A stretch of 64,000 bases of DNA from Nocardioides kongjuensis (GTDB lineage Bacteria; Actinomycetota; Actinomycetes; Propionibacteriales; Nocardioidaceae): the NCBI RefSeq assembly GCF_013409625.1, contig NZ_JACCBF010000001.1:2173001-2237000 (forward strand), read 5' to 3'. Shown in pieces: positions 1-64,000 of the stretch. The translations under genes were made by a program, and so were the position numbers. The notes below the pieces were generated by a model. That model was not told the origin of the DNA. It saw only the letters and a program-made list of their open reading frames with translations, and did not search any database. The first letter of the stretch is position 1, and each line of letters opens with the position of its first letter.

Positions 1-935
1 TCCAGCAGCTGCTCGGTCACACCGTTGAGGCGCTTGATGAAGACCCGGTTCCGCAGCGAGTCGATCGCCACGGTGATCGCCTCCGGCAGGTTGACTCCCG
101 CCGAGACCATCGACGCCATCACCCGGCAGAATCTCTCGACCAGTGCGTACTGGATCGTCTCACCGAGTACGGGCACCTTGAGCAGGAATGCGTGCCAGAC
201 GTACTTCCCTCGCTCGAACCGTTGGGAGATCAGGAACAGGACGACCCAGGCGGCGATCCCGGCCACGATCGCCCACCACCAGTGGCCGAGGAAGTCCGTG
301 GTCCACAGCAGCATGCGCGTCGGCAGCGGCAGCTCGGCGTGCAGCTCCGAGAAGAAGACCTTGAACTTCGGCAGCACGTAGATCGCCAGGACCAGCACGG
401 TGACGACCGACATCGCGGCGACCGCCATCGGGTACATCAGCGCCGACTTGATCTTCCGCCGTGCCTCGAGGTCACGCTCCAGGTAGACGGCCAACCGTGC
501 CAGGACGGTGTCGAGCTCACCGGTCAGCTCGGCCGAGCGGACGATGCCGCGGTAGAACTCCGGGAACACCTTCGGGTAGCGCTCGAGGGTGTCGGAGAAC
601 CGCTCACCGGTGCGCAGTCCGTCCTCTATGTCGTGCATCATCCGGCGCACCGACGAGTTCTCGCTCTCCGCACCGATCGAGTGGACGGCGTCGAGGATCG
701 GCAGGCCGGCGCGCAGGAAGGCGGCGATCTGCCGGGAGAGGTGCATGACCTCGTCCTTCTTGATCCGCGGACCCGAGATCTCGTACTGGAGGATGCTCTT
801 CTTCTCGGTGACCCGCAGGTCGCGCAGGTCGCGCTGGTAGAGAGCGACCTCCGCGTCGCCGCGGCTCGCTGCCTTCTCGGTCCCCTTGACCCGCTTGCCC
901 TCCAGGTCGACTCCGGCGAACGCGTACTTCGGCAT
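1..935 (-). CDS. pilC: Type IV pilus inner-membrane platform protein PilC/GspF, partial
   Basis: The gene starts with ATG at 935 and runs off the left edge, so about 311 N-terminal residues of a roughly 400-residue protein are visible. The translation begins MPKYAFAGVDLEGKR and has the first GspF/T2SF domain. Two hydrophobic stretches follow: one after the KSALMYP motif, typical of the first transmembrane helix, and a Trp-rich one. The second F domain then begins. In this family PilC is the membrane platform that couples the PilB and PilT motors to the pilus base. The start is 2 nt after the pilB stop, so the two genes are surely co-transcribed. The family call is secure; the C-terminus cannot be checked. 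Confidence 0.9.
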   Translation of the reverse strand, partial: MPKYAFAGVDLEGKRVKGTEKAASRGDAEVALYQRDLRDLRVTEKKSILQYEISGPRIKKDEVMHLSRQIAAFLRAGLPILDAVHSIGAESENSSVRRMMHDIEDGLRTGERFSDTLERYPKVFPEFYRGIVRSAELTGELDTVLARLAVYLERDLEARRKIKSALMYPMAVAAMSVVTVLVLAIYVLPKFKVFFSELHAELPLPTRMLLWTTDFLGHWWWAIVAGIAAWVVLFLISQRFERGKYVWHAFLLKVPVLGETIQYALVERFCRVMASMVSAGVNLPEAITVAIDSLRNRVFIKRLNGVTEQLL

Positions 936-937
936 GT

Positions 938-2707
938 TCAGACCCCCGCGACGTAGATCGAGCGCATGACTTCGGCGGCCGTGGTCGTGCCGTCGGTGAC
1001 CAGGCGGACCGCCTGCTCCTGGAGGGTGCGCATCCCCTGGCTCCGGGCGAGCTTGCGCATCTGGTCGTGCGGTGCCCGGTCGACGATCAGCTCGCGCACC
1101 TCGTCGGTGACGACGAGCATCTCGTAGACACCGATCCGCTCCAGGTAGCCGGTGTGGGCGCAGAAGTGGCAGCCGGTGCCGTGGTGCCAACCGTCGATCG
1201 GCTCCCGGCCACCGAACTGCTGCACGAAGGCGAGCTCGTCCGGTGAGGGCTCGAAAGGCTCCAGGCACGACGTGCAGCTGCGGCGCACCAGTCGCTGCGC
1301 GACGACAGCTGTCACCGAGGAGGCGATGAGGAACGCCTCGATGCCCATGTCGAGCAGGCGGTACAGCGCCGAGACCGCCTCGGTGGCGTGCAGCGACGAC
1401 AGCACGAAGTGACCGGTGAGCGCCGACTGCACGGCGATCCGGGCGGTGTCGACGTCACGGATCTCGCCGACGAGGATGACGTCGGGGTCCTGGCGCAGGA
1501 TGGACTTGAGCCCGCCGGCGAAGGTGATGCCGGCCGCTTCGTTGATCTGGATCTGGTTGATCGAGTCGAAGGTGTACTCGACCGGGTCCTCGATCGTCAT
1601 CAGGTTCTTGTCGGGACTGTTCAGCTCGCCGAGCGATGCATAGAGCGTCGTGGTCTTGCCACCGCCGGTCGGGCCGGCGCAGATGACCATGCCGTACGGC
1701 GAGTGGATCAGCTGGGAGTAGCGCTCGGCCGTGTCGGCGGGCATGCCGAGCTGCTCGAGCTTGAAGAGCGGGCGGCTCTTGTCCAGGACCCGCATGACGA
1801 CCTTCTCACCACCGACGACGGCCGTGGTCGAGACCCGGATGTCGACCTCGCGGCCGTCGACGTCCATCGTGATCTGGCCGTCCTGCGGACGACGCCGCTC
1901 GACGATGTTCATCCCGCCGAGGATCTTCACGCGGCTGACGATGGCGGGGCCGATCGATCCGGGCAGGTCGAGCACCTCGGTGAGGGCGCCGTCGATGCGA
2001 TAGCGCACCCGGACCCGGTCGCCGGTCGGCTCGACGTGGATGTCGGACGCGCGGTCGCGCAGCGCCTGGGTGATCACCGACTGGACGACCCGGACGACCG
2101 GGGCCTCCTCGTTGACGCTGACGTCGGTGAGACCTTCGGCCTCGCGGCGCAGCACGTCCCGGGCCTCGAAGGCCTGGACCTGGCCGCCGACCTCGTGGGT
2201 CGCCCGGTAGGACGTCGCGAGGCCTCGCTCGAGGTCCCGGCGGGTCGCCACGAGTGCACGGACCGGCCTGTCCAGCACGGCCGCGATCGCCTCGACGCGT
2301 TCGGGGGCAGGATCGAGCACCGCCACGACCACGCTGGAGCCATCGAGGGCGATCGGAAGCGCGTCGAGGGTGACCGCCTGGTCCCGGGTGAGCAGGGCGA
2401 GCGCGTCCGGCTCTGGCTCCAGCGCACGGAAGTCCGCGAGGGCGACCCGGTGGTGCTCGGCCAGCGTCCGGGCGAGAGCCTCGTCCGTGATCATGCCGCT
2501 GGCGATGAGCTTCTGCCCCAGCGGACCGTCCTGTTCACGGACCGCATCGAGCTGGTACGGCCGGACCTGTCCGGCGGCGACCAGGATGCTGCCGAGGCGT
2601 TCGTCGTCCTCGTCCGAGCGCGGAACGGCGACCGGCGCCTCGACCTTGCTGTGCTTGCCCTTGAGCCTCATCTGACGCGGCCCCGCCTCACTGGCCGGCG
2701 CCGACAC
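938..2707 (-). CDS. pilB: Type IV pilus assembly ATPase PilB
   Basis: This is a GspE/PilB hexameric motor of up to 589 residues. An N-terminal MshEN-type domain is followed by the ATPase core, with Walker A GPTGGGKTTT, the Asp box IEDPVEYT, a Walker B region GEIRDVDTA and the His box LSSLHATEA. Near the C-terminus four cysteines (CTSC and CHFC) form the zinc-binding element seen in PilB but not PilT. The GTG start at 2707 overlaps the pilT stop by 20 nt. An ATG at 2671 (MRLKGKHSK) lies 16 nt after pilT and is an equally possible start. The protein powers pilus extension from the cytoplasmic face. Order in the operon is pilA, pilT, pilB, pilC. Confidence 0.95.
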   Translation of the reverse strand: MSAPASEAGPRQMRLKGKHSKVEAPVAVPRSDEDDERLGSILVAAGQVRPYQLDAVREQDGPLGQKLIASGMITDEALARTLAEHHRVALADFRALEPEPDALALLTRDQAVTLDALPIALDGSSVVVAVLDPAPERVEAIAAVLDRPVRALVATRRDLERGLATSYRATHEVGGQVQAFEARDVLRREAEGLTDVSVNEEAPVVRVVQSVITQALRDRASDIHVEPTGDRVRVRYRIDGALTEVLDLPGSIGPAIVSRVKILGGMNIVERRRPQDGQITMDVDGREVDIRVSTTAVVGGEKVVMRVLDKSRPLFKLEQLGMPADTAERYSQLIHSPYGMVICAGPTGGGKTTTLYASLGELNSPDKNLMTIEDPVEYTFDSINQIQINEAAGITFAGGLKSILRQDPDVILVGEIRDVDTARIAVQSALTGHFVLSSLHATEAVSALYRLLDMGIEAFLIASSVTAVVAQRLVRRSCTSCLEPFEPSPDELAFVQQFGGREPIDGWHHGTGCHFCAHTGYLERIGVYEMLVVTDEVRELIVDRAPHDQMRKLARSQGMRTLQEQAVRLVTDGTTTAAEVMRSIYVAGV

Positions 2708-3794
2708 CTGCGGCGAACCGCGGGCGGGCGTCGATGTCCTTGGGGTAGAGGCTGCGGGCCACCGCCTCCTCCTCGCTGACGATGCCGTGCTGGATCAGCT
2801 GCGAGAGCGACTTCTCCAGGGTCACCATGCCGTCCTGGGCGCCCGTCACGAGGGAGTTGCGCAACTGGTGCGTCTTGCCCTCCTTGATCAGGTTGCGCAC
2901 AGCGGGGGTGGCGACGAGGACCTCGTAGGCCGCGATCATCCCGCCGCCGATGCGTGGGATGAGCCGCTGGTAGACGACGCACGACAGCGCGGCCGCGAGC
3001 TGGACCCGGATCTGGGCCTGCTGCTCGGCCGGGAACACGTCGATCATGCGGCCCAGCGACTGCGCGGTGTCGTTGGTGTGCAAGGTGGCAAAGACCAGGT
3101 GGCCGGTCTCGGCGACGGTGAGGGCGAACTGGATGGACTCGAGGTCACGCATCTCGCCGACGAGCAGGACGTCGGGGTCCTCGCGGAGCACCGAGCGCAG
3201 CGCATTGCGGAAGCTCTCGGTGTCGGTCCCGACCTCGCGCTGGTTGACCGCGGCCATCTTGTGGTCGTGGACGTACTCGATCGGGTCCTCGACGGTGATG
3301 ATGTGGCAGCCGCGGTTGGTGTTGATCAGGTCGACCAGGGAGGCCAGGGTGGTCGACTTGCCGGAGCCGGTCGGCCCGGTCATCAGGATCAGGCCCTGGT
3401 GCCTCATCGACAGGTCGCGCAGTACCGGTGGGAGACCGAGCTCCTCGGGCGTAGGGACCGTGCGCGGGATCATCCGCAGCGCGACGGCCGTCAGCCCGCG
3501 CTGGGTGAAGGCGTTGCCGCGGATCCGGGCGTGCTCGCGCCAGGAGAAGGAGAAGTCGTACTCGTGGCTCGACTCCCAGACGTCGCGCTGCTCGGCGGTG
3601 AGCACTTCCGACAGCAGCGCGTCGGTGTCCTCGCGGGTGAGCGTCGCCTCGCCCGGGATGGGGGCGAGCGTGCCGTCGACACGGATCATCGGCGGCAGGC
3701 CGACGGTGAGCATCAGGTCGGTGCCGCGCACGTTCCACAGGGCGTCGAGCATCTGGTCGACGCGGGCGCCGATGCGGTGGGGGTGGTGGAACAC
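2688..3794 (-). CDS. pilT: Type IV pilus retraction ATPase PilT
   Basis: A 368-residue PilT-family ATPase with the N-terminal PAS-like region (the motif SDLHL is replaced by TDLMLTVGLPP), Walker A GPTGSGKSTT, the Asp box VEDPIEY, Walker B GEMRDLES and the His box FATLHTNDTAQS. No zinc-binding cysteines are present, which separates it from PilB. It is expected to drive pilus retraction from the cytoplasmic face. The start is GTG at 3794; a GAGAGG ribosome site 8 nt upstream supports it. Its end overlaps the longest form of pilB. A GC-rich hairpin lies between pilA and this gene and may reduce read-through. Confidence 0.95.
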   Translation of the reverse strand: MFHHPHRIGARVDQMLDALWNVRGTDLMLTVGLPPMIRVDGTLAPIPGEATLTREDTDALLSEVLTAEQRDVWESSHEYDFSFSWREHARIRGNAFTQRGLTAVALRMIPRTVPTPEELGLPPVLRDLSMRHQGLILMTGPTGSGKSTTLASLVDLINTNRGCHIITVEDPIEYVHDHKMAAVNQREVGTDTESFRNALRSVLREDPDVLLVGEMRDLESIQFALTVAETGHLVFATLHTNDTAQSLGRMIDVFPAEQQAQIRVQLAAALSCVVYQRLIPRIGGGMIAAYEVLVATPAVRNLIKEGKTHQLRNSLVTGAQDGMVTLEKSLSQLIQHGIVSEEEAVARSLYPKDIDARPRFAAGVGAGQ

Positions 3795-3830
3795 GGGCGT
3801 GCCTCTCGAGTCGAACCGAATGGAAGAGGA

Positions 3831-3858
3831 GGGGGCCGCCGTCGAGACGACGGCCCCC
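3831..3858 (-). terminator. GC-rich hairpin between pilA and pilT
   Basis: Downstream of pilA on the minus strand the sequence forms a strong stem (GGGGGCC and GTCG pairing across a short TCT loop, with a small bulge). No T-tract follows, as is common in actinobacteria. It sits after the pilA stop at 3871 and before the pilT GTG at 3794. Inference: it terminates part of the transcripts, or protects the 3' end of an abundant pilin mRNA, so that pilin outnumbers the motor proteins. Confidence 0.55.
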
Positions 3859-3870
3859 GAACTCGGCCGA

Positions 3871-4203
3871 TCAGCAACCGGTGGCCGTTACCTCACCGGT
3901 CGTCGTGTTGACGGCGATGCCCTCGGAAGCCGGCGGCGCCTCACGCAGGTAGTTCTTGAGAACGAGGTCCGCGACGCTGTAGTAAGCCGTGTCCTGGGCG
4001 TAGCCAGCCTCCGCGGCGACCTCGACGGTGTGCTTGTCTGCCTTGCAGGCCGCGGTCTTGCCGCGGTCGGTGATGCCACGAACGCCGAAGACCACGATCG
4101 CGGCCAGGACGCCCAGGATCACGATGACGATCAGGAGCTCGATGAGGGTGAAGCCGCCGTCGTTCCGGCGGGCCGCCGAGAGGCGGTCGGTGAGTCGGCG
4201 CAT
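3871..4203 (-). CDS. pilA: Type IV major pilin-like prepilin
   Basis: A 110-residue class IV prepilin. A short basic leader ends in a Gly directly before the cleavage site, which reads G|FTLIELLIVIVILGVLAA with Glu at mature position 5. The hydrophobic alpha1-N helix is followed by a compact globular part containing one Cys in the middle and one as the last residue, the usual pilin disulphide. The ATG at 4203 has a perfect GGAGG 7 nt upstream. As first gene of the pil operon it probably encodes the pilus subunit. A prepilin peptidase (PilD) is expected but not in this window. The small size resembles actinobacterial and Clostridium-type pilins. Confidence 0.93.
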   Translation of the reverse strand: MRRLTDRLSAARRNDGGFTLIELLIVIVILGVLAAIVVFGVRGITDRGKTAACKADKHTVEVAAEAGYAQDTAYYSVADLVLKNYLREAPPASEGIAVNTTTGEVTATGC

Positions 4204-4399
4204 GCCAAAGCCTCCGAAGGGAGAGAGGGTTGATGAGAAAGGAGCAGCCCCCGAGCGCTGATGAATAGCAAACGCTGACCGCGACGCGCAGTCATGGCTT
4301 TTCCATTTTCTTTACCGCCGTTTGGGTACACCTCCGGAAACCCCGGAAATTCGGGATGAGTCGTGCTACATCGCCCGTGACGTGGGCCACACTGTGCCC

Positions 4400-5467
4400 G
4401 TGGCTACGCCGAAGGCTCCCTCGAAGCAGTCCGTCCTCAACCTGTGGGACTTCCTCGTCAAGGGCGGGATCGCCGACCTGACCCGGACCCCGTCGGAGGT
4501 GATCGACACGGGCCGGACGCGCGAGCTGCACCGCTACGACAAGGCGAAAGGCGTGCGCGGCAAGGGGATTCCCGTCCTGCTCGTGCCGCCGCTCGGGTCG
4601 CAGGCGAAGTGCTTCGACCTGCGTCAGGGGCTCTCGCTCGCCCAGGCCTTCGTCGACCGCGGGCGGCCGACGTACCTCGTCGACTACGGCCCGCTCAAGG
4701 GCGAGGACCGGCTCGTCGGGATCGAGCACTTCGTCAACGACGTGCTGCCGCCGGCGATCCGCAAGGTGTCCGAGGACGCGGGTGGCAAGGACGTGCACCT
4801 CGTCGGGTGGTGCATGGGCGGCCTCCTCTCCCTGGGGACGACGGCCGTCCACCGCGACCTGCCGGTCCGCTCGGTCGCCATGGTCGCCAGCCCCTTCGAC
4901 CTGTCCAAGCAGCCGCTGCTGCGCCCGGTCCAGGTCGCCTCGAAGGTCACCCGCGGCAAGGTGGTCGGCTCCGCGCTCAGGGCGGCCGGCTCGGTCCCGG
5001 CCCCGGTGGTGAGCATCGGGTTCAAGGCGACCGCGCTGCCGACCTACCTCAAGAAGCCCCGCACCCTGTGGAACAAGCGCGAGGACCGCGAGTTCCTCGG
5101 TCAGGTGCAGGCGGTCGACCACATCATGAACAACATGCTGGCCTACCCCGGCCGCGCGACCCTGCAGGTCTACCAGCGCCTCGCGCTGCGCAACGAGCTC
5201 GCCACCGGGCGCATCCAGGGGCCGAACCACCTCATCGACCTGGCGACCGTGACGGTGCCGGTGATGAACGTGGCCGGCAAGACCGACGTCCTCGTCCCGG
5301 CGGCCGCCGCGCACCACGTCGGCGAGCTGCTCACCAGCTCCCCCGACGTCCGGCTCCCGCTCGCGCCGGGCGGCCACCTCGGCGTGCTCACCGGCACCAA
5401 GGCGCCCGAGACCACCTGGGTGCACCTGCACGAGTTCCTCGAGGCGCACGACCGCAAGCGGAAGTAG
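4400..5467 (+). CDS. PhaC-like alpha/beta hydrolase (polyhydroxyalkanoate synthase family)
   Basis: About 355 residues from the GTG at 4400 (MATPKAPSKQ); another GTG lies at 4394, and the frame is open back to 4322. An alpha/beta-hydrolase fold carries GWCMGG, the Cys-type nucleophile elbow (GxCxGG) of PHA synthases rather than the GxSxG of lipases. A candidate acid lies in GKTDVLVP and a candidate His in GGHLGVL. This matches class III/PhaC-like polyester synthases or related acyltransferases. No phaE, phasin or phaAB neighbours are present, so a true PHA synthase role is not shown. It is convergent with the following SDR gene, with only 12 nt between the stops. Confidence 0.7.
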   Translation: MATPKAPSKQSVLNLWDFLVKGGIADLTRTPSEVIDTGRTRELHRYDKAKGVRGKGIPVLLVPPLGSQAKCFDLRQGLSLAQAFVDRGRPTYLVDYGPLKGEDRLVGIEHFVNDVLPPAIRKVSEDAGGKDVHLVGWCMGGLLSLGTTAVHRDLPVRSVAMVASPFDLSKQPLLRPVQVASKVTRGKVVGSALRAAGSVPAPVVSIGFKATALPTYLKKPRTLWNKREDREFLGQVQAVDHIMNNMLAYPGRATLQVYQRLALRNELATGRIQGPNHLIDLATVTVPVMNVAGKTDVLVPAAAAHHVGELLTSSPDVRLPLAPGGHLGVLTGTKAPETTWVHLHEFLEAHDRKRK

Positions 5468-5479
5468 CAGCGCCTCGGG

Positions 5480-6262
5480 CTACTCGACGACCTCGGTCGG
5501 ACGCCGCAGCGCCCGGTCCACGACGAACGGCAGGTGCCGGATCGCGACGGCGGCGAGCCGGCTGTCGCGGCCCGGTACGACGAGGAAGCCGCGCCGGCGC
5601 CCGAGCGCACGGACCAGGGTGGCTGCCACCGCCTCGGGGCTGAGGGTGGCGACGCTCTCCTCGGCGGCGAGCACCTCGGCCGGCTTGTGGCGGTTCTCCT
5701 CGTCGAAGCCCGGAGTCAACGTGTTGGGCGGGCACAGCACCAGCACGCGCAGGCCGTAGGGGCGGACCTCGCGGCGCAGGGCCTCGGAGAAGCCGATCAC
5801 GCCGAACTTCGTCGCGCTGTAGACGGTGTAGCCGAACACCCCGGCCAGGCCGGCCATCGACGAGGTCGTCACGATGGTGCCGCGCCCAGCGGTGCGCAGG
5901 TGCGGGAGCACCGCGCGGCAGACGTTGATGGTGCCGAGCAGGTTGGTCGCCACCATGCCGGTCACGTCCTCGGCGGGCAGGTCCTCCAGGTAGCCCGGCC
6001 GCGCGTACCCCGCCGTCGTGACCACCAGGTCCGGTACGCCGACCTCGGCGACCAGGGCGTCCACGACCCCGCGCGTCGCGGCGGCGTCGGTCACGTCCAC
6101 CGCCCGGGCGAGGGCACCCGACCCCAGCCGGGCCAGCGCCGCATCGAGCTTGGCCGCTGACCGCGACAGCACGACCACCTGCCGCCCGGAGGCCACCAGC
6201 CGCTCAGCGACCGCGAGGCCGATCCCCTCCGAACCACCGAACACGAACGCGAGCCCAGACAT
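5480..6262 (-). CDS. Short-chain dehydrogenase, 3-ketodihydrosphingosine reductase-like
   Basis: A 260-residue classical SDR starting at ATG 6262 (MSGLAFVFGG). The NAD(P)-binding motif is GGSEGIG, followed by TTAGYA in place of NNAG, a catalytic Ser in TSSMAG, and YSATK as the YxxxK motif. The C-terminal part resembles the ketosphinganine reductase/FVT1 branch, which reduces long-chain 3-keto lipids; the substrate here is unknown. It lies 17 nt downstream of the lrp stop on the same strand and could be co-transcribed with it. No membrane anchor is evident beyond moderate hydrophobicity near the C-terminus. Confidence 0.8.
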   Translation of the reverse strand: MSGLAFVFGGSEGIGLAVAERLVASGRQVVVLSRSAAKLDAALARLGSGALARAVDVTDAAATRGVVDALVAEVGVPDLVVTTAGYARPGYLEDLPAEDVTGMVATNLLGTINVCRAVLPHLRTAGRGTIVTTSSMAGLAGVFGYTVYSATKFGVIGFSEALRREVRPYGLRVLVLCPPNTLTPGFDEENRHKPAEVLAAEESVATLSPEAVAATLVRALGRRRGFLVVPGRDSRLAAVAIRHLPFVVDRALRRPTEVVE

Positions 6263-6279
6263 GCGCACAGGCTGGCAGA

Positions 6280-6708
6280 TCACTGCCCGAGGTGTTCCTC
6301 GAACACCAGCACCGTCTGCGTGGCGACCACCTCGGGCAGCGACTGGATCCGCTCGAGGACCAGCTCGCGCAGGTGCTCCGCGTCGCGGGCCCGGACCAGG
6401 ATCACGCAGTCGAAGTCACCGGCCACGAGTGCCACGTGCGCGGCCTCCTCCATCGCCCACACCTTCGAGCGGAACGTCTTCCAGGTGTTCTGCTTGATCC
6501 GGACGTGGATGTAGGCCGGCAGGCCGAGCCCCAGCGCCGCGTGGTCGACGTCGATGGTGAACCCGCGGATCACGCCGGTGTCGACCAGCCGCTTGACCCG
6601 CGCGTACGCACTCGCCCGACTGATGCCCAGCCGCTCGGCCACCTCCCGGATCGAGGTCCGGGAGTCGGCGCGCAGGATGTCCAGGATTCCTTGGTCGACG
6701 CCGTCCAT
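6280..6708 (-). CDS. Lrp/AsnC family transcriptional regulator
   Basis: A 142-residue Lrp-type regulator starting MDGVDQGILDIL. The N-terminal AsnC winged HTH includes ISRASAYARVKRL as the recognition region. The C-terminal RAM/ACT-like domain, with GDFDCVILVRA, binds amino acids and assembles octamers. It is divergent from phenylalanine hydroxylase (phhA), and the 90-bp intergenic region holds a 7-bp inverted repeat. Inference: it senses phenylalanine or a related aromatic amino acid and controls phhA and itself. Confidence 0.88.
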   Translation of the reverse strand: MDGVDQGILDILRADSRTSIREVAERLGISRASAYARVKRLVDTGVIRGFTIDVDHAALGLGLPAYIHVRIKQNTWKTFRSKVWAMEEAAHVALVAGDFDCVILVRARDAEHLRELVLERIQSLPEVVATQTVLVFEEHLGQ

Positions 6709-6734
6709 ACGAGACAGATTGCCACCGCTGGCCC

Positions 6735-6773
6735 GCAAATGACAGCCATTCGTCCGACGCCACTCGCATTTGC
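6735..6773. promoter_or_regulatory. Candidate Lrp operator between lrp and phhA
   Basis: GCAAATG at 6735-6741 and CATTTGC at 6767-6773 form a perfect 7-bp inverted repeat. The arm centres are 32 bp apart, about three helical turns, on the same face of DNA. The arms are AT-richer than the surroundings. The site lies 26 bp before the phhA ATG and 27 bp before the lrp ATG, well placed to control both. Binding by the adjacent Lrp protein is inference. Confidence 0.5.
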
Positions 6774-6798
6774 ATGGACCGGGTCACAGACTGCAGTC

Positions 6799-7695
6799 AT
6801 GTTCGAGGAAGGCCAGTACTTCGCCCCCGTGACCGCCGACGAGGACGGATCGCTCAAGGTCCACCTCGGCGCCGACCACCCGGGGTTCGCCGACCCGGCG
6901 TACCGCGCACGTCGCGACGCCCTCGCCACCCTCGCCAGCAGCTGGCGTCCCGGTCAGCCCTGCCCGACGGCGGAGTACACCGACGACGAGCACGAGGTGT
7001 GGCGCGTGGTCAGCGAGGCGCTGGTGACCAAGCACCGCGCGTACGGCTGCCGCGAGTTCCTCGACGGCAAGGAGTCCCTCGGCCTCCCGATCGACCGGAT
7101 CCCGCAGCTCGCCGAGGTCAGCGAGTGGCTCGCCCCGCTCACCGGCTTCAGCTACCGCCCGGCCGCCGGCCTGGTGCCGCTGCGCGACTTCTACGGCGCC
7201 CTGGCCGACAAGGCGTTCTGGTCCACCCAGTACGTCCGCCACCACTCGGTGCCGCTCTACACGCCCGAGCCGGACGTGCTGCACGAGGTCGTCGGCCACG
7301 GCAACACCCTCGCGAACCCGCGCTTCACCGCGCTCTACGAGCTCGCCGGCCAGGCCTCGCGCCGGGTCCGCACCACCGAGGCGCTTGAGTTCGTCAGCAA
7401 GGTCTTCTGGTTCACCCTCGAGTTCGGCGTGCTGTGGGAGGCCGGCGAGCTCAAGGCGTACGGCGCCGGCATCCTCTCCTCCCCCGGCGAGATCGAGGCC
7501 TTCCGCGGCATGAACATCCGCCCGCTCGACATCGCGGCGATGGGCACCCAGCTCTACGACATCACCGACTACCAGGACGTGCTCTACGTCGCCGACTCGT
7601 TCACGCAGCTCGAGGACGTCGTCGGCGGCTTCTGGGCCGAATGCACCGACGACTCGATCGCCGAGATCCTGGCCCGCACGCCTGCCCACGCCTGA
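6799..7695 (+). CDS. phhA: Phenylalanine 4-monooxygenase
   Basis: A 298-residue aromatic amino acid hydroxylase that converts phenylalanine to tyrosine using tetrahydropterin, O2 and non-haem iron. The iron ligands are visible: H162 and H167 in LHEVVGH, and E208 in FTLEFG. The length matches the bacterial catalytic-domain-only enzymes. I chose the ATG at 6799 (MFEEGQYFAPV) because upstream sequence in the same frame runs into the divergent promoter and the lrp gene. The divergent lrp gene is its likely regulator. The gene ends 10 nt before the first 63-bp palindromic repeat. Confidence 0.95.
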   Translation: MFEEGQYFAPVTADEDGSLKVHLGADHPGFADPAYRARRDALATLASSWRPGQPCPTAEYTDDEHEVWRVVSEALVTKHRAYGCREFLDGKESLGLPIDRIPQLAEVSEWLAPLTGFSYRPAAGLVPLRDFYGALADKAFWSTQYVRHHSVPLYTPEPDVLHEVVGHGNTLANPRFTALYELAGQASRRVRTTEALEFVSKVFWFTLEFGVLWEAGELKAYGAGILSSPGEIEAFRGMNIRPLDIAAMGTQLYDITDYQDVLYVADSFTQLEDVVGGFWAECTDDSIAEILARTPAHA

Positions 7696-7705
7696 CCCGG
7701 GCGCG

Positions 7706-7768
7706 CGTCGTACCTGACGGATCTGCTGGACTCGCGGTCGGATCGCGACACATCCGTCAGGTACGACG
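7706..7768. repeat. 63-bp palindromic repeat, copy 1
   Basis: The arms CGTCGTACCTGACGGAT (7706-7722) and its exact reverse complement (7752-7768) form a perfect 17-bp inverted repeat around a 29-nt centre. A second copy of the same total length lies at 8708-8770, with 52 of 63 positions identical without gaps. The centre is also conserved, so this is a dispersed repeat family and not a chance hairpin. It lies between phhA and the nuclease-like gene, and may also act as a transcription terminator for phhA. Confidence 0.85.
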
Positions 7769-7822
7769 GAGCTCGGGTCCGGGGCCTGTGGATGACCGAC
7801 CCCCGCACGCCCGGTCCCACCC

Positions 7823-8719
7823 ATGCTCGTCGGCATGGGACTCCACATCACCCGCGCCGGGCTGGTCGTGCCGGTGCGCATCGATCCGTCCGGACGCACC
7901 GGCCCAACGGCCGGGCATGCCCGGGGACCTCGGTGGCGCAGTGCCGGGCCGAGCCACTACGTGCCCTCCGACGTCCCTGTCACGACGCAGCAACGCATCG
8001 TCGAAGCCGTGGCCTGCCTCCCGCCGGGCTCGGCTGCGACCGGCTGGGCTGCGCTGGACATCGTCGTCGTCGACGGGCTCCCGATCACGGTCCCGCTGCG
8101 CTCGGTGCCCTTCGCCGCCCGGACCTCCGCCGACGACCTCGCCGCCGTGCGCGCGATCGACATGGCCGCGTACGACGACCTGGTCGACCTCGCCGCCCTG
8201 CACGCCTACACCACGCGGCTGGTCGGGCGCCGCGGCAAGCGACGCCTCGAACGCGCTCTCGCAGCGGCCGACGAGAACGCCTGGTCACCGATGGAGGTGG
8301 TGATGCGCCGGATCTGGCACCAGCACCGCGGCGGCAGATTGCTGTGCAACGCGCCGATCTTCGACCTGCAGGGCCGGCACCTGTTCACCCCCGACCTCCT
8401 CGACCCCGTGGCAGGCGTCGCCGGCGACGACGACGGCGCCGACCACCTCGAGGGCGGTCGCCACAGCCGGGACCTGATGCGCGAGGAGCTCACGCGCCGG
8501 GCGGGCATCGAGGTGGTCACGATGATGGCAGGGCAGGGTGAGGCGGCACGGTTCCGCTACCGGCTCGACGGAGCGTTGGCGCGCGCCGACCAGCGATCAG
8601 CGCCCCGCTCGTGGACACTCATCCAGCCCGACTGGTGGGTCGACACCTCGACCGTGGCCCGGCGCCGCGCGCTCGCGCCCGCCCAGCGTGAGGTCTGGCT
8701 CCGACACCGTCGTACCTGA
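7823..8719 (+). CDS. Uncharacterised protein with PD-(D/E)XK/Vsr-like nuclease C-terminus
   Basis: A 298-residue protein starting at ATG 7823, or at ATG 7835 (MGLHITRAG). It matches a family I know as common and multi-copy in Nocardioides-type genomes. The N-terminal part carries VPVRIDPSGRTGPT and an HTH-like segment reminiscent of AbiEi-type proteins. The C-terminal part, from about residue 155 (WSPMEVVMRR), resembles DUF559/Vsr nucleases: D191 in PDLLDP and D202-D204 with H208 in GDDDGADH fit the metal-binding strand, although the usual Glu is Asp. The stop codon lies inside repeat copy 2, and copy 1 is 54 bp upstream of the ATG. Activity is unproven. Confidence 0.65.
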   Translation: MLVGMGLHITRAGLVVPVRIDPSGRTGPTAGHARGPRWRSAGPSHYVPSDVPVTTQQRIVEAVACLPPGSAATGWAALDIVVVDGLPITVPLRSVPFAARTSADDLAAVRAIDMAAYDDLVDLAALHAYTTRLVGRRGKRRLERALAAADENAWSPMEVVMRRIWHQHRGGRLLCNAPIFDLQGRHLFTPDLLDPVAGVAGDDDGADHLEGGRHSRDLMREELTRRAGIEVVTMMAGQGEAARFRYRLDGALARADQRSAPRSWTLIQPDWWVDTSTVARRRALAPAQREVWLRHRRT

Positions 8720-8770
8720 CCCGTCTGCTCTCATCGCGGACGGATCACGACAGATCCGTCAGGTACGAGG
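8708..8770. repeat. 63-bp palindromic repeat, copy 2
   Basis: This copy aligns without gaps to copy 1 (52/63 identical). The left arm is less perfect (CGTCGTACCTGACCCGT) and the right arm reads ATCCGTCAGGTACGAGG. It supplies the stop codons of both convergent genes: TGA at 8717-8719 for the nuclease-like gene, and TGA on the minus strand at 8761-8759 for the LysR gene. In both cases the codons come from the arm sequence CGTACCTGA. It also occupies the usual place of a bidirectional terminator. Confidence 0.85.
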
Positions 8771-9691
8771 GCTGCGCGCCGCCCAGGCGACCAGCTCCCG
8801 CGCCGGACCCTCGGGCGGGTGCGGCCCGCCCTTCCAGACCGCGTGCAGGCGGCGGGTGAGGTCGAGGCCGGTGACGGTGATCCGCACCAGCCGGCCGGTC
8901 GCCAGGTCGTCGCGCACGGCGTGCGCGCCGACCGCGGCGGGACCGGCTCCGGCCGCGACAGCGGCCCGGACGGCCGCGGTGCTGGAGAGCTCGAGGGCCG
9001 GGGTCGCGACCGGCAGGTCGGCGAGGGCCCGCTCCAGCACGGTGCGGGTGCCCGACCCCGCCTCCCGGACGACGAGCGGCGTGGCCGCCAGCGTCTCGGC
9101 ACTGACCCGGCGACGTGAGCGTGCGGCCCAGGGGTGGTCCGGGCCGACGACGACGAGCAGCTCGTCGGTGCCGACCAGCCGCCGGCGCAGGCCGCGCGGG
9201 GCCTCGGGCCCCTCGACGAACCCGAGGGCGACGTCCCCGGCCTCGACCAGCTCGGCCACGCGGGCGCTGTTGGTCGCCGTCATCCGGACCTCCGTCGGCT
9301 GCTGCCCGCGCTGGACCTGCTGGCTGCGCAGGCCGACCAGCCAGCCGGGCAGCAGGTGCTCGGCGATGGTGAGGCTGGCGGCGATGTCGAGGTGGCCGCG
9401 ACGGTCGGCCCGCAGGGCGGCGATGCCGGCGTCGAGCTCCTGGGCGGCGTCGAGCACGCGGTCGGCCCACTGGACGACGAGCTCGCCGGTCGGCGTCAGC
9501 TCCGAGCCACGCTTGCTGCGCGCCACGAGCGGCTCCCCGACCAGCGCCTCCATGGTCCGCACCCGGGAGGAGGCGGCCTGCTGGCTGATGCCCAGCTCGG
9601 TCGCCGCCGCCCCCAGCGAACCGGTCCGCGCGACCACGACGAGCAGCTCGAGCGCACGCAGGTCGGGGACGTGGGGACCGAGCATGCTCAC
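8759..9691 (-). CDS. LysR family transcriptional regulator
   Basis: A 310-residue LysR regulator. The N-terminal HTH shows GAAATELGISQQAASSRVR, and two periplasmic-binding-protein-like effector subdomains follow. The start is GTG at 9691, overlapping the histidine kinase stop by 4 nt (GTGA), or ATG at 9685. A 25-bp perfect palindrome covers the start. The gene ends inside repeat copy 2. No divergent target gene is present, which is unusual for LysR; its regulon is unknown. Confidence 0.88.
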   Translation of the reverse strand: MSMLGPHVPDLRALELLVVVARTGSLGAAATELGISQQAASSRVRTMEALVGEPLVARSKRGSELTPTGELVVQWADRVLDAAQELDAGIAALRADRRGHLDIAASLTIAEHLLPGWLVGLRSQQVQRGQQPTEVRMTATNSARVAELVEAGDVALGFVEGPEAPRGLRRRLVGTDELLVVVGPDHPWAARSRRRVSAETLAATPLVVREAGSGTRTVLERALADLPVATPALELSSTAAVRAAVAAGAGPAAVGAHAVRDDLATGRLVRITVTGLDLTRRLHAVWKGGPHPPEGPARELVAWAARSPRT

Positions 9692-9709
9692 AACGATACG
9701 TTGTGAGCA
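9685..9709. promoter_or_regulatory. 25-bp perfect palindrome over the lysR start
   Basis: TGCTCACAACG, a 3-bp ATA centre, and CGTTGTGAGCA form perfect 11-bp arms. The palindrome covers the LysR start codon and the last codons of the histidine kinase gene. It contains the T-N11-A pattern of LysR boxes. It could be an autoregulatory operator for LysR or an mRNA hairpin that sequesters the start codon. The kinase C-terminus (HNVSL) is therefore encoded by operator DNA. Confidence 0.6.
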
Positions 9710-10989
9710 CCGTCCGGCGCCGCAGGAAGCACGACCCGGAAGCGCGCGCCGCTCCCCCGGGCGTCCACCGCCGCCACCGAACCGCCCACCGTGGCGGCGA
9801 TCCGCCGGCTCAGCGGCAGTCCGAGGCCGGTGCCACCGCGGCCGGAGACGCCGGGCTCGAACACCCGCTCCCGCAGCTCGGGCGCCAGTCCCGGCCCGTC
9901 GTCCTCGACCTCGATGACGACGGAGCCACCCTCGCGCCGCGCATCGAGCCCGACCCGGGACGCAGCGAACCTCGCGGCGTTGTCGACCACCGGGGCGAGC
10001 ACCCGCACCAGCACCGCAGCAGGTACGACGACCGCCGCGTCCGGGGCCACGTCGGCGACCAGCTCCACCGTCGCGCCGGCCACACCGCGCAGCTCGTCGA
10101 GAACGTCGTCGACGTGCGTCGGGTCGCCGTGGGACGCACGCTCGCGGGCCATGGCCAGCAGCGTCGTGATCGCCTCGCTCATCGACCGGGCCAGGCCGAG
10201 CACCCGGGCCAGGTCGGCCCGCTCCTCCGGCGTCCCGCCGCCCCGCAGCTCCATCAGCTCGACGGTCCCGATGATGCCGGTCAGCGGGGTCCGCAGCTCG
10301 TGGGCGAGCTCGGAGGTCAGCCGCTGCTCCGACTCCAGCGCCCGCGCGACCCGGTCGAGCAGCCCGTCGAGGGTCGTCGCGAGGTGCGCCAGCTCCGGGC
10401 CGTCGGGGACCTCCCCGAACCGCCGGCCGACGTCGTGGGCGCTCCAGTCCGCGGCCCGGTCCGCCATCGTCGCGACCGGCCGCAGCGCCTGCGAGGTGAT
10501 CCGGCTCGCGAGCAGGCCGCTCGCCATCAGCACGAAGGCACCGGCCACGACGGTCGCGAGCAGGGCGTACTTCTCCGCCCGTTCGTAGGGCTCGGTCGGC
10601 TCCGCGACCACCACGACGCCGTGCCAGCCCGCGGGCGTGCGGAACGGTGTCGCCCGCAGGCGCACGTTCTCGCTCGGTGCGAGGTCGCGCACCCGGGTCA
10701 CGTCGGCGAGCCGGTCGGCGCCGGCGCGCTCGGAGGCAGCAAGGGTGTCGACCACGACCGACCCGGCGGCGTCGTACACCCTCACGCCCGGTTCCACCCG
10801 CCCGGCCAGCGCCTCAGCGGGCGACCCGCCGGACCGCGCGACCGCGATCACCGTGTCGGCGCGCGCGTCGAGGACCCGACCGACGTCGCGCTCGGCCGTC
10901 AGCTCGAGCACGATCTGGATCCCGCAGCCGACCGCGACCATGACGGCCAGCATCAGCAGCACCGTCGAGACCACGATCCGCCTGCGCAC
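9688..10989 (-). CDS. Sensor histidine kinase
   Basis: A 433-residue membrane kinase starting at GTG 10989 (MRRRIVVSTVLLML). TM1 is at about residues 5-28, followed by an extracytoplasmic sensor domain of about 120 residues and TM2 (YALLATVVAGAFVLMASGLLA). A HAMP-like linker, the HisKA H-box SELAHELRTPLTG, and an HATPase domain with N-box DNAARFAASRV and G-boxes DDGPGL and GGTGLGLPLS complete it. Its partner is the divergent OmpR-type regulator, whose start is only 26 nt away. Signal unknown. Confidence 0.92.
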   Translation of the reverse strand: MRRRIVVSTVLLMLAVMVAVGCGIQIVLELTAERDVGRVLDARADTVIAVARSGGSPAEALAGRVEPGVRVYDAAGSVVVDTLAASERAGADRLADVTRVRDLAPSENVRLRATPFRTPAGWHGVVVVAEPTEPYERAEKYALLATVVAGAFVLMASGLLASRITSQALRPVATMADRAADWSAHDVGRRFGEVPDGPELAHLATTLDGLLDRVARALESEQRLTSELAHELRTPLTGIIGTVELMELRGGGTPEERADLARVLGLARSMSEAITTLLAMARERASHGDPTHVDDVLDELRGVAGATVELVADVAPDAAVVVPAAVLVRVLAPVVDNAARFAASRVGLDARREGGSVVIEVEDDGPGLAPELRERVFEPGVSGRGGTGLGLPLSRRIAATVGGSVAAVDARGSGARFRVVLPAAPDGAHNVSL

Positions 10990-11015
10990 GCGGCCAGCAT
11001 GGCAGGCTGGACGGC

Positions 11016-11696
11016 ATGGCGCGGGTAGGAGTGTGCGAGGACGATCCCGAGATCCGCCGGGTCGTGTCCGACGCCCTGCGCCTGGCCGGCCACGAGCCGG
11101 TGGTCGCGCACGACGCCGGCGAGGCGATGCGGCTGCTCGGCGCCCCGGTCCAGCTGGCCGCCCTCGTCCTCGACATCGGCCTGCCCGACGGAGACGGTCG
11201 CGACCTGTGCCAGGCGCTGCGGGCCGGCGGTCAGGAGGCACCGGTCCTCTTCCTGACCGCGCTCGACGCGCTCCACGACCGGCTCGCCGGCTTCGGCGCC
11301 GGCGCGGACGACTACCTGGTCAAGCCGTTCGCGGTGAAGGAGCTGCTCGCCCGGGTCGAGGTGCTGGTGCGCCGTGGCGCACCGACCACAGCGCCCGCGC
11401 ACGAGGTCCGGCTGGACCCGACCCGGCACGCGCTGGTCGACGGGACCGGCGAGGTCGCGCTGAGCCCGACCGAGTTCCGGATCCTGGCCACCCTGATGGC
11501 CCGTCCCGGCGAGGTCGTCCGGCGCGCCACGCTCGTCGCCGCCGCCTGGCCCGACGGCGCCATGGTCAGCGAGAACACGCTGGACTCCTACCTACGCCGG
11601 GTGCGCCGCAAGATCGCCGAGGTCGACATGGCGGCGGAGATCACCACCGCACGCGGCGTCGGCTACCGCTTCGAGCAGACGCAGTCAGGTTCCTGA
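11016..11696 (+). CDS. OmpR/PhoB-family response regulator
   Basis: A 226-residue response regulator. The receiver domain has the acidic pair in CEDDPE, the phospho-acceptor Asp in LDIGLPDGDG, the Thr in FLTALDA and the Lys in YLVKPF. A C-terminal winged-helix DNA-binding domain (SPTEFRILATLMARPGEVV) follows. It is divergent from its likely kinase, and a membrane protein gene starts 26 nt downstream on the same strand and is probably in its operon. The ATG at 11016 has little room for a leader, so a leaderless transcript is possible. Confidence 0.93.
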   Translation: MARVGVCEDDPEIRRVVSDALRLAGHEPVVAHDAGEAMRLLGAPVQLAALVLDIGLPDGDGRDLCQALRAGGQEAPVLFLTALDALHDRLAGFGAGADDYLVKPFAVKELLARVEVLVRRGAPTTAPAHEVRLDPTRHALVDGTGEVALSPTEFRILATLMARPGEVVRRATLVAAAWPDGAMVSENTLDSYLRRVRRKIAEVDMAAEITTARGVGYRFEQTQSGS

Positions 11697-11722
11697 CAGG
11701 TTCGGCTCGCCACTCTCGGCCC

Positions 11723-12985
11723 ATGTCCACGACAACAACCCGCTCCACCCGGGCCCTGCTGCTGAACAAGGTCCCGGAGGTCACTGCCTGGTTCTGGATC
11801 ATCAAGATCCTCTGCACGACGGTGGGCGAGAGCTTCGCCGACTGGATCAACGTCAACCTCGGCGTCGGACTGGTCCGCACCGCCGTCATCTTCACCGCCG
11901 TCTTCGCGGTCACCCTCGTCGTCCAGATGCGCGCCCGGCGCTACGTCCCGGCCCTCTACTGGCTGACCGTCGTGGTCGTCAGCGTCACCGGCACCCTCTA
12001 CACCGACATCCTCACCGACCAGCTCGGCGTACCCCTGTGGATCAGCACCACCGTGTTCTCGGTCGCCCTCGCCGCCGTGTTCGGCGTCTGGTGGGCCCGC
12101 GAGCGCACCCTGTCGATCCACAGCATCGTGACCACGCCGCGCGAGGCCTTCTACTGGCTGGCCGTCCTGGTCACCTTCGCCCTCGGCACCGCCACCGGCG
12201 ACTGGACCCTCGAGCTCACCGGCTGGGGTCCGGGCCGCTCGGTCCTGCTGCCGCTCGGCCTGATCGCCGCGGTCACCGCCCTGTGGCGCTTCGGCGCCAA
12301 CCCGGTGCTGTCGTTCTGGGTCGCCTACATCCTCACCCGCCCGCTCGGCGCCAACATCGGCGACTGGCTCGCCTCGCCCAAGTCGGAGCAGGGCCTGGGC
12401 CTGGGCACCTTCGGCACCAGCGCCGTGTTCCTCGGCACCATCCTGGCCACGGTGGTGCTCCTCACGATCACCCGCAGTGACGTGACCGAGCGCCGTACGG
12501 CCGCCGAGGAGACGTCCGACGACGCCGCGCCGGCCCGCGAGCGGGCGGCCCTGGCCGGGTTCGGCGCCCTCGCGGCACTGACGGTCGGGCTGCTCGCCTA
12601 CACCAACAGTCAGCCGCACGTCAGCGCGCTCGACGCCGAGGAGGGCAAGGCGCCGTCGTGCGCGGCCGGCTCGATCAGCGCCGGGGAGGCCCACACCCGC
12701 GCAGGTACGGCGTTCCCCGCCTCGACGACGGCGGGCTACCGCACCATCGTCGAGGACACCCGCCAGCTGGTGGCGAGCGGCGACCAGAGCGGCGCCGCCA
12801 AGCGGATCACCGACCTGGAGACCGCCTGGGACGACGACCAGGCGGACCTGCAGCCGGCGGACTGCGCGGCATGGAACGTGTTCGACCACGAGATCGACGA
12901 CGTCCTCAGCTCGGTGCGAGCGAGCCGGCCGAAGGCCAGCGCCGAGGAGTCGGCGATGGACACCCTGCTCACGACCCTCCCGTGA
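11723..12985 (+). CDS. COG4705-type multi-pass membrane protein with extra C-terminal domain
   Basis: A 420-residue protein. The first 250 or so residues hold about eight hydrophobic helices of the COG4705 membrane-anchored family, with the conserved start NKVPEVTAWFWIIKILCTTVGESFADW. After a polar linker (VTERRTAAEE) another helix (ALAGFGALAALTVGLLAYT) is followed by an extracytoplasmic tail of about 120 residues with two cysteines. Function is unknown; proteins of this family often sit beside two-component systems, as here. The tail may sense or bind a ligand, or be regulated by the adjacent system. Confidence 0.7.
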   Translation: MSTTTTRSTRALLLNKVPEVTAWFWIIKILCTTVGESFADWINVNLGVGLVRTAVIFTAVFAVTLVVQMRARRYVPALYWLTVVVVSVTGTLYTDILTDQLGVPLWISTTVFSVALAAVFGVWWARERTLSIHSIVTTPREAFYWLAVLVTFALGTATGDWTLELTGWGPGRSVLLPLGLIAAVTALWRFGANPVLSFWVAYILTRPLGANIGDWLASPKSEQGLGLGTFGTSAVFLGTILATVVLLTITRSDVTERRTAAEETSDDAAPARERAALAGFGALAALTVGLLAYTNSQPHVSALDAEEGKAPSCAAGSISAGEAHTRAGTAFPASTTAGYRTIVEDTRQLVASGDQSGAAKRITDLETAWDDDQADLQPADCAAWNVFDHEIDDVLSSVRASRPKASAEESAMDTLLTTLP

Positions 12986-12990
12986 CAGCT

Positions 12991-13008
12991 CCGTGACCGG
13001 GGTCACGG
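12991..13008. terminator. Perfect 8-bp palindrome after the membrane protein gene
   Basis: CCGTGACC-GG-GGTCACGG starts 6 nt after the stop codon at 12985. With its short loop and GC-rich stem it is most simply a terminator without a T-tract. Since fprA starts about 80 bp downstream on the same strand, an operator role cannot be excluded. Confidence 0.45.
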
Positions 13009-13086
13009 CGACTCACAAGGTCGCCTTGGGAGCACCCAAGCACAACCTCGTTCTGTGAGCCGGGCCCGCCGTCCATGATCGTCAGC

Positions 13087-14424
13087 ATGACTCTTCGTGT
13101 AGCGATCGTGGGCGGCGGCCCGGCCGGCATCTACGCCGCCGACATCCTCACCAAGGCGGACGACGCCGACGTGTCCGTCGACATCCTCGAGCGCCTCCCC
13201 GCGCCCTTCGGCCTGGTCCGGTACGGCGTCGCGCCGGACCACCCGCGGATCAAGGAGATCATCAAGGCCCTGCAGCGGGTGATCGCCAAGCCGCAGGTCC
13301 GCTTCCTCGGCAACGTGGAGTACGGCGTCGACGTGAAGCTCGAGGACCTGCGCGAGTTCTACGACGCGGTCGTCGTCGCCACCGGCGCGATGGCCGACCG
13401 CGACCTCGGCATCCCCGGCGAGGAGCACTCGTACGGCGCCGCCGACTTCGTGTCCTGGTACGACGCCCACCCGGACGTGCCGCAATCCTGGCCGCTCGAC
13501 GCCACCAGCGTCGCGGTCCTCGGCGTCGGCAACGTGGCGCTCGACGTGGCACGGGTGCTGGCCAAGACCGGCGACGAGATGCTGGTGACCGACATCCCGG
13601 CCCACGTCCACGCGGGCCTGGCGGCCAAGACCATCACCGACGTGCACGTCTTCGCGCGCCGCGGCCCGGCGTACGCGAAGTTCTCGCCGCTGGAGCTGCG
13701 CGAGCTCAACCACTCGCCCAACGTCGAGGTGATCGTGCACCCCGAGGGCTTCGACGTCGACGAGCACGGCATGGCTCACATCGCCGAGCACAAGTCGCAG
13801 AAGATGGTGCTCAACACGCTCACCAGCTGGGTGGGGGCCGACCCGGTCGGCAAGCCGCACCGGATCCACCTGCACTTCGCGGAGGCGCCGGTCGAGATCG
13901 TCGCGGACGCCGACGGCAAGGTCACCACCCTGCGCACCGAGCGCACCCACTCGCCGAACGCCGACGGCCGGGTCGAGGGCACCGGTGAGGTGACCGACTG
14001 GGACGTCCAGCAGGTCTACCGCGCCATCGGCTACCGCAGCAGCGCGCTGCCCGGCCTGCCCTTCGACGAGCGCGCCGCGGTCATCCCGAACGACGGCGGC
14101 CGGGTCCTCGACCTCGACGGCACCCCGATCCCCGGCACCTACGTGACCGGCTGGATCAAGCGCGGACCGGTGGGCCTGATCGGTCACACCAAGTCCGACG
14201 CGGCCGAGACCGTCGGGCACCTGCTCGCCGAGACGCAGCAGACGGCCACCGCGCGTCGTACCGAGGACGTCGACGCGTACTTCGCCGAGCGCGACGTCGA
14301 CGTCGTCACCCACACCTCGTGGGAGCGGCTCGACGCGCACGAGGTCGCCCTGGGCGAGGCCGAGGGCCGGGCCCGGGTCAAGGTCGCGACCCGCGAGGAG
14401 ATGCTGGCCGCCGGGCGCGGCTGA
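13087..14424 (+). CDS. fprA: Ferredoxin/adrenodoxin-type NADP+ reductase FprA
   Basis: A 445-residue flavoprotein of the FprA/adrenodoxin reductase group, which passes electrons from NADPH to ferredoxin. The FAD-binding GGGPAGIYAA opens the protein. GLVRYGVAPDHPRIK is the family signature, the NADP-binding motif is GVGNVALDVAR, and a C-terminal GWIKRGPVGLIGHTKSDA closes the FAD site. The start is ATG 13087 (MTLRVAIVGGG). Monocistronic by position. It could serve ferredoxin-dependent oxygenases or P450s elsewhere in the genome. Confidence 0.93.
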   Translation: MTLRVAIVGGGPAGIYAADILTKADDADVSVDILERLPAPFGLVRYGVAPDHPRIKEIIKALQRVIAKPQVRFLGNVEYGVDVKLEDLREFYDAVVVATGAMADRDLGIPGEEHSYGAADFVSWYDAHPDVPQSWPLDATSVAVLGVGNVALDVARVLAKTGDEMLVTDIPAHVHAGLAAKTITDVHVFARRGPAYAKFSPLELRELNHSPNVEVIVHPEGFDVDEHGMAHIAEHKSQKMVLNTLTSWVGADPVGKPHRIHLHFAEAPVEIVADADGKVTTLRTERTHSPNADGRVEGTGEVTDWDVQQVYRAIGYRSSALPGLPFDERAAVIPNDGGRVLDLDGTPIPGTYVTGWIKRGPVGLIGHTKSDAAETVGHLLAETQQTATARRTEDVDAYFAERDVDVVTHTSWERLDAHEVALGEAEGRARVKVATREEMLAAGRG

Positions 14425-14490
14425 CGACTGACACCCGCCGCTGGGGCGGGACACAGGGGTGGCACAGGCGGGCCCCGCAGCATCGGGGGC

Positions 14491-15600
14491 ATGCCCCGTC
14501 ACCTCGCCCTCGGTTCCGCCGCCCTGCTGCTCGTCGCCACCGGCGCGGGCGGTGCCGCCGTCGCCGCCCGCCTGCTGGAGGCCGACCCCGCCCCGACCTC
14601 CAGCGCGGCGACCACCGAGGTCCCCACGACGCCGACGGAGCCCACGACCCCGTACCTCCGGCGCGAGTCGTACCGCCCGAGCACCGCGAGCCAGGACGCG
14701 ACGGACGCGACCGAGGAGCAGTCCACCGGCGTCGTCCAGATCACCTCGACGCTCACCCACGGCACCAGCGCGGGCACCGGGCTGGTCCTCGACGCCGACG
14801 GCACGGTCGTCACCAACCACCACGTCGTCGAGGGCGCGACCGCGATCGAGGTGAGGGTGGTGACGACCGGGCGTGCCTACAGCGCGCGGTACGTCGGCGG
14901 GAACGCCGCGACCGACGTCGCCGTCCTGCAGCTGGAGGACGCACGCGGCCTGACGTCGGTCGACCTGTCCGAGACCGCGGCCGCCGTGGGTGACGAGATC
15001 ACCTCCGTGGGAGACGCGGGCGGCGACGGCGGCGCGCTGACCGCATCCCCCGGCACCGTCGCCGCGCTGCACGACGACATCACCGTCGCGAGCACCGACG
15101 GGTCCGGCGACGGCACCGCCCTCACCGACCTGATCCGGATGGACGCCTACGTCGTGCCCGGCGACTCGGGCGGCGCGGTGCTGGACGCCGATGGCGAGGT
15201 GGTCGGCATGAACGTCGCCGCGTCGAGCGGGACCGGCGACGTCACCGGCTACGCGATCCCGATCGCGACCGTGGAGCAGGTCGTCGCGCAGGTCGAGGCC
15301 GGCGACGCCGGTGACGGCGTCGAGCTCGGGTACGACGGCTTCCTCGGCGTCGCCCTCGACCCCGCGGCCACCGTTCCCCTGGTCGTCGAGGTCACCGACG
15401 GCAGCGCCGCGGCCACCGCGGGCATCGCCGCCGGCGACACGATCACCCGCGTCGACGGCACCGCCGTGAGGACGACCGACGAGCTGCGCACCGCAGTCGC
15501 CGCCCACGCCGCCGGCGACCGGGTCACCGTCAGCTGGACGAGCGCCGCAGGGACCTCGCGGTCCGCGACCGTCACCCTGGGCGAGGCACCGGTCTCCTGA
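14491..15600 (+). CDS. Secreted or membrane-anchored trypsin-like protease with PDZ domain (HtrA-like)
   Basis: A 369-residue S1C-type protein. An N-terminal signal/anchor helix (about residues 5-27) is followed by a Thr/Pro-rich linker. The catalytic triad is visible: His in TNHHVVEG, Asp in ATDVAVLQL and Ser in PGDSGGAVL. A C-terminal PDZ domain (YDGFLGVAL to the end) has the DTITRVDGTAV loop. It should act outside the cytoplasmic membrane in protein quality control or signalling. It lacks the long cytoplasmic N-terminal part of mycobacterial HtrA, and so resembles PepD-like forms without it. Confidence 0.9.
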   Translation: MPRHLALGSAALLLVATGAGGAAVAARLLEADPAPTSSAATTEVPTTPTEPTTPYLRRESYRPSTASQDATDATEEQSTGVVQITSTLTHGTSAGTGLVLDADGTVVTNHHVVEGATAIEVRVVTTGRAYSARYVGGNAATDVAVLQLEDARGLTSVDLSETAAAVGDEITSVGDAGGDGGALTASPGTVAALHDDITVASTDGSGDGTALTDLIRMDAYVVPGDSGGAVLDADGEVVGMNVAASSGTGDVTGYAIPIATVEQVVAQVEAGDAGDGVELGYDGFLGVALDPAATVPLVVEVTDGSAAATAGIAAGDTITRVDGTAVRTTDELRTAVAAHAAGDRVTVSWTSAAGTSRSATVTLGEAPVS

Positions 15601-15618
15601 CCCGTGGGGCCCCGGCCC

Positions 15619-16749
15619 TCAGGCCAGGTCCACCTGCCAGGCGTCGTACGCGTAGACCCAGTCGGCGTCCGCCGACGACTTGAGCCAGGTGTTGCCGCGC
15701 GAGCCGATCTGGATCCGGCTGGTGCGGGGCAGGCGCGCGGCCTCGTACGCCTTCAGCCCCTGGCCCACGTCGGGGCCGCCGTCGGCGATCGACCGGGTCA
15801 GCACGACCGCGTCCTCGATGGACATCGCGGCGCCCTGGGCCATGAACGGCATCATCGGGTGGGCGGCGTCGCCGAGCAGGGTGGCCCGGCCGACCGACCA
15901 CTGCGGCAGGGGGTCGCGGACGTAGAGGGCCGACTTGAGCACGGAGTCGCATGCGTCGAGCAGGGCCCGGGCCTCGGGGTGGAAGTGCTCGTACATGGCG
16001 CGCAGCTCGACGACGTCACCCGGCGTCGTCCACGACTCCTCGGTCCACGACTCCTGCGGGGTCGTCGCGAAGATGAACGTGTCCCGCCCGCGGTTGAGCG
16101 GGAAGGTGACGATCTGCGTCTCCGGGTCCGGTCCCCACCACTTGGTGAAGGCATCCAGGTTGGGGACGTCGAGCCGGTCCGAGGGGACGACAGCGCGGAA
16201 CGCGACGACCCCCGTGAACTCGGGGCTCTCCTTGCCGAACAACGCAGAGCGGACGCTGGAGTGGATGCCGTCGGCGCCGATCACGACGTCCACCTCGGCA
16301 CTCGCCCCGCCGTCGAAGCCCAGCCGCACCGGCCCGTCGGCGTCCTGCTCGAGGCCGGTCAGCCGGTGTCCGAGCCGGATGACCTCGGACGGCAGCTCGT
16401 GCTCGAGGGCCGAGAGCAGGTCGGCTCGGTGGATGGTGAGCTGCGGGGCGTCGTACTTCCGCTCGGCGACGTCCCCCATCTCGAGGCGCGAGGTCTCCTC
16501 GCCCGAGTCCCAGGTCCGGCTGATCCGGTAGGTCGGCCTCGCGGCCGTCTCCCGGATCGCCGCACCCACCCCACCGCCGAGCCCGTCGAGGGCGCGGACC
16601 GCGTTGGGTGTCAGGTTGATGTCCGCGCCGACGCGTCCGAACTCCGGCGCCTGCTCGAAGACGGTGACCGCGATCCCCTGCGCGCGGAGGCCGATGGCGG
16701 CGGCCAGGCCACCGATCCCGCCTCCGACGATGCCGACGTGCATGCTCAT
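15619..16749 (-). CDS. FAD-dependent aromatic hydroxylase, NicC/salicylate-hydroxylase-like
   Basis: A 376-residue group A flavin monooxygenase with GGGIGGLAAA (ADP-binding), a DG motif in GADGIHSSVR, and GDAAHPMMPFMAQGA as the GD motif. The pattern HRADLLSALE and the C-terminal NTWL...WVYAYD closely resemble 6-hydroxynicotinate 3-monooxygenase (NicC) as I remember it, more than salicylate hydroxylase. It probably hydroxylates an aromatic or N-heteroaromatic acid, giving a ring suited to cleavage. It is the last gene of the MarR-linked operon, 27 nt after the aldehyde dehydrogenase. ATG 16743 is an alternative start. Other nic genes are absent. Confidence 0.8.
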   Translation of the reverse strand: MSMHVGIVGGGIGGLAAAIGLRAQGIAVTVFEQAPEFGRVGADINLTPNAVRALDGLGGGVGAAIRETAARPTYRISRTWDSGEETSRLEMGDVAERKYDAPQLTIHRADLLSALEHELPSEVIRLGHRLTGLEQDADGPVRLGFDGGASAEVDVVIGADGIHSSVRSALFGKESPEFTGVVAFRAVVPSDRLDVPNLDAFTKWWGPDPETQIVTFPLNRGRDTFIFATTPQESWTEESWTTPGDVVELRAMYEHFHPEARALLDACDSVLKSALYVRDPLPQWSVGRATLLGDAAHPMMPFMAQGAAMSIEDAVVLTRSIADGGPDVGQGLKAYEAARLPRTSRIQIGSRGNTWLKSSADADWVYAYDAWQVDLA

Positions 16750-16776
16750 GCTGCCCTGCCCTTTCCTGGAACTCGG

Positions 16777-18255
16777 TCAGTCCGCCCAGGCGATCGGCCC
16801 GGACGTCCCCAGATAGATGCTCTTCTGCCGCTGGTACGCACGGATCGCGCCCAGCCCCTTCTCACGGGTCGACCCGCTGTCCTTCATCCCGCCGAACGGG
16901 GTCGCGATCGACAGCTGCTTGTAGGTGTTGACCCAGACCGTGCCGGCGTCGATCGCCCGGGCGATGCGCCACGCACGGGCGAAGTCCCGCGTCCAGATCC
17001 CGCACGCGAGCCCGTAGGACGTGTCGTTCGCCGCCTCCACCAGCTCCTCCTCGTCACGCCAGCGCAGCGCGACGAGGACGGGACCGAAGATCTCCTCGCG
17101 CACGATCGAGGCGTCGGCCCGGAGCCCGTCGATCACGGTGGGCCGCAGGTAGCTGCCGGCCGCGAGCGCGGGGTCGGTGGGCCGCGCCCCGCCGGCCCTC
17201 AGGGTGCCGCCGGCAGCGAGGCCGTCGGCGATGAAGCGCTCGACGGCGTCGCGGTGGGAGGCGGTGATGAGCGGCCCGAGCTGGGTGCCCTCGGCACGTG
17301 GGTGCCCGACCCGCAGCGCGTCGGCGCGCTCGGCGACGCGCGCCACGACCTCGTCGTAGACGCTGTCGTGCACGAACAGGCGCGAGCCCGCGATGCACGA
17401 CTGCCCCTGGGAGCTGAAGATCCCGTAGAGGATGCCGTTGACGGCGACGTCGAGGTCGGCGTCCGGGAGCACGATGGTGGGCGACTTCCCGCCGAGCTCG
17501 AGCGAGGTCGTCTTGAGCAGCCGCGCCGCCGTGGCCGCGAGCTCGCGTCCGGTGTCGGTGCCGCCGGTGAACGAGAGGTGGCCGATGCCGGGGTGCTCGA
17601 CGATCGCCTGTCCGACCGTCCGGCCGGGGCCGGGCAGCACGCTCACCAGGCCCTCCGGGATGCCGGCCTCGAGCAGCAGTGCGCCGAGCTCGAGGGCCAG
17701 CAGCGGCGTCCACGCCGCCGGCTTGAGGACGACGGCGTTGCCGGCGGCGAGCGCAGGCGCGACCTTCTGGGCATCGGAGGCGATCGGGCTGTTCCACGGC
17801 GTGATCGCACCGACCACGCCGATCGGCTCGTGCACGGAGAAGCTCAGGTAGTCGCCACGCGACGGCGGGATGGAGCCCTCCTGGGTCTCGAGCAGCGCCG
17901 CGACGTAGCGGAAGGTGCCTGCTGCGCTGGCCACCAGTGCGCGGGTCTCGGCGAGCGGCTTGCCGTTGTCGCGGCTCTGCAGCAGCGCGAGCTCCTCGCT
18001 GCGGTCCTCGATCAGCTCGGCGGTGCGGGCCAGGTAGCGGGCGCGCTGGTGCGGCAGCATCGTGCGCCACGCGGCGGCCGAGCGCGCGGCCTCGCCGCGG
18101 CGCACTGCGCGATCGACGTCAGCGGGCACGGCGCCGGCCAGGGTCGCGACGGTGGTGCCGTCGGCCGGGTCCGTGGCGACGATCTCGGCGCCGGAGCCCT
18201 CGACCCACTCGCCGCCGACGAGGATCCGCCCCTCCGGGGCGAGACGCTCACTCAT
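16777..18255 (-). CDS. NAD(P)-dependent aldehyde dehydrogenase
   Basis: A 492-residue ALDH. The catalytic Glu lies in SLELGGKSP and the Cys in SQGQSCIAGSR. The cofactor-binding TPWNSP and GNAVVLKPA segments and the C-terminal PFGGMKDSGSTREKG are typical of the betaine/hydroxymuconic semialdehyde/salicylaldehyde dehydrogenase group. It overlaps the ThDP enzyme stop by 4 nt (ATGA). In this operon it most likely oxidises an aldehyde released by the ThDP decarboxylase or by ring cleavage. Substrate not determinable from sequence. Confidence 0.9.
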   Translation of the reverse strand: MSERLAPEGRILVGGEWVEGSGAEIVATDPADGTTVATLAGAVPADVDRAVRRGEAARSAAAWRTMLPHQRARYLARTAELIEDRSEELALLQSRDNGKPLAETRALVASAAGTFRYVAALLETQEGSIPPSRGDYLSFSVHEPIGVVGAITPWNSPIASDAQKVAPALAAGNAVVLKPAAWTPLLALELGALLLEAGIPEGLVSVLPGPGRTVGQAIVEHPGIGHLSFTGGTDTGRELAATAARLLKTTSLELGGKSPTIVLPDADLDVAVNGILYGIFSSQGQSCIAGSRLFVHDSVYDEVVARVAERADALRVGHPRAEGTQLGPLITASHRDAVERFIADGLAAGGTLRAGGARPTDPALAAGSYLRPTVIDGLRADASIVREEIFGPVLVALRWRDEEELVEAANDTSYGLACGIWTRDFARAWRIARAIDAGTVWVNTYKQLSIATPFGGMKDSGSTREKGLGAIRAYQRQKSIYLGTSGPIAWAD

Positions 18256-19907
18256 GCCGGTGCTCCCGGGACGTGGACGGGCGGGGTGAACGGGCGCGGC
18301 ATCGGTGGGTACGCCGCCAGGTCGACCTCGACGACGACCGGACCGCCGAGCGCGACCGCCTGCTCGAGCGTGGCCGTGACCGCCCCGGGCTCGGCGATGC
18401 GCAGGTGGGCCAGGCCCATCGAGCGGCACAGCGTGGAGTAGTCGGGGGTGAGCAGGTCGACCCCGGAGCGCCGGTTGCCCAGGGACTCCTGCATGTTGCG
18501 CAGCACGCCGTAGCCGCCGTCGTTGAAGACCACGAGCACCAGCCACGGCGCCTCCTGGGCCATCGTGGTGAGCTCGCCGAGGTGGACGGCCAGGCCGCCG
18601 TCGCCGACGATCCCGACGCTCGGCCGGCCGGGCCGGGCGATCGCGGCGCCGATGGCCATGCCGAGGCCCTGGCCGATGCCGCCGCCGCGGGGGAAGACGT
18701 TGCTGCGGGGATCGTGCATCTCGAGCAGCCGGTTGCCCCACGAGCTGGACGCGATGGTGACGTCTCGGGCGACGACGGCGTCGCGCGGCAGCACCTTGCG
18801 CAGGGCGTCGGCGAACGCAGCGTGCTCCCCCAGCCCGGCGCGCTGCGACTCGCGGACCGCGGCCCGGGTGACCCGGACCCGCTCGGCCCAGGCAGCACGC
18901 GGTTCGGAGCCGGCCGCGACCAGGGCGTCGACGACCGCCTCGAGGAAGGCCGTCGCGTCGGCGACGACACCCACGCTCGCCGGGTAGACCCGGCCGATGG
19001 CGTCGCGGTCGAGGTCGACCTGCACGTGGTTGGTGGGGACGACGAGACCGTAGTCGCCGGTCTCGTTGGACCGGAAGTGGGTGCCGATGCTCAGCAGCAG
19101 GTCGGCGTCCCCGAGCAGGCTGCGACCGGCCGGCGTCGTCGCATAGTTGCCGACGCACAGCTCGTGGTCCTCGGGGACCGCGCCGCGACCGGAGTTGCTG
19201 GTGAACAGCGCGGCACCGGTCAGCTCGACGAGTCGCCGCAGCGCGCCACCGGCACGGGACACTCCCCCGCCCGCCCAGACCGCCGGACGCTCGCTGGCCC
19301 GCAGCAGGCTCACCACCTCGGCCACCCGGACCGGGTCCACCGGGGCGAGCGCCGCACGGCTCGCCTGGGCCGGGAGGTCCGCCGGGACGGCGTACTGCAG
19401 GTCGATCGGCCACTCGACGCTCACCGGACCGCCGGGCGCGGCCAGCGCGTGCTCGACCGCCTCCTGCAGCAGCACCCCGGCCGACGCGACGTCGGGCACC
19501 GTGACGGCGTGCTTCGAGACGGCCGTCAGCATGCCGAGCTGGTCCTTGGTCTCGTGGATGAAGCCGCGGCCCGAGCCGAGGTAGGGCGTGTCCACCTGGC
19601 CGGTCACGTGGAGCACCGAGGTGCCGGCGCTGAGCGACTCGACGAGCGAGCCCGCCGCGTTGCCGGCGCCGGTGCCCGTGCTGGTCAGCGCGCAGCCCAG
19701 CCCCCCGCGGGCGCGGGCATAGCCGTCGGCCGCGTTGACCGCGGTCGCCTCGTGCCGCACCGGCACGAACCGGAGGTCGCGGTCCACGGCCTCCACCAGG
19801 GGGAGGTTGTGGACGCTGACGATGCCGAAGACGGTGTCGACGTCGTGGCGGCGCAGCAGGTCGACGAGCAGGTCGCCGCCGGTGCGGCCCGGTGCCGGGC
19901 TGGTCAT
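18252..19907 (-). CDS. Thiamine-diphosphate-dependent enzyme (benzoylformate decarboxylase/acetolactate synthase family)
   Basis: A 551-residue three-domain ThDP enzyme. The N-terminal pyrimidine-binding domain has the catalytic Glu in RHEATAVNAADGYAR. The central domain shows RPAVWAGGG. The C-terminal domain has the GDG...N motif, GDGGLAVHLGELTT through FNDGGYGVL, for Mg-ThDP binding. It acts on 2-keto acids by decarboxylation or carboligation. Absence of the ALS regulatory subunit and its position between an SDR and an ALDH argue for catabolic 2-oxoacid decarboxylation feeding the ALDH. A 28-nt gap separates it from the upstream SDR. Confidence 0.85.
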   Translation of the reverse strand: MTSPAPGRTGGDLLVDLLRRHDVDTVFGIVSVHNLPLVEAVDRDLRFVPVRHEATAVNAADGYARARGGLGCALTSTGTGAGNAAGSLVESLSAGTSVLHVTGQVDTPYLGSGRGFIHETKDQLGMLTAVSKHAVTVPDVASAGVLLQEAVEHALAAPGGPVSVEWPIDLQYAVPADLPAQASRAALAPVDPVRVAEVVSLLRASERPAVWAGGGVSRAGGALRRLVELTGAALFTSNSGRGAVPEDHELCVGNYATTPAGRSLLGDADLLLSIGTHFRSNETGDYGLVVPTNHVQVDLDRDAIGRVYPASVGVVADATAFLEAVVDALVAAGSEPRAAWAERVRVTRAAVRESQRAGLGEHAAFADALRKVLPRDAVVARDVTIASSSWGNRLLEMHDPRSNVFPRGGGIGQGLGMAIGAAIARPGRPSVGIVGDGGLAVHLGELTTMAQEAPWLVLVVFNDGGYGVLRNMQESLGNRRSGVDLLTPDYSTLCRSMGLAHLRIAEPGAVTATLEQAVALGGPVVVEVDLAAYPPMPRPFTPPVHVPGAPA

Positions 19908-19935
19908 GGGTGCTCCTCGGGAGGGGTGGAAGGGG

Positions 19936-20721
19936 TCAGAACAGGCCGCGGGACACGCCGCCGCAGACGTCGAGCGCCGCCCCGGTGACGTACGACGAGC
20001 GCGGGGACAGCAGGAAGGCGATGGCTGAGGCGACCTCCTCGGCGCGGCCGAAGCGGCCGAGTGCGATGCCGCGGTCGGCGGCGATCTCCCGCTCCCACGT
20101 GGCGTAGTCGCGGGTGTCGCCCGAGCCGTCGTACCGGCGGCGCCACTGGCCGGTGTCGACGAGGCCGAGGCAGACCGAGTTCACCCGGACGCCGCGGGCG
20201 GCGTACTCGACCGACATGGACTTGGTCAGGTTGAGCAGCCCGGCGCGGGCCGCGGACGTCGTGACGAGCCGCGGCTCGGGCTGCTTGGCCAGCACCGCGT
20301 TGACGTTGACGACCGAGGCCACCGGCGACTTCTCCAGCCAGGGCAGCGCCTCGCCGAGCACGTTGAGCACGCTGCTGAACTTGAGGTCGAGCTCGTCGAG
20401 GAAGTCGGCGGCACGGACGTCGGCGAGCCCCGCCATCCGGGACTGACCGGCGTTGTTGACCACGCCGTCGACGCCGCCGAAGGCCTCGCCCGCCGCGGCG
20501 ACCAACGCCGCCACGGCGTCGGCGTCCCGCACGTCGCAGACCTGCGCCACCAGGTTCCCGGGGTCCCCGAGCGACGCGACCAGCGCGTCGAGCGCCTCGG
20601 CCCGGCGCCCGCACGTCACGACGCGCGCCCCCTCGGCCAGCAGCAGCGCGACGGTGGCGAGACCCACCCCCGAGCTGCCGCCGGTGACGAGGTAGGTGCG
20701 GTCACGCAGCTCCAGGTCCAC
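19936..20721 (-). CDS. SDR-family protein with altered catalytic residues
   Basis: A 261-residue SDR (GTG start at 20721) with an intact cofactor motif TGGSSGVG and NNAG. The catalytic YxxxK is not present: the aligned segment reads TSAAR (T155 and R159), and the usual catalytic Ser position is Asn/Ala (N141, A142). The C-terminal GLVDTGQWRRRY and SSYVTGAALDVCGG are those of a recognisable subgroup that I associate with ThDP-enzyme clusters. It may be non-classical in mechanism, or bind cofactor without classical reduction. It starts 3 nt after the cupin stop. Confidence 0.8.
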   Translation of the reverse strand: MDLELRDRTYLVTGGSSGVGLATVALLLAEGARVVTCGRRAEALDALVASLGDPGNLVAQVCDVRDADAVAALVAAAGEAFGGVDGVVNNAGQSRMAGLADVRAADFLDELDLKFSSVLNVLGEALPWLEKSPVASVVNVNAVLAKQPEPRLVTTSAARAGLLNLTKSMSVEYAARGVRVNSVCLGLVDTGQWRRRYDGSGDTRDYATWEREIAADRGIALGRFGRAEEVASAIAFLLSPRSSYVTGAALDVCGGVSRGLF

Positions 20722-20724
20722 GGG

Positions 20725-21234
20725 TCAGTCCCGGGTGACGCCGTGCATGGCCGACGTCTCGGGGTACGTCGGCACCTGCGGCTTCTGGGCGCCGATGATC
20801 ACGCAGAAGAGCGCGTCGGTCTCGCCGTTGTTCTTCAGGCTGCGCGGCACGCCGGCCGGCACGACGATCATGTCGCGGTAGCCCAGGGTGCGCTTGACGA
20901 CCTGGCCGTCGCGGTGGATGCCGACCTCGACCTCGCCCTCGAGGACGAAGAAGGCCTCCTCGGCGTCGTGGTGGGTGTGCTCGGGGCCCTCGGCGCCCGG
21001 GGGCAGCAGCATGTTGGAGAAGGTGAAGCCGCGCGAGGCGATGGTGCGGCGGTCGTTCTCGTGGTTGCCGGTCGCGCCGGAGCCGACGTAGCGGATCTGG
21101 GCGCGCTTGAACTGGTCGCCGGCCTTGGCCTGGAAGCCGAGGGTGTCCCAGTCCTCGTGGCGCGTGGCCCGGGTGAGGATGAGCGAGTCGGTGAACTCGG
21201 CGAGGTCGGCGGCGGTGTCGTACTGCAGGGTCAT
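20725..21234 (-). CDS. Small cupin-domain protein
   Basis: A 169-residue single-domain cupin. Motif 1 includes GPEHTHHDAEEAFFVLEGE with two His and a Glu suited to metal binding. Motif 2 is GYRDMIVVPAGVPRSLKN; its usual His is replaced by Arg-Ser, so metal binding may be incomplete. Such proteins act as dioxygenases, isomerases or binding proteins; here it belongs to the ring-cleavage-type operon and its reaction is unknown. Start ATG 21234 overlaps the upstream hydrolase stop (ATGA). Confidence 0.75.
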   Translation of the reverse strand: MTLQYDTAADLAEFTDSLILTRATRHEDWDTLGFQAKAGDQFKRAQIRYVGSGATGNHENDRRTIASRGFTFSNMLLPPGAEGPEHTHHDAEEAFFVLEGEVEVGIHRDGQVVKRTLGYRDMIVVPAGVPRSLKNNGETDALFCVIIGAQKPQVPTYPETSAMHGVTRD

Positions 21235-22046
21235 GGGATCTTCCTTTCGTGGAGGTCGGTCGCGGGCTGCGCCGCGGCCAGGAGGTCGGCGGCGCGGGTG
21301 AAGCCGCGCAGCCAGGCGTTGACCAGGGCGGGACGCTCCTGGTTGGCGAGGTGGCCGGCGCCCGGGACGAGGACGAGCGCGGACCCGGGGACCCGTGCCG
21401 CGATCTCGCGGGCCCGGTCCGGTCCGGTCACCCGGTCCTCGGCACCGGCCATCACCAGCGTGGGTGCGGTGATCCGGGCCAGGTCAGCGGAGAGGTCGGC
21501 CGCGGCCATCACCTCGGCGGCGCAGGCGTAGCCGGGTGGGCGTACGGCGGCCGCCATCGTGGCGACGACGTGCTCGACGAGCGCGGGATCGGCGTCCGGC
21601 GCCAGCAACCGCGGTCCGCGCCGGCGGGCGAAGTCGGTGGCACCGAGCCGGAGCAGCTCGCCGGACCGCTCGCGCATCTGTGCCGCGCGCACCGGATCGA
21701 CACCCGAGCCGAGGCTGGCGCCGATGACGGTGAGGCTGCGGACCAGCGCGGGCCGGGCCGCCGCGGTGCGCAGCGCGAGCACGCCTCCCCAGGAGACGCC
21801 GACCAGGTGGACCGGCTCGTCGCCGAACCGGTCGTGGGCCAGGGCGGCCACCCGGTCGACGTACGCGTCGAGGTCGAGGGCCTGCTCGGGGTCGGCGGAC
21901 GCGGCGTAGCCGGGAGCGTCCCAGGCCACCATCCGCAGCTCGTCGGCCAGCTCGGAGAGCTGGTGCCCGAAGGCGAGCGACGACGACCCGATGCCGTGCA
22001 GCAGGAGCGTCGGCGCGCCGGCGCCGGCCTCGCGGAAGGCCAGCAC
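21231..22046 (-). CDS. Alpha/beta hydrolase, meta-cleavage hydrolase-like
   Basis: A 271-residue alpha/beta hydrolase with oxyanion motif LLHGIGSSS, nucleophile Ser in GVSWGG, acid in AGAEDRVTG and His in GAGHLANQE. Length and motifs fit C-C bond hydrolases of meta-cleavage pathways or enol-lactonases. It starts with GTG directly after the TAG stop of the aspartate-dehydrogenase-like gene, with no spacer, implying coupled translation. Being beside an extradiol-type dioxygenase, it may hydrolyse a ring-cleavage product. Confidence 0.82.
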   Translation of the reverse strand: MLAFREAGAGAPTLLLHGIGSSSLAFGHQLSELADELRMVAWDAPGYAASADPEQALDLDAYVDRVAALAHDRFGDEPVHLVGVSWGGVLALRTAAARPALVRSLTVIGASLGSGVDPVRAAQMRERSGELLRLGATDFARRRGPRLLAPDADPALVEHVVATMAAAVRPPGYACAAEVMAAADLSADLARITAPTLVMAGAEDRVTGPDRAREIAARVPGSALVLVPGAGHLANQERPALVNAWLRGFTRAADLLAAAQPATDLHERKIP

Positions 22047-22853
22047 CTAGACCACCCCGCTGGGTCGGCCCACCAGTGCGGCCAGCGAGCGGAGCACGGC
22101 GTGCGGGACGACGCCGCTGGTGCGGGGGTTCTGCGGTGAGGGCAGGTTCTCGATCTCGAAGCGGTAGCGGCCCGCCGCTCCCTCGGCCACGACCCGGTGG
22201 CAGGTCAGCTCGGCAGCCGGGTCGGCGACCAGCCGGACGTCGACCAGGTCGAAGTCCCCGACCACCCAGCCCAGCGTGGCCGCGACGTTGAGCGAGCGCG
22301 GGAACAGCCGGGTCGCCTCGCGGGCGGTGCCGCGGAACACCTCGACCGGCTCGGTCACGACCCGCAGCAGGTCGGCGTCGTGGTCGTCCATCCACGGCTG
22401 CACGAGCGTGGTCGGCAGCTTGGTCGTGGTGACCTCGACCCGGGTCAGCGGCCCCTGGGCGGCGGCCGAGGAGAGGATGTCGAGTCCTCCGATCGCTCCC
22501 GCGGTGAGCAGGAAGCGCCCCGGCCCCGCGGCGCGGACCGCCGCAGCCAGGTCGGGGTCGGCCAGCGCGCCGACCGAGGTGATGAGCAGGTCGATGCCGC
22601 GCTCGAGGATGCCGACCGCGCTCTGCGCGATCACCGCCTGGCCCGCGCACTCGACGACGACGTCGGCCTGGTCCAGCGCGGCCTCCAGGCGCAGCTGCGG
22701 CACGCCGAGGTCACCCACGGGCTGCGGGTCCACCACGGCGACGGGGACCACGTCCGGCACGTCACCGCGCAGCAGCGCGGTGACGACGCTCGCACCGATC
22801 GCGCCGCCACCGATGACGACGGCCCGGATCGGGGTGTCCGCCGTCGTCCTCAT
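22047..22853 (-). CDS. Aspartate dehydrogenase-like NAD(P)-binding protein
   Basis: A 268-residue member of the aspartate dehydrogenase family. The N-terminal Rossmann motif is VIGGGAIG. The conserved GAIGGLD segment, the TTTKLPTTL region, NVAATLGW and the C-terminal ENLPSPQNPRTS are signatures of the family. Classical members oxidise L-aspartate to iminoaspartate for NAD synthesis or aspartate breakdown. No nadA or nadC lies nearby, and the gene is embedded in a degradative operon. Its substrate may therefore be another amino or hydroxy dicarboxylic acid released by the pathway. ATGA overlap with the VOC gene. Confidence 0.8.
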   Translation of the reverse strand: MRTTADTPIRAVVIGGGAIGASVVTALLRGDVPDVVPVAVVDPQPVGDLGVPQLRLEAALDQADVVVECAGQAVIAQSAVGILERGIDLLITSVGALADPDLAAAVRAAGPGRFLLTAGAIGGLDILSSAAAQGPLTRVEVTTTKLPTTLVQPWMDDHDADLLRVVTEPVEVFRGTAREATRLFPRSLNVAATLGWVVGDFDLVDVRLVADPAAELTCHRVVAEGAAGRYRFEIENLPSPQNPRTSGVVPHAVLRSLAALVGRPSGVV

Positions 22854-23773
22854 GACGCCACCACCTCGTCGGCCAGCGCGCCGAGGTCCTCGACGCCGGC
22901 CATGTGCGTGCGCACATCGGTCGACGGCGGGCCCGCGGTCCCCCACAGGTCGGACAGCTCCGGGACGCGCCGCCACACGCGGCACAGCCACTGGTCCTCG
23001 ACGACCTGCGCGACGTCGGAGGTGTACTCGCACACCAGACCGGCCGGGTCGGCGAAGTAGGAGAAGGTGTTGTTGCCCGGGCCGTGACGCCCCGGGCCCC
23101 ACAGCGGGGTGATGCCGTGGTGCTTGAGCGAGCCGATGCCCCGCATGAAGTGGTCCATCGAGACCATCTCGTAGGCGACGTGGTTGACCGAGGTCCACGC
23201 CGCCTGGTTGAACGCGATGCTGTGGTGGTCGGTGTTGCAGCGCAGGAAGGCCATCTGGTGCTCGGACCAGTCGGAGACGCGCATGCCGAGCACCTGGGTG
23301 TAGAAGGCGACCGCCCGGTCGATGTCGACCGTGTTGAGCACGACGTGCGTGACGCCGATCGGGACGGGCAGGTCGCGGCTGCGCGGCGTCACGGAGTGGA
23401 CGTCGCAGCTGAGCTCGATCCGGCGTCCCTCGGGATCGACCAGGACCAGGCCGTAGCCGGCCCCGGCGTCGTCGAGCGGCCCGGGCTCGCGCAGCAGCGG
23501 GACGCCCTGGGCGACGAGCCGGCGAGCGGCCTCGTCGACCTCGGCCGGCGTACGGACCGCGAAGCTGATCCGGCCCAGCGCGTTGCGCTCGGAGCGGCTG
23601 AGCTGGAGCACGTGGTGGTCGGGGCCGGAGCCGCGCAGCCACGTGTCGTCGGTGTCCTTCTCGACGACCGAGAGGCCCCACACCTCGGAGTAGAAGTCGC
23701 TGCAGGCGGTCACGTCCGGGACACCGAGCTGGACCGACCGCAGGGAGTGCAGTCGCACGACGGGCTGGTTCAT
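22850..23773 (-). CDS. Extradiol-type dioxygenase, two-domain VOC superfamily
   Basis: A 307-residue type I extradiol dioxygenase-like protein made of two vicinal-oxygen-chelate modules. The C-terminal module keeps the iron ligands: His in GVTHVVLN, His in SVNHVAYE and Glu in LVCEYT, with the active-site His region GRHGPGNNTFSYF. Such enzymes cleave catechol-type rings next to the hydroxyl pair. It is the first gene of an eight-gene operon and is divergent from marR. Substrate unknown. The two-domain length is that of BphC and catechol 2,3-dioxygenases. Confidence 0.87.
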   Translation of the reverse strand: MNQPVVRLHSLRSVQLGVPDVTACSDFYSEVWGLSVVEKDTDDTWLRGSGPDHHVLQLSRSERNALGRISFAVRTPAEVDEAARRLVAQGVPLLREPGPLDDAGAGYGLVLVDPEGRRIELSCDVHSVTPRSRDLPVPIGVTHVVLNTVDIDRAVAFYTQVLGMRVSDWSEHQMAFLRCNTDHHSIAFNQAAWTSVNHVAYEMVSMDHFMRGIGSLKHHGITPLWGPGRHGPGNNTFSYFADPAGLVCEYTSDVAQVVEDQWLCRVWRRVPELSDLWGTAGPPSTDVRTHMAGVEDLGALADEVVAS

Positions 23774-23793
23774 GACTCCTCTTTTCCTTAGGG

Positions 23794-23808
23794 CTTAATC
23801 TTTAAGTG
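23794..23808. promoter_or_regulatory. Candidate MarR operator
   Basis: The 101-bp divergent region between the VOC dioxygenase and marR is strikingly AT-rich. It contains CTTAA-TCT-TTAAG (23794-23806), a 5-bp inverted repeat. On the minus strand the 14-mer CACTTAAAGATTAA covers 23808-23795. A 12/14 match (CACTTAAATATTGA) lies at 33494-33507, upstream of the ABC importer operon. Placement and recurrence suggest an operator for the adjacent MarR protein. Confidence 0.5.
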
Positions 23809-23874
23809 TTTACTTACTTACTGTCAAGCATGTTGGGTGGAAGAAGTCGTCGGATCGTGGCTAGCATCCGGCTC

Positions 23875-24411
23875 ATGGCTCCCCAGGACGCTGAGGCAAC
23901 CGCGACGACCGACGCTCTCTCCGACGTCGACCGGTTCGTGCAGCAGTGGCGCGAGCAGCGCCCCGACCTCGACCCGTCCCCGATCGCGCTGTTCGGCCGC
24001 GTGCACCGCGTCTACCTGCGCTACCAGGCGGTCATCGCGAAGTCCTTCGACGACTTCGGCCTCAACCCGGCGTCCTTCGACGTGCTCGCCGCACTGCGCC
24101 GGGCCGGCGAGCCCTACCGGATGTCCGGCACCGAGCTGGCCGCCGAGTCGCTGCTCTCCTCGGCCGGCATCACCTTCCGGCTCGACAAGCTCGAGCAGGC
24201 GGGCCTGATCACCCGGATCCGCGACACCCACGACCGCCGGGTCGTGCACTCGCAGCTCACGCCCGAGGGCCTGGCGCTCATCGACCAGGCGATCGCCACC
24301 CACCTGGCCAACGAGCACCGGTTGCTGGCCGGCGTCGACGCGGCCGACGCCGACCAGCTCGCCGCGCTCCTGCAGCGGCTCGAGGACTCGATCCTCGCCG
24401 CGCAGGAGTAG
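23875..24411 (+). CDS. MarR family transcriptional regulator
   Basis: A 178-residue MarR regulator starting at ATG 23875 (MAPQDAEATA). The winged helix spans about residues 60-130. GTELAAESLLSSAGITFRLDKLEQAGLI is the recognition region (given in part: LLSSAGITFRLDKL), followed by the wing RDTHDRRVVHSQLT. MarR proteins commonly repress catabolic operons until an aromatic ligand or its CoA ester binds. It is divergent from the VOC-led operon and convergent with the last gene of the ABC importer operon, so it sits between the two units it may control. Confidence 0.9.
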   Translation: MAPQDAEATATTDALSDVDRFVQQWREQRPDLDPSPIALFGRVHRVYLRYQAVIAKSFDDFGLNPASFDVLAALRRAGEPYRMSGTELAAESLLSSAGITFRLDKLEQAGLITRIRDTHDRRVVHSQLTPEGLALIDQAIATHLANEHRLLAGVDAADADQLAALLQRLEDSILAAQE

Positions 24412-24422
24412 CGGCGCCGCAG

Positions 24423-25490
24423 TCATCGAGCCCGGTCCGCACCGATCTGCGCGGCAACGGCGCGCAGGTGGGCGACGCTGTCGAGCACGAACCGCTCGCG
24501 CTCCTCGTCGTCCGCGGGCTCGGCCAGGGAGGTGAGCGATCGCCGCTCGCCCCGCGCGACCGCGTCCTCGTAGCCCCGGGCCAGCCGTACCAGCTCAGCG
24601 AGCTCGACCGTCGTCATGTCCGGCTGCCCGGCGTGCCACAGCGGGTCGTGGATCGGGATCGGCAGCTGGAAGCGGCGACCCATGATGCCCTCGATCGACA
24701 GCGCCTTGCGGGGCGCATCGAGCAACGCCGTCATCAGGGCCGGCCAGTCGATGACGCCCTGACCGCAGGGCGCGAGCACCCGGCACAGGCCCTGCTCGGT
24801 GAAGAACAGGGCACCGTCACGGACGTGGGTCTGGCGCGTGTACGGCGCGACCCGCCGCGCCGCCGCCACGGGGTCCTCCCCGCGGATCAGCACGTTGGCC
24901 GTGTCGAAGGTGATCCCGAACGCGTCGGCACCCCCCTCCTCGACCAGCCGGACCAGCTCGAAGGTCGTGATCTCCTCGTGCGTCTCGATGTTGAGGTGCG
25001 AGCCGTGCTCGCGCAGCACCGGCGCGAGCTCGGCCATCACCTTGCCCGTTGCCCGCAGCTGGTCGTTCCAGGTGACGTCCGTGCGGTACCGGTCGCAGGC
25101 CAGGCGGCCGGCCAGATCGAACTTGTAGTTGGCCGTCGCCGCCCAGATCTCGTGGATCCCCGCAGCGGCACAGGCCACCACGATCCGCTCGATGCCCGTC
25201 AGGTAGTCCCCGTCGCCGAGCGCGCGGATCTCGGGCGCCTCCGGGGCCGCGAAGGGGTTGATCTTCGCGGCCCCGACCTCGAGGTAGAGCCCGAGGTCGT
25301 CGGCCTGCTCGCGCAGCGCGCGGAGCTCGCCGACGTCGAGGGTCGGGCTCAGCTCGAGCGCCGAGCGGAAGAACACGCCCTCGAGGCCGGCACTCGCCGC
25401 CTTCTCCAGCAGCCAGGCGGCATCCGTGCCCGCAGGTGCCGGGAACTTCGAGCTGTCCGTCCCGATCCGGAAGCCGACGTCACTCGTCAT
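24423..25490 (-). CDS. Sugar phosphate isomerase/epimerase-like TIM-barrel protein (copy A)
   Basis: A 355-residue AP-endonuclease-2-family TIM barrel. Likely metal ligands are Glu in LNIETHEE, Asp in ITFDTAN, His in RQTHVRD and Glu in LSIEG. It is clearly paralogous to the protein encoded at 26940-28028, with shared segments such as ELSPTLD, GSHLN-ETHEEITT and ARRVAPYTR. The ATG at 25490 overlaps the oxidase gene end by 11 nt. The two copies flank an FAD oxidase in an importer operon, so they probably isomerise or cleave products of the imported substrate. Reaction unknown. Confidence 0.78.
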   Translation of the reverse strand: MTSDVGFRIGTDSSKFPAPAGTDAAWLLEKAASAGLEGVFFRSALELSPTLDVGELRALREQADDLGLYLEVGAAKINPFAAPEAPEIRALGDGDYLTGIERIVVACAAAGIHEIWAATANYKFDLAGRLACDRYRTDVTWNDQLRATGKVMAELAPVLREHGSHLNIETHEEITTFELVRLVEEGGADAFGITFDTANVLIRGEDPVAAARRVAPYTRQTHVRDGALFFTEQGLCRVLAPCGQGVIDWPALMTALLDAPRKALSIEGIMGRRFQLPIPIHDPLWHAGQPDMTTVELAELVRLARGYEDAVARGERRSLTSLAEPADDEERERFVLDSVAHLRAVAAQIGADRAR

Positions 25491-26943
25491 CGAGGACGTC
25501 CTCGCCCTCACCGGACAGGTCGACGAGACCGCGGCGGAACACGTTGTGCGGGTCGTACTCCCGCTTCACGGCGACCAGCCGGTCGTACTTGTCGCCGTAG
25601 GCGTAGCGTGCCGCGTTCTCGTCGCCGGCCACGCTGGTGAAGTTGATGTAGGTCCCGTTCTTGTACGGGTCCATCTCGGCGTCGAAGCCCGACACCCAGT
25701 CCATCAGCTCGGGTGCCTCGGACGGGAACTCCCACTCGGCGCCGGCACTCGCCATGAACTTCGCCGACGTGCGGTCGCTGGTGGAGGTGGCCATCGGGTC
25801 GACCCGGGCCGCCTGCCCTCCCCGGGGGTAGAGCTGGTAGGGGCACGCGAAGTGCGGCGCGATGGTCGAGCGGGCCTGCAACGGGCGTCCCGGGTAGGCG
25901 TCCGACCACTTCAGGACGGTGTCGATCGCCTCGTCGGGGAACTCGTTGAGCATGCTGTTCTTCCAGTAGCGGCGCACCCCGTAGCGGAAGTCGTCGTCGC
26001 ACGCGCGCTGCAGCTCGACGTGCGGAACCTGGTACTCGGTCTGCCACACCGGCGACCCGGCGCCGATCATGCCGTCGGTGAGTCGACGGCCCTCGTCCGC
26101 GTCGCCCCAGTGGATCGTCGCGACGGAGACGACCTGGCTGCCGCGGTACTTCGCGGGCACGACCGTCCAGAAGTCCGGCACCTCGACCGTGCGGGCGTAG
26201 GTGACGACGTTGTCCTCGGCGTCGTAGCTCCAGTCGCGGAAGTGCTGGAGGACGCGCTTGCGGTCCTCCCCGACGTAGAACGCCTGGCGCACGTTGGCCT
26301 TGAGCGTGAACGGCGTGTAGCGGAAGGTGAACTTCGTGGCGATGCCGTAGTTGTGGCCGGCGCCGCGCACCGCCCAGAACAGCTCCGGGTGCTCGTTCTC
26401 GTTGACGGTGAGGATCCGGCCGTCCGCGACGACGAACTCCACCTCGACGACGTGGTCGGTGGTCAGGCCGTACATCCGCGACAGGTAGCCCGTGCCGCCG
26501 CCGAGGGTGAGGCCCGCGACACCGGTGTGCGAGACCGTGCCGGCAGGTACGACGACGCCGTGCTCGGCGCAGGCGCGGTCGAGGTCGCCGAGCCGGCAGC
26601 CCGCACCGGCCGTGACCGTGCCGGCCGCGTGGTCGAAGGTGACCTCCTTCATCGGGCCGGTGTCGAGCAGCACGGCACCGTCGATGACCGCGGTGCCCGC
26701 CAGGTTGTGGCCGCCGCCGCGGACCGTGACCTCGTAGCCGTTCTCGAGGGACCAGGTCAGCGCCCGGGAGACGTCCTGGGCGCTTCGGCACGAGACGATG
26801 GCGGCGGGGTTGCGGTCGATGTCGGCGTTCCAGACGTGGCGCTCCAGGTCGTAGTGCCGCTCCCCGGGCAGGATGACAGGGCAGTCCACGGCGCTCTTCA
26901 GCCCGGCGATGTCCGCCCGGGTCGCGTTCGCGGTCGTGCTCAT
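25480..26943 (-). CDS. FAD-linked oxidase, BBE/6-hydroxynicotine-oxidase family
   Basis: A 487-residue PCMH-type flavoprotein. H79 in RGGGHNLAG is the expected covalent 8-alpha-histidyl FAD site. The second covalent Cys of bicovalent BBE enzymes is Val in the aligned segment (PAGTVSHTG), so attachment is probably through His only, as in 6-hydroxy-D-nicotine oxidase. The C-terminal BBE domain ends with YINFTS and DPHNVFR. These enzymes oxidise amines, alcohols or sugars with O2. The start overlaps the upstream isomerase stop by 4 nt. No signal peptide, so cytoplasmic. Confidence 0.86.
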   Translation of the reverse strand: MSTTANATRADIAGLKSAVDCPVILPGERHYDLERHVWNADIDRNPAAIVSCRSAQDVSRALTWSLENGYEVTVRGGGHNLAGTAVIDGAVLLDTGPMKEVTFDHAAGTVTAGAGCRLGDLDRACAEHGVVVPAGTVSHTGVAGLTLGGGTGYLSRMYGLTTDHVVEVEFVVADGRILTVNENEHPELFWAVRGAGHNYGIATKFTFRYTPFTLKANVRQAFYVGEDRKRVLQHFRDWSYDAEDNVVTYARTVEVPDFWTVVPAKYRGSQVVSVATIHWGDADEGRRLTDGMIGAGSPVWQTEYQVPHVELQRACDDDFRYGVRRYWKNSMLNEFPDEAIDTVLKWSDAYPGRPLQARSTIAPHFACPYQLYPRGGQAARVDPMATSTSDRTSAKFMASAGAEWEFPSEAPELMDWVSGFDAEMDPYKNGTYINFTSVAGDENAARYAYGDKYDRLVAVKREYDPHNVFRRGLVDLSGEGEDVLDDE

Positions 26944-28028
26944 GGGATGTACTCCTTCGTCGGTTGGGTGTGTGCTCCGGCAGCGGTGACGCTGCGGAGG
27001 TGCCCGGCACTTCGGCGGAGGAATTCCTCCCGCGTGAACAGCCCGCCCGCCCGCAGCCGCGCTGCGTCGGGACGATCGAATGAGCGGACGTGGTGCTCGT
27101 AGGCACCGACGCAGTCGAGGACCGCGCCAAGCTCGAGGGGATCCAGGTCGGGGTGGGCGGCCCGCCAGCGCGGGTCGTCGTGCCAGACCTGCATCGCCGG
27201 CTGGTGGGGACCGGCCGGCTCGATGGAGAGGTGGAGGTCGGGGTTGGCCCCCAGCAGCACGCCGAGGACCTCGGCCCAGTCGACGACGCCGTCGCCGCAC
27301 GGGAGCAGGTAGCGGTCGGGCGCCTCCGGGCCCGCGACGATCGCGACGTCGCGCAGGTGGCACATCCGGGTGTACGGCGCCACGCGGCGGGCCGCGGCCT
27401 CCGCCGTCTCGCCGTGCACGTAGACGTTCGCGCTGTCGAAGGTGATGCCGAGGACGTCGGGACCGACCGCCTCGACGAGCCGGACCACGTCGTGGGTCGT
27501 GATCTCCTCGTGGGTCTCCAGGTTGAGGTGCGAGCCGCAGGCCCGCAGCACCGGTGCCAGCTGGTGCAGCAGGCCCTCGGTGGCGGCCATCTGGTCGGCC
27601 CAGGGGGCATCGCGGCGGTAGCGGTCGTTCTTGTGCAGGCCCGGGAGCCCCGCCTGGAAGTTGCCGGTCGCGGTCCACAGCTCGTGGCAGCCGATGGCCG
27701 CCGCGGCCTCGATCATCCGCTCCATGCCGGCGACGTAGCTGCCGTCGCCGAGCCGGCGGATCTCCGGCAGCTCGGCGGTCATGTAGGGGTTGACCTTGCC
27801 GACCCCCAGCTCGAGGTAGAGGCCCAGGCTCGCGGCCGCGTCGGCGACCTCGCGCAGCAGGCCGGCGTCGAGGGTGGGCGAGAGCTCGTAGAGGGTGCGC
27901 ACCAGGACGCCGTCCAGGCCGAGGGCCGCCGTGTCCGCCAGCACCTGGGGCCAGGGCTCGTCGACGGCTCCCTTGAGCGCACGGTGCGGGGACGGCAGCT
28001 TGACGTCGGCGCCCACGCGCACGCTCAT
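26940..28028 (-). CDS. Sugar phosphate isomerase/epimerase-like TIM-barrel protein (copy B)
   Basis: A 362-residue TIM barrel paralogous to copy A. The matching metal-ligand positions are LNLETHEE, ITFDSAN, MCHLRD and LSIEPAG. Both copies share unusual length (over 350 residues against about 280 for typical family members), due to a C-terminal helical extension. ATGA overlaps at both ends tie it to the ABC ATPase upstream and the oxidase downstream. Whether the pair forms a heteromer or performs successive steps cannot be seen. Confidence 0.78.
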   Translation of the reverse strand: MSVRVGADVKLPSPHRALKGAVDEPWPQVLADTAALGLDGVLVRTLYELSPTLDAGLLREVADAAASLGLYLELGVGKVNPYMTAELPEIRRLGDGSYVAGMERMIEAAAAIGCHELWTATGNFQAGLPGLHKNDRYRRDAPWADQMAATEGLLHQLAPVLRACGSHLNLETHEEITTHDVVRLVEAVGPDVLGITFDSANVYVHGETAEAAARRVAPYTRMCHLRDVAIVAGPEAPDRYLLPCGDGVVDWAEVLGVLLGANPDLHLSIEPAGPHQPAMQVWHDDPRWRAAHPDLDPLELGAVLDCVGAYEHHVRSFDRPDAARLRAGGLFTREEFLRRSAGHLRSVTAAGAHTQPTKEYIP

Positions 28029-28873
28029 GCGGTCCTCCGCTCCGCCGTCGCGGCTGCTGCGGCGGCTCGCCGGGCGCGGTCGCGGTCCGGGTCGGGGATC
28101 GGGATGGCCGCCAACAGGCTCTGGGTGTAGTCGTGCTGCGGGCGGTCGAACACGTCGGCGCAGGGGCCGTTCTCGACCACCACGCCGCGCTGCATCACCA
28201 TCACCTCGTGGCACAGGTGGCGCACGAGGGCCAGGTCGTGGGCGACGAACACCACGGCGAGGCCGAGCTGCTGCTGCATGTCGAGCAGCAGGTTGACCAC
28301 CTGGGCCTGGACGGAGACGTCCAGCGCCGACACGGGCTCGTCGCAGACGAGCACCCGCGGCCCGACCGCGAGGGCACGGGCGATCGCGATCCGCTGCCGC
28401 TGGCCTCCGGAGAACGAGCGCGGGAAGCGGTCCAGGACGGTGGCGTCCAGGCCGACCAGCTCGAGCACCTCGACCACGCGGGCCCGACGTGCCTCGCGCG
28501 AGCCGGCCATCCGGTGGATGTCGAGCCCCTCCCCGACGATCGTCTCGACGCTCATCCGCGGGTTCAGGCTCGAGTAGGGGTCCTGGAAGACCATCTGGAC
28601 CTCGCGCCGGAAGCGGCGCCGGGTCGCCCGGTCGGCACCCGTCAGCACGACGCCGTCGAAGAGGACCTCGCCCGCGTCGGCCCGCTCCAGCCCGACCACG
28701 CAGCGCAGCGTGGTCGACTTGCCGCTGCCGGACTCGCCGACGATGCCCAGGATCGCGCCGGGTCCGACGCTGAAGCTGACGTCGTCGACGGCGCGGGTGG
28801 CCTCGCGGCGCGACCCGAAGGTCCGGGTCAGGCCGCGGGCCTCGAGGATCGGCGTCGGGTCGGTGGTGGTCAT
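28025..28873 (-). CDS. Oligopeptide/opine-type ABC transporter ATPase (DppF-like)
   Basis: A 282-residue nucleotide-binding subunit with Walker [11 protein letters not shown]-loop FQDPYSSLNPRM, signature FSGGQRQR, Walker B VLVCDEP with SALD as D-loop, and the switch His in VAHDL. The NPRMSV and C-terminal oligo_HPY-type region are typical of DppF/OppF. It pairs with the DppD-like ATPase encoded directly upstream with an ATGA overlap. Confidence 0.93.
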   Translation of the reverse strand: MTTTDPTPILEARGLTRTFGSRREATRAVDDVSFSVGPGAILGIVGESGSGKSTTLRCVVGLERADAGEVLFDGVVLTGADRATRRRFRREVQMVFQDPYSSLNPRMSVETIVGEGLDIHRMAGSREARRARVVEVLELVGLDATVLDRFPRSFSGGQRQRIAIARALAVGPRVLVCDEPVSALDVSVQAQVVNLLLDMQQQLGLAVVFVAHDLALVRHLCHEVMVMQRGVVVENGPCADVFDRPQHDYTQSLLAAIPIPDPDRDRARRAAAAAATAERRTA

Positions 28874-29910
28874 CGGTTCCCCTCCCCCGCGGGTGCGAGC
28901 GGGTGGTGGCAGGCGACGTCGGCGGCGCCGAGGCGTTGTACGTCGGGTCGGATCTCGGTGCAGTCGGCCTCGGCGCGCGCACAGCGCGGGTGGAACGCGC
29001 AGCCGCCGGGCCGCGAGGTGGGCTGGGCCGGGCTGCCCGCGATCGGCGCGAGCGCCCCGTCCCGGTCGACGCGGGGCACGGACGCCAACAAGCCGGACGT
29101 GTAGGGGTGCCGCGGGGCTCGGTACAGCTCGCGGACCGGGCCGCTCTCGACGCCGCGGCCGGCGTACATGACCGCGACGCGGTCGGCGAAGCCGGCGACC
29201 AGGCCGAGGTCGTGGGTGATCAGCACGACGCCCATGCCGAGCTCGGCGACGAGCGAGTCGATCAGCGAGAGCACCTGCTCCTGCACCCGGACGTCGAGCG
29301 CGGTCGTCGGCTCGTCGGCGATCAGCAGGTCCGGGTGGGCGACGATGGCCATGGCGAGGCAGACCCGCTGCCGCATGCCGCCGGAGAACTCGTGCGGGTA
29401 GGCCCGCATCCGGCGCTCGGCGTTGGGGATGCCCAGGCGGTCGAGGGTCTCCACGGCCCGCTTGCGCGCCTCGACCTTGCCGACGCCGTGGACCCGCAGG
29501 GACTCCATCACCTGGCTGCCGACGGTGCGCACCGGGTTCAGCGTGGTCATCGGGTCCTGCAGCATCAGGCCGATCCGCCGGCCCCGATGGGCACGCATCT
29601 CCCGGTCGCTGAGCGCGAGCAGGTCGGTGCCGTCGAGACGCACCCGGCCGGTGACCGTGGCACGGTGGTCGAGCCGGAGCAGCGCCCGGGCGGTGACCGA
29701 CTTTCCCGAACCGGACTCGCCGACGAGGGCGACCCGCTCGCCGCGGGCGACGCTCAGGTCGAACCCGGACACGATCTCCACGGCGCCCGCCGAGCTCGGA
29801 TAGCTCACCGTCAGGTCGGTGACCTCGAGGAGCGGCCGGGGCGCGAGGTCCTCCCCGGGGGCCGGGGCGGGTACCTCCTGGTTGAGGCTCACGATGTCGA
29901 GACCTTTCAT
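28870..29910 (-). CDS. Oligopeptide/opine-type ABC transporter ATPase (DppD-like)
   Basis: A 346-residue ATPase: Walker [11 protein letters not shown]-loop [12 protein letters not shown], signature FSGGMRQR, Walker B LLIADEP and switch His in ITHDL. The C-terminal oligo_HPY domain carries the cysteine cluster [14 protein letters not shown], which in DppD/OppD proteins binds an iron-sulphur cluster. An extra 25 or so N-terminal residues precede the ABC domain. Genes overlap by 4 nt on both sides. Confidence 0.93.
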
Positions 29911-30770
29911 GCCAGCCCCGCGTCGGGGTGGTTGCGGTTGCGCAGCGAGTCGCCGCTGAGGGCGAAGGCGAGGGCGGTGACGGTGATCAGCAGCCCGGGG
30001 ACCACGGAGATCCACCAGGCGTTGGTCAGGTAGCGCGCGCCGGTCTCGACCATGGCGCCCCACTCGGCGCTGGGCGGCTGGGCGCCGGCGCCGACGAAGG
30101 ACAGGCCGGCCATGATCAGGGTCGCGCCGCCGATCTCGAGGGTGGCCTGCACGTAGACCCCGTCGAGCGAGTTGGGCAGGACGTGGCGCAGCATCAGCCG
30201 CCACCGGCCGGCGCCGAGGACGCGGGCCGCCTCGACGTACGGCGAGGTGATGACCGTGCGCATCTCGGCCCGCGCGATCCGGGCGAAGCCGGGCCACCAG
30301 GCCACGACCATGGCGATGACCGCCGATCGCAGGCTCGGACCGAGGGCGACCGCGACGCCGAGCGCCATGACCATCACCGGCAGCGACAAGGTGATGTCGC
30401 AGAACCTCATCACGATGTCGTCGACCCAGCGCCCGCCGATCGTGGCGACGGAGGCCACCAGGATGCCGATCAGGGCGGCGCCGGCGACGGCCAGCAGCGC
30501 GCCGAGGATGGAGGCGCGTGCCCCGGCGAGCGCCCGGCTGAGCACGTCGCGGCCCAGGCCGTCGGTGCCGAGCAGGTGGTCACCCGAGGGAGACTGCAGG
30601 GCCTGGCCGAGGTCGACGGAGTAGGGGTCGTGGGGCGCGATGAGCGGACCCACCACGGCGAGCACGAGCAGGGCGACGACCGTGCCGTAGGCGATCCGGT
30701 CGAGCCACGGCACCCGACGGCGGGTACGGCGCACGCGCGGCACGGCGTGGGCAGCGGCTGCGGTGGTCAT
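29907..30770 (-). CDS. ABC transporter permease, DppC-like
   Basis: A 287-residue inner-membrane permease with an N-terminal OppC_N helix (VVALLVLAVVGPLIAP), the motif HLLGTDGLGRDVLSR, and the EAA loop EAARVLGAGRWRLMLRHVLPN that docks on the ATPases. About six transmembrane helices. Start ATG 30770 overlaps the DppB-like gene stop by 4 nt. Confidence 0.93.
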   Translation of the reverse strand: MTTAAAAHAVPRVRRTRRRVPWLDRIAYGTVVALLVLAVVGPLIAPHDPYSVDLGQALQSPSGDHLLGTDGLGRDVLSRALAGARASILGALLAVAGAALIGILVASVATIGGRWVDDIVMRFCDITLSLPVMVMALGVAVALGPSLRSAVIAMVVAWWPGFARIARAEMRTVITSPYVEAARVLGAGRWRLMLRHVLPNSLDGVYVQATLEIGGATLIMAGLSFVGAGAQPPSAEWGAMVETGARYLTNAWWISVVPGLLITVTALAFALSGDSLRNRNHPDAGLA

Positions 30771-31807
30771 GCGGAGGCCCTCCGGGTCTCGAGGAGGCGG
30801 ACCCGGGGGTCCGCGGCGAGCTGGACGAGGTCGACCACGAGGCCGACGAAGGTGACGATCACGCCGACGACGAGCACCATGCCGATCACCGCGAAGGTGT
30901 CCTTCTGCGCGACCGCCTGGGTCAGGTAGCTGCCGAACCCCGGCCGGCTGAAGACCGTCTCGACCATGACCGCGCCGCCCATCATCCAGCCGACCTGCAG
31001 GCCGACCAGCGTGCTGACGGGTGCGATCGCGTTGCGCAGGCCGTGCTGCAGCAGCACGGTGCGCTCGCGCGCACCCTTGGCGCGGGCCGCGGTGACGTGG
31101 TCGGCCTCGAGCGCGGTGATCATCGAGCCACGCACGACCCGGATGACGAACGACATGAACGGGATCGCCAGCACCGCTGCAGGAAGCACCAGGTGGGCCA
31201 GGGCGTCGGAGAACGCGGTCAGGTCGCCGGCGAGCAGGCTGTCGACGGTGAGGAAGCCGGTGCGGCGCGGAACGTCGACCCCGAGGGTCGAGACACCCGA
31301 GATCGGCACCAGGCCGAGCTTCCGGCCGATCAGGGTCTGGGCGATCATGGCGAGCCAGAAGGTCGGCAGGGCGCCGCAGAAGATCGCGGCGAGCCGGACC
31401 GAGTTGTCGGTCCGCGTGCGGTGCCGGGCGGCGGCCAGCACCCCGAGCGGCACGCCGCAGGTCAGGTTGATGAGCATCGCCAGGCCGACCAGCTCGACGG
31501 TGTAGGGGATGAGCTGGTGCAGGTCGCCGAGAACCGGCTGGAAGGTGAAGATCGAGGTGCCGAGGTCGCCGTGCATCAGGCGGCCCAGGTAGTTGAGGTA
31601 CTGCTGGACGACCGACTCGTCGAGTCCCAGCCGCTGGCGCACGACCTCCACCTGCTCAGGGGTGGCCGTGACGCCAGCGGCTGCCTGCGCTTCGTCGCCC
31701 GGAATCGCCTTGATCAGCAGGAAGACGATGGTGACGACTCCCCACAGCGTCGTGACCAGCAGCGCGAGCCGGCGCGCGAGGTAGCGGGCGAGAAGCGAAG
31801 GTGCCAT
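30767..31807 (-). CDS. ABC transporter permease, DppB-like
   Basis: A 346-residue permease with a first helix at LALLVTTLWGVVTIVFLL, the DppB-typical periplasmic segment IPGDEA...RLGLDESVVQQYLNYLG, the LGTSIF motif and the EAA loop AARAKGARERTVLLQHGLRNA. It pairs with the DppC-like subunit. It begins 8 nt downstream of the binding-protein gene. Confidence 0.93.
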   Translation of the reverse strand: MAPSLLARYLARRLALLVTTLWGVVTIVFLLIKAIPGDEAQAAAGVTATPEQVEVVRQRLGLDESVVQQYLNYLGRLMHGDLGTSIFTFQPVLGDLHQLIPYTVELVGLAMLINLTCGVPLGVLAAARHRTRTDNSVRLAAIFCGALPTFWLAMIAQTLIGRKLGLVPISGVSTLGVDVPRRTGFLTVDSLLAGDLTAFSDALAHLVLPAAVLAIPFMSFVIRVVRGSMITALEADHVTAARAKGARERTVLLQHGLRNAIAPVSTLVGLQVGWMMGGAVMVETVFSRPGFGSYLTQAVAQKDTFAVIGMVLVVGVIVTFVGLVVDLVQLAADPRVRLLETRRASA

Positions 31808-31815
31808 CGGTCGAC

Positions 31816-33384
31816 TCAGTCCTCGATCTGGTAGGTCTGCGGCATGTAGCCGGTGTGGGCGGGGTACAGCTCGACCCCCGAGACCGTCTTCGGTACGACG
31901 ACCGTGGTCACCTCGTCCGCGACCGGCATCGAGGCCGAGTCGTCGACGAGTGCCTGCTCGACCTGCTTGTAGAGGTCGCAGCGTGCGGTGGCGTCGCCCG
32001 TGGCGTTCGCCTCGTCGAGGAGCTTGTCGACGGCCGGGTTGCCGTACTGCCCGAAGTTCGTGGAGGTCTCCTGGAACTTCGAGTGGTAGCGGGTGGTCAG
32101 CAGGCTGCCCACGTCGGGCGTCGGCGGGTTGTCCCAGATGACCGCCATGTCCGGCGTCGTGCCGACCGAGCCGAGCGACTCGATGTAGGTCGGGTAGTCG
32201 ACGGTCTTGAGCTTCACCGTCACGCCGAGGTCGCGCAGCGTGGACTGCAGCGCGGTGGCCGCGTCGGCCTGCTCCGCGAAGATCGACTGGTAGGCGAGGG
32301 TCAGCTCCTTGCCGCTCGCGGCGAGTCCCGCGAGGAGCTCGCGGGCCTTGTCGAGGTCCTGCGCGAACGGCGCCAGGTCGGGGCGGCAGTCCATGACCGC
32401 GGGCGCGACGCCGGTCGCCACCGCACCGTGGCCACCGAGGATCGTCGTGACGTGGGCCTGGTAGTCGTAGGCCAGGCGGATGCCCAGTCGCACGTCCGGG
32501 TCGTCGAACGGCGCACGCTGGGTGTTGAAGTAGACGTAGAGCCCCTGCGCCTTCGCCAGCTCCACCGAGGTGAAGTGGTCCTGCTCGAGCACCGTGGCGA
32601 GGTCCTGCGGCTCGATGCCGTCGGCGACGTCGATGTTGCCGGCCAGCATCTCCTCGCGCTGGGTGGAGCTCTCCGGGATCAGCCGGTAGACGATCCGGTC
32701 GGGGGCGGCCGCGTTGGCCGCGCCGGTGAAGTCGTCGTACTTCTCGAAGATGATCTGCCGGTTCGGCTTGAAGTCCTCCAGCGTGTAGGGGCCGCTCCCC
32801 GCCTCGTGGGAGGCGAGCCAGGACTGGCCCTGGTCGGAGCCGGCGTTCTTCTCCACGAGGGCGGAGTTGACGATGTAGACCTTCGCGAGGCCGCCGAGGA
32901 AGAGCGACGACGGCGCGGAGAGGTTGAGCCTCACCTCGGTCGGGCTGACCACCTCGGCCGAGGCGTAGTCGGAGAGGAACTGCGCGACGCCGACGCCGAG
33001 CGCCTTCGCGCGGTCGAAGGTGTACTTGACGTCCTCGGCCGTCACCGGCGCCCCGTCGTGGAACTTCGCTCCGTCGCGCAGGGTGAAGGTCACCGACCGC
33101 GCGTCCTCGGCGACGGTCCACGCCGTGGCCAGGCGTCCCTGGAGGGTGCCGTCGGGGTCGTAGTCGACGAGCGACTCGTACATCGGGACCACCGACTGGT
33201 CCACCGTGCTGTTGTCGGCCAGCACCGGGTCGATGTTGGGCACCGTGCCGTCCACTCCGAAGGTGAGGGTCGTGTCGCCGGCAGCACCCGAGCCGCTGGG
33301 ATCGGCAGCACAGGCGGTGACGGTCCCCAGCGCGAGGGCGGCGAGGCCGATGCCCAGCGCCCTCTTCGTCCGAAAGGTTCTCAC
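31816..33384 (-). CDS. ABC transporter substrate-binding lipoprotein (SBP family 5)
   Basis: A 522-residue solute-binding protein starting at GTG 33384, with AAGGAG 6 nt upstream. The signal peptide ends in the lipobox VTAC, so the mature protein is a membrane-anchored lipoprotein. The SBP_bac_5 fold is shown by LRDGAKFHDGAPVTAEDVKYTF and YDYQAHV. Family 5 proteins bind peptides, nickel, opines or plant-derived glycosides; the oxidase and isomerases downstream argue against ordinary peptides here. It is the first gene of an eight-gene operon ending with the isomerase next to marR. Confidence 0.92.
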   Translation of the reverse strand: MRTFRTKRALGIGLAALALGTVTACAADPSGSGAAGDTTLTFGVDGTVPNIDPVLADNSTVDQSVVPMYESLVDYDPDGTLQGRLATAWTVAEDARSVTFTLRDGAKFHDGAPVTAEDVKYTFDRAKALGVGVAQFLSDYASAEVVSPTEVRLNLSAPSSLFLGGLAKVYIVNSALVEKNAGSDQGQSWLASHEAGSGPYTLEDFKPNRQIIFEKYDDFTGAANAAAPDRIVYRLIPESSTQREEMLAGNIDVADGIEPQDLATVLEQDHFTSVELAKAQGLYVYFNTQRAPFDDPDVRLGIRLAYDYQAHVTTILGGHGAVATGVAPAVMDCRPDLAPFAQDLDKARELLAGLAASGKELTLAYQSIFAEQADAATALQSTLRDLGVTVKLKTVDYPTYIESLGSVGTTPDMAVIWDNPPTPDVGSLLTTRYHSKFQETSTNFGQYGNPAVDKLLDEANATGDATARCDLYKQVEQALVDDSASMPVADEVTTVVVPKTVSGVELYPAHTGYMPQTYQIED

Positions 33385-33432
33385 TCCGTGCTCCTTCTGT
33401 CTGTCTCCGCCTGTGAGCCACCTCACCTGGCG

Positions 33433-33440
33433 TGTATACA
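33433..33440. promoter_or_regulatory. TGTATACA palindrome, candidate GntR operator 1
   Basis: A perfect 8-bp palindrome, 49 bp upstream of the binding-protein start. GTATAC occurs twice in this 220-bp divergent region although it is rare in such GC-rich DNA. A FadR/FCD-type GntR gene is two genes away. Binding is inferred. Confidence 0.4.
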
Positions 33441-33493
33441 TAGAACAGCACAAGCGGCCGTGCCGCCACAAGGCTTTCATGTAACTTTCTAAG

Positions 33494-33507
33494 CACTTAA
33501 ATATTGA
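33494..33507. promoter_or_regulatory. MarR-site-like motif upstream of ABC importer
   Basis: CACTTAAATATTGA matches 12 of 14 bases of the motif in the marR/VOC promoter region. It lies 110 bp upstream of the binding-protein start and 99 bp upstream of the M24 gene start, in an AT-rich patch. This suggests common control of importer and catabolic operon. Confidence 0.42.
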
Positions 33508-33585
33508 TTCCCGCCTTGGTACGGTGCTTTTGCGCCCGACTGACCGGTGTTCCGATCCCGAGGCCACGAACAGCACACCATCATT

Positions 33586-33595
33586 TGGTATACGA
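33586..33595. promoter_or_regulatory. TGGTATACGA, candidate GntR operator 2
   Basis: The GTATAC core at 33588-33593 lies directly before the ribosome site of the M24 gene (GAGGAG, 6 nt before GTG 33606). A repressor bound here would block the promoter or elongation of the M24-GntR-dehydrogenase unit, a usual autoregulatory layout for GntR proteins. Confidence 0.4.
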
Positions 33596-33605
33596 GGAGA
33601 CCGAA

Positions 33606-34823
33606 GTGACCGAGTTCCCCACCCTGACGACCGCCGAGCGCGACCGGCGCTACGCCGCCGTGCGCGCCCTCATGGACCGGGCGGGCCTCGACGCCGTCCT
33701 GGTCTCGGGGCAGGGCCGCGACCAGCTCGACCGCTACCTGACCAACGAGGGCACCCGCAGCTACTGCGTGCTCCCCCGCCACGGCGATCCGGTGTCCGTC
33801 GTACCGACCGGCAACATCACGCTGGGGCGCTACGACGAGCCCGGCAGCCGCTACGAGCGCTGGGTCGCCGACCAGCGGCTGACCCGGCCCGGGCACCAGC
33901 TCGGCGACGTGCTCGCCGACCTCGGCCTCACCAGCGCCACCATCGGGGTGGTCGGCCTGCGCAGCCGCGCACCGGCCAGCGTCGCCGGCACCATCCCCTA
34001 CGGCACCTGGCAGCGCGTGCTCGACCGCCTGCCCGAAGCGAGGTTCGTCGACCTGCACGCCGAGTTCGAGCAGCTGATGCTCGTCCACAGCGAGGCGGAG
34101 CTGGCGATGATCCGGCACTCGGCCGCGATCGGCGAGGCCGCGTGCGCGGCGATGATCGAGGTCGCAGGTGCCGGGGTCAGGGAGTCCGAGATCTCCGCCG
34201 CGGGCATGCAGTCGGTGACCGCCGCCGGCGGCCTGTGGCTCAACGGGCCCCAGCGCAGCGGCGCGGAGCGGCTCGGCTGGGCCGGCCCGGACTGGCCCTG
34301 GATGGGCGGCGGGTCGCGGGTCCTGGAGAAGGGCGACGTCTACGGCGCCGAGCTGTTCACGCTCTACGGCGGCTTCGAGTCGCAGCAGCAGGTCGAGATC
34401 TCGATCGGCCAGCCCGACGACGTCCACCGCCGGCTCGAGGAGGTCGCGGTCGAGGCCTACACCCGCGGCGTCGAGTACCTTCACGTCGGCGGGACCTTCG
34501 CCGAGCTCTGCGAGATCATGGAGCGGCCACTGCGCGAGGCAGGAGCGTGGAACATGGGACCGGTCGTGCAGACCGTCTCGCCCGTCATCTACAACGGTGC
34601 GACGCACGTGGGGCTGGACCTCCAGGCCGGCCTGGCCGGGGTTCCCCTCCCCCACACGACGCCACGCGACGGCGACTTCGTGATCGAGCCGGGTGTGGCC
34701 TTCGCCTTCGAGCCCAACGCGTGCCTGGATCGCGCGCGGGTGAGCATCGGCGGCACGGTGATCGTCACCGAGCAGGGCGTGGAGGAGCTCAACTCCCTGT
34801 GCCTGCGGGTGAACGTGGTCTAG
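33606..34823 (+). CDS. M24-fold protein, creatinase-like, lacking metal ligands
   Basis: A 405-residue creatinase/aminopeptidase P-fold protein: an N-terminal creatinase_N domain (about 1-145) and a C-terminal pita-bread domain. The two Asp metal ligands of M24 peptidases are not conserved. The aligned segment GDVYGAELFTLYGGFESQQQ has E249 at the first position and no Asp at the second, while H334 and E369 remain. This resembles creatinase and other metal-independent members that hydrolyse small C-N substrates. The GTG start has GAGGAG 6 nt upstream. First gene of a three-gene unit divergent from the importer. Confidence 0.8.
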   Translation: MTEFPTLTTAERDRRYAAVRALMDRAGLDAVLVSGQGRDQLDRYLTNEGTRSYCVLPRHGDPVSVVPTGNITLGRYDEPGSRYERWVADQRLTRPGHQLGDVLADLGLTSATIGVVGLRSRAPASVAGTIPYGTWQRVLDRLPEARFVDLHAEFEQLMLVHSEAELAMIRHSAAIGEAACAAMIEVAGAGVRESEISAAGMQSVTAAGGLWLNGPQRSGAERLGWAGPDWPWMGGGSRVLEKGDVYGAELFTLYGGFESQQQVEISIGQPDDVHRRLEEVAVEAYTRGVEYLHVGGTFAELCEIMERPLREAGAWNMGPVVQTVSPVIYNGATHVGLDLQAGLAGVPLPHTTPRDGDFVIEPGVAFAFEPNACLDRARVSIGGTVIVTEQGVEELNSLCLRVNVV

Positions 34824-34826
34824 GCG

Positions 34827-35510
34827 ATGCTCGACATCCATCACCCCGAAGGGGACGACGAGCTCACCGAGGACCTCCTCGTCGACCGGATCTACGCCGA
34901 CCTCGTCGAGCGCATCGTCTCCGGATCCATCGCTCCCGGCGAGCGGCTGCGGGAGACCCATGTCGCCGACATGCTCGACGTCTCGCGGGTCCCCGTGCGC
35001 GAGGCGCTGCGGCGTCTCGAGTTCGACGGCCTGGTGGAGATCCGGCCGCGCCGCGGCGCGACCGTGCGGCAGCTGACGATCGCGGACGTCGAGGAGCTCT
35101 TCGACGTCCGCGAGGCGCTGGAGGTGCTGGTCGCCCGGCTGGCCGCGCGGCACATCGACGAGCACGGCATCGCGCAGCTCGAGGAGGCGCTCGCGCGGTC
35201 CGGGGAGGCACACCGCTCGGGCGACGAGCGACGCGTCGCGGCCGCGACCTCGCAGTTCCACGAGGTGATGCTCGAGCTGACGGGGAGCAGCCTGCTCAAG
35301 GCGCTGATGCGGGTGGTGTCGGGACGGGTGCACTGGTTGTTCCGGCTCACCACCTTCCGCGGCGACCACGGGCACGGTGCCGAGCACGAGGCGATGCTCG
35401 ACGCGATCCGCAACGGCGACGAGGAGATCGCGGCCGCCCTGGCCTACGCCCACGTCGCCCGCGGGCGGCGACCGACCCTGGAGGCGCTGGCCTCTATGTT
35501 GGACGGGTGA
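34827..35510 (+). CDS. GntR family regulator (FadR/FCD subfamily)
   Basis: A 227-residue regulator with an N-terminal winged HTH (ETHVADMLDVSRVPVREALRRL) and a helical FCD ligand domain whose metal-binding residues include Asp and His (FHEVML, HGAEHEAML). FCD proteins sense small carboxylic acids. It lies 3 nt after the M24 gene and overlaps the dehydrogenase, so it is likely autoregulated, with GTATAC sites upstream of the unit. Confidence 0.9.
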   Translation: MLDIHHPEGDDELTEDLLVDRIYADLVERIVSGSIAPGERLRETHVADMLDVSRVPVREALRRLEFDGLVEIRPRRGATVRQLTIADVEELFDVREALEVLVARLAARHIDEHGIAQLEEALARSGEAHRSGDERRVAAATSQFHEVMLELTGSSLLKALMRVVSGRVHWLFRLTTFRGDHGHGAEHEAMLDAIRNGDEEIAAALAYAHVARGRRPTLEALASMLDG

Positions 35511-36439
35511 GCCGACCGACGATCCTCCGCGTGCCCCCGCTCAGCCCGCAGCTCCACGACACCGTCGGCGAGCGGTACGACGCCGTCGACCCCACCGACC
35601 TCCCGGCGCGCGCGGCGGACGTGGTCGGGATCGTCGGCAGCAACGCCGGGCAGGTCGGCAGCGACCTGATCGCGTCGCTGCCCAACCTGGGCGTGATCGC
35701 CAACCACGGCGTCGGCTACGACAACATCGACGTGCCCGTCGCCCTCGCCCGCGGCATCGCCGTCAGCAACACCCCCGAGGTGCTCGACGACGCGGTCGCC
35801 GAGACGGCGATCGCCCTGCTGCTCGCCGTACGCCGCGAGGTGGTCGTCGCCGACCGGTTCGTGCGCGAGGGCCGCTGGCCTGCGGGCCCGTACCCGCTGA
35901 CCGCGCAGGTCGCGGGCAGCCGGGTCGGCATCGTCGGGCTGGGCCGGATCGGGCAGGCCGTGGCCACCCGGCTGGAGGCCCTCGGCTGCACGGTCAGCTA
36001 CCACAACCGTCGCCAGGTCGACGGCGTCCCCTACGCGTACGCCGCCTCCCCGGTCGAGCTGGCCGCGTCCGTCGACAGCATGGTCGTCGTCGTGCCCGGC
36101 GGCTCCGCGACCGACGCCCTGGTCGACCGCGAGGTGCTCGACGCCCTCGGCCCGGACGGCGTCCTGGTCAACATCGCCCGCGGCTCGGTCGTCGACCAGC
36201 CCGCGCTCGTCGCGGCCCTGCAGGACGGCCGGCTCGGTGGCGCTGGGCTCGACGTCTACGCCGACGAGCCGAACGTGCCGGCCGAGCTGGTCGCCCTCGA
36301 CAACGTCGTGCTGCTCCCCCACGTCGCCTCGGGCACCCACGTCACCCGGGCCGCGATGCGGGAGCTCACGCTCGCCAACCTCGACGCGTGGCTCGCCGAC
36401 GGAACGCTGCGCACACCGGTCCCGGAGATGGGTCAGTAG
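35507..36439 (+). CDS. D-isomer-specific 2-hydroxyacid dehydrogenase
   Basis: A 310-residue NAD(P)-dependent dehydrogenase starting at GTG 35507, overlapping the GntR stop by 4 nt. The nucleotide-binding motif is GLGRIGQ. The catalytic residues are Arg in VNIARGS, Glu in ADEPNVP and His in LLPHVASGTH. It resembles glyoxylate/hydroxypyruvate reductases. It would interconvert a 2-oxoacid and a D-2-hydroxyacid, plausibly a late step for the imported compound. Its end overlaps the convergent DsrE-like gene by 7 nt. Confidence 0.9.
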   Translation: MSRPTILRVPPLSPQLHDTVGERYDAVDPTDLPARAADVVGIVGSNAGQVGSDLIASLPNLGVIANHGVGYDNIDVPVALARGIAVSNTPEVLDDAVAETAIALLLAVRREVVVADRFVREGRWPAGPYPLTAQVAGSRVGIVGLGRIGQAVATRLEALGCTVSYHNRRQVDGVPYAYAASPVELAASVDSMVVVVPGGSATDALVDREVLDALGPDGVLVNIARGSVVDQPALVAALQDGRLGGAGLDVYADEPNVPAELVALDNVVLLPHVASGTHVTRAAMRELTLANLDAWLADGTLRTPVPEMGQ

Positions 36440-36798
36440 CTGAACGACGTCGCGCCCTCCTCGCCGATCCACTCCCACATCGGGACGGTGCCTCCGATCT
36501 CGGCGCCCTTGATCAGGTTCTCGGGGTCGAGCGCCTTCGCGTTGAAGCACAGCGGGCAGACCAGGTAGGTCCCACCGGCCGCGAGGAAGCGCTCCAGCAG
36601 CTCGGGCAGCGACGGGCAGCCCTCGCAGGAACGGCCCACCGCGACGCCGGGCACGGCCAGGCGCACGGCCTCCTTGGTCAGGAACATCAGGGTCGGGCGT
36701 CCGTGCTCGGCCGCGCCGAGCGCGACCAGGAACGCCACGGTGACCCGCTCGGGGTCCTCCATCCCGGTGGCCAGGCTGACCACTGCCTTGTTCGACAT
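36433..36798 (-). CDS. DsrE/DsrF-like sulphur-relay family protein
   Basis: A 121-residue DsrE-fold protein with two cysteine pairs, RSCEGCP and CPLCFNAKAL. Members bind or relay sulphur, or act as small peroxiredoxin-like regulators; no dsr or tus genes are nearby. ATG 36798 is preceded by GGAG at 6 nt. Monocistronic. Confidence 0.75.
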   Translation of the reverse strand: MSNKAVVSLATGMEDPERVTVAFLVALGAAEHGRPTLMFLTKEAVRLAVPGVAVGRSCEGCPSLPELLERFLAAGGTYLVCPLCFNAKALDPENLIKGAEIGGTVPMWEWIGEEGATSFSY

Positions 36799-36928
36799 CG
36801 TCGTCTCCTTCGTCGGTGCGGCGGGTGTTCGCCGACGTGTCCGACGCTAGGAATCGGGGGCACCTGCGGGCATCGGTGCCGACGCGCAGTCGCGAGTGCC
36901 CACCGGCGGGCGACGCGTACGCGCAGGA

Positions 36929-37987
36929 TCAGGAGCGTGGCTCGAGCCCGAGCACCCGGCAGACCGCGGCGGCGCGCGCGGTGCGCCCGGACAGGCCGAG
37001 CTTGAGGTAGACGTTCTGGAAGTGCCGCTCGACGGTGCGCACGCTCAGCGTCAGCCGCTCCGCGATCGCGGTGTTGTCGAGCCCCTCGGCGGCCAGCACG
37101 AGGATCTCGCGCTCACGGGCCGAGAGGTGGTCGACGGGCACGACGACCCGGTCGGCCGCGAGGAAGCCGGCCACCTCGGCTCGGAAGACCGGCCAGGCCG
37201 GCTCGTCCGCGAGCAGCACGTGGTTGCGGGACTCGAGCATCACCAGGCGCGCGTCGGGGATCGCGGCCGCGAGCCCCGGCCCCCACCCGGGCGCGACCCG
37301 GTCGCCCTCGGCGTGCAGGACCAGCGTGGGCGCGGTGATCCCGGGGAGCAGGTCGCGCACGTCGACGGCGTGGCGCGCGATCCGGCTGCACACGGCGTTC
37401 TCGGTGTTGGTCGAGGTGCGTTGCAGCTCGTCCATCCACGCCATCTGCTGCTCGGTCGCGTCGGGGATGAAGGCGTTCGTGAACACGCGACGGAACAGCG
37501 GGTCCGGGCGCGCCCAGCCGGCACGGATCATCGCCCGGAAGGCCTCCTCGGCGGCCTCGTCCTCCTGCTGGATGCCGCCGCCGGCCATGCCGCCGTACAG
37601 CACCAGCCGGGTGACCTGCTCCGGGTGCGCGTTGGCGTAGGCGACCGCGACCGGGGCACCGCCGGACATCCCGAGCACGGCGAACCGGTCGAGCCCCGCG
37701 GCCGCGACCAGGGTCTCGAGGTCGGCCAGGCGGCGCTCGAGGGAGAAGTCGGACACCTCCCACTCCGAGAGGCCGAACCCGCGCTCGTCGTACCTGATCA
37801 CGGTGGCGACGTCGCCGAGGTCGTCGAGGAAGTGCCGCCACACCGGGCTGTGCCAGTCGTGTTGGAGATGGCTCAGCCAGCACGACACGATCAGCAGCGG
37901 CGGACCCGATCCGTGGCGCGCCCACGCGATCCGCACGCCGTCGTCGGCGCGGCAGAAGCGGACCTCCTGGGTCACGGCGCTCGCCAC
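36929..37987 (-). CDS. Alpha/beta-hydrolase fused to LuxR-type HTH
   Basis: About 352 residues from GTG 37987. The N-terminal alpha/beta-hydrolase domain has nucleophile Ser in GMSGGAP, an acid in EGDRVAPGW and His in SRNHVLLADEPAW. The C-terminal 65 residues form a GerE/LuxR HTH (LSAREREILVLAAEGLDN and IAERLTLSVRTVERHFQNVY). Probably a one-component regulator whose hydrolase-like domain senses, and perhaps hydrolyses, a small ligand. It is divergent from the M20 gene (107 bp apart) and may control it. Confidence 0.85.
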   Translation of the reverse strand: MASAVTQEVRFCRADDGVRIAWARHGSGPPLLIVSCWLSHLQHDWHSPVWRHFLDDLGDVATVIRYDERGFGLSEWEVSDFSLERRLADLETLVAAAGLDRFAVLGMSGGAPVAVAYANAHPEQVTRLVLYGGMAGGGIQQEDEAAEEAFRAMIRAGWARPDPLFRRVFTNAFIPDATEQQMAWMDELQRTSTNTENAVCSRIARHAVDVRDLLPGITAPTLVLHAEGDRVAPGWGPGLAAAIPDARLVMLESRNHVLLADEPAWPVFRAEVAGFLAADRVVVPVDHLSAREREILVLAAEGLDNTAIAERLTLSVRTVERHFQNVYLKLGLSGRTARAAAVCRVLGLEPRS

Positions 37988-38094
37988 GACCGAAGCGTAC
38001 GCCCGTCCGGCTCGGACCACGCGACGAACGCGGACCCGGAATCTTGGCCGGGCCGACAGCCCGCAGGCCCGCCGCCTTCCCGATGCTGGGCAGC

Positions 38095-39225
38095 ATGCAC
38101 CAGCAGGCACCCGACCGCGCCCACCCGTCGCTCGACGCGATGGTCGCCGACCTCGAGGCGCTGGTGACCTGCGAGTCACCGTCGGAGGACCTGGCGGCCG
38201 TCGCGCGCAGCGCCGAGGTCGTCGCGGAGCTCGGCGCCCGCCTGCTCGGCGTCGCGCCCGAGCGGATCGTGCTCGACGGCTGGACCCACCTGCGCTGGCG
38301 GTTCGGGACCGCACGGCGGGTGCTGGTGCTCGGCCACCACGACACCGTCTGGCCGGTCGGCTCCCTGGAGACGCACCCCTTCGCCGTCACCGACGGCGTG
38401 CTGCGCGGGCCCGGCTGCTTCGACATGAAGGCCGGCGTCGTGATGGCGCTGCACGCGCTCGCCGCGCTCGACGACCGCGACGGCGTCACCCTCCTCGTCA
38501 CCGGCGACGAGGAGATCGGCTCACCGTCCTCGCGCGCGCTGATCGAGCACGAGGCCCGCGGCTGCGCCGGGGCGCTGGTCCTCGAGGCCGCCGGCCCCGG
38601 GGGCGCCCTGAAGACCGAGCGCAAGGGTGTCTCCCGCTACGACGTCCTGGTCACCGGCCGCGCCGCCCACGCCGGCCTCGAGCCCGAGCGCGGCGTCAAC
38701 GCCACCATCGAGGTCGCCCACCAGGTGCACGCGGTGGCCGCGATCGCCGACCCCGAGCGGGGCACGACGGTCACCCCCACGCGCCTCGACGCCGGCACCA
38801 CAATCAACACGGTGCCCGCCGCGGCCGGGTTCGGGGTCGACGTACGGGTGCGCGACGAGGCCGAGCAGGACCGGGTCCACGCGGCGATGCAGGCTCTGCA
38901 GCCGGTGCTACCGGGTGCCGACGTCGAGGTGGTCGGTGGGCCGAACCGGCCACCACTGACACCCACCGCGACCGACGCCCTCTACGCCCGGGCCGCGCGG
39001 CTGGCGGCCGACCTCGGCCTGGCCCGGGTCACCTCGATCTCGGTCGGCGGCGCCTCCGACGGCAACTACACGGCCGGGGTCGGCACGCCGACCCTGGACG
39101 GGCTCGGCGCCGTGGGCGGCGGGGCGCACGCGGACGACGAGCACGTGCTGGTCGCCGAGCTCCCCGGCCGGACCCGGCTGCTCACCGCGCTCGTCGCGGA
39201 CCTCCTGGGCGGGGACGTCGCGTGA
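38095..39225 (+). CDS. M20-family amidohydrolase, likely N-succinyl-L-amino acid desuccinylase
   Basis: About 376 residues from ATG 38095 (alternative ATG 38083). The di-zinc site is visible: His in GHHDTVW, bridging Asp in GCFDMKAG, catalytic Glu pair in GDEEIG, Glu in LVLEAAG and a C-terminal His in GGGAHADDEH. A lid domain is inserted (SRYDVLVTGRAAHAG). Related to carboxypeptidase G2 and ArgE/DapE. Directly upstream of a GNAT gene and an NSAR gene with 4-nt overlaps, so deacylation of an N-succinyl-L-amino acid is the best guess. Confidence 0.82.
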   Translation: MHQQAPDRAHPSLDAMVADLEALVTCESPSEDLAAVARSAEVVAELGARLLGVAPERIVLDGWTHLRWRFGTARRVLVLGHHDTVWPVGSLETHPFAVTDGVLRGPGCFDMKAGVVMALHALAALDDRDGVTLLVTGDEEIGSPSSRALIEHEARGCAGALVLEAAGPGGALKTERKGVSRYDVLVTGRAAHAGLEPERGVNATIEVAHQVHAVAAIADPERGTTVTPTRLDAGTTINTVPAAAGFGVDVRVRDEAEQDRVHAAMQALQPVLPGADVEVVGGPNRPPLTPTATDALYARAARLAADLGLARVTSISVGGASDGNYTAGVGTPTLDGLGAVGGGAHADDEHVLVAELPGRTRLLTALVADLLGGDVA

Positions 39226-40073
39226 GCGCCTCGGCCTGGACCGACGCCGAGAAGGCCGCTGCGGGTGCGGGGATCACGATCCGCACTCTCGACGACATCG
39301 CCGACCTCGAGGAGGTGCGCCGCCTGTACGAGCGGATCTGGCGCACCGGGGCCACCAACCCGCCGGTGACCGCCGACCTGCTCCGGGCGATGGCGAAGGC
39401 GGGCAGCTACGTCAGCGGCGCCTACGACGGCGAGGAGCTCGTCGGCGCCTGCTTCGGCTTCTTCTCCGCCCCCGCGCGCGACGCCCTGCACAGCCACATC
39501 GCCGGCGTGAGCGGGCGGATGGCCGGCCGGCACGTCGGCCTCGCCCTCAAGCTGCACCAGCGCGCCTGGACGCTCGACCAGGGCGCCGGGGCGATCACCT
39601 GGACCTACGACCCGCTGATCCGCCGCAACTCGTGGTTCAACCTGGGCAAGCTGGCGGCCGACGTCACCGAGTACCTGCCCGACTTCTACGGGCCGATGGA
39701 CGACGACATCAACCGCACCGACGCGACCGACAGGGTGCTGGTGCGCTGGACGCTGACCGAGCCGGCCGTCGTCGCGGCGTGCGCCGGGACACCCCGCACC
39801 GTCGAGGTGGCGCGGTTGCGCACGGAGGGGGCGGTCGTCGCGCTGGAGGTCTCCGCCGCGGGCGGTCCGATCGTGCGGCCGGCGTACGGGCGCACGGTGC
39901 TGGTCGGCGTGCCCGTGGACGTCGAGGGCCTGCGCGAGCAGGACCCCGCGCTCGCCGGTGCGTGGCGCGAGGCGCTGCGGGAGGTGCTCGGCGGGCTGCT
40001 CGCGGGCGGCGCACGGGTCAGGGGATTCGACCGATCGGGTTGGTACGTCGTGGAGAGGCAGGAAGTGCAGTGA
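39222..40073 (+). CDS. GNAT-family acyltransferase (COG3375-like), likely amino acid N-succinyltransferase
   Basis: A 283-residue GNAT protein (GTG start 39222, overlapping the M20 stop). ELVGACFGFF and the segment GRHVGLALKLHQRAW correspond to the acetyl-CoA-binding strands and loop, and WTYDPLIRRNSWFNLGKL is a family-specific motif of the COG3375 group. Relatives encoded beside NSAR genes succinylate D-amino acids. Overlaps the racemase gene by 4 nt. The acyl donor is inferred from context. Confidence 0.78.
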   Translation: MSASAWTDAEKAAAGAGITIRTLDDIADLEEVRRLYERIWRTGATNPPVTADLLRAMAKAGSYVSGAYDGEELVGACFGFFSAPARDALHSHIAGVSGRMAGRHVGLALKLHQRAWTLDQGAGAITWTYDPLIRRNSWFNLGKLAADVTEYLPDFYGPMDDDINRTDATDRVLVRWTLTEPAVVAACAGTPRTVEVARLRTEGAVVALEVSAAGGPIVRPAYGRTVLVGVPVDVEGLREQDPALAGAWREALREVLGGLLAGGARVRGFDRSGWYVVERQEVQ

Positions 40074-41173
40074 AGCTGACCGGTGTGGAGATCCGGACCG
40101 TCGAGGTGCCGCTGGTGGCGCCGTTCCGGACGTCCTTCGGGACCGAGACGGTACGCCGGGCGCTGCTCGTCCGTGCCGTCACCGACGACGCCGAGGGCTG
40201 GGGCGAGTGCGGTGCCGGGACCGGGCCGTTCTACTCCTCGGAGTACACCGAGGCCGCTGCGGACGTGCTGGAGCGCTTCCTGGTGCCGATGGTCGCGCAG
40301 GTCGAGGACCTCGACGCGCACCGGGTCGCCCCGGCGCTGGAGCCGGTCCGGGGGCACCGGATGGCGAAGGCCGCGCTGGAGACGGCGGTCCTGGACGCCG
40401 ACCTGCGGGCCCGGGGCGTCTCCTTCGCCCACGCGCTCGGCGCGGTGCGCGACACCGTGCCGTGCGGCGTCTCGGTCGGCATCACCGGGTCGGTCCCGGC
40501 GCTGCTGGACGTGGTCGAGGGCTACCTCGCCGACGGCTACCTGCGGATCAAGCTCAAGATCGAGCCCGGCTGGGACGTCGAGCCGGTCCGCGCCGTGCGC
40601 GAGCGGTTCGGCGACGTGCTGCTGCAGGTCGACGCCAACACGGCGTACCGCCGTGGCGACGCCCGGCACCTCGCACAGCTCGACGCCTTCGACCTGCTGC
40701 TGCTGGAGCAGCCGCTGCCCGAGGACGACCTGCTCGGCCACGCCGAGCTCGCGCGCGCCGTCCGGACGCCGATCTGCCTGGACGAGTCGATCGTCTCGGC
40801 CCGCGCTGCGGCCGACGCGATCACGCTCGGCGCCTGCTCGATCGTCAACATCAAGCCCGGCCGGGTGGGCGGCTACCTGGAGGCGCGCCGGATCCACGAC
40901 GTCGCGTCCGCGCACGGGATCCCGGTCTGGTGCGGCGGCATGCTGGAGACCGGTCTGGGCCGGGCCGCCAACCTGGCGCTGGCGGCCCTCCCCGGCTTCA
41001 CCCTGCCCGGCGACACCTCGGCCTCCGAGCGCTACTACGAGACCGACCTGACCGCGCCGTTCGTGCTGGAGGACGGGCACCTCCGGGTGCCCAGCGGTCC
41101 CGGCCTCGGTGTCGGCCCGCTGCCGGACGTGCTCGACGAGGTCACGGTCTCCCGCACCTGGATCCCTGTCTGA
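40070..41173 (+). CDS. N-succinylamino acid racemase / o-succinylbenzoate synthase family enzyme
   Basis: A 367-residue enolase-superfamily protein. All active-site residues are in place: K161 and K163 (RIKLKIEPG), metal ligands D188 (LQVDAN), E213 (LLEQPL) and D238 (CLDES), and K262 (NIKPGR). Spacing matches actinomycete N-acylamino acid racemases almost exactly. The OSBS reaction of menaquinone synthesis is the alternative, but no men genes are near, while an acyltransferase and a deacylase are in the same operon. That set defines the known D-to-L amino acid conversion route. GTG start with 4-nt overlap. Confidence 0.87.
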   Translation: MKLTGVEIRTVEVPLVAPFRTSFGTETVRRALLVRAVTDDAEGWGECGAGTGPFYSSEYTEAAADVLERFLVPMVAQVEDLDAHRVAPALEPVRGHRMAKAALETAVLDADLRARGVSFAHALGAVRDTVPCGVSVGITGSVPALLDVVEGYLADGYLRIKLKIEPGWDVEPVRAVRERFGDVLLQVDANTAYRRGDARHLAQLDAFDLLLLEQPLPEDDLLGHAELARAVRTPICLDESIVSARAAADAITLGACSIVNIKPGRVGGYLEARRIHDVASAHGIPVWCGGMLETGLGRAANLALAALPGFTLPGDTSASERYYETDLTAPFVLEDGHLRVPSGPGLGVGPLPDVLDEVTVSRTWIPV

Positions 41174-41195
41174 TCGGACGAACATCTGGCACGAT

Positions 41196-41213
41196 TTCGT
41201 CGTGCTCGACGAA
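41196..41213. promoter_or_regulatory. TTCGTC-N6-GACGAA dyad upstream of pucR
   Basis: The arms TTCGTC and GACGAA are separated by GTGCTC, ending 35 bp before the PucR GTG at 41249. A further half-like site GGACGAAC lies at 41177-41184, and an overlapping hairpin GCACGA-TTTCG-TCGTGC at 41189-41205. The same dyad with the same spacing recurs before the importer genes. Confidence 0.6.
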
Positions 41214-41248
41214 CGACGACCCGTCTGCCCGCGGCTAGCGTCGGGCGG

Positions 41249-42919
41249 GTGACGACCGTGGCCGACCTCCCCCGCGCCGGACTCGCTCGCGTCGTCGAGG
41301 AGCTCGGCAGCACGCTGCTCGACGTGGTCTGCGGCGAGGTGCAGCGCCCCGAGGAGATCGGCGGCGTGGTCATCGACGACCCGCTCGACGAGCCGGAGCT
41401 GCCCGAGCACGCACTGGTCCTCGGCGTCGGGCTGCACGAGCCGGCGTCGATCACGGCGGCGCTCGAGCGGCTGGGCGGGCAGGGCGCGCTCGGGCTCGTC
41501 GTCCGGGCGCCGGTGGAGGTGACCGACGAGCTCGCGGCGGCGGCTCGTCGTACGGGCGTCACGGTGCTCGCCCTCGCCCGCGGCGCCGCGTGGACGCACC
41601 TGGCCGGGATGATCCGCGGCCTCACCAGCGACGGTCCGCAGCTCGACCCCGAGCCGCTCGGGCGCACCGGCGCGGGGCTGCGCCAGGTGGTCGGCTACCA
41701 GTCCGGCCTCGACGACCTGTTCGCCGTCGCCAACGCCATCGCCGCCCTCGTCGACGCGCCGGTCACGATCGAGGACCGCAGCTCCCGCCTGCTCGCCTTC
41801 TCCAGCCGCCAGGAGGAGGCCGACACCTGGCGGGTGCAGACGATCCTGCGCCGCCAGGTGCCCGAGGAGTACACGCGCCAGCTCGAGGAGCAGGGCGTCT
41901 TCCAGGAGATCTACCGCTCGACGCGGCCGGTCTGGGTGCCGCCGCTGTCCGACGACGAGCCGTCCGGCAGCGGACGTGCGGCGATCGCCGTCCGCGCTGG
42001 CGACGAGATCCTCGGCACCATCTGGGCAGTCGTCAACGAGCCGATGGACGAGGCCCGCGGGCAGGCGCTGTACGACGCCTCGAAGCTGGTCGCGATGCAC
42101 CTGGTGTGGGCGCGGGCCGACGCCGACGTCGAGCGACGGCTGCGGGCCGACCTGCTCAGCACCGCGCTGGAGAGCGGCCCGCGCACCGCGGAGACGCTGC
42201 GCCGGCTGGGGCTCAAGGACGAGCCGGCCGTGGTCCTCGCGCTGACCGTCGTCGGCGCGGGGACCGAGAGCCCGCTGCCCGCCCAGCTCGCCGTCGAGCG
42301 CAAGCGCGTCGCCGACGCGTTCGCGCTGCACCTGACCGCCGTGCACCCGCGCAGCGCCGCCGGCCTGGTCGGCGACGTCGCCTACGGCATCCTGCCGGTC
42401 GCGCGCGGCCGCAAGGACGGCGAGGAGCGCGCCGCCGAGATCGCCGCCGACTTCCTCTCCCGCGTCGACTCCCGGCTGCGCCCGCTCGTCGGCGTCGGTC
42501 CGCTCGCGGCGGGCAGCGCGTCCCTCAAGCGCTCCCGCACCGGCGCCGACCGCGCCCTGCGGGTCCTCCGCTCACGACCGGGCCAGCAGGTCGCCCGCCT
42601 CGACGACGTCCACCTCGAGGCGCTCCTGCTCGAGCTCGCCGACCGGGTCCCCCGCGGCGACATCCCCAGCGGCGCCGTCGCCCGGATCGTCGCCTACGAC
42701 CAGGAGCACCAGAGCAGCCTGGTCGACACCCTGCGCGCCTGGCTGGACGCCTTCGGCGACGTCGCCATCGCCTCGGCCGCGATGTACGTCCACGCCAACA
42801 CCTTCCGCTACCGGCTGCGCCGCGCCGCCGAGGTCGGCCGGCTCGACCTCACCGACCCGAACGCCCGGCTCGCGGCCATGCTGCAGCTGCGGCTGATGGA
42901 CCTCACCGCTCCGGACTGA
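41249..42919 (+). CDS. PucR/CdaR-type transcriptional regulator
   Basis: A 556-residue regulator with an N-terminal PucR sensor domain (about 15-135), a GAF-like middle region (GLDDLFAVANAIAALVDAPVTI), a degenerate GGDEF-like domain and a C-terminal HTH_30 (MYVHANTFRYRLRRAAEVGRL). The family activates catabolic genes for amino acids, purines and peptides. It follows the racemase gene by 75 bp with its own operator-like dyad. It converges on the fusion peptidase gene, overlapping it by 17 nt. It is the likely regulator of the surrounding peptide-utilisation genes. Confidence 0.9.
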   Translation: MTTVADLPRAGLARVVEELGSTLLDVVCGEVQRPEEIGGVVIDDPLDEPELPEHALVLGVGLHEPASITAALERLGGQGALGLVVRAPVEVTDELAAAARRTGVTVLALARGAAWTHLAGMIRGLTSDGPQLDPEPLGRTGAGLRQVVGYQSGLDDLFAVANAIAALVDAPVTIEDRSSRLLAFSSRQEEADTWRVQTILRRQVPEEYTRQLEEQGVFQEIYRSTRPVWVPPLSDDEPSGSGRAAIAVRAGDEILGTIWAVVNEPMDEARGQALYDASKLVAMHLVWARADADVERRLRADLLSTALESGPRTAETLRRLGLKDEPAVVLALTVVGAGTESPLPAQLAVERKRVADAFALHLTAVHPRSAAGLVGDVAYGILPVARGRKDGEERAAEIAADFLSRVDSRLRPLVGVGPLAAGSASLKRSRTGADRALRVLRSRPGQQVARLDDVHLEALLLELADRVPRGDIPSGAVARIVAYDQEHQSSLVDTLRAWLDAFGDVAIASAAMYVHANTFRYRLRRAAEVGRLDLTDPNARLAAMLQLRLMDLTAPD

Positions 42920-45875
42920 GCCCCAGCTGCTGGACCAGGAACCCCAGCCACTCGACGTCCTGCGCAAGCACCACCTCCGGGCTGGTCGCGGCTCCGTGAC
43001 CGGCGTCCTCGAAGACGTGCAGCAGGATCGGGGCATCGCCCTGCTGGGCGGCCTGCAGGCGCGCGACGAACTTGCGGGCGTGCCACGGTCGGCAGCGCGG
43101 GTCGGTGGCACCGGCCTGCACGTAGACGGCCGGGAAGGTGCCCGGGTGGACCAGCTCGTACGGCGAGCGTCCGATCATCCGGCGTACGTCCACCGGGTCG
43201 TCGGGATCGCCCCACGCCTTGCGGATCACGAAGTCGAGGTACGGGTCCCGCATGCCGGCGACGAGGTCGAGCAGGGGCGCGCGCGGGAGGACGGCCCGCC
43301 ACAGGTCGGGGCGGGTCGTGACGGCGACGCCGCACATCAGGCCGCCGTCCGAGCCGCCGGTGAGCGCGAGCCGGTCGGGCGTCGTACGACCGCTGGCGAC
43401 CAGGTGCTCGGCGACGGCGACCAGGTCGTCGTCGCGGACGTGCTTGGTCTCGCGGTGCGCGGCGAGGTACCAGTCCCGGCCGAGCTCGCCACCACCACGC
43501 AGGTAGGCCTGGACGACGGTGCCGCCGGCGGCGACGAAGGCCGCCAGGTCGGGCTGGTACGACGGCAGGGTCGGCACGTTCGCGGCGCCGTACGCCGTGA
43601 TCAGTGTCGGCGCCGCGCCGTTGCCCGCCGCCGCGGACCGGATGACGTGGAAGGGCACGAGCGTCCCGTCGGCAGCGGGCGTGGCGCCCTCCTCGACGAC
43701 CGCGTCCAGCGTGACGGCCGGCGCCAGCAGGGTCTCGACCGCAGCGGTGACGGACCGGTGCCGGTGCACGCTCCAGGAGGTGGTGGGCGTGGAGAAGGCG
43801 AACAGGAAGTCGGGCGCGGGCGCACCGACGGCGAGGCCGGTGAGCGCGAAGAAGGGCGCAGCGAGGGCGCCGCGGCCGGGCAGCGGCACCTCCCCCAGCA
43901 CACGCCCGGCGACGTCCAGGACCCGCACCCGCGCGAATGTCCGGTCCAGCTCGGCGAGGTAGAGGTGCTCTCCCACGGGCGTGATCGAGCGCAGCACGGT
44001 CGGTCCCTCGGGGACGAGCTCCTCCCAGGTGGAGGCGTCGTCGGCGCTCAGCGAGTCGAGCGGGATCGCGACCACCCTGCCGCGCGCCGCGCCGACGTCG
44101 GTGACCGCGACGTACCTGTCCCCGACCACGTGCCCGGCCACGGTGCCGGTGCAGGCGGTGACGAACGGCCGCCACCCCGACCCCGGCGAGGCCAGGTCCC
44201 GCACGGCCACGGGGACCGGGCTGCCGACCCGGTGCGCGGCCACCAGCCAGCGCCCGTCCGGCGACGGCTGCACCAGCGTGTACTCGCGCGATCCCTCGGG
44301 CACCGGGACCGGCTCGACCACGGTCGCGCCGGTGGTGAGCGAGTGGTGGAAGGTCGCCTGCACGAACTCCTCCGGCGTACCGGTCAGCGCGAGGAACCAG
44401 AAGCCTGCGCTGTCGGCCGCCCAGGAGACGCCGCCGGTCCAGGCGCTGTGCAGCACCTGCGGCGGCGCGGGCAGCCGTTGTCCGGAGGCGACGTCGAGGA
44501 GCCGGATCGTGTTGTGCTCGCTGCCGTCGGTGCACACGCCGATCGCCAGCACCCGGCCGTCGGGCGAGGGCGCCAGCCACGAGAGCACCGCACCCTCGTC
44601 GAGGACGACGACCGGATCACCCGCACCGTAGGGCTCCTCGGCCACCACGACCGTCCCCGCGACCGGCCGGAACCAGCGCCCCGCGGCGTGCCGGGGCAGC
44701 ACGGGACGCGCCCCGGCGTCGTGCTCCTCGACCAGCGTGCGCAGGGCGACGCGGTCCTGCGCGCCGAGGATCGAGCCGGTCGCGACCTCGGCCTGCCGTC
44801 GCTGCCAGGCGTGGACCTCGTCGTCCTCGGCCTCCAGCCAGCGGTACGGGTCGGGCACGCAGACGCCCGCCTGGGTGGCGACGACGTCGACGGTCCGGCT
44901 CGGCGGGTACGGCGCCGCGAGCTCGCGCTCCAGCCGCTCGAAGGCGCCGGGCACGCGGTGCACCACGCCGAGGTCGAGGACCAGGTCGAACGCCTCGTCG
45001 TCCAGGACCGGGCCGGGGACGCCCTCCTCCAGTGCGACCGCCCAGTCGAACGGCCGCGTCGAGCGGTCGGTGATCCGGACGGCGGGGCCGGAGGTGAAGG
45101 TGGTGCCGACGACCACGAGGTCGTCCCCCAGTGCGTCGCCGAGCAGGCCCCCCAGGGTCGGGACGCCGTCGTACGGCGTGCGCTGGACGTGCCCGTCGTG
45201 CGCGCTCACCAGCACCCGCTCCTCGCGCTCCAGCACCCAGCGCACGGTGTCGGCCATGAACCGGTCGCGGTCGTGCCCGTCGGCGAACGCGAGGACCGAC
45301 GCGGCCAGCCGCTCGGCGACCGGGTCCCCCACCGCCGTGCCGCGTGCAGCGAGATCCCGCAGGTCGGCCCGCAGCCGCTCGCGCTCGGCCTCGGACAGTC
45401 CGGCCCAGCGCAGCGCCGCCTCGACCCGGCCCCCGAGGTCGCTGCGGCGCAGGAGGTCCGGATCCCCCGCAGCTGCGGGGATCCGGGACATCAGGGCCCG
45501 CACCGCGGGCCCGGGAGAGGTCGAGCCACCGGACACGTCCATGCCGTGGACGCGCACACCACCGTGCGAGCGCAACCAGGAGAGCTGCCGGTGCACGGCA
45601 GCGCAGTGCCCGAACCCGTAGGAGATCCCGGCTGCCGCCGACTCCACCGAGCCGGGACCGCCGGCCACCCACGCGTCGAGCTCGAGCCCTTCGGCGAAGC
45701 CGGACTCCAGCACCAGTGCGGTGAACCCGAGGTCCTCCACGAGCACCCGGAACAGGTCGTCCCGGAGCTCGTGGAGCTCGGTGATGTTGTGGCCGGCCTC
45801 GCCGAGTGCCACCACGCGGGCGTCACCGATCGTGGTGCGCAGCGCGGCGAGGTCGGCCACGGACATCTCCTTCAT
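42903..45875 (-). CDS. Erythromycin-esterase-like domain fused to prolyl oligopeptidase
   Basis: A 990-residue two-enzyme chain. Residues 1 to about 315 form an erythromycin esterase-like domain, with ALGEAGHN giving E26 and H29, LVLESGFAEG, and SAHDGHVQR. From Y323 (YPPSRTVDVVA and DPYRWLE) a prolyl oligopeptidase follows: a beta-propeller, then the S9 catalytic domain with S842 in GGSDGG, D925 in GATDPRC and H960 in DAGHGAA. The frame is uninterrupted at the junction. The ATG at 45875 shares one base with the binding-protein stop (TGATG), so translation is coupled. No signal peptide, so it would act on imported peptides in the cytoplasm. Confidence 0.88.
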   Translation of the reverse strand: MKEMSVADLAALRTTIGDARVVALGEAGHNITELHELRDDLFRVLVEDLGFTALVLESGFAEGLELDAWVAGGPGSVESAAAGISYGFGHCAAVHRQLSWLRSHGGVRVHGMDVSGGSTSPGPAVRALMSRIPAAAGDPDLLRRSDLGGRVEAALRWAGLSEAERERLRADLRDLAARGTAVGDPVAERLAASVLAFADGHDRDRFMADTVRWVLEREERVLVSAHDGHVQRTPYDGVPTLGGLLGDALGDDLVVVGTTFTSGPAVRITDRSTRPFDWAVALEEGVPGPVLDDEAFDLVLDLGVVHRVPGAFERLERELAAPYPPSRTVDVVATQAGVCVPDPYRWLEAEDDEVHAWQRRQAEVATGSILGAQDRVALRTLVEEHDAGARPVLPRHAAGRWFRPVAGTVVVAEEPYGAGDPVVVLDEGAVLSWLAPSPDGRVLAIGVCTDGSEHNTIRLLDVASGQRLPAPPQVLHSAWTGGVSWAADSAGFWFLALTGTPEEFVQATFHHSLTTGATVVEPVPVPEGSREYTLVQPSPDGRWLVAAHRVGSPVPVAVRDLASPGSGWRPFVTACTGTVAGHVVGDRYVAVTDVGAARGRVVAIPLDSLSADDASTWEELVPEGPTVLRSITPVGEHLYLAELDRTFARVRVLDVAGRVLGEVPLPGRGALAAPFFALTGLAVGAPAPDFLFAFSTPTTSWSVHRHRSVTAAVETLLAPAVTLDAVVEEGATPAADGTLVPFHVIRSAAAGNGAAPTLITAYGAANVPTLPSYQPDLAAFVAAGGTVVQAYLRGGGELGRDWYLAAHRETKHVRDDDLVAVAEHLVASGRTTPDRLALTGGSDGGLMCGVAVTTRPDLWRAVLPRAPLLDLVAGMRDPYLDFVIRKAWGDPDDPVDVRRMIGRSPYELVHPGTFPAVYVQAGATDPRCRPWHARKFVARLQAAQQGDAPILLHVFEDAGHGAATSPEVVLAQDVEWLGFLVQQLGLSPER

Positions 45876-47737
45876 CACTTCGTGAGGTACCACTGCTCCG
45901 GGCTGTAGAGGAAGCTCAGCAGCGCCTGGAACGACTCGGGCGGGCCGGACAGCGTGTCCTTCCACACCACCAGCGTGTGCGGCGTCGGGAAGAAGAGCAC
46001 CGGCACGTCCTCGGAGATGGTGGTGATCTCCTTCGAGAGCACGGCGGGGTCCGCACCGAAGGTGGACTCGTCGATCAGCTCGTCGACCTCCTTGTTGGAG
46101 TAGCTGCCCAGGTTGAAGCTGCCCGTGGTGTTGAAGACGGTGTTGCTGCTCGGGTACCCGGCAGCCAGGTAGAGCGGACCGTAGTCCTGCATCGCCCACT
46201 CGTTCTTCGTGGCCGGCGCGAAGCTGTTGCCGTAGTTGGAGTACATGTAGTTCAGCGACTTGGTCACCACGTTGACCTCGATGCCGAGCTTCTTGGCCTC
46301 GGAGACGAACGCGACGTCCCGCGCGCCGACGTACGCCGGGGTGTTGGCCGAGGCCAGCGTGAACCTGATCTTCGCGCCCTGCGGGATGTCCGCTCCGCAC
46401 TGGTCCTCGGCCGTGCCGGGGTTCTCGCAGGCGGTGGTGCCGTTGGGCTCGACCTTCCAGCCGTGGTCGGCGAGCAGCTTCCCGGCCGCCTCCGGGTCGT
46501 AGGGGTAGGGCGCCTTGTCGCCGAACTCCGGCGGGTACGGCGAGTCCGCGCCGGCGGTGCTGTAGTTCTCGGAGGCGGCGCCGTTGTAGATGCCGCGGCT
46601 CTCGACGTACCCCGGCTGGTCGATCAGGTGCTGCAGCGCCTGGCGCACGTAGGGCTGGGCGATGATCTTGTCGAAGTCGTCGACGGTGTTCTCGAAGTTG
46701 ATGGTCAGCGAGTCGAAGCGGGCCGGCGCGGGGGCGCCGTACACGTGGTAGCCGTCCTTCTTGAGGGCGTCGATCTCGGTGACGTAGCTCGAGTCGAGCG
46801 TGCCGACGGTGAGCGTGCCGGCCTTGTACTGGTTGAGCACGGCCGAGGCGGAGGTGAACGCCTTGAAGTCGACCTGGTCGAGGCGCGAGTCGCCGGGGCC
46901 GTCGTACTCCTCGTTGGGCACCAGCGAGAACGAGCCGGTGGTCGAGTCGAAGGACTTCAGCCTGTAGGGGCCGCTGACGACCTGCCACAGCGGGTTGGTG
47001 GCGAAGCCGGCCTGGTCCTCGGACTGCTTGGTCAGGTAGGTGTAGATCGCCTTCGCGTTCTTCGGGTCGGTGAAGTCCAGCTGCTGGCCGCCGGTCTCGG
47101 CGATCGCCCACTCCTGCGACGGCATGACGTAGAGCAGCGCGAGCATCGAGAGCAGGTAGGACTCGTTGTAGGCCGTCTCGAGGTGGAAGGTCACCGTGTC
47201 GTCGGCGCTCGCCTCGGCGGTGACGCCGTCGGGGAACTGGCCCGGCGTGTAGAAGCTCCAGTTGCCGGGGCTCTTGTCGAGCGCCGCCTTGAGCAGGTCG
47301 AGGGAGAACACGACGTCGTCGGCGGTGACGGCGCGGCCGTTGGACCACCGGTGGTCCTTGAGCCTCACCGTGACGCTCTTGCGGTCCTCGCTGACCTCCG
47401 GCATCTCGGCCAGGCTCTGCTCGGGGTTGACGACCTGGTCGCCGGTGCCGCTGGTCCGGTACAGCCCGCGCCACATCAGGCCGCGCGCGATCACCGTGCC
47501 GTTGGCCGACGCCGGCGGGTACGGGTAGATGTAGTTGGGGCTCAGGCCCGGCGTGAGCGCGACGGTGATGGTGCCGCCGTCCTGGGGCTTGCCGGTCTCG
47601 GCCGGGATGTCCTTGTACTTCTTCGCGACGTCCTTCGTCGATGCTCCCTCGCTGGAGCATCCCGAGACGAGGAGGGCGACCACCGCGACCAGGGCCGCGC
47701 CGAGGCGGCCGGTTCGCTGTCCACGCAGGTGGGTCAT
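45875..47737 (-). CDS. Peptide ABC transporter substrate-binding lipoprotein (SBP family 5)
   Basis: A 620-residue binding protein with signal peptide and lipobox VSGC. The SBP_bac_5 core shows LKDHRWSNGRAVTADDVVFSL and VRQALQHLIDQPGY. It is longer than the typical 540 residues. A dyad TTCGTC-N6-GACGAT is 62 bp upstream. The gene follows the permease gene by 135 nt, so it has its own promoter, fitting the need for excess binding protein. The fusion peptidase is coupled downstream. Confidence 0.92.
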   Translation of the reverse strand: MTHLRGQRTGRLGAALVAVVALLVSGCSSEGASTKDVAKKYKDIPAETGKPQDGGTITVALTPGLSPNYIYPYPPASANGTVIARGLMWRGLYRTSGTGDQVVNPEQSLAEMPEVSEDRKSVTVRLKDHRWSNGRAVTADDVVFSLDLLKAALDKSPGNWSFYTPGQFPDGVTAEASADDTVTFHLETAYNESYLLSMLALLYVMPSQEWAIAETGGQQLDFTDPKNAKAIYTYLTKQSEDQAGFATNPLWQVVSGPYRLKSFDSTTGSFSLVPNEEYDGPGDSRLDQVDFKAFTSASAVLNQYKAGTLTVGTLDSSYVTEIDALKKDGYHVYGAPAPARFDSLTINFENTVDDFDKIIAQPYVRQALQHLIDQPGYVESRGIYNGAASENYSTAGADSPYPPEFGDKAPYPYDPEAAGKLLADHGWKVEPNGTTACENPGTAEDQCGADIPQGAKIRFTLASANTPAYVGARDVAFVSEAKKLGIEVNVVTKSLNYMYSNYGNSFAPATKNEWAMQDYGPLYLAAGYPSSNTVFNTTGSFNLGSYSNKEVDELIDESTFGADPAVLSKEITTISEDVPVLFFPTPHTLVVWKDTLSGPPESFQALLSFLYSPEQWYLTK

Positions 47738-47798
47738 GTCTTCTCCGCAGTGTGGGTGGGCTGTTGCGACGAGGTTGCACCAGCCGCGAGGAGCCCGG

Positions 47799-47816
47799 TT
47801 CGTCGGTGTCGACGAT
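47799..47816. promoter_or_regulatory. TTCGTC-N6-GACGAT dyad upstream of binding-protein gene
   Basis: The arms TTCGTC and GACGAT are separated by GGTGTC, with one mismatch from the perfect dyad. The 11-mer CGGTTCGTCGG (47796-47806) is identical to the sequence at 51856-51866 upstream of the ATPase gene. It lies 62 bp before the ATG at 47737. Confidence 0.55.
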
Positions 47817-47872
47817 TCGTCGCCGATGCGTCGGTCCGGCTCGACAGGGCCGCGGTGGAGGCAGGATCCGGC

Positions 47873-48760
47873 TCAGTCGGCCTTGCGTCCGACCGCGTCG
47901 CGCAGCGCGTCGGCGAGCAGGTTGAGGGCGAGCACGGTGAGCACGATGAACCCGCCGACGGGGTAGATCAGCCACCAGTAGTCGGCCGAGATGTAGGTGA
48001 CACCGCTGGCGAGCTGGCTGCCCCAGTCGGTCGTCGGGTAGCTCAGCCCGAAGCCGAGGAAGCCGAGCGCCGCGACCACGAGCACCGCGTCGGCCACCTG
48101 GAAGGTGACGTTGACGATGATGACGCCCATCGCGTTGGGGATCAGGTGGGTGAAGATGATCCGCCGGCGCGTGGCGCCCATCACCCGGGCTGCGAGGACG
48201 TACTCCCGCACCCGCAGGGTCAGCACCTCGCCGCGGACGAGTCGGGCGGAGATCAGCCACGAGAAGGCGCCGATCACCAGCGCGAGGCTCCACGCGTTCG
48301 CGTGGAAGCGGGCGGAGAGGATGAGGACGAAGAACAGGAAGGGCACCGACAGGAGCACGTCGACCATCCGCATCAAGAAGCCGTCGACGATCCCGCCGGC
48401 GAGGCCGGCCACGGCGCCGTACACGGTGCCGAAGGTGGTGGCGAAGACCGCGGCCAGCAGGCCGATCTGCAACGAGACCTGGCCGCCGGCCATCAGCCGG
48501 CCGAGGACGTCGAAGCCGTTGGTGTCGGTGCCGAGCGGGTGCCCGGGGCCGGGCGGCAGCGCGGCGTCGAGCAGGTTGACGTCGGTCTGGTTGGTCTTCC
48601 AGAACAGCGGCCCGAGGTAGCAGAAGGCGACGACCAGCAGGAGCAGCGCGCCACCGGCCAGGCCGAGCGGGTGGTGCCGCAGCCGGCGTACGGCGGCCCG
48701 GACGCCGGCCGGCGCGGGGGGCAGGTGCACGGACTCGGGGGTGGCGGGGACGGCGGTCAT
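47873..48760 (-). CDS. Peptide ABC transporter permease, DppC-like
   Basis: A 295-residue permease: N-terminal helix LGLAGGALLLLVVAFCYLGPLF, HPLGTDTNGFDVLGRLMAG, and EAA loop AARVMGATRRRIIFTHLIPNA. Six predicted helices. ATGA overlap with the DppB-like gene upstream. Forms the membrane channel with it. Confidence 0.93.
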   Translation of the reverse strand: MTAVPATPESVHLPPAPAGVRAAVRRLRHHPLGLAGGALLLLVVAFCYLGPLFWKTNQTDVNLLDAALPPGPGHPLGTDTNGFDVLGRLMAGGQVSLQIGLLAAVFATTFGTVYGAVAGLAGGIVDGFLMRMVDVLLSVPFLFFVLILSARFHANAWSLALVIGAFSWLISARLVRGEVLTLRVREYVLAARVMGATRRRIIFTHLIPNAMGVIIVNVTFQVADAVLVVAALGFLGFGLSYPTTDWGSQLASGVTYISADYWWLIYPVGGFIVLTVLALNLLADALRDAVGRKAD

Positions 48761-49707
48761 GAGGCGAGCTCGATCCTGCGGTCGGCCATGGCGACCGCGA
48801 TGTCGGCGATGAAGTTGCCCGCGACGGTCAGCACACCGCCAATGAGGGTGTAGGCGAGGAGCACCGGGTAGTCCTCGCGTTGCAGGCTGTTGAGGAACAG
48901 CAGCCCCAGACCGGAGTAGTTGAACAGCGACTCGACGATCAGGTTGCCGGCCAGGAGCAGCGGGATCATCGTGCCGACCAGGGTGATCAGCGGCAGGCAG
49001 GCGTTGCGCAGCAGGTGCCGGGTGAGCACCAGCCTCTCGGGCAGGCCCTTGGCGCGTGCGACCCGGATGTAGTCCTGGCCGAGCTGGTCGAGTGCCGAGG
49101 AGCGCTGGTACTGGCTGAAGATCGCGATGCTCGTGACCGCGATGGTGACGACAGGCAGCGCCATCGATCGCGGGTCGGTGAACACCACCCACGGCGAGTG
49201 CGACTGCGAGGCCTCCGCCGGGAACAGGTCCAGCTGCTGGCTGAACACCGCGATCAGGACCAGGCCGAGCAGGAACGCCGGCGTCGCGTAGAGGACGTAG
49301 GCGAGGCCGGTGGCGACCCGGTCGACGACACTGTTGCGCTTGACGGCTTGCAGGATGCCCAGCGGGACGGCGATGAGCAGCGCCAGCACCAGCCCGGCGA
49401 GGGACAGCATCGCGCTGCGACCGGCGTTCTGCTGGAGCAGCGTGCCGACGTCCTGGTTGAGCTTGTAGGAGCGGCCCAGGTCGCCGTGCAGCAGCTGGCC
49501 GAGGTAGCTGAGGTACTGCACCACGACCGGGCGGTCGAAGCCGTGCTCGTGGTTGAAGTCGGCCACCGCCTGCGGGCTGGCGCGCTGGCCGAGCACCACC
49601 CGGCCGGGGCTGTCGGAGACCAGGTGCAGCAGGAAGAAGACGACGGCCGAGATGCCGAGGAGGACCACGGCGGAGACGGCGAGCCGCTTGGCGACGTACC
49701 AGGCCAT
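48757..49707 (-). CDS. Peptide ABC transporter permease, DppB-like
   Basis: A 316-residue permease: first helix LAVSAVVLLGISAVVFFLLHL, periplasmic segment GFDRPVVVQYLSYLGQLLHGDLG, and EAA loop VARAKGLPERLVLTRHLLRNA. It follows the ATPase stop by 1 nt. Shorter than the DppB-like protein of the other importer, and clearly a separate transporter. Confidence 0.93.
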   Translation of the reverse strand: MAWYVAKRLAVSAVVLLGISAVVFFLLHLVSDSPGRVVLGQRASPQAVADFNHEHGFDRPVVVQYLSYLGQLLHGDLGRSYKLNQDVGTLLQQNAGRSAMLSLAGLVLALLIAVPLGILQAVKRNSVVDRVATGLAYVLYATPAFLLGLVLIAVFSQQLDLFPAEASQSHSPWVVFTDPRSMALPVVTIAVTSIAIFSQYQRSSALDQLGQDYIRVARAKGLPERLVLTRHLLRNACLPLITLVGTMIPLLLAGNLIVESLFNYSGLGLLFLNSLQREDYPVLLAYTLIGGVLTVAGNFIADIAVAMADRRIELAS

Positions 49708-49708
49708 G

Positions 49709-51793
49709 TCAGGACGCTCCGTTCGCGTTGGCGTGGTGGCAGGAGACGCTGTGCGTCGGCGTGAGCTGCAGCGGCAGCGGCTCGACCTCGGCGCAGACCT
49801 CGGTGGCGAGCGGGCAGCGGGTCCGGAACCGGCAGCCGCTGGGCGGGTCGAGCGGGCTGGGCAGCTCGCCGCGGACCCGCTCGGCACGCGGGGGCTGCGC
49901 TGTCGGCGCCGTCGGCGACGCCTCGGGTACGGCGGCCAGCAGGCCCGCCGTGTAGGGGTGGGCCGGTGCGGCGTACACCTCCTCGGCGGTGCCGCTCTCG
50001 ACGAGCTTGCCGAGGTACATCACGCCGACCCGGTCGGCGAGGTAGCGGACGACGGCGAGGTCGTGGGAGATGACGACGCTGCTCAGCCCGCGCTCGCGCT
50101 GGATGCGGCGCATCAGGTTGAGCACCTGCGAGCGGATCGAGACGTCGAGCGCGCTGACGGGCTCGTCGGCGACGAGCACCGTCGGGTCGAGGGCGAGCGC
50201 CCGGGCCAGGGCGACACGCTGGCGCTGGCCGCCGGAGAGCTCGTGCGGGAACCGCTCGAGGACGGTGGCGGGCAGGCCGACGTCGGCGAGCAGGTCGCGG
50301 GCGGTGGCGGTACGTCCGGCGCGCGTGCCGATGCCCTGGATGGCGAGCGGCTCGCGCAGCACGGCGCCGATCCGCATCCGCGGGTCGAGGGCGGCGCTGG
50401 AATCCTGGAACATCATCTGCAGGCGGGCCCGGTGGCTGCCGAGCTCGCGGGGCTTCATGGTGGTGACCGAGCGGCCCTCGAAGACGACCTCCCCGGAGGT
50501 GGGCTGGTCGAGGGCGACGAGCATCCGGCCGAGCGAGGACTTGCCGCAGCCCGACTCCCCCACCAGGCCGAAGGTCTCGCCGGCGGCGACCTCGAAGCTG
50601 ACGCCGGAGACCGCCTTCACCGTGCGCCTGGGACCGAACCAGCTGCCGTGGCCGGCGGGGTACTCCCGGTGCAGGTCGACGACGTCGAGCCTCGGGCCGG
50701 TCGCGACATCCGCCGTGGGGGCCGACGGCTCTGCGACGCGGACCGCGGTGTGCTGCACCGGGCCGGACGCCGGGTTCCAGCAGGCGAAGGCGTGGCTGCC
50801 CTCGGTCGTGACGGGCGGCTGCACGGTGCGGCACTCGTCGGTCGCTGCCGCGCACCGGGGCGCGAAGGCGCACCCGACCTGGGTGGCCGAGAGGTCCGGG
50901 GGGGTGCCGCCGATGCTGTAGAGCTCCTCGCCACGGTCGTGGGTGAGCGACGGGATCGAGGCCAGCAACGCCTGCGTGTACCGGTGCCGGGTGCGCTCGA
51001 AGAGGTCGGTGGTCGGCCCGGTCTCGGCCAGCCGGCCGGCGTACATGACACCGACGCGGTCGGCGTGGCGGGCGATCACGCCCATGTCGTGGGTGACCAG
51101 GATCATCGCCATCCCGAGCCGGGCACGCAGGTCGTCGAGCAGCTCGAGGATCTCGGCCTGGATGGTGACGTCGAGCGCGGTGGTGGGCTCGTCGGCGATG
51201 ACGACCTTCGGCTCGCAGACCAGCGCCATCGCGATCATCACCCGCTGCCGCATGCCGCCGGAGAGCTGGTGCGGGTGGTCGTCCATCCGCTCGCCGGGGC
51301 GCGGGATGCCGACCAGGGCGAGCATCTCCTCGGCCCGCTGGCGGGCGGCCCGCTTCGAGAGGCCGAGGTGCAGGCGCGCGGGCTCGGCGACCTGGTCGCC
51401 GATCCGCCGGGTCGGGTTGAGCGCGGTGAGCGAGTCCTGGAAGACCATGGCGATGTCGTTGCCGCGGATCGCCCGGTACCTCGCGGGCTCCAGGCCGACC
51501 AGCTCGGTGCCGCCGAAGTCGATCGAGCCCTGCGTGACGCGGCCTCCGGACGGCAGCATCCCCATGATCGCCAGGCCGGTCATCGACTTGCCGGAGCCGG
51601 TCTCACCGACGATGCCGAGGGTCTCGCCGCGGTGCAGGTCGAGGCTGACGCCGGTGACCGGACGCACGACGCGCTCGCCGCGGCGGATCTTCACCGACAG
51701 GTCGCGGACGCTCAGCACCCGGTCGGTCGCCGGTGCGGGATCGGTGATCACTGCGGTGCTCTCCGTCGTGAGGTCTGCGGTGCGCTCTGCCAC
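49709..51793 (-). CDS. Dual-domain peptide ABC transporter ATPase (DppD-DppF fusion)
   Basis: A 694-residue protein carrying both ATPase subunits in one chain. NBD1 has GETGSGKS, FQDSLTALNP, LSGGMRQR and VIADEP, ending in a cysteine-containing oligo_HPY region (CAFAPRCAAATDEC). NBD2 has GESGCGKS, FQDSSAALDP, LSGGQRQR and LVADEP, and ends with its own cysteine pair. Start is GTG 51793. A perfect dyad lies 63 bp upstream. Such fusions are common in actinobacterial importers. Confidence 0.93.
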   Translation of the reverse strand: MAERTADLTTESTAVITDPAPATDRVLSVRDLSVKIRRGERVVRPVTGVSLDLHRGETLGIVGETGSGKSMTGLAIMGMLPSGGRVTQGSIDFGGTELVGLEPARYRAIRGNDIAMVFQDSLTALNPTRRIGDQVAEPARLHLGLSKRAARQRAEEMLALVGIPRPGERMDDHPHQLSGGMRQRVMIAMALVCEPKVVIADEPTTALDVTIQAEILELLDDLRARLGMAMILVTHDMGVIARHADRVGVMYAGRLAETGPTTDLFERTRHRYTQALLASIPSLTHDRGEELYSIGGTPPDLSATQVGCAFAPRCAAATDECRTVQPPVTTEGSHAFACWNPASGPVQHTAVRVAEPSAPTADVATGPRLDVVDLHREYPAGHGSWFGPRRTVKAVSGVSFEVAAGETFGLVGESGCGKSSLGRMLVALDQPTSGEVVFEGRSVTTMKPRELGSHRARLQMMFQDSSAALDPRMRIGAVLREPLAIQGIGTRAGRTATARDLLADVGLPATVLERFPHELSGGQRQRVALARALALDPTVLVADEPVSALDVSIRSQVLNLMRRIQRERGLSSVVISHDLAVVRYLADRVGVMYLGKLVESGTAEEVYAAPAHPYTAGLLAAVPEASPTAPTAQPPRAERVRGELPSPLDPPSGCRFRTRCPLATEVCAEVEPLPLQLTPTHSVSCHHANANGAS

Positions 51794-51855
51794 GCAACGA
51801 TGGTGCGACGCGGGTCATGTCCGGTGTTGGTGCGGGCCGCCCGAGCTGGGGAGGG

Positions 51856-51879
51856 CGGTTCGTCGGCGGGGACGAACCG
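51856..51879. promoter_or_regulatory. Extended TTCGTC-N6-GACGAA dyad upstream of ABC ATPase
   Basis: CGGTTCGTC-GGCGGG-GACGAACCG has perfect 9-bp arms around 6 nt, the best of the three sites. It lies in the 88-bp gap between the dipeptidase stop (51882) and the ATPase GTG (51793). It could alternatively be read as a terminator for the dipeptidase, but its match to the other two sites favours an operator. Confidence 0.6.
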
Positions 51880-51881
51880 GC

Positions 51882-52937
51882 TCATGCGGATCGACCGGCC
51901 GGTCCGGGACGGCCCAGCTCGGCGACGTACAGGCGTCGTACGTTCGCACCGAGGACGGCGGTGACGTCGGGCTCCGCCCAGCCGCGGCGCAGCAGCGCCT
52001 CGGTGACGAGCGGCAGGCCCGCGGGGCCTTCGAGGCCGGGCAGGTACGCGTCGGCGGGCACGCCCTCGACGAGGGTGACCTCGCAGCACGGCGGCGTCGT
52101 GTCGGCCAGGACCTCCTTGACGAAGTCCGGGCCGAGCCCGACGTGCTCGACACCGGCGACGGACACGACGTGCTCGAGGTGGTCGACGAGGCGGTCGATC
52201 GAGAAGTCGGTGGCGTGGAGGTAGGGCGCGAAGAAGTTCACGCACACGACGCCTCCCCCGGCGGCGATCCCGCGGATCTGCGCGTCGGTCAGGTTGCGGT
52301 GGTGGTCGAGGGGGGCACGCGCCGAGGAGTGGGTGGCGATCACCGGACGGGTCGCCAGCTCGAGGACGTGCTCGACGCCGGCGGCCCCGAGGTGGCTGAC
52401 GTCGAGGAGCATCCCGATCCGCTCCATCTCCTGCAGGGCCGCGACACCGGCCCTCGTCAGCCGGCCGCCCGTGCCGTCCTCACCGCTGCCGTCGGCGAGC
52501 GCGGTCCGGCCGAAGTGGGCCAGCGACGCGACGCGGACCCCCAGCCGGAACAGGGTCTCCAGCAGCTCGACGTCGTCGCCGATGCCCGGTGCGCTCTCGA
52601 GGGCGAGGACCAGTGCGGTCCGGCCCCGGGCCAGGGCGTCGTCGATGTCCGCTCCGTCGCGGCACAGCGCGACCTCGTCGGCGTTGCCCTCGGCCAGCCG
52701 GTGCGCGGCCTCGATCATCCGCAGCGTGCGGCGCAGCGCCCCCTCGGGCCGGTACGGGTCCTCGATGAACACCGGCAGTGTCTGCAGGTCGACGCCGCCG
52801 GCGCGCAGCTGCGGCAGCCACTGCTCGCGGAAGAAGGACGCCCACCGCTCGACCGGGCGGGCGACGACCGCGCAGAGCAGGTCGTTGTGGGTGTCGGCGA
52901 CGACGGCCTCGTCGTGGAGCCTGCGGGCGTCGGTCAT
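51882..52937 (-). CDS. M19 membrane-dipeptidase-type metallopeptidase
   Basis: A 351-residue renal-dipeptidase family protein. Zinc ligands are seen as His and Asp in DTHNDL, Glu in LALESAPG, His in DVSHLG, His in IATHSSARA and Asp in GLGPDFV. The family cleaves dipeptides and tolerates a D-amino acid at the C-terminal position. No signal peptide, so it is cytoplasmic here. ATGA overlap with the S12 gene; upstream of the importer genes. Confidence 0.92.
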   Translation of the reverse strand: MTDARRLHDEAVVADTHNDLLCAVVARPVERWASFFREQWLPQLRAGGVDLQTLPVFIEDPYRPEGALRRTLRMIEAAHRLAEGNADEVALCRDGADIDDALARGRTALVLALESAPGIGDDVELLETLFRLGVRVASLAHFGRTALADGSGEDGTGGRLTRAGVAALQEMERIGMLLDVSHLGAAGVEHVLELATRPVIATHSSARAPLDHHRNLTDAQIRGIAAGGGVVCVNFFAPYLHATDFSIDRLVDHLEHVVSVAGVEHVGLGPDFVKEVLADTTPPCCEVTLVEGVPADAYLPGLEGPAGLPLVTEALLRRGWAEPDVTAVLGANVRRLYVAELGRPGPAGRSA

Positions 52938-54253
52938 CGGGTCCTCCGGTCGGCTCGTCCGGTGTGCAGGTACGCCGCCCGCCCCGTGCCGTCGTCACCG
53001 AGGAAGGCCACCGGCTGGTGCACGCCGCCCTCGGGCTCGAGCGGCCACAGCGTCTCACCGCGCCAGGCGACCAGCTCGGTGCGGTAGGGCGGCTCGTCGA
53101 TCTCGGCCAGCACGCCGAGCGGTGTGCGGTCCAGCCACAGGCGCCCCTGCCCGTCCTGGCTGACCACCGTCTGCCCGACCTCGGAGGCGTAGGTGCCGGC
53201 GTACCGGGTCGGGTCGGGGGTGGAGATCGTCGCGGGCGGCTCGGGGGCGGGCGGCAGGTCGACGCCGGCGAGCTCGCGGAGCACGTGGCCGGTCACCGCG
53301 CGGTGGAGCAGCTTGGCGGGTCCGCCGTTGGTGAGCACCGCCACCGCGAGGTCGTGCTCGGGCAGCAGTCGCAGGAAGGCGGACTGGCCGATGGTGTTGC
53401 CGTCGTGGCCGACGATCGGCGTCGGGGCGAGCCGGAAGAGCTCCCAGCCCAGTCCCCACGCCTCGCCCTGGCCGAGGTCGGGCAGGGCGACCTGGGGCGT
53501 CCGCATGCCCGCCAGCGCAGGGTTCTCGAGGTGGTGGCGGGCGAACGCGACCAGGTCGCGGGCACGCATCGCGAGCATCGAGCCGGCCGGGGCGTTGGAG
53601 CGCGCCAACGCCCACACGTCGGTCGGCCGGCCGTCGACGTGGCCGACCGCGGTGCGGTGCAGCACCGCCTCGTAGGGGTCGGTCGCGGCGCTCGTCATGC
53701 CGAGCGGGTCGAGCAGGTGGGCCCGCAGGCAGGTGTCGTACGGCGCTGCGCGGACCACCTCGACCAGCCGGCCCAGGACGCAGAACCCGGCGTTGTTGTA
53801 GGACCACATCTCGCCGGGCGGGAACAGCTGGGGGACCTCGGAGAGCAGGTCGACGTACTTCTCCACGCAGTCGTCGCCCTTGCCGGTGTCGGTGAACACG
53901 TCGCCCTCGAAGCCGGCGGTGTGGGTGAGCAGCTGGCGGACGGTGAGGGTCGCGGCGGCCGACTCGTCCCCGAGGCGCAGCCCGGGCAGCCACGTGCGCA
54001 CGGGGCGATCGAGGTCGACCAGGCCCTCGTCGACGAGCTGCTGGACGAGGGTCGCGGTGAGCACCTTGGTGATCGAGCCGACCTGGAAGATCGCGTCCGT
54101 CGTGGCGGTCACGCCGGTCGCGGCGCTCAGGGTGCCGGCGGCGGCGTCGACGACCTCGTCGCCGTGGGCGACCGCCACCGCGGCCGCGGGCACCCCCGTC
54201 CCTTCGAGCAGCTCCGGAAGGCGTCGCTCCAGCCAGTCGTCGATCCCGCGCAT
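52934..54253 (-). CDS. S12-family serine hydrolase (beta-lactamase/D-peptidase fold)
   Basis: A 439-residue serine hydrolase: S60-x-x-K63 in VGSITKV, Y152-x-N154 in SYNNAG and a third-box HxG in IVGHDGN. A C-terminal beta-domain of about 110 residues follows. The family includes D-aminopeptidase, alkaline D-peptidase, DD-carboxypeptidases and esterases. Lack of a signal peptide and the neighbourhood of an M19 dipeptidase and amino acid racemase favour a cytoplasmic D-stereospecific peptidase. This is inference; an esterase role remains possible. Confidence 0.85.
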   Translation of the reverse strand: MRGIDDWLERRLPELLEGTGVPAAAVAVAHGDEVVDAAAGTLSAATGVTATTDAIFQVGSITKVLTATLVQQLVDEGLVDLDRPVRTWLPGLRLGDESAAATLTVRQLLTHTAGFEGDVFTDTGKGDDCVEKYVDLLSEVPQLFPPGEMWSYNNAGFCVLGRLVEVVRAAPYDTCLRAHLLDPLGMTSAATDPYEAVLHRTAVGHVDGRPTDVWALARSNAPAGSMLAMRARDLVAFARHHLENPALAGMRTPQVALPDLGQGEAWGLGWELFRLAPTPIVGHDGNTIGQSAFLRLLPEHDLAVAVLTNGGPAKLLHRAVTGHVLRELAGVDLPPAPEPPATISTPDPTRYAGTYASEVGQTVVSQDGQGRLWLDRTPLGVLAEIDEPPYRTELVAWRGETLWPLEPEGGVHQPVAFLGDDGTGRAAYLHTGRADRRTR

Positions 54254-54305
54254 GCGCGCAGCCTAGGCGGGCCGGACGGCCGGACCTTCGTCGATCAGGA
54301 CCGGC

Positions 54306-54941
54306 TCACCGGGCCGGTTTGGTCGCCTCCACCAACCCGATCTGGATCACGTCGATCGCCGCAGCGGCGGAGGCGAGGAGCCGCTTGGTCAGCCGGGCGT
54401 CGACCTTGCCCTCGGCGGCGGCCCGCTGCACCTCGCGGGTCATCCCGCGCGTGGTGCCGACCAGCGCCGAGGCGACGGCCCAGGAGCGCAGGTCGTCGCC
54501 GAGCTCGTCGACCAGGAGCTCGCGCAGGGCGCAGACGGCACGGTCCGCCTCGAGCCGCTCGCGCGCCTGCAGGCTCGGGCTGTCCTGCACGATCCGGGCG
54601 ATCCGGGACAGGCTGGCGAGCACCGGGGAGGCGGGGTCGGCGAGCACGCCGCGGGGCTGCAGGACGTGGTCCCGGAAGGCGCTGACGACGCGCTGGCCCG
54701 CCGGGCGGTCGCGCACGGCGGCCAGCAGGTGCTCGTTGAAGGCCGCCATCCCGTCGTAGATCAGGTCCTCCTTGGCCGGGAAGTAGTTGAACACCGTGGC
54801 GGTGGAGACGTCGGCGGCGACGGCGATGTCGGCGACCGGGACCTGCTCGAACCCGCGCTCGGCGAACAGCTCGATCGCGGCCTCGGTGATCCGCTGTCGC
54901 GTCTCCTGCTTCTTGCGCTCACGCAGTCCCGGCTCGGCCAT
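54306..54941 (-). CDS. TetR family transcriptional regulator
   Basis: A 211-residue TetR protein with HTH ITEAAIELFAERGFEQ and ADVSTATVFNYFPAKEDLI; the C-terminal helical domain is variable. Divergent from an MFS exporter, with 83 bp between the starts, the standard repressor-efflux pair. It likely binds an imperfect dyad in that region and is released by an exported drug-like ligand. Confidence 0.92.
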   Translation of the reverse strand: MAEPGLRERKKQETRQRITEAAIELFAERGFEQVPVADIAVAADVSTATVFNYFPAKEDLIYDGMAAFNEHLLAAVRDRPAGQRVVSAFRDHVLQPRGVLADPASPVLASLSRIARIVQDSPSLQARERLEADRAVCALRELLVDELGDDLRSWAVASALVGTTRGMTREVQRAAAEGKVDARLTKRLLASAAAAIDVIQIGLVEATKPAR

Positions 54942-54955
54942 GCCGGCACCCTACC

Positions 54956-54984
54956 TTGACTTTGCTCCACTCCAAACTTAGAGT
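54956..54984 (+). promoter_or_regulatory. Promoter of the MFS exporter gene
   Basis: TTGACT (54956-54961) and TAGAGT (54979-54984) are spaced by 17 bp, a good sigma-70-type promoter directed at the MFS gene, in an AT-rich patch. TGACT and AGTCA flank the promoter as a spread dyad, a possible TetR site. A TATAAA at 54990 is a less well-spaced alternative -10. Confidence 0.5.
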
Positions 54985-55024
54985 CACTATAAATTTGTAT
55001 CGACGACACGAAAGGAGAGCGGTC

Positions 55025-56443
55025 ATGAGCCAGACCGCCACCCCCGCCGCCGCACCCGCCGCGGCACCGCTCGACCGGACGGCCCGCACCGTCATCGCCG
55101 TGGTCGTGCTCGGCATGATCACCACCGTCCTCGACGCGACCATCGTCAGCGTCGCGACCGACCGCCTCGCGGCCGAGTTCAGCGTCTCCCTCACCACCGT
55201 CCAGTGGGTGATGACCGGCTACCTGCTGGCCTTCACCGCCACGATCCCGCTCGCCGGCTGGGCGATGGACCGCTACGGCGCCCGCCGCGTCTGGCTGCTC
55301 GCCGTCGGCGTCTTCACCCTCGGCTCGCTGCTCTGCGGCGCCGCGTGGTCGGCCCCGTCCCTGATCGGGTTCCGGGTCCTGCAGGGCGCCGGCGCCGGCC
55401 TGGTCAGCCCGGTCGGCATCGCCATGGTGGCCCGCGCGGTCGGCCCGCAGCGGATGGGCCGGGCGATGGCCGTCGTCGGCATCCCGATGATGCTCGGCCC
55501 GATCCTCGGACCGGTCATCGGCGGCGTCCTCATCGACAGCGTCGACTGGCGCTGGATCTTCCTGGTCAACATCCCGGTCGGCCTCGCCTGCCTGGCCTGG
55601 TCGGTCCGCGCCCTCGCCGACCCCCGGGGCGCCGGTCGCGAGCGGCTCGACGTCCTGGGCCTGGCCCTGCTCTCCCCCGGTCTGGTCGCCCTGGCGTACG
55701 GCGTCACCGCCCTCGCCGGCCCCACCGGCTCGTCGGCCGAGGCGGTGGCCGGGATCGCCGGTGGCGTCGTGCTCCTCGTCGCCTTCGTCGCCCACGCCCT
55801 GCGCACCGACCGGCCCCTGGTCGAGCTGCGCCACTTCGCCACCCGCGGCTTCGCCACCGCGACCGCGGTGCAGTTCCTCGCCGTCGGCGTCCTGACCGGC
55901 GCGGGCTTCCTGCTGCCGCTCTACCACCTCCTCGCCCGCGGCGAGACCGAGCTGCAGACCGGGCTCCTGCTGGTCCCGCAGGGCGTCGGTGCCGCCCTGG
56001 CGATGGCCCTGACCGGCCGGCTGGTCGACCGCGGTCGTGGCCGGGCCGTCGTGCTCACCGGCGTCGGACTGCTGGTCGCCGGCTTCCTCGGCTACACCGC
56101 CGTCGGCACCGACCCCGGTCAGGTGTTCCTCGGGATCGCCCTGTTCGCGATCGGCCTGGGCGCCGGCTGCATCTTCGCGCCGACCAGCGCTGCGGCCTAC
56201 GCAGCCCTCGACCACGCCGCCATCCCCCGCGCCACCACGACGATGAGCATCGCCCAGCGCACCGGAGGCGTCGTCGCCACCGCGGTCTTCGCCACCGTCC
56301 TGCAGCACCAGCTGTCCGCCACCGCCGTCCCCGCCGACGCGTTCGGAGCCGCCTTCTGGTGGCCGCTGGCCGTCGCCGTCCTCGCCGTCGTCCCGGCCGT
56401 GCTGCTGCCGGGCCGGAGGCACACTGGAACCGAAGGAGCCTGA
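55025..56443 (+). CDS. MFS efflux transporter, DHA2/EmrB-QacA type
   Basis: A 472-residue transporter with about 13-14 helices. Signature motifs are LDATIVSVAT in helix 1, WVMTGYLLAFTATIPLAGWAMDRYGARRVW (motif A region) and RVLQGAGAGLVSPVG, plus motif C GIPMMLGPILGPVIGG, which marks drug-proton antiporters. AAGGAG is 9 nt before the ATG. Co-transcribed with a small VOC protein 2 nt downstream and probably repressed by the divergent TetR. Confidence 0.93.
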   Translation: MSQTATPAAAPAAAPLDRTARTVIAVVVLGMITTVLDATIVSVATDRLAAEFSVSLTTVQWVMTGYLLAFTATIPLAGWAMDRYGARRVWLLAVGVFTLGSLLCGAAWSAPSLIGFRVLQGAGAGLVSPVGIAMVARAVGPQRMGRAMAVVGIPMMLGPILGPVIGGVLIDSVDWRWIFLVNIPVGLACLAWSVRALADPRGAGRERLDVLGLALLSPGLVALAYGVTALAGPTGSSAEAVAGIAGGVVLLVAFVAHALRTDRPLVELRHFATRGFATATAVQFLAVGVLTGAGFLLPLYHLLARGETELQTGLLLVPQGVGAALAMALTGRLVDRGRGRAVVLTGVGLLVAGFLGYTAVGTDPGQVFLGIALFAIGLGAGCIFAPTSAAAYAALDHAAIPRATTTMSIAQRTGGVVATAVFATVLQHQLSATAVPADAFGAAFWWPLAVAVLAVVPAVLLPGRRHTGTEGA

Positions 56444-56445
56444 CC

Positions 56446-56823
56446 ATGTCCATCGAGCTCAACCACACGATCGTCCACGCCAGCGACCGCGACGTCACCG
56501 CGGCCTTCCTCACCGACGTCCTCGGCCTCCCCGAAGCGCCGGTCTACGGCCCCTTCCGGGTCGTCGAGCTCGGCAACGGCGTCAGCCTCGACATCGTCGC
56601 CCACCCCGGCCCGGTCACCGTCCAGCACTACGCCTTCCTCGTCGGCGACGACGAGTTCGACGCGATCCACGCCCGCATCCTCGAGCGTGGCCTGAGCTTC
56701 TGGGCCGACCCGTTCCACCGGCAGGAGGGCGTGATCAACCGCAACGACGGCGGCCGCGGCCTCTACTGGTCGGACCCCGACGGCCACAACCTGGAGATCA
56801 TCACCGTGCCCTACGGCGGCTGA
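56446..56823 (+). CDS. Glyoxalase/bleomycin-resistance (VOC) family protein
   Basis: A 125-residue single VOC protein: NHTIVHASD at the start, metal-ligand candidates His9, His at VQHYAFLV and Glu in HNLEIITVP. A clean AAGGAG lies 7 nt before the ATG. Beside an exporter and TetR it may bind or modify the same toxic compound. Function unproven. Confidence 0.85.
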   Translation: MSIELNHTIVHASDRDVTAAFLTDVLGLPEAPVYGPFRVVELGNGVSLDIVAHPGPVTVQHYAFLVGDDEFDAIHARILERGLSFWADPFHRQEGVINRNDGGRGLYWSDPDGHNLEIITVPYGG

Positions 56824-56841
56824 TCCCTCGTCGAGACGGGG

Positions 56842-56869
56842 TCAGGACATGTGGGTCAGGACATGGGGG

Positions 56870-56883
<14 letters not shown>
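56842..56883. repeat. Three tandem 14-bp repeats carrying stop codons
   Basis: Three contiguous copies: TCAGGACATGTGGG, TCAGGACATGGGGG and TCAGGACATGTGGG (the first and third identical). On the minus strand each gives CATGTCCTGA. As 14 is not a multiple of three, the stops at 56842, 56856 and 56870 fall in three different frames. The one at 56870 ends pruA with PHMS. Confidence 0.85.
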
Positions 56884-58507
<1,624 letters not shown>

Positions 58508-58536
58508 CTCAGGTCCTCTCTCAGGAAGCGGCGGGA

Positions 58537-59484
58537 TCAGCGGTGCGCGAGGGCGCGCAGGAAGAAGGCGACGTTGGCGGGGCGCTCGGCGAGCCGACGC
58601 ATGAAGTACCCGTACCAGTCGGTGCCGAACGGGATGTAGACGCGCATCCGGTGCCCGTCGTCGACCATCCGCTGCTCGAGCTCGGGGCGCACGCCGTACA
58701 GCATCTGCGCCTCCCATCGGTCGGCACCGCGCCCGGCGGCCACCGCCGCGGACACAGCGCGGTCGAGCATCGCCGGGTCGTGGGTGGCGATCATCGGGTA
58801 GCAGTCGGAGGCCATCAGCGCGTCGATCGCCCTCTCGTAGGCGTGGTCGACCTCCACCTTGCGCTGCAGGGCCACCGACTCGGGCTCGCGGTAGGCGCCC
58901 TTGACCAGGCGGATCCGGGCGCCGGAGCCGTCGAGGTCCGCGATGTCGCCGGGGGTACGACGCAGGTTGGTCTGCAGCACGTTCCCGACGGACGGGTACG
59001 TCGCGCGCAGGGCGTTGCCGATCGCGAGCGTGGAGTCGACGGTCGTGTGGTCCTCCATGTCGAGGGTGACCGTGCACCCCAGGGCCGCGGCGGCCCCGGC
59101 GATCTCCGCCGCGTGGTCGGTGGCGATCGTCGTACCGTCGGGCAGGGCCTGGCCCATCGCGGACAGCTTGAGCGAGACGTCGGCGCCGGCGGCGCAGCCG
59201 GCCTCGTCGAGCGCGGTGAGCAGGGTGCGGTAGGCGTCGCGCATCGCGCGGGCGCCGGCCAGGTCGAGGACGTCCTCGCCGAGCACGTCGATGGTGACCG
59301 CGCGGCCGGTGGCGACCAGGCCGCGGGTGGCCTCGACCGCGTCGGCGGTGGTCTCGCCGGGCACGAACCGGTCGACGACCCGGCGGGTGACGGGGAACGA
59401 CTCGACCGCACGACGGGCGCGAGCGCTGCGCGAGGCGCGGTTCAGCGTGTGACTCAACGTGTGACTGAGTGCCTGGTCCAGCAT
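58537..59484 (-). CDS. Proline dehydrogenase (monofunctional PutB type)
   Basis: A 315-residue FAD enzyme oxidising proline to pyrroline-5-carboxylate. The TIM barrel has DVSLKLSAMG, LDMEDHTT, RLVKGAYRE (Arg/Lys/Glu substrate and FAD contacts), ATHDP, EAQMLYGVR and the C-terminal RMRVYIPFG and YFMRRLAERPAN signature. First gene of the put operon; divergent from a PucR-type regulator that is its probable activator. The N-terminus repeats the short unit LSHTL. Confidence 0.95.
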   Translation of the reverse strand: MLDQALSHTLSHTLNRASRSARARRAVESFPVTRRVVDRFVPGETTADAVEATRGLVATGRAVTIDVLGEDVLDLAGARAMRDAYRTLLTALDEAGCAAGADVSLKLSAMGQALPDGTTIATDHAAEIAGAAAALGCTVTLDMEDHTTVDSTLAIGNALRATYPSVGNVLQTNLRRTPGDIADLDGSGARIRLVKGAYREPESVALQRKVEVDHAYERAIDALMASDCYPMIATHDPAMLDRAVSAAVAAGRGADRWEAQMLYGVRPELEQRMVDDGHRMRVYIPFGTDWYGYFMRRLAERPANVAFFLRALAHR

Positions 59485-59521
59485 GCTTCCACGCTAGGAG
59501 CGTGCCGGGTCACACGGAACG

Positions 59522-59564
59522 GACACCTGTCACATCTTTCGGGCGCCGACGTGTGACACTTGTC
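59522..59564. promoter_or_regulatory. Twin palindromes between putB and its regulator
   Basis: GACACCTGTC (59522-59531) and GACACTTGTC (59555-59564) differ by one base and are 33 bp apart, three helical turns. TGTCACA and TGTGACA between them form a wider inverted repeat. The second copy abuts the regulator ATG at 59567 by 2 bp. Good candidate operator pair for the adjacent PucR-type protein. Confidence 0.6.
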
Positions 59565-59566
59565 AG

Positions 59567-60712
59567 ATGAGCTCGCTCGACGACCTCGTGGAGGACATGG
59601 CGCGGCTGACGGACGCCCCGTGCACGCTCGAGGACCCCGACTTCCGGCTGATCGGCTTCTCCGACCACCGCGGTGACGACGTCGTCGACTCGATCCGGCA
59701 GCGCTCGATCCTGCAGCGCCGCTCGACCGAGGACGTGCTCGTGTGGTTCCGCGGCCAGGGCATCGAGGACTCCCCCGGCCCGCTGCGCACGCCGGCCGAC
59801 CCGGACCTCGGGATCGTCGCCCGGCTGTGCGTCCCGGCCCGGCACCTGGACCGGGTGCACGGGTACTTCTGGCTGATCGACCCCGACGGCCGGATCCCCG
59901 AGTCCACCTGGCCCGAGGCGACCCGGATCGCGGAGTCGGCGGCCCGGCTGCTCAACGTGGCCGAGCGCCGCCAGGCCCACCGCGACGCCGTCTTCCGCGA
60001 GCTGGTCGAGGGCGGGCGGCTCGCCGCGCGCGAGTCGGCGGTCGACCTCGCCCAGGCCGGCGGCCTGGACCTGCAGGAGCCGGTGACCTGCGTGCTGCTG
60101 GAGCGGCCCGAGCTGCTCGACCAGGTCGCCAGCCGGCCCTCGCGCGCGGGCGTGGTCTGGGTCCGCTCCAGCCCGGGCGTGGCCTGTGCCGTCGCCCGCG
60201 CCGCGCTCGTCACCGAGACGGACGGGCTCACCGACCTGCTCGCCGCCCTCGGCCTCGGCCGCCGCGTCGACAGCCTGGACCGGATCACCCGGGCCGCCAC
60301 CGGCCCCACGGTGGCGGGCATCGACGCCCTGGCTGCCGCGCACCGCGGCGCCCGGGTCAGCCTCCGCGTCGCCCGCACGGCCGAGCCCGGCACCGTCGTG
60401 CGCTGGGAGTCCCTCGGGCCGCTGGCCCTGCTGGGCGTCACCCGCGACGACGACCTCGAGGCCGCCGTCATCGACCCGCAGGTGCGCACCTTCCTCGCGG
60501 CCGCGGCCCCCGAGGTCCTCGCCACGGTGCGGGTCTGGCTCGACGAGGCCGGCAGCGCCGGACGTACGGCGACCCGGCTCGCCGTGCACCGGCAGACCGT
60601 CTACCACCGGATCGGGCAGGTCGAGCAGGCGACCGGCTACGACCTCGCCCGCGGCCCGGACCGGCTGCGGCTGCACCTGGCGCTGGAGCTGGCGCCGTAC
60701 CTGACCGGGTGA
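59567..60712 (+). CDS. PucR/CdaR-type regulator of proline catabolism
   Basis: A 381-residue regulator lacking the long N-terminal PucR domain. It has a sensor region (TDAPCTLEDPDFRLIGFS) and a C-terminal HTH_30 (RTATRLAVHRQTVYHRIGQVEQATGYDL). Proteins of this kind beside put genes activate them in response to proline. Divergent from putB, with an operator-like twin palindrome between them. Confidence 0.88.
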   Translation: MSSLDDLVEDMARLTDAPCTLEDPDFRLIGFSDHRGDDVVDSIRQRSILQRRSTEDVLVWFRGQGIEDSPGPLRTPADPDLGIVARLCVPARHLDRVHGYFWLIDPDGRIPESTWPEATRIAESAARLLNVAERRQAHRDAVFRELVEGGRLAARESAVDLAQAGGLDLQEPVTCVLLERPELLDQVASRPSRAGVVWVRSSPGVACAVARAALVTETDGLTDLLAALGLGRRVDSLDRITRAATGPTVAGIDALAAAHRGARVSLRVARTAEPGTVVRWESLGPLALLGVTRDDDLEAAVIDPQVRTFLAAAAPEVLATVRVWLDEAGSAGRTATRLAVHRQTVYHRIGQVEQATGYDLARGPDRLRLHLALELAPYLTG

Positions 60713-60722
60713 GCCGGCAGGC

Positions 60723-61190
60723 TCACACCACCAGGTCGAGCCGGTGCTCGGTGCCGCCGACGGTGAAGCTGTCGCCCGCCTTCAACCCGACGATCACCGC
60801 GTGCAACGGGGAGTCCGCGGCGATCCCCTCCACGGTGGTGCCGTCGACCTCGAACGCCTCGGCCGCCACCCCGACGAGGTAGTGGTCGCCGCCGAAGGCG
60901 ACGATCGCGCCGTCCCCGACGACGTCGGTGGGGGCGAGGTCGAGGGCGTCGATGCGCACGAGCTCTCGCTGGCGCCGGTCCACGACGCCGCCGAACAGCC
61001 CGGCCAGGTCGCCGCCCTCGTCGGACTGCGAGAGGTCGTCGACGTCGTGGACGTCGGCCTGGTCGAGCTCGGCGGCGCCGCGCTGGTCGGCCACGGCCTC
61101 CCTCGCGCTGGCGAGGGCGGCCTCGACCCGGCCGCGCAGTGCATCCCTGACCCGCAGCTTGCGGGCGCCGTCCCAGCTCGTGTCGTCCAT
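60723..61190 (-). CDS. GreA/GreB-like C-terminal domain protein
   Basis: A 155-residue protein starting MDDTSWDGARK. The helical N-terminal half is rich in acidic residues (ADVHDVDDLSQSDEGGDLAG). The C-terminal half, with VGDGAIVAFGG, YLVGVAAEAFEV, ADSPLHAVIVGLKAGDSF, follows the FKBP-like domain of GreA/GreB elongation factors. The coiled-coil seems too short for genuine transcript cleavage; it may be a GreA paralogue that competes at the RNA polymerase secondary channel. Function unproven. Confidence 0.65.
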   Translation of the reverse strand: MDDTSWDGARKLRVRDALRGRVEAALASAREAVADQRGAAELDQADVHDVDDLSQSDEGGDLAGLFGGVVDRRQRELVRIDALDLAPTDVVGDGAIVAFGGDHYLVGVAAEAFEVDGTTVEGIAADSPLHAVIVGLKAGDSFTVGGTEHRLDLVV

Positions 61191-61239
61191 GGTGCCGTCC
61201 TGTCGGTCGCGCCGGTGCCGGATCCATGGAAGCACGAGA

Positions 61240-62313
61240 TCAGCGCACGATGAAGCCCTCCCCGAGCCCGGCGAACGCGTGGCACAGCGCGGGGTGCACG
61301 ACCTGCGCACCGGACTCGAGGTCGAACCAGCGGTCGACGTGCGCCCAGTGGTGCGGGTGGATCATGTAGTCCACGGTGAGCCCGTCGAGGTCGGCGTACT
61401 CCTGCTCCCACACGAAGTCCCACGCCGTGCCGTCGGTGGCGTCCCACTCGAGCGTGACCGCCCGGCTCAATCGCCAGTTGCGGATCGACGCGATGTGCGC
61501 GGGCATGGCCAGGGTGTCGCGGGCGAACTCCGCCTCGACCTCAGGGTCCACGCCCGGCAGCAGGCGGAAGAGCGCGGTGCGCTTGACGCCGCCGACGATG
61601 CCGGGCTCGCGGGCGCCGGCACCGATCGTGTCGAGACCGAGCGCCGACCACGACGCGCAGTGCTCCTCGAGCGCGGGCAGCAGCACGTCGGTCCACAGCT
61701 CCGACTTCCGCGCGACCTGCGCGCTCTCCCGGTCGGGGTGGATCAGGTCCCAGGTGAAGTGCCCGGCCCCGAGGTCGGCGAGGAAGTTCGGGCTCAGGAT
61801 CGCGGCCTCGATGCCGGGCAGCTCGGCCGCTCGCGCGAGCACGGTCGCCAGCGCACCCATCTCGGCCTCACCGGCGCCGGCGGGCAGGTACAGCTGCGCG
61901 GTCTCGCGCCACCGGCTGGGGGTGACCCCGTCCGGCCGGGTGTCCGCGGGCACCGGCCCGACCTGGTCCGGCGCCAGGAGGTAGGTCCGGGCCCGGGACA
62001 CGACGAGCGCATCGACGTCCGCCCAGAACTGCACGACGTCGGGCGCGTGGGTCTGGGCACGGGCGGTCCAGAAGCCGCCGGCGTCGGGCAGGTTCCAGCG
62101 CACCCACAGCACGATGGGCTGGTCGGCGAGGGCGAGCGGCGGGGAGACCTGCTCGTCGACGAGCGTGAGGCCGCGTGCGGCCGCGCCGACGGCGTAGCCG
62201 GCGAGGAGCTCGCGCAGCCGCGGCAGGTCGGCGGCGAAGACCTCGAAGCGGTCCTGGACGACGATCGGGTCGGCGGTCGGGTGGGCGGTCGGGTCTGGGG
62301 TCGGTGTGGTCAT
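61240..62313 (-). CDS. Dabb-domain (stress-responsive A/B barrel) protein
   Basis: A 357-residue protein. The C-terminal 110 residues (VKRTALFRLLPGVD, IRNWRLSRAV, WDFVWEQEYADLDGL, YMIHPHHW) form a Dabb ferredoxin-like barrel. The N-terminal half has a similar hydrophobic strand pattern (PIVLWVRWNLP) and could be a diverged second barrel. Unknown function; relatives include polyketide cyclases and stress proteins. Located 10 nt before the oxidoreductase stop, so the two are probably one operon. Confidence 0.65.
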   Translation of the reverse strand: MTTPTPDPTAHPTADPIVVQDRFEVFAADLPRLRELLAGYAVGAAARGLTLVDEQVSPPLALADQPIVLWVRWNLPDAGGFWTARAQTHAPDVVQFWADVDALVVSRARTYLLAPDQVGPVPADTRPDGVTPSRWRETAQLYLPAGAGEAEMGALATVLARAAELPGIEAAILSPNFLADLGAGHFTWDLIHPDRESAQVARKSELWTDVLLPALEEHCASWSALGLDTIGAGAREPGIVGGVKRTALFRLLPGVDPEVEAEFARDTLAMPAHIASIRNWRLSRAVTLEWDATDGTAWDFVWEQEYADLDGLTVDYMIHPHHWAHVDRWFDLESGAQVVHPALCHAFAGLGEGFIVR

Positions 62314-62323
62314 CTCGTCGCCC

Positions 62324-63307
62324 TCAGAGGTCCGCGACCTTGAGCACGATCTTGCCGCGCGTGTGGCCGGTCTGGATCGCCTCGTGGGCGGCGGCTGCCT
62401 CGCGCAGGTCGAGCTCGCGGATCTCCGGGAGCCTCACCTCGCCGGACACGACCAGGCCGGCGATCGTGGCGAGCGCGGGCGCGCAGTCGATGTCGGTCAT
62501 CATCGAGTAGACGCGCTCGATGCCGCGTCCGGCGGCCGCCGCGACGTCGGCGGGGATGTCGCCGTCGTCGACGAGGGTCGGGATGCTGACGAAGGCGCCG
62601 CCGTCGCGGACCAGGTCGAGGCCGTGGGCCAGCGAGCTCGCGCCGGCGGTGTTGACGAGCAGGTCGAGGCCGTCGGGCGCCCACTCCTTGACCGCGGCGG
62701 TGACGTCCTCGGTGACGTAGTCGATGACCCGATCGACGCCGAGCCCACGCAGGTAGGCGACGTTGCCGGTGCTGCAGGTCGCGGCCACCTCGGCGCCGGC
62801 GGCGCGGGCGAACTGGACCGCGAAGCTGCCGAGACCGCCGGAGCCGCCGTGCACCAGCACCCGCTGGCCGGGCTGCACGCCCCCGTTGTGCTGCAGGGCC
62901 TGCCACGCGGTGAGCGCAGCCACCGGCAGTGCTGCCGCCTCGGCGAAGCCCATCGCCTCGGGGACCGGTGCCACCCGGTCGACGTTCGCCACGACGTACT
63001 CCGCATAGCTGCCCTGGGCGCCCTGGCCGTGGTTGGTCGGCGTGACCACGCGGTCGCCGACGGCGAACCCGGTGACGCCCTCGCCGAGCGCATCGACCAC
63101 GCCGGCGGCGTCGAAGCCCAGCACGTACGGGAAGACGTAGGGACGGAAGGCGGCCAGCATGCCCTGCCGGTTCTTCCAGTCGGCGGGGTTCACCCCGGCG
63201 TACGCCACGCGCACCCGTACCTCGCCCGGCCCCGGCTCGGGGGTCTCGATCTCGCCGTACTGCAGGACCTCGGGCCCGCCCGTCTCGTTCATGATCATCG
63301 CGAACAT
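62324..63307 (-). CDS. NADPH:quinone reductase-like zinc-independent MDR oxidoreductase
   Basis: A 327-residue medium-chain dehydrogenase/reductase. N-terminal GroES-like domain (AYAGVNPADWKNRQG), Rossmann motif VHGGSGGLGSFAVQFARAAGAEV, and no structural or catalytic zinc cysteines, as in quinone oxidoreductase/zeta-crystallin proteins. Catalyses NADPH-dependent reduction of quinones or enals. ATG 63307. Confidence 0.92.
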   Translation of the reverse strand: MFAMIMNETGGPEVLQYGEIETPEPGPGEVRVRVAYAGVNPADWKNRQGMLAAFRPYVFPYVLGFDAAGVVDALGEGVTGFAVGDRVVTPTNHGQGAQGSYAEYVVANVDRVAPVPEAMGFAEAAALPVAALTAWQALQHNGGVQPGQRVLVHGGSGGLGSFAVQFARAAGAEVAATCSTGNVAYLRGLGVDRVIDYVTEDVTAAVKEWAPDGLDLLVNTAGASSLAHGLDLVRDGGAFVSIPTLVDDGDIPADVAAAAGRGIERVYSMMTDIDCAPALATIAGLVVSGEVRLPEIRELDLREAAAAHEAIQTGHTRGKIVLKVADL

Positions 63308-63561
63308 GGGCCGAGCGTGGCGCCGGTCACACCGCTCGCCGAGCGTGCTCCCGCTGAGCGGGACGCACCGGGGGCCCACCAAATCGGTGGAGTGCAGCAG
63401 CCGCGCCGACGTACCGTGGAGGAGTCGGACCTCGCGCAGAGGTCTCCTGCCCTTCACGCCTTCGTGGCCGAACGGAAATACGGACCCTGGACGATCCATC
63501 CGACAGGTGGCGTACGACCAAGCGGCCAGGCCGGCGAGCAGGAAGGGGGTGACGGCAGCCA
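63308..63561. other. Intergenic region upstream of HNH gene
   Basis: About 254 bp without a convincing gene, holding the divergent promoters of the quinone reductase-like and HNH genes. An AT-richer patch at 63470-63485 (acggaaatacgg) is the only visible promoter-like stretch; no clear inverted repeat was found. Confidence 0.4.
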
Positions 63562-64000
63562 TGACGACCGTGATGCTGCTCAACGCCTCCTACGAGCCGC
63601 TCGGCACGGTGACCTTCCAGCACGCCGTGCGGATGCTGTTCCGCGAGGTGGCCACCGTCGAGGAGGCGCACGACGACCGGATGATCGGGCCGCACCCGTG
63701 GCCGCGGGTGATCCGGCTGGTGCGCTACGTCGCCGCGAAGTGGATGTACCGCCCCGCGGCGTACTCCCGCAGCAACGTGCTCAAGCGCGACCGGCACCGG
63801 TGCGCCTACTGCGGCTCGTACGCCACGACCATCGACCACGTGCTCCCGCAGAGTCGCGGCGGTGGGTGGACGTGGCTGAACACGGTCGCTGCGTGCAGCC
63901 CGTGCAACGGCCGCAAGGCCAACCGCACCCCTGCCGAGGCCGGCATGCGGCTGCGACTCGACCCGTTCGTGCCGACGCGGGCACAGCTCGCCGTCGCCTG
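63562..64000 (+). CDS. HNH endonuclease, partial at right edge
   Basis: At least 146 residues from ATG 63562 (MTTVMLLNASYEPLG); the gene runs off the window. The zinc HNH motif is complete: CAYCGS, then TTIDHVLPQSRGG, then NTVAACSPCNGRKANRT. This is the widespread actinobacterial HNH family seen as a stand-alone conserved gene rather than in mobile introns. A GTG at 63550 is an alternative start. Confidence 0.9.

Follow-up and report, generated by a model that had tools for sequence, protein, structure and literature searches.

D-amino acids are present in soil as well as in the walls and peptides of bacteria, and to our knowledge the recycling of D-residue peptides by bacteria is poorly known. 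The locus examined here raises the question of whether genes for the import, the cleavage and the stereo-inversion of such peptides form one system. The window (the whole stretch analyzed, 64,000 nucleotides of Nocardioides kongjuensis DNA) carries these genes between positions 38095 and 54253, and the first-pass annotation had described them as one locus and one regulated system.

Gene content of the block

All of the families named in that annotation were found by Pfam, PDB-sequence and fold comparisons (Table 1), and their catalytic motifs were intact. The block consists of two convergent operons, and the single-operon reading was therefore discarded; what stood of the earlier description was a conserved, probably co-regulated unit. 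The gene order is M20-GNAT-NSAR-PucR in the plus-strand operon, where the GNAT and NSAR genes overlap at 40070-40073. The minus-strand operon has the order S12-M19-OppDF-OppB-OppC-SBP, followed by the gene for a fusion of an erythromycin-esterase-like (Ere-like) domain with a prolyl oligopeptidase, whose ATG start codon, at 45875, overlaps the stop codon of SBP.

Table 1. Genes of the block and predicted operators, in window coordinates
Feature	Position	Strand	Assignment or basis
M20 family amidohydrolase	38095..39225	+	predicted N-succinyl-L-amino acid hydrolase; Pfam M20 and M20_dimer
GNAT-fold acyltransferase	39222..40073	+	predicted succinyl-CoA:D-amino acid N-succinyltransferase; model fold
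NSAR (N-succinylamino acid racemase), enolase superfamily	40070..41173	+	PDB 1sja alignment
PucR-family transcriptional regulator	41249..42919	+	Pfam HTH_30, 6.8e-18
Erythromycin-esterase-like domain fused to prolyl oligopeptidase (S9_N and S9)	42903..45875	-	Pfam
Peptide-type solute-binding lipoprotein (SBP_bac_5)	45875..47737	-	Pfam, 8e-49
OppC/DppC permease	47873..48760	-	Pfam BPD_transp_1, OppC_N; start by codon model
OppB/DppB permease	48757..49707	-	Pfam BPD_transp_1; start by codon model
Fused OppD-OppF ATPase	49709..51793	-	two ABC_tran and two oligo_HPY stretches
M19 dipeptidase	51882..52937	-	Pfam, 2.8e-79
S12 (beta-lactamase fold) serine hydrolase, possible D-peptidase	52934..54253	-	Pfam, 6.2e-64
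Predicted weak operator before M20 (TTGGCCGGGCCGACAG)	38044..38059		three relatives have similar 16-mers upstream of M20
Predicted PucR operator 1 before pucR (CTGTCTGATCGGACGA)	41166..41181		matrix from M20-upstream sites
Predicted PucR operator 2 before pucR (TCGTCGTGCTCGACGA)	41197..41212		pucR-derived matrix
Predicted PucR operator before SBP (TCGTCGGTGTCGACGA)	47800..47815		p 0.003
Predicted PucR operator before OppDF (TCGTCGGCGGGGACGA)	51860..51875		p 0.003
Predicted PucR operator before S12 (35 bp from its ATG) (TCGTCGATCAGGACCG)	54288..54303		p 0.003

Residues 1-365 of the 367 of the racemase align with the solved Amycolatopsis NSAR (1sja, E 2.9e-174), and the alignment bore out the claim that its catalytic residues are kept (the KxK / D / E / D / K set). 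It shares its fold and catalytic lysines with the L-Ala-D/L-Glu epimerases and OSBS of the MLE subgroup but groups by sequence with the Amycolatopsis enzyme. The best PDB relative of the M20 protein was carboxypeptidase G2. By Pfam the GNAT assignment was borderline, at 19.8 bits for a cut-off of 22; the fold confirmed it, with a model pLDDT of 93 and GNAT acetyltransferases as the top Foldseek matches (E 2e-8). As first proposed, the M20-GNAT-NSAR trio is composed, in its gene families, like the irreversible D-to-L pathway already known.

All parts of an Opp/Dpp importer were present by Pfam (SBP_bac_5, BPD_transp_1 twice and ABC_tran/oligo_HPY twice), as in other importers of this type, except that here OppD and OppF are fused and linked to D-amino acid inversion genes. 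The claim of a dipeptide importer held in part: the ATPases match dipeptide/oligopeptide models (PRK11308 dipeptide ABC ATPase, 628 bits against a cut-off of 408). The SBP, by contrast, has nothing better than weak matches in the PDB (best E 3.7e-11), and the term dipeptide is not established. A lipobox, LLVSGC, was spotted by eye in the SBP. A second Opp importer in the window (28.0-33.3 kb), with FAD-binding, TIM-barrel, M24 and GntR proteins among its neighbors, was not supported as a part of the system, being at best 24-50% identical to importers of NSAR loci.

The hydrolases kept the motifs of their families. The S12 translation contains SITK / YNN / HDG, corresponding to the SxxK, YxN and HxG catalytic motifs of S12 D-peptidases; its PDB relatives were, in order, IS11, 6ksu and alkaline D-peptidase. 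With IS11 and an "alpha/beta hydrolase" as its nearest relatives, the protein may instead be an esterase or act as some other serine hydrolase. The M19 translation has the HND, E, H, H ligand motifs, and 3id7 is its nearest solved sequence. The prolyl oligopeptidase fusion of the first-pass annotation is present (erythromycin-esterase-like domain, S9_N and S9), with a GGSDGG serine motif and GEAGH / AHDGHV motifs, and its counterpart in two relatives (L186 and L191) is two overlapping genes. The S12, M19 and fusion proteins look cytoplasmic, as no signal peptide was seen by eye. All three may cut D-residue peptides.

Recurrence of the neighborhood around NSAR genes

The block is a real conserved unit. 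It is complete, gene for gene, in Streptomyces albipurpureus and Microbacterium hydrocarbonoxydans; Streptosporangium carneum keeps the order without M19, and the order in a fourth relative (genome G453) matches as far as it was read. Identity between the block and the genes of these four relatives was 45-87%, and the NSARs of the matching units form one group in a 119-row tree (SH-aLRT 86). A TetR gene (54306-54941) and an MFS gene adjoin S12 in the window. Neither was seen next to S12 in the three relatives read (L187, L188 and L206; at another place L206 does carry two partial TetR matches, short stretches of 79 and 41 residues), and both were rejected as members of the unit. The block was also rejected as a defense system, four proteins having no match in a PADLOC search.

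We next consider NSAR loci at large. Both an Opp importer and an S12 hydrolase were present, at no more than about 10 kb from NSAR, in 42 of 80 named-genome loci and in 18 of 25 loci from the window's own family. The 80 loci are the best among 581 confirmed candidates and lean to close relatives. In the remaining 38/80 and 7/25, the pair was missing from the stretch read; 22 of the 80 stretches were shorter than 20 kb, and in the window itself S12 falls outside the 20-kb stretch (L118). The 25 own-family loci come from 27 NSAR copies in 25 of 148 genomes, two copies near contig starts being omitted (G002 and G097). Among the same best 80 of 581 and the own-family loci, respectively, GNAT was found in 76/80 and 24/25, M20 in 60/80 and 20/25 (median 2.0 kb upstream of NSAR), PucR in 55/80 and 22/25 (missing in 25 and 3) and M19 in 12/80 and 2/25. 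Fifteen further class-level loci, mostly with more distant NSARs, had ABC plus S12 in 4, GNAT in 14 and M19 in none. The neighborhood analysis called for at the outset found the importer and S12 recurring in actinobacteria: their association is general near this NSAR branch and fades further out.

No S12, S9, OppBC, PucR or GNAT of these kinds was detected in 55 control stretches of 20 kb taken from the window's family (importer plus S12, 0/55; PucR, 0/55), although the HMMs were built from NSAR-locus proteins and the controls may be under-called. As an independent check, whole-genome Pfam densities predict S12 in 1.7% and SBP_bac_5 in 3.8% of 20-kb stretches. Because the controls were empty and these densities are low, the association is not due to chance; combined p-values ignore the relatedness of the loci. 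Of 26 S9-S12 fusions in 393 genomes, 25 lay no further than 7.5 kb from NSAR (the contig of the 26th stops at GNAT, before NSAR), making the fusion a usable marker for NSAR loci. The S12 part of the fusion has IS11 as first and alkaline D-peptidase as sixth relative. Outside actinobacteria, the Deinococcus radiodurans NSAR has SBP and GNAT annotated within 14 kb and no Opp importer annotated in that range, and none is annotated within 9 kb of NSAR in Priestia megaterium (both gene tables are incomplete). In one of the Bacillota, Lysinibacillus fusiformis, M20-GNAT-NSAR has an annotated peptide MFS transporter as its neighbor.

The genome of the window holds a second NSAR locus, with PucR, GNAT, SBP, S12, two M19, two S9, PepX and an OCD-family enzyme. 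Alkaline D-peptidase is the first PDB relative of its S12. The locus also encodes an FAD enzyme whose closest models, scored below their cut-off, are those of D-amino acid dehydrogenases.

PucR and a shared palindrome

PucR has a C-terminal HTH_30 domain (Pfam). A palindrome with the core GTC-N6-GAC was derived from the pucR promoters of other loci (53 of 67 kept, redundant or over-long ones dropped), and a matrix of 23 such sites was tested on control intergenic DNA. This matrix replaced a first motif run on M20 promoters, which are related to one another, with a null made by simply shuffling letters. The palindrome recurs in the window before pucR, S12, OppDF and SBP. Operator 2 had the top score of the window (18.7; the next, 18.0, lies outside the block) and p 0.001 against control intergenic DNA. 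Operator 1 scored as high as the training site with the matrix from M20-upstream sites. The two are 31 bp apart, and paired sites at 31-32 bp occur in five other loci. The M20 site reached just p 0.09 with the pucR-derived matrix.

Among relatives, the palindrome stood before S12 or SBP in 16 of 17 checked, and predicted sites preceded the SBP-preceding S12 in all 12 testable own-family loci. Scores were uneven (p 0.594 for the G453 SBP, 0.165 for the Microbacterium SBP, 0.184 for the Streptomyces M20 and 0.364 for the second-locus S12/DAO), and the palindrome is common in this GC-rich DNA, with 872 control positions scoring at least 10 in 1.1 Mb on one strand. The recurring palindrome supports one PucR regulon with these predicted operators. 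Co-regulation of the parts, as put forward in the first-pass annotation, is thus probable, the predicted operator being common to the regions upstream of pucR, S12, OppDF and SBP. We infer from context that PucR is the palindrome-binding protein, and likewise the sign of its action.

Possible function and relation to known systems

The block is likely to be a PucR-controlled catabolic module for short peptides containing D-amino acids. Uptake of the peptide would fall to the SBP lipoprotein together with the Opp-type ABC transporter, and the Ere-like/prolyl oligopeptidase, S12 and M19 enzymes would cut it to free amino acids. The D-amino acids released would be N-succinylated by GNAT and then racemized by NSAR, and M20 would free the L-amino acids, driving the inversion one way. 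PucR would sense a pathway metabolite and act at the palindromes before pucR, S12, OppDF and SBP. Genomic context suggests D-residue peptides as the substrate and the order of cleavage, and knowledge of the enzyme families suggests the three-step inversion.

In Geobacillus kaustophilus, GNAT, NSAR and M20 reportedly form one operon for one-way D-to-L conversion. The three are likewise in one operon here, a likeness of gene families rather than of compared protein sequences, but the block adds the Opp importer, the S9/S12/M19 hydrolases and PucR with shared predicted operators. The Geobacillus pathway is that of Sakai et al. (2006, Biochemistry 45:4455; cited in PMC8762209). Glasner et al. (2006, J Mol Biol), cited in PMC2781113 on the genome context of this family, may mention some NSAR neighbors. 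In open-access papers, we found no account of the trio coupled to peptide import, cleavage and a regulator; the trio is known (Sakai 2006), and we found no description of its link to importer, hydrolases and PucR.

An unlikely alternative is general scavenging of ordinary L-peptides, perhaps proline-rich, with the NSAR trio mopping up occasional D-amino acids. The S9 and S15 peptidases of both loci do belong to proline-type families, the SBP has no special relative and, among more distant NSARs, GNAT often occurs where the stretch read shows no importer. Yet the genome codes for 11 SBP_bac_5 proteins, so a generic importer need not adjoin NSAR; the S9-S12 fusion occurs almost nowhere but at NSAR loci, and the second locus adds the FAD enzyme whose nearest models are D-amino acid dehydrogenases.

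The B. subtilis dppABCDE-ykfABCD locus, which serves murein peptides, combines an importer, a D-peptidase (M55 D-aminopeptidase), a peptidase and an enolase-superfamily L-Ala-D/L-Glu epimerase. Recycling of peptidoglycan stem peptides would fit a block that likewise unites importer, peptidases and an enolase-superfamily enzyme, but we regard it as quite improbable: no LD-carboxypeptidase, M55 or NlpC/P60 was found by Pfam in the 11 genes, and the racemase falls far below the epimerase-model cut-offs (68-71 bits, cut-offs 343-500) and aligns with NSAR.

Slightly less probable still is salvage of imported N-acyl or N-carbamoyl amino acids, racemized by NSAR and freed by M20 or a D-acylase. NSARs accept N-carbamoyl, N-acetyl and N-formyl substrates, according to the part of PMC7431475 consulted, and a D-aminoacylase-type amidohydrolase is near NSAR in 14/80 loci (best 80 of 581). 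The importers that were found, however, belong to the peptide type, and the GNAT-family acyltransferase in 76 of these 80 indicates that the acyl group is probably added in the cell, which argues against such salvage. That the racemase is the menaquinone OSBS, as its automatic annotation (menC) has it, is very unlikely: it passes the menC model TIGR01928 (303, cut-off 201) and public records label these NSAR genes menC, but because the genome has a separate MenC (426 bits, cut-off 288) between a menE-like gene and menD, it is not the menaquinone enzyme, and the outcome named in the first-pass annotation as refuting the one-system reading, action only as OSBS, is made unlikely.

For the catabolic module, the likely natural partners of NSAR can now be named as the importer, the S9-S12 and M19 hydrolases and PucR. 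NSAR is known mainly for its promiscuity as a biocatalyst, and the menC label hides its context; these partners, the predicted operator and the list of organisms make its physiological role directly testable. More speculatively, and with low probability, NSAR modules could be parallel, substrate-tuned, laterally moving catabolic cassettes that let actinobacteria feed on nonribosomal or cyclic peptides and depsipeptides with D-residues, including antibiotics. A lactone would be opened by the Ere-like esterase, POP/S9-S12 would cut the chain and NSAR would make the D-residues usable; if so, nutrition would double as resistance. Several NSAR loci can occur in one genome, with two found here and four in G453.

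Organization of the block and its predicted chemistry

The region that the first-pass annotation had described as a single locus for import, cleavage and inversion of D-amino-acid peptides (window 38095-54253) contained 11 genes. They formed two convergent operons rather than one, with overlaps of a few bases between several neighboring genes.

Genes of the block, with a second importer of the window
Feature	Position	Strand	Remarks
M20	38095-39225	+	first gene of the plus-strand operon
GNAT	39222-40073	+	second gene
NSAR	40070-41173	+	third gene
pucR	41249-42919	+	75-bp gap after NSAR
S12	54253-52934	-	transcribed first in the minus-strand operon
M19	52937-51882	-	directly after S12
Fused OppD-OppF	51793-49709	-	88-bp gap after M19
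OppB	49707-48757	-	between OppD-OppF and OppC
OppC	48760-47873	-
SBP	47737-45875	-	135-bp gap after OppC; lipobox
Ere-like domain + S9_N + S9	45875-42903	-	990 residues; last gene
Different Opp-type ABC importer with SBP	28025-33255	-	outside the conserved block; neighbors FAD-binding, TIM-barrel, M24 and GntR genes

Residues 1-365 of the N-succinylamino acid racemase (NSAR) aligned with the Amycolatopsis NSAR, and the catalytic residues were kept, as the annotation had said. The GNAT protein had a marginal Pfam match, and its predicted model (pLDDT 93) had a GNAT fold. S12 carried the motifs SITK, YNN and HDG; among the relatives of S12 were D-peptidases, esterases and a cyclase. M19 had metal-ligand motifs, and its closest solved sequence was 3id7, an enzyme for L,D-dipeptides. 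The erythromycin-esterase-like (Ere-like) domain was fused in frame with the prolyl oligopeptidase (POP). In two other NSAR loci, L186 and L191, these parts were separate overlapping genes; therefore, the window version is a fusion.

In the simplest reading, peptides would be imported, cleaved in the cytoplasm, succinylated, racemized and desuccinylated; the chemistry of the M20-GNAT-NSAR trio is taken from the Geobacillus kaustophilus pathway (Sakai 2006, as cited in PMC8762209). The company that the genes keep suggests that the imported peptides hold D-residues. A role of the NSAR solely as MenC is unlikely, since the same genome encodes another MenC, flanked by a menE-like gene and menD. 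The NSARs of five plasmid records (NZ_CP031502, NZ_CP018877, NZ_CP108083, NZ_CP130332 and NZ_CP012477) were all annotated as menC, o-succinylbenzoate synthase, probably because TIGR01928 covers NSAR. A GNAT gene adjoined NSAR in these records, except in Deinococcus radiodurans, where it lay one gene away.

Conservation of the block and recurrence of its partners

In a named-genome collection, 581 candidate relatives of NSAR were confirmed, of which the best 80 gave the loci examined; three of these 80 loci had the arrangement of the window. It was complete from M20 through S12 in Microbacterium hydrocarbonoxydans (L024) and in Streptomyces albipurpureus (L008). In Streptosporangium carneum (L007) only M19 was missing, and this genome had M19 relatives on other contigs. 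A further copy, L191 in genome G453, was read as far as OppD. The parts thus form one unit, as had been proposed. The comparison included the adjoining DNA of these four loci; in the three relatives read beyond S12, the TetR and MFS genes of the window were not the next genes. Protein identities between the block and these copies were 45 to 87%. The five same-layout NSARs formed one group in a quick tree of 119 rows (SH-aLRT 86, below the program's starred 95), they come from organisms of at least four families, and only the window's locus had this form among 25 same-family NSAR loci, which suggests lateral movement of the block as a whole. Some NSAR loci were plasmid-borne. On a linear Streptomyces plasmid, for example, transposase genes lay next to and between the genes for M20, GNAT, NSAR, serine hydrolases and an ABC importer of the peptide type. 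On a Lysinibacillus fusiformis plasmid (L229), a gene annotated as a peptide MFS transporter adjoined M20-GNAT-NSAR; by annotation, a Bacillota plasmid too pairs a peptide transporter with the trio.

The gene-neighborhood analysis suggested by the annotation was run with family HMMs over stretches no longer than about 21 kb. The own-family sample comprised 25 loci out of 27 NSAR copies, in 25 of 148 genomes, including the two loci of the window's genome. Another 15 loci, four of them in G453, were hand-picked from a class-level search, several with NSARs less than 65% identical; 55 evenly spaced stretches served as controls.

Loci or control stretches containing each family
Family	Best 80 of 581	Own family	Class level	Controls
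GNAT	76/80	24/25	14/15	0/55
M20	60/80	20/25	8/15	1/55
PucR	55/80	22/25	8/15	0/55
S12	55/80	20/25	6/15	0/55
OppBC+OppDF	49/80	20/25
OppBC			5/15	0/55
OppDF-like ATPases				14/55
SBP	47/80
S9	44/80	17/25		0/55
ABC+S12	42/80	18/25	4/15
M19	12/80	2/25	0/15	1/55

From the whole-genome Pfam counts for the window's genome (S12, 5; SBP_bac_5, 11; S9, 15; M19, 6), the chance expectation per 20 kb was 1.7-5.2%. The association of importer and hydrolases with NSAR is general near the window's NSAR branch; in the 15 class-level loci, the core of the trio stays while importer and hydrolases grow sparse. In the commonest layout (47/119 rows), S9 and S12 closely preceded M20 or GNAT, on the same strand as NSAR, and OppBC was inside the stretch in 42 of the 47, the importer being mostly SBP-OppB-OppC-OppD-OppF, upstream. 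Compared with the window's proteins, the permeases were roughly 27-38%, the ATPases roughly 40-52% and NSAR 67-81% identical. Differing importers and hydrolases therefore accompany one inversion trio. In an Amycolatopsis/Streptomyces/Kutzneria NSAR clade (L022, L026, L034 and others), a D-aminoacylase-type amidohydrolase preceded M20 or GNAT (PRK09061, 640 bits in L022), and a Beta-lactamase2 protein followed NSAR in several loci.

The inversion trio, importer family and regulator family are already known. The open-access literature, which leaves out most subscription journals, yielded no account of these parts as a combined, operator-linked module, in line with the annotation. Because it is widespread and testable, the module is more interesting than a single locus implied.

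A predicted operator

When the 64-kb window was scanned with a matrix built on the M20-upstream sites of four genomes, a site of equal strength appeared immediately ahead of pucR (41166). Among 53 non-redundant NSAR-pucR gaps, TNGTC-N6-GACNA occurred in 10 (300 control draws: mean 0.61, maximum 3) and the looser core GTC-N6-GAC in 18 (mean 7.7, maximum 15). Seven loci had two core sites, spaced 31-32 bp in six, the window included. From other loci, 23 such sites were combined into a second matrix, which was used to score further gaps, with intergenic control DNA for comparison; since the loci share ancestry, the resulting p-values are too strong when combined.

Second-matrix p-values by gap
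Locus	pucR	M20	SBP	OppDF	S12	Other
Window	0.001	0.09	0.003	0.003	0.003
Microbacterium, same layout		0.051	0.165	0.003	0.001
Streptomyces, same layout		0.184	0.021	0.011	0.028
Streptosporangium, same layout		0.025	0.031	0.089	0.047
G453, same layout		0.092	0.594
Second locus, window's genome						GNAT/SBP 0.011; NSAR 0.045; S12/DAO 0.364

Two OppB-OppDF gaps, where no promoter is expected, gave p 0.69 and 0.955. The DNA before SBP was examined in 17 commonest-layout loci, 13 own-family and four of family f19. Another S12 preceded SBP in 12 of the 13 (the 13th was L222), and all 12 had the site before this S12 (p 0.002-0.032); no site was found in the eight testable SBP gaps of the 13 (p 0.16-0.85). 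In the four f19 loci, the site stood before SBP itself (p 0.002-0.012). Its gene position and the sites at its own promoter point to PucR as the candidate protein that would bind the palindrome.

A second NSAR locus and an S9-S12 fusion

Elsewhere in the window's genome lies a second NSAR locus of different make-up (G000:C1:2870850-2889101; L087/L088), with the series S9 (DPPIV type), PucR, GNAT, SBP, PepX (S15), M19, OCD-family enzyme, FAD enzyme, a protein that matched no Pfam family, S12, POP, M19 and NSAR; M20 and permeases were absent among these genes. Identities to the window proteins were 48% (PucR), 46% (GNAT), 52% (SBP), 73% (NSAR), and 32% and 81% (first and second M19). The best NCBIfam model for the FAD enzyme was D-amino acid dehydrogenase, at 182 bits, below the cut-off of 383. 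A primary-amine acyltransferase presumably cannot take D-proline-like residues; an FAD D-amino acid oxidase/dehydrogenase with an OCD-family imine reductase could invert them, and the locus may thus offer proline-like residues a second route from D to L. G453 had four NSAR loci in three layouts.

In some loci an S9 peptidase was joined to an S12 hydrolase in a single protein of about 1100 residues. The family including these fusions (L010, L064 and others) occurred in 39 loci, some with S9 alone and a separate S12. Of 393 genomes of the class, 118 had NSAR and 34 matched the fusion, with 26 copies near full length. The fusion is a marker of NSAR loci: 25 of the 26 lay within 7.5 kb of an NSAR, and the contig of the 26th carries M20 and stops at GNAT. 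Another 14 matches covered only the S9 or only the S12 part, and nine of these lay within 13 kb of an NSAR.
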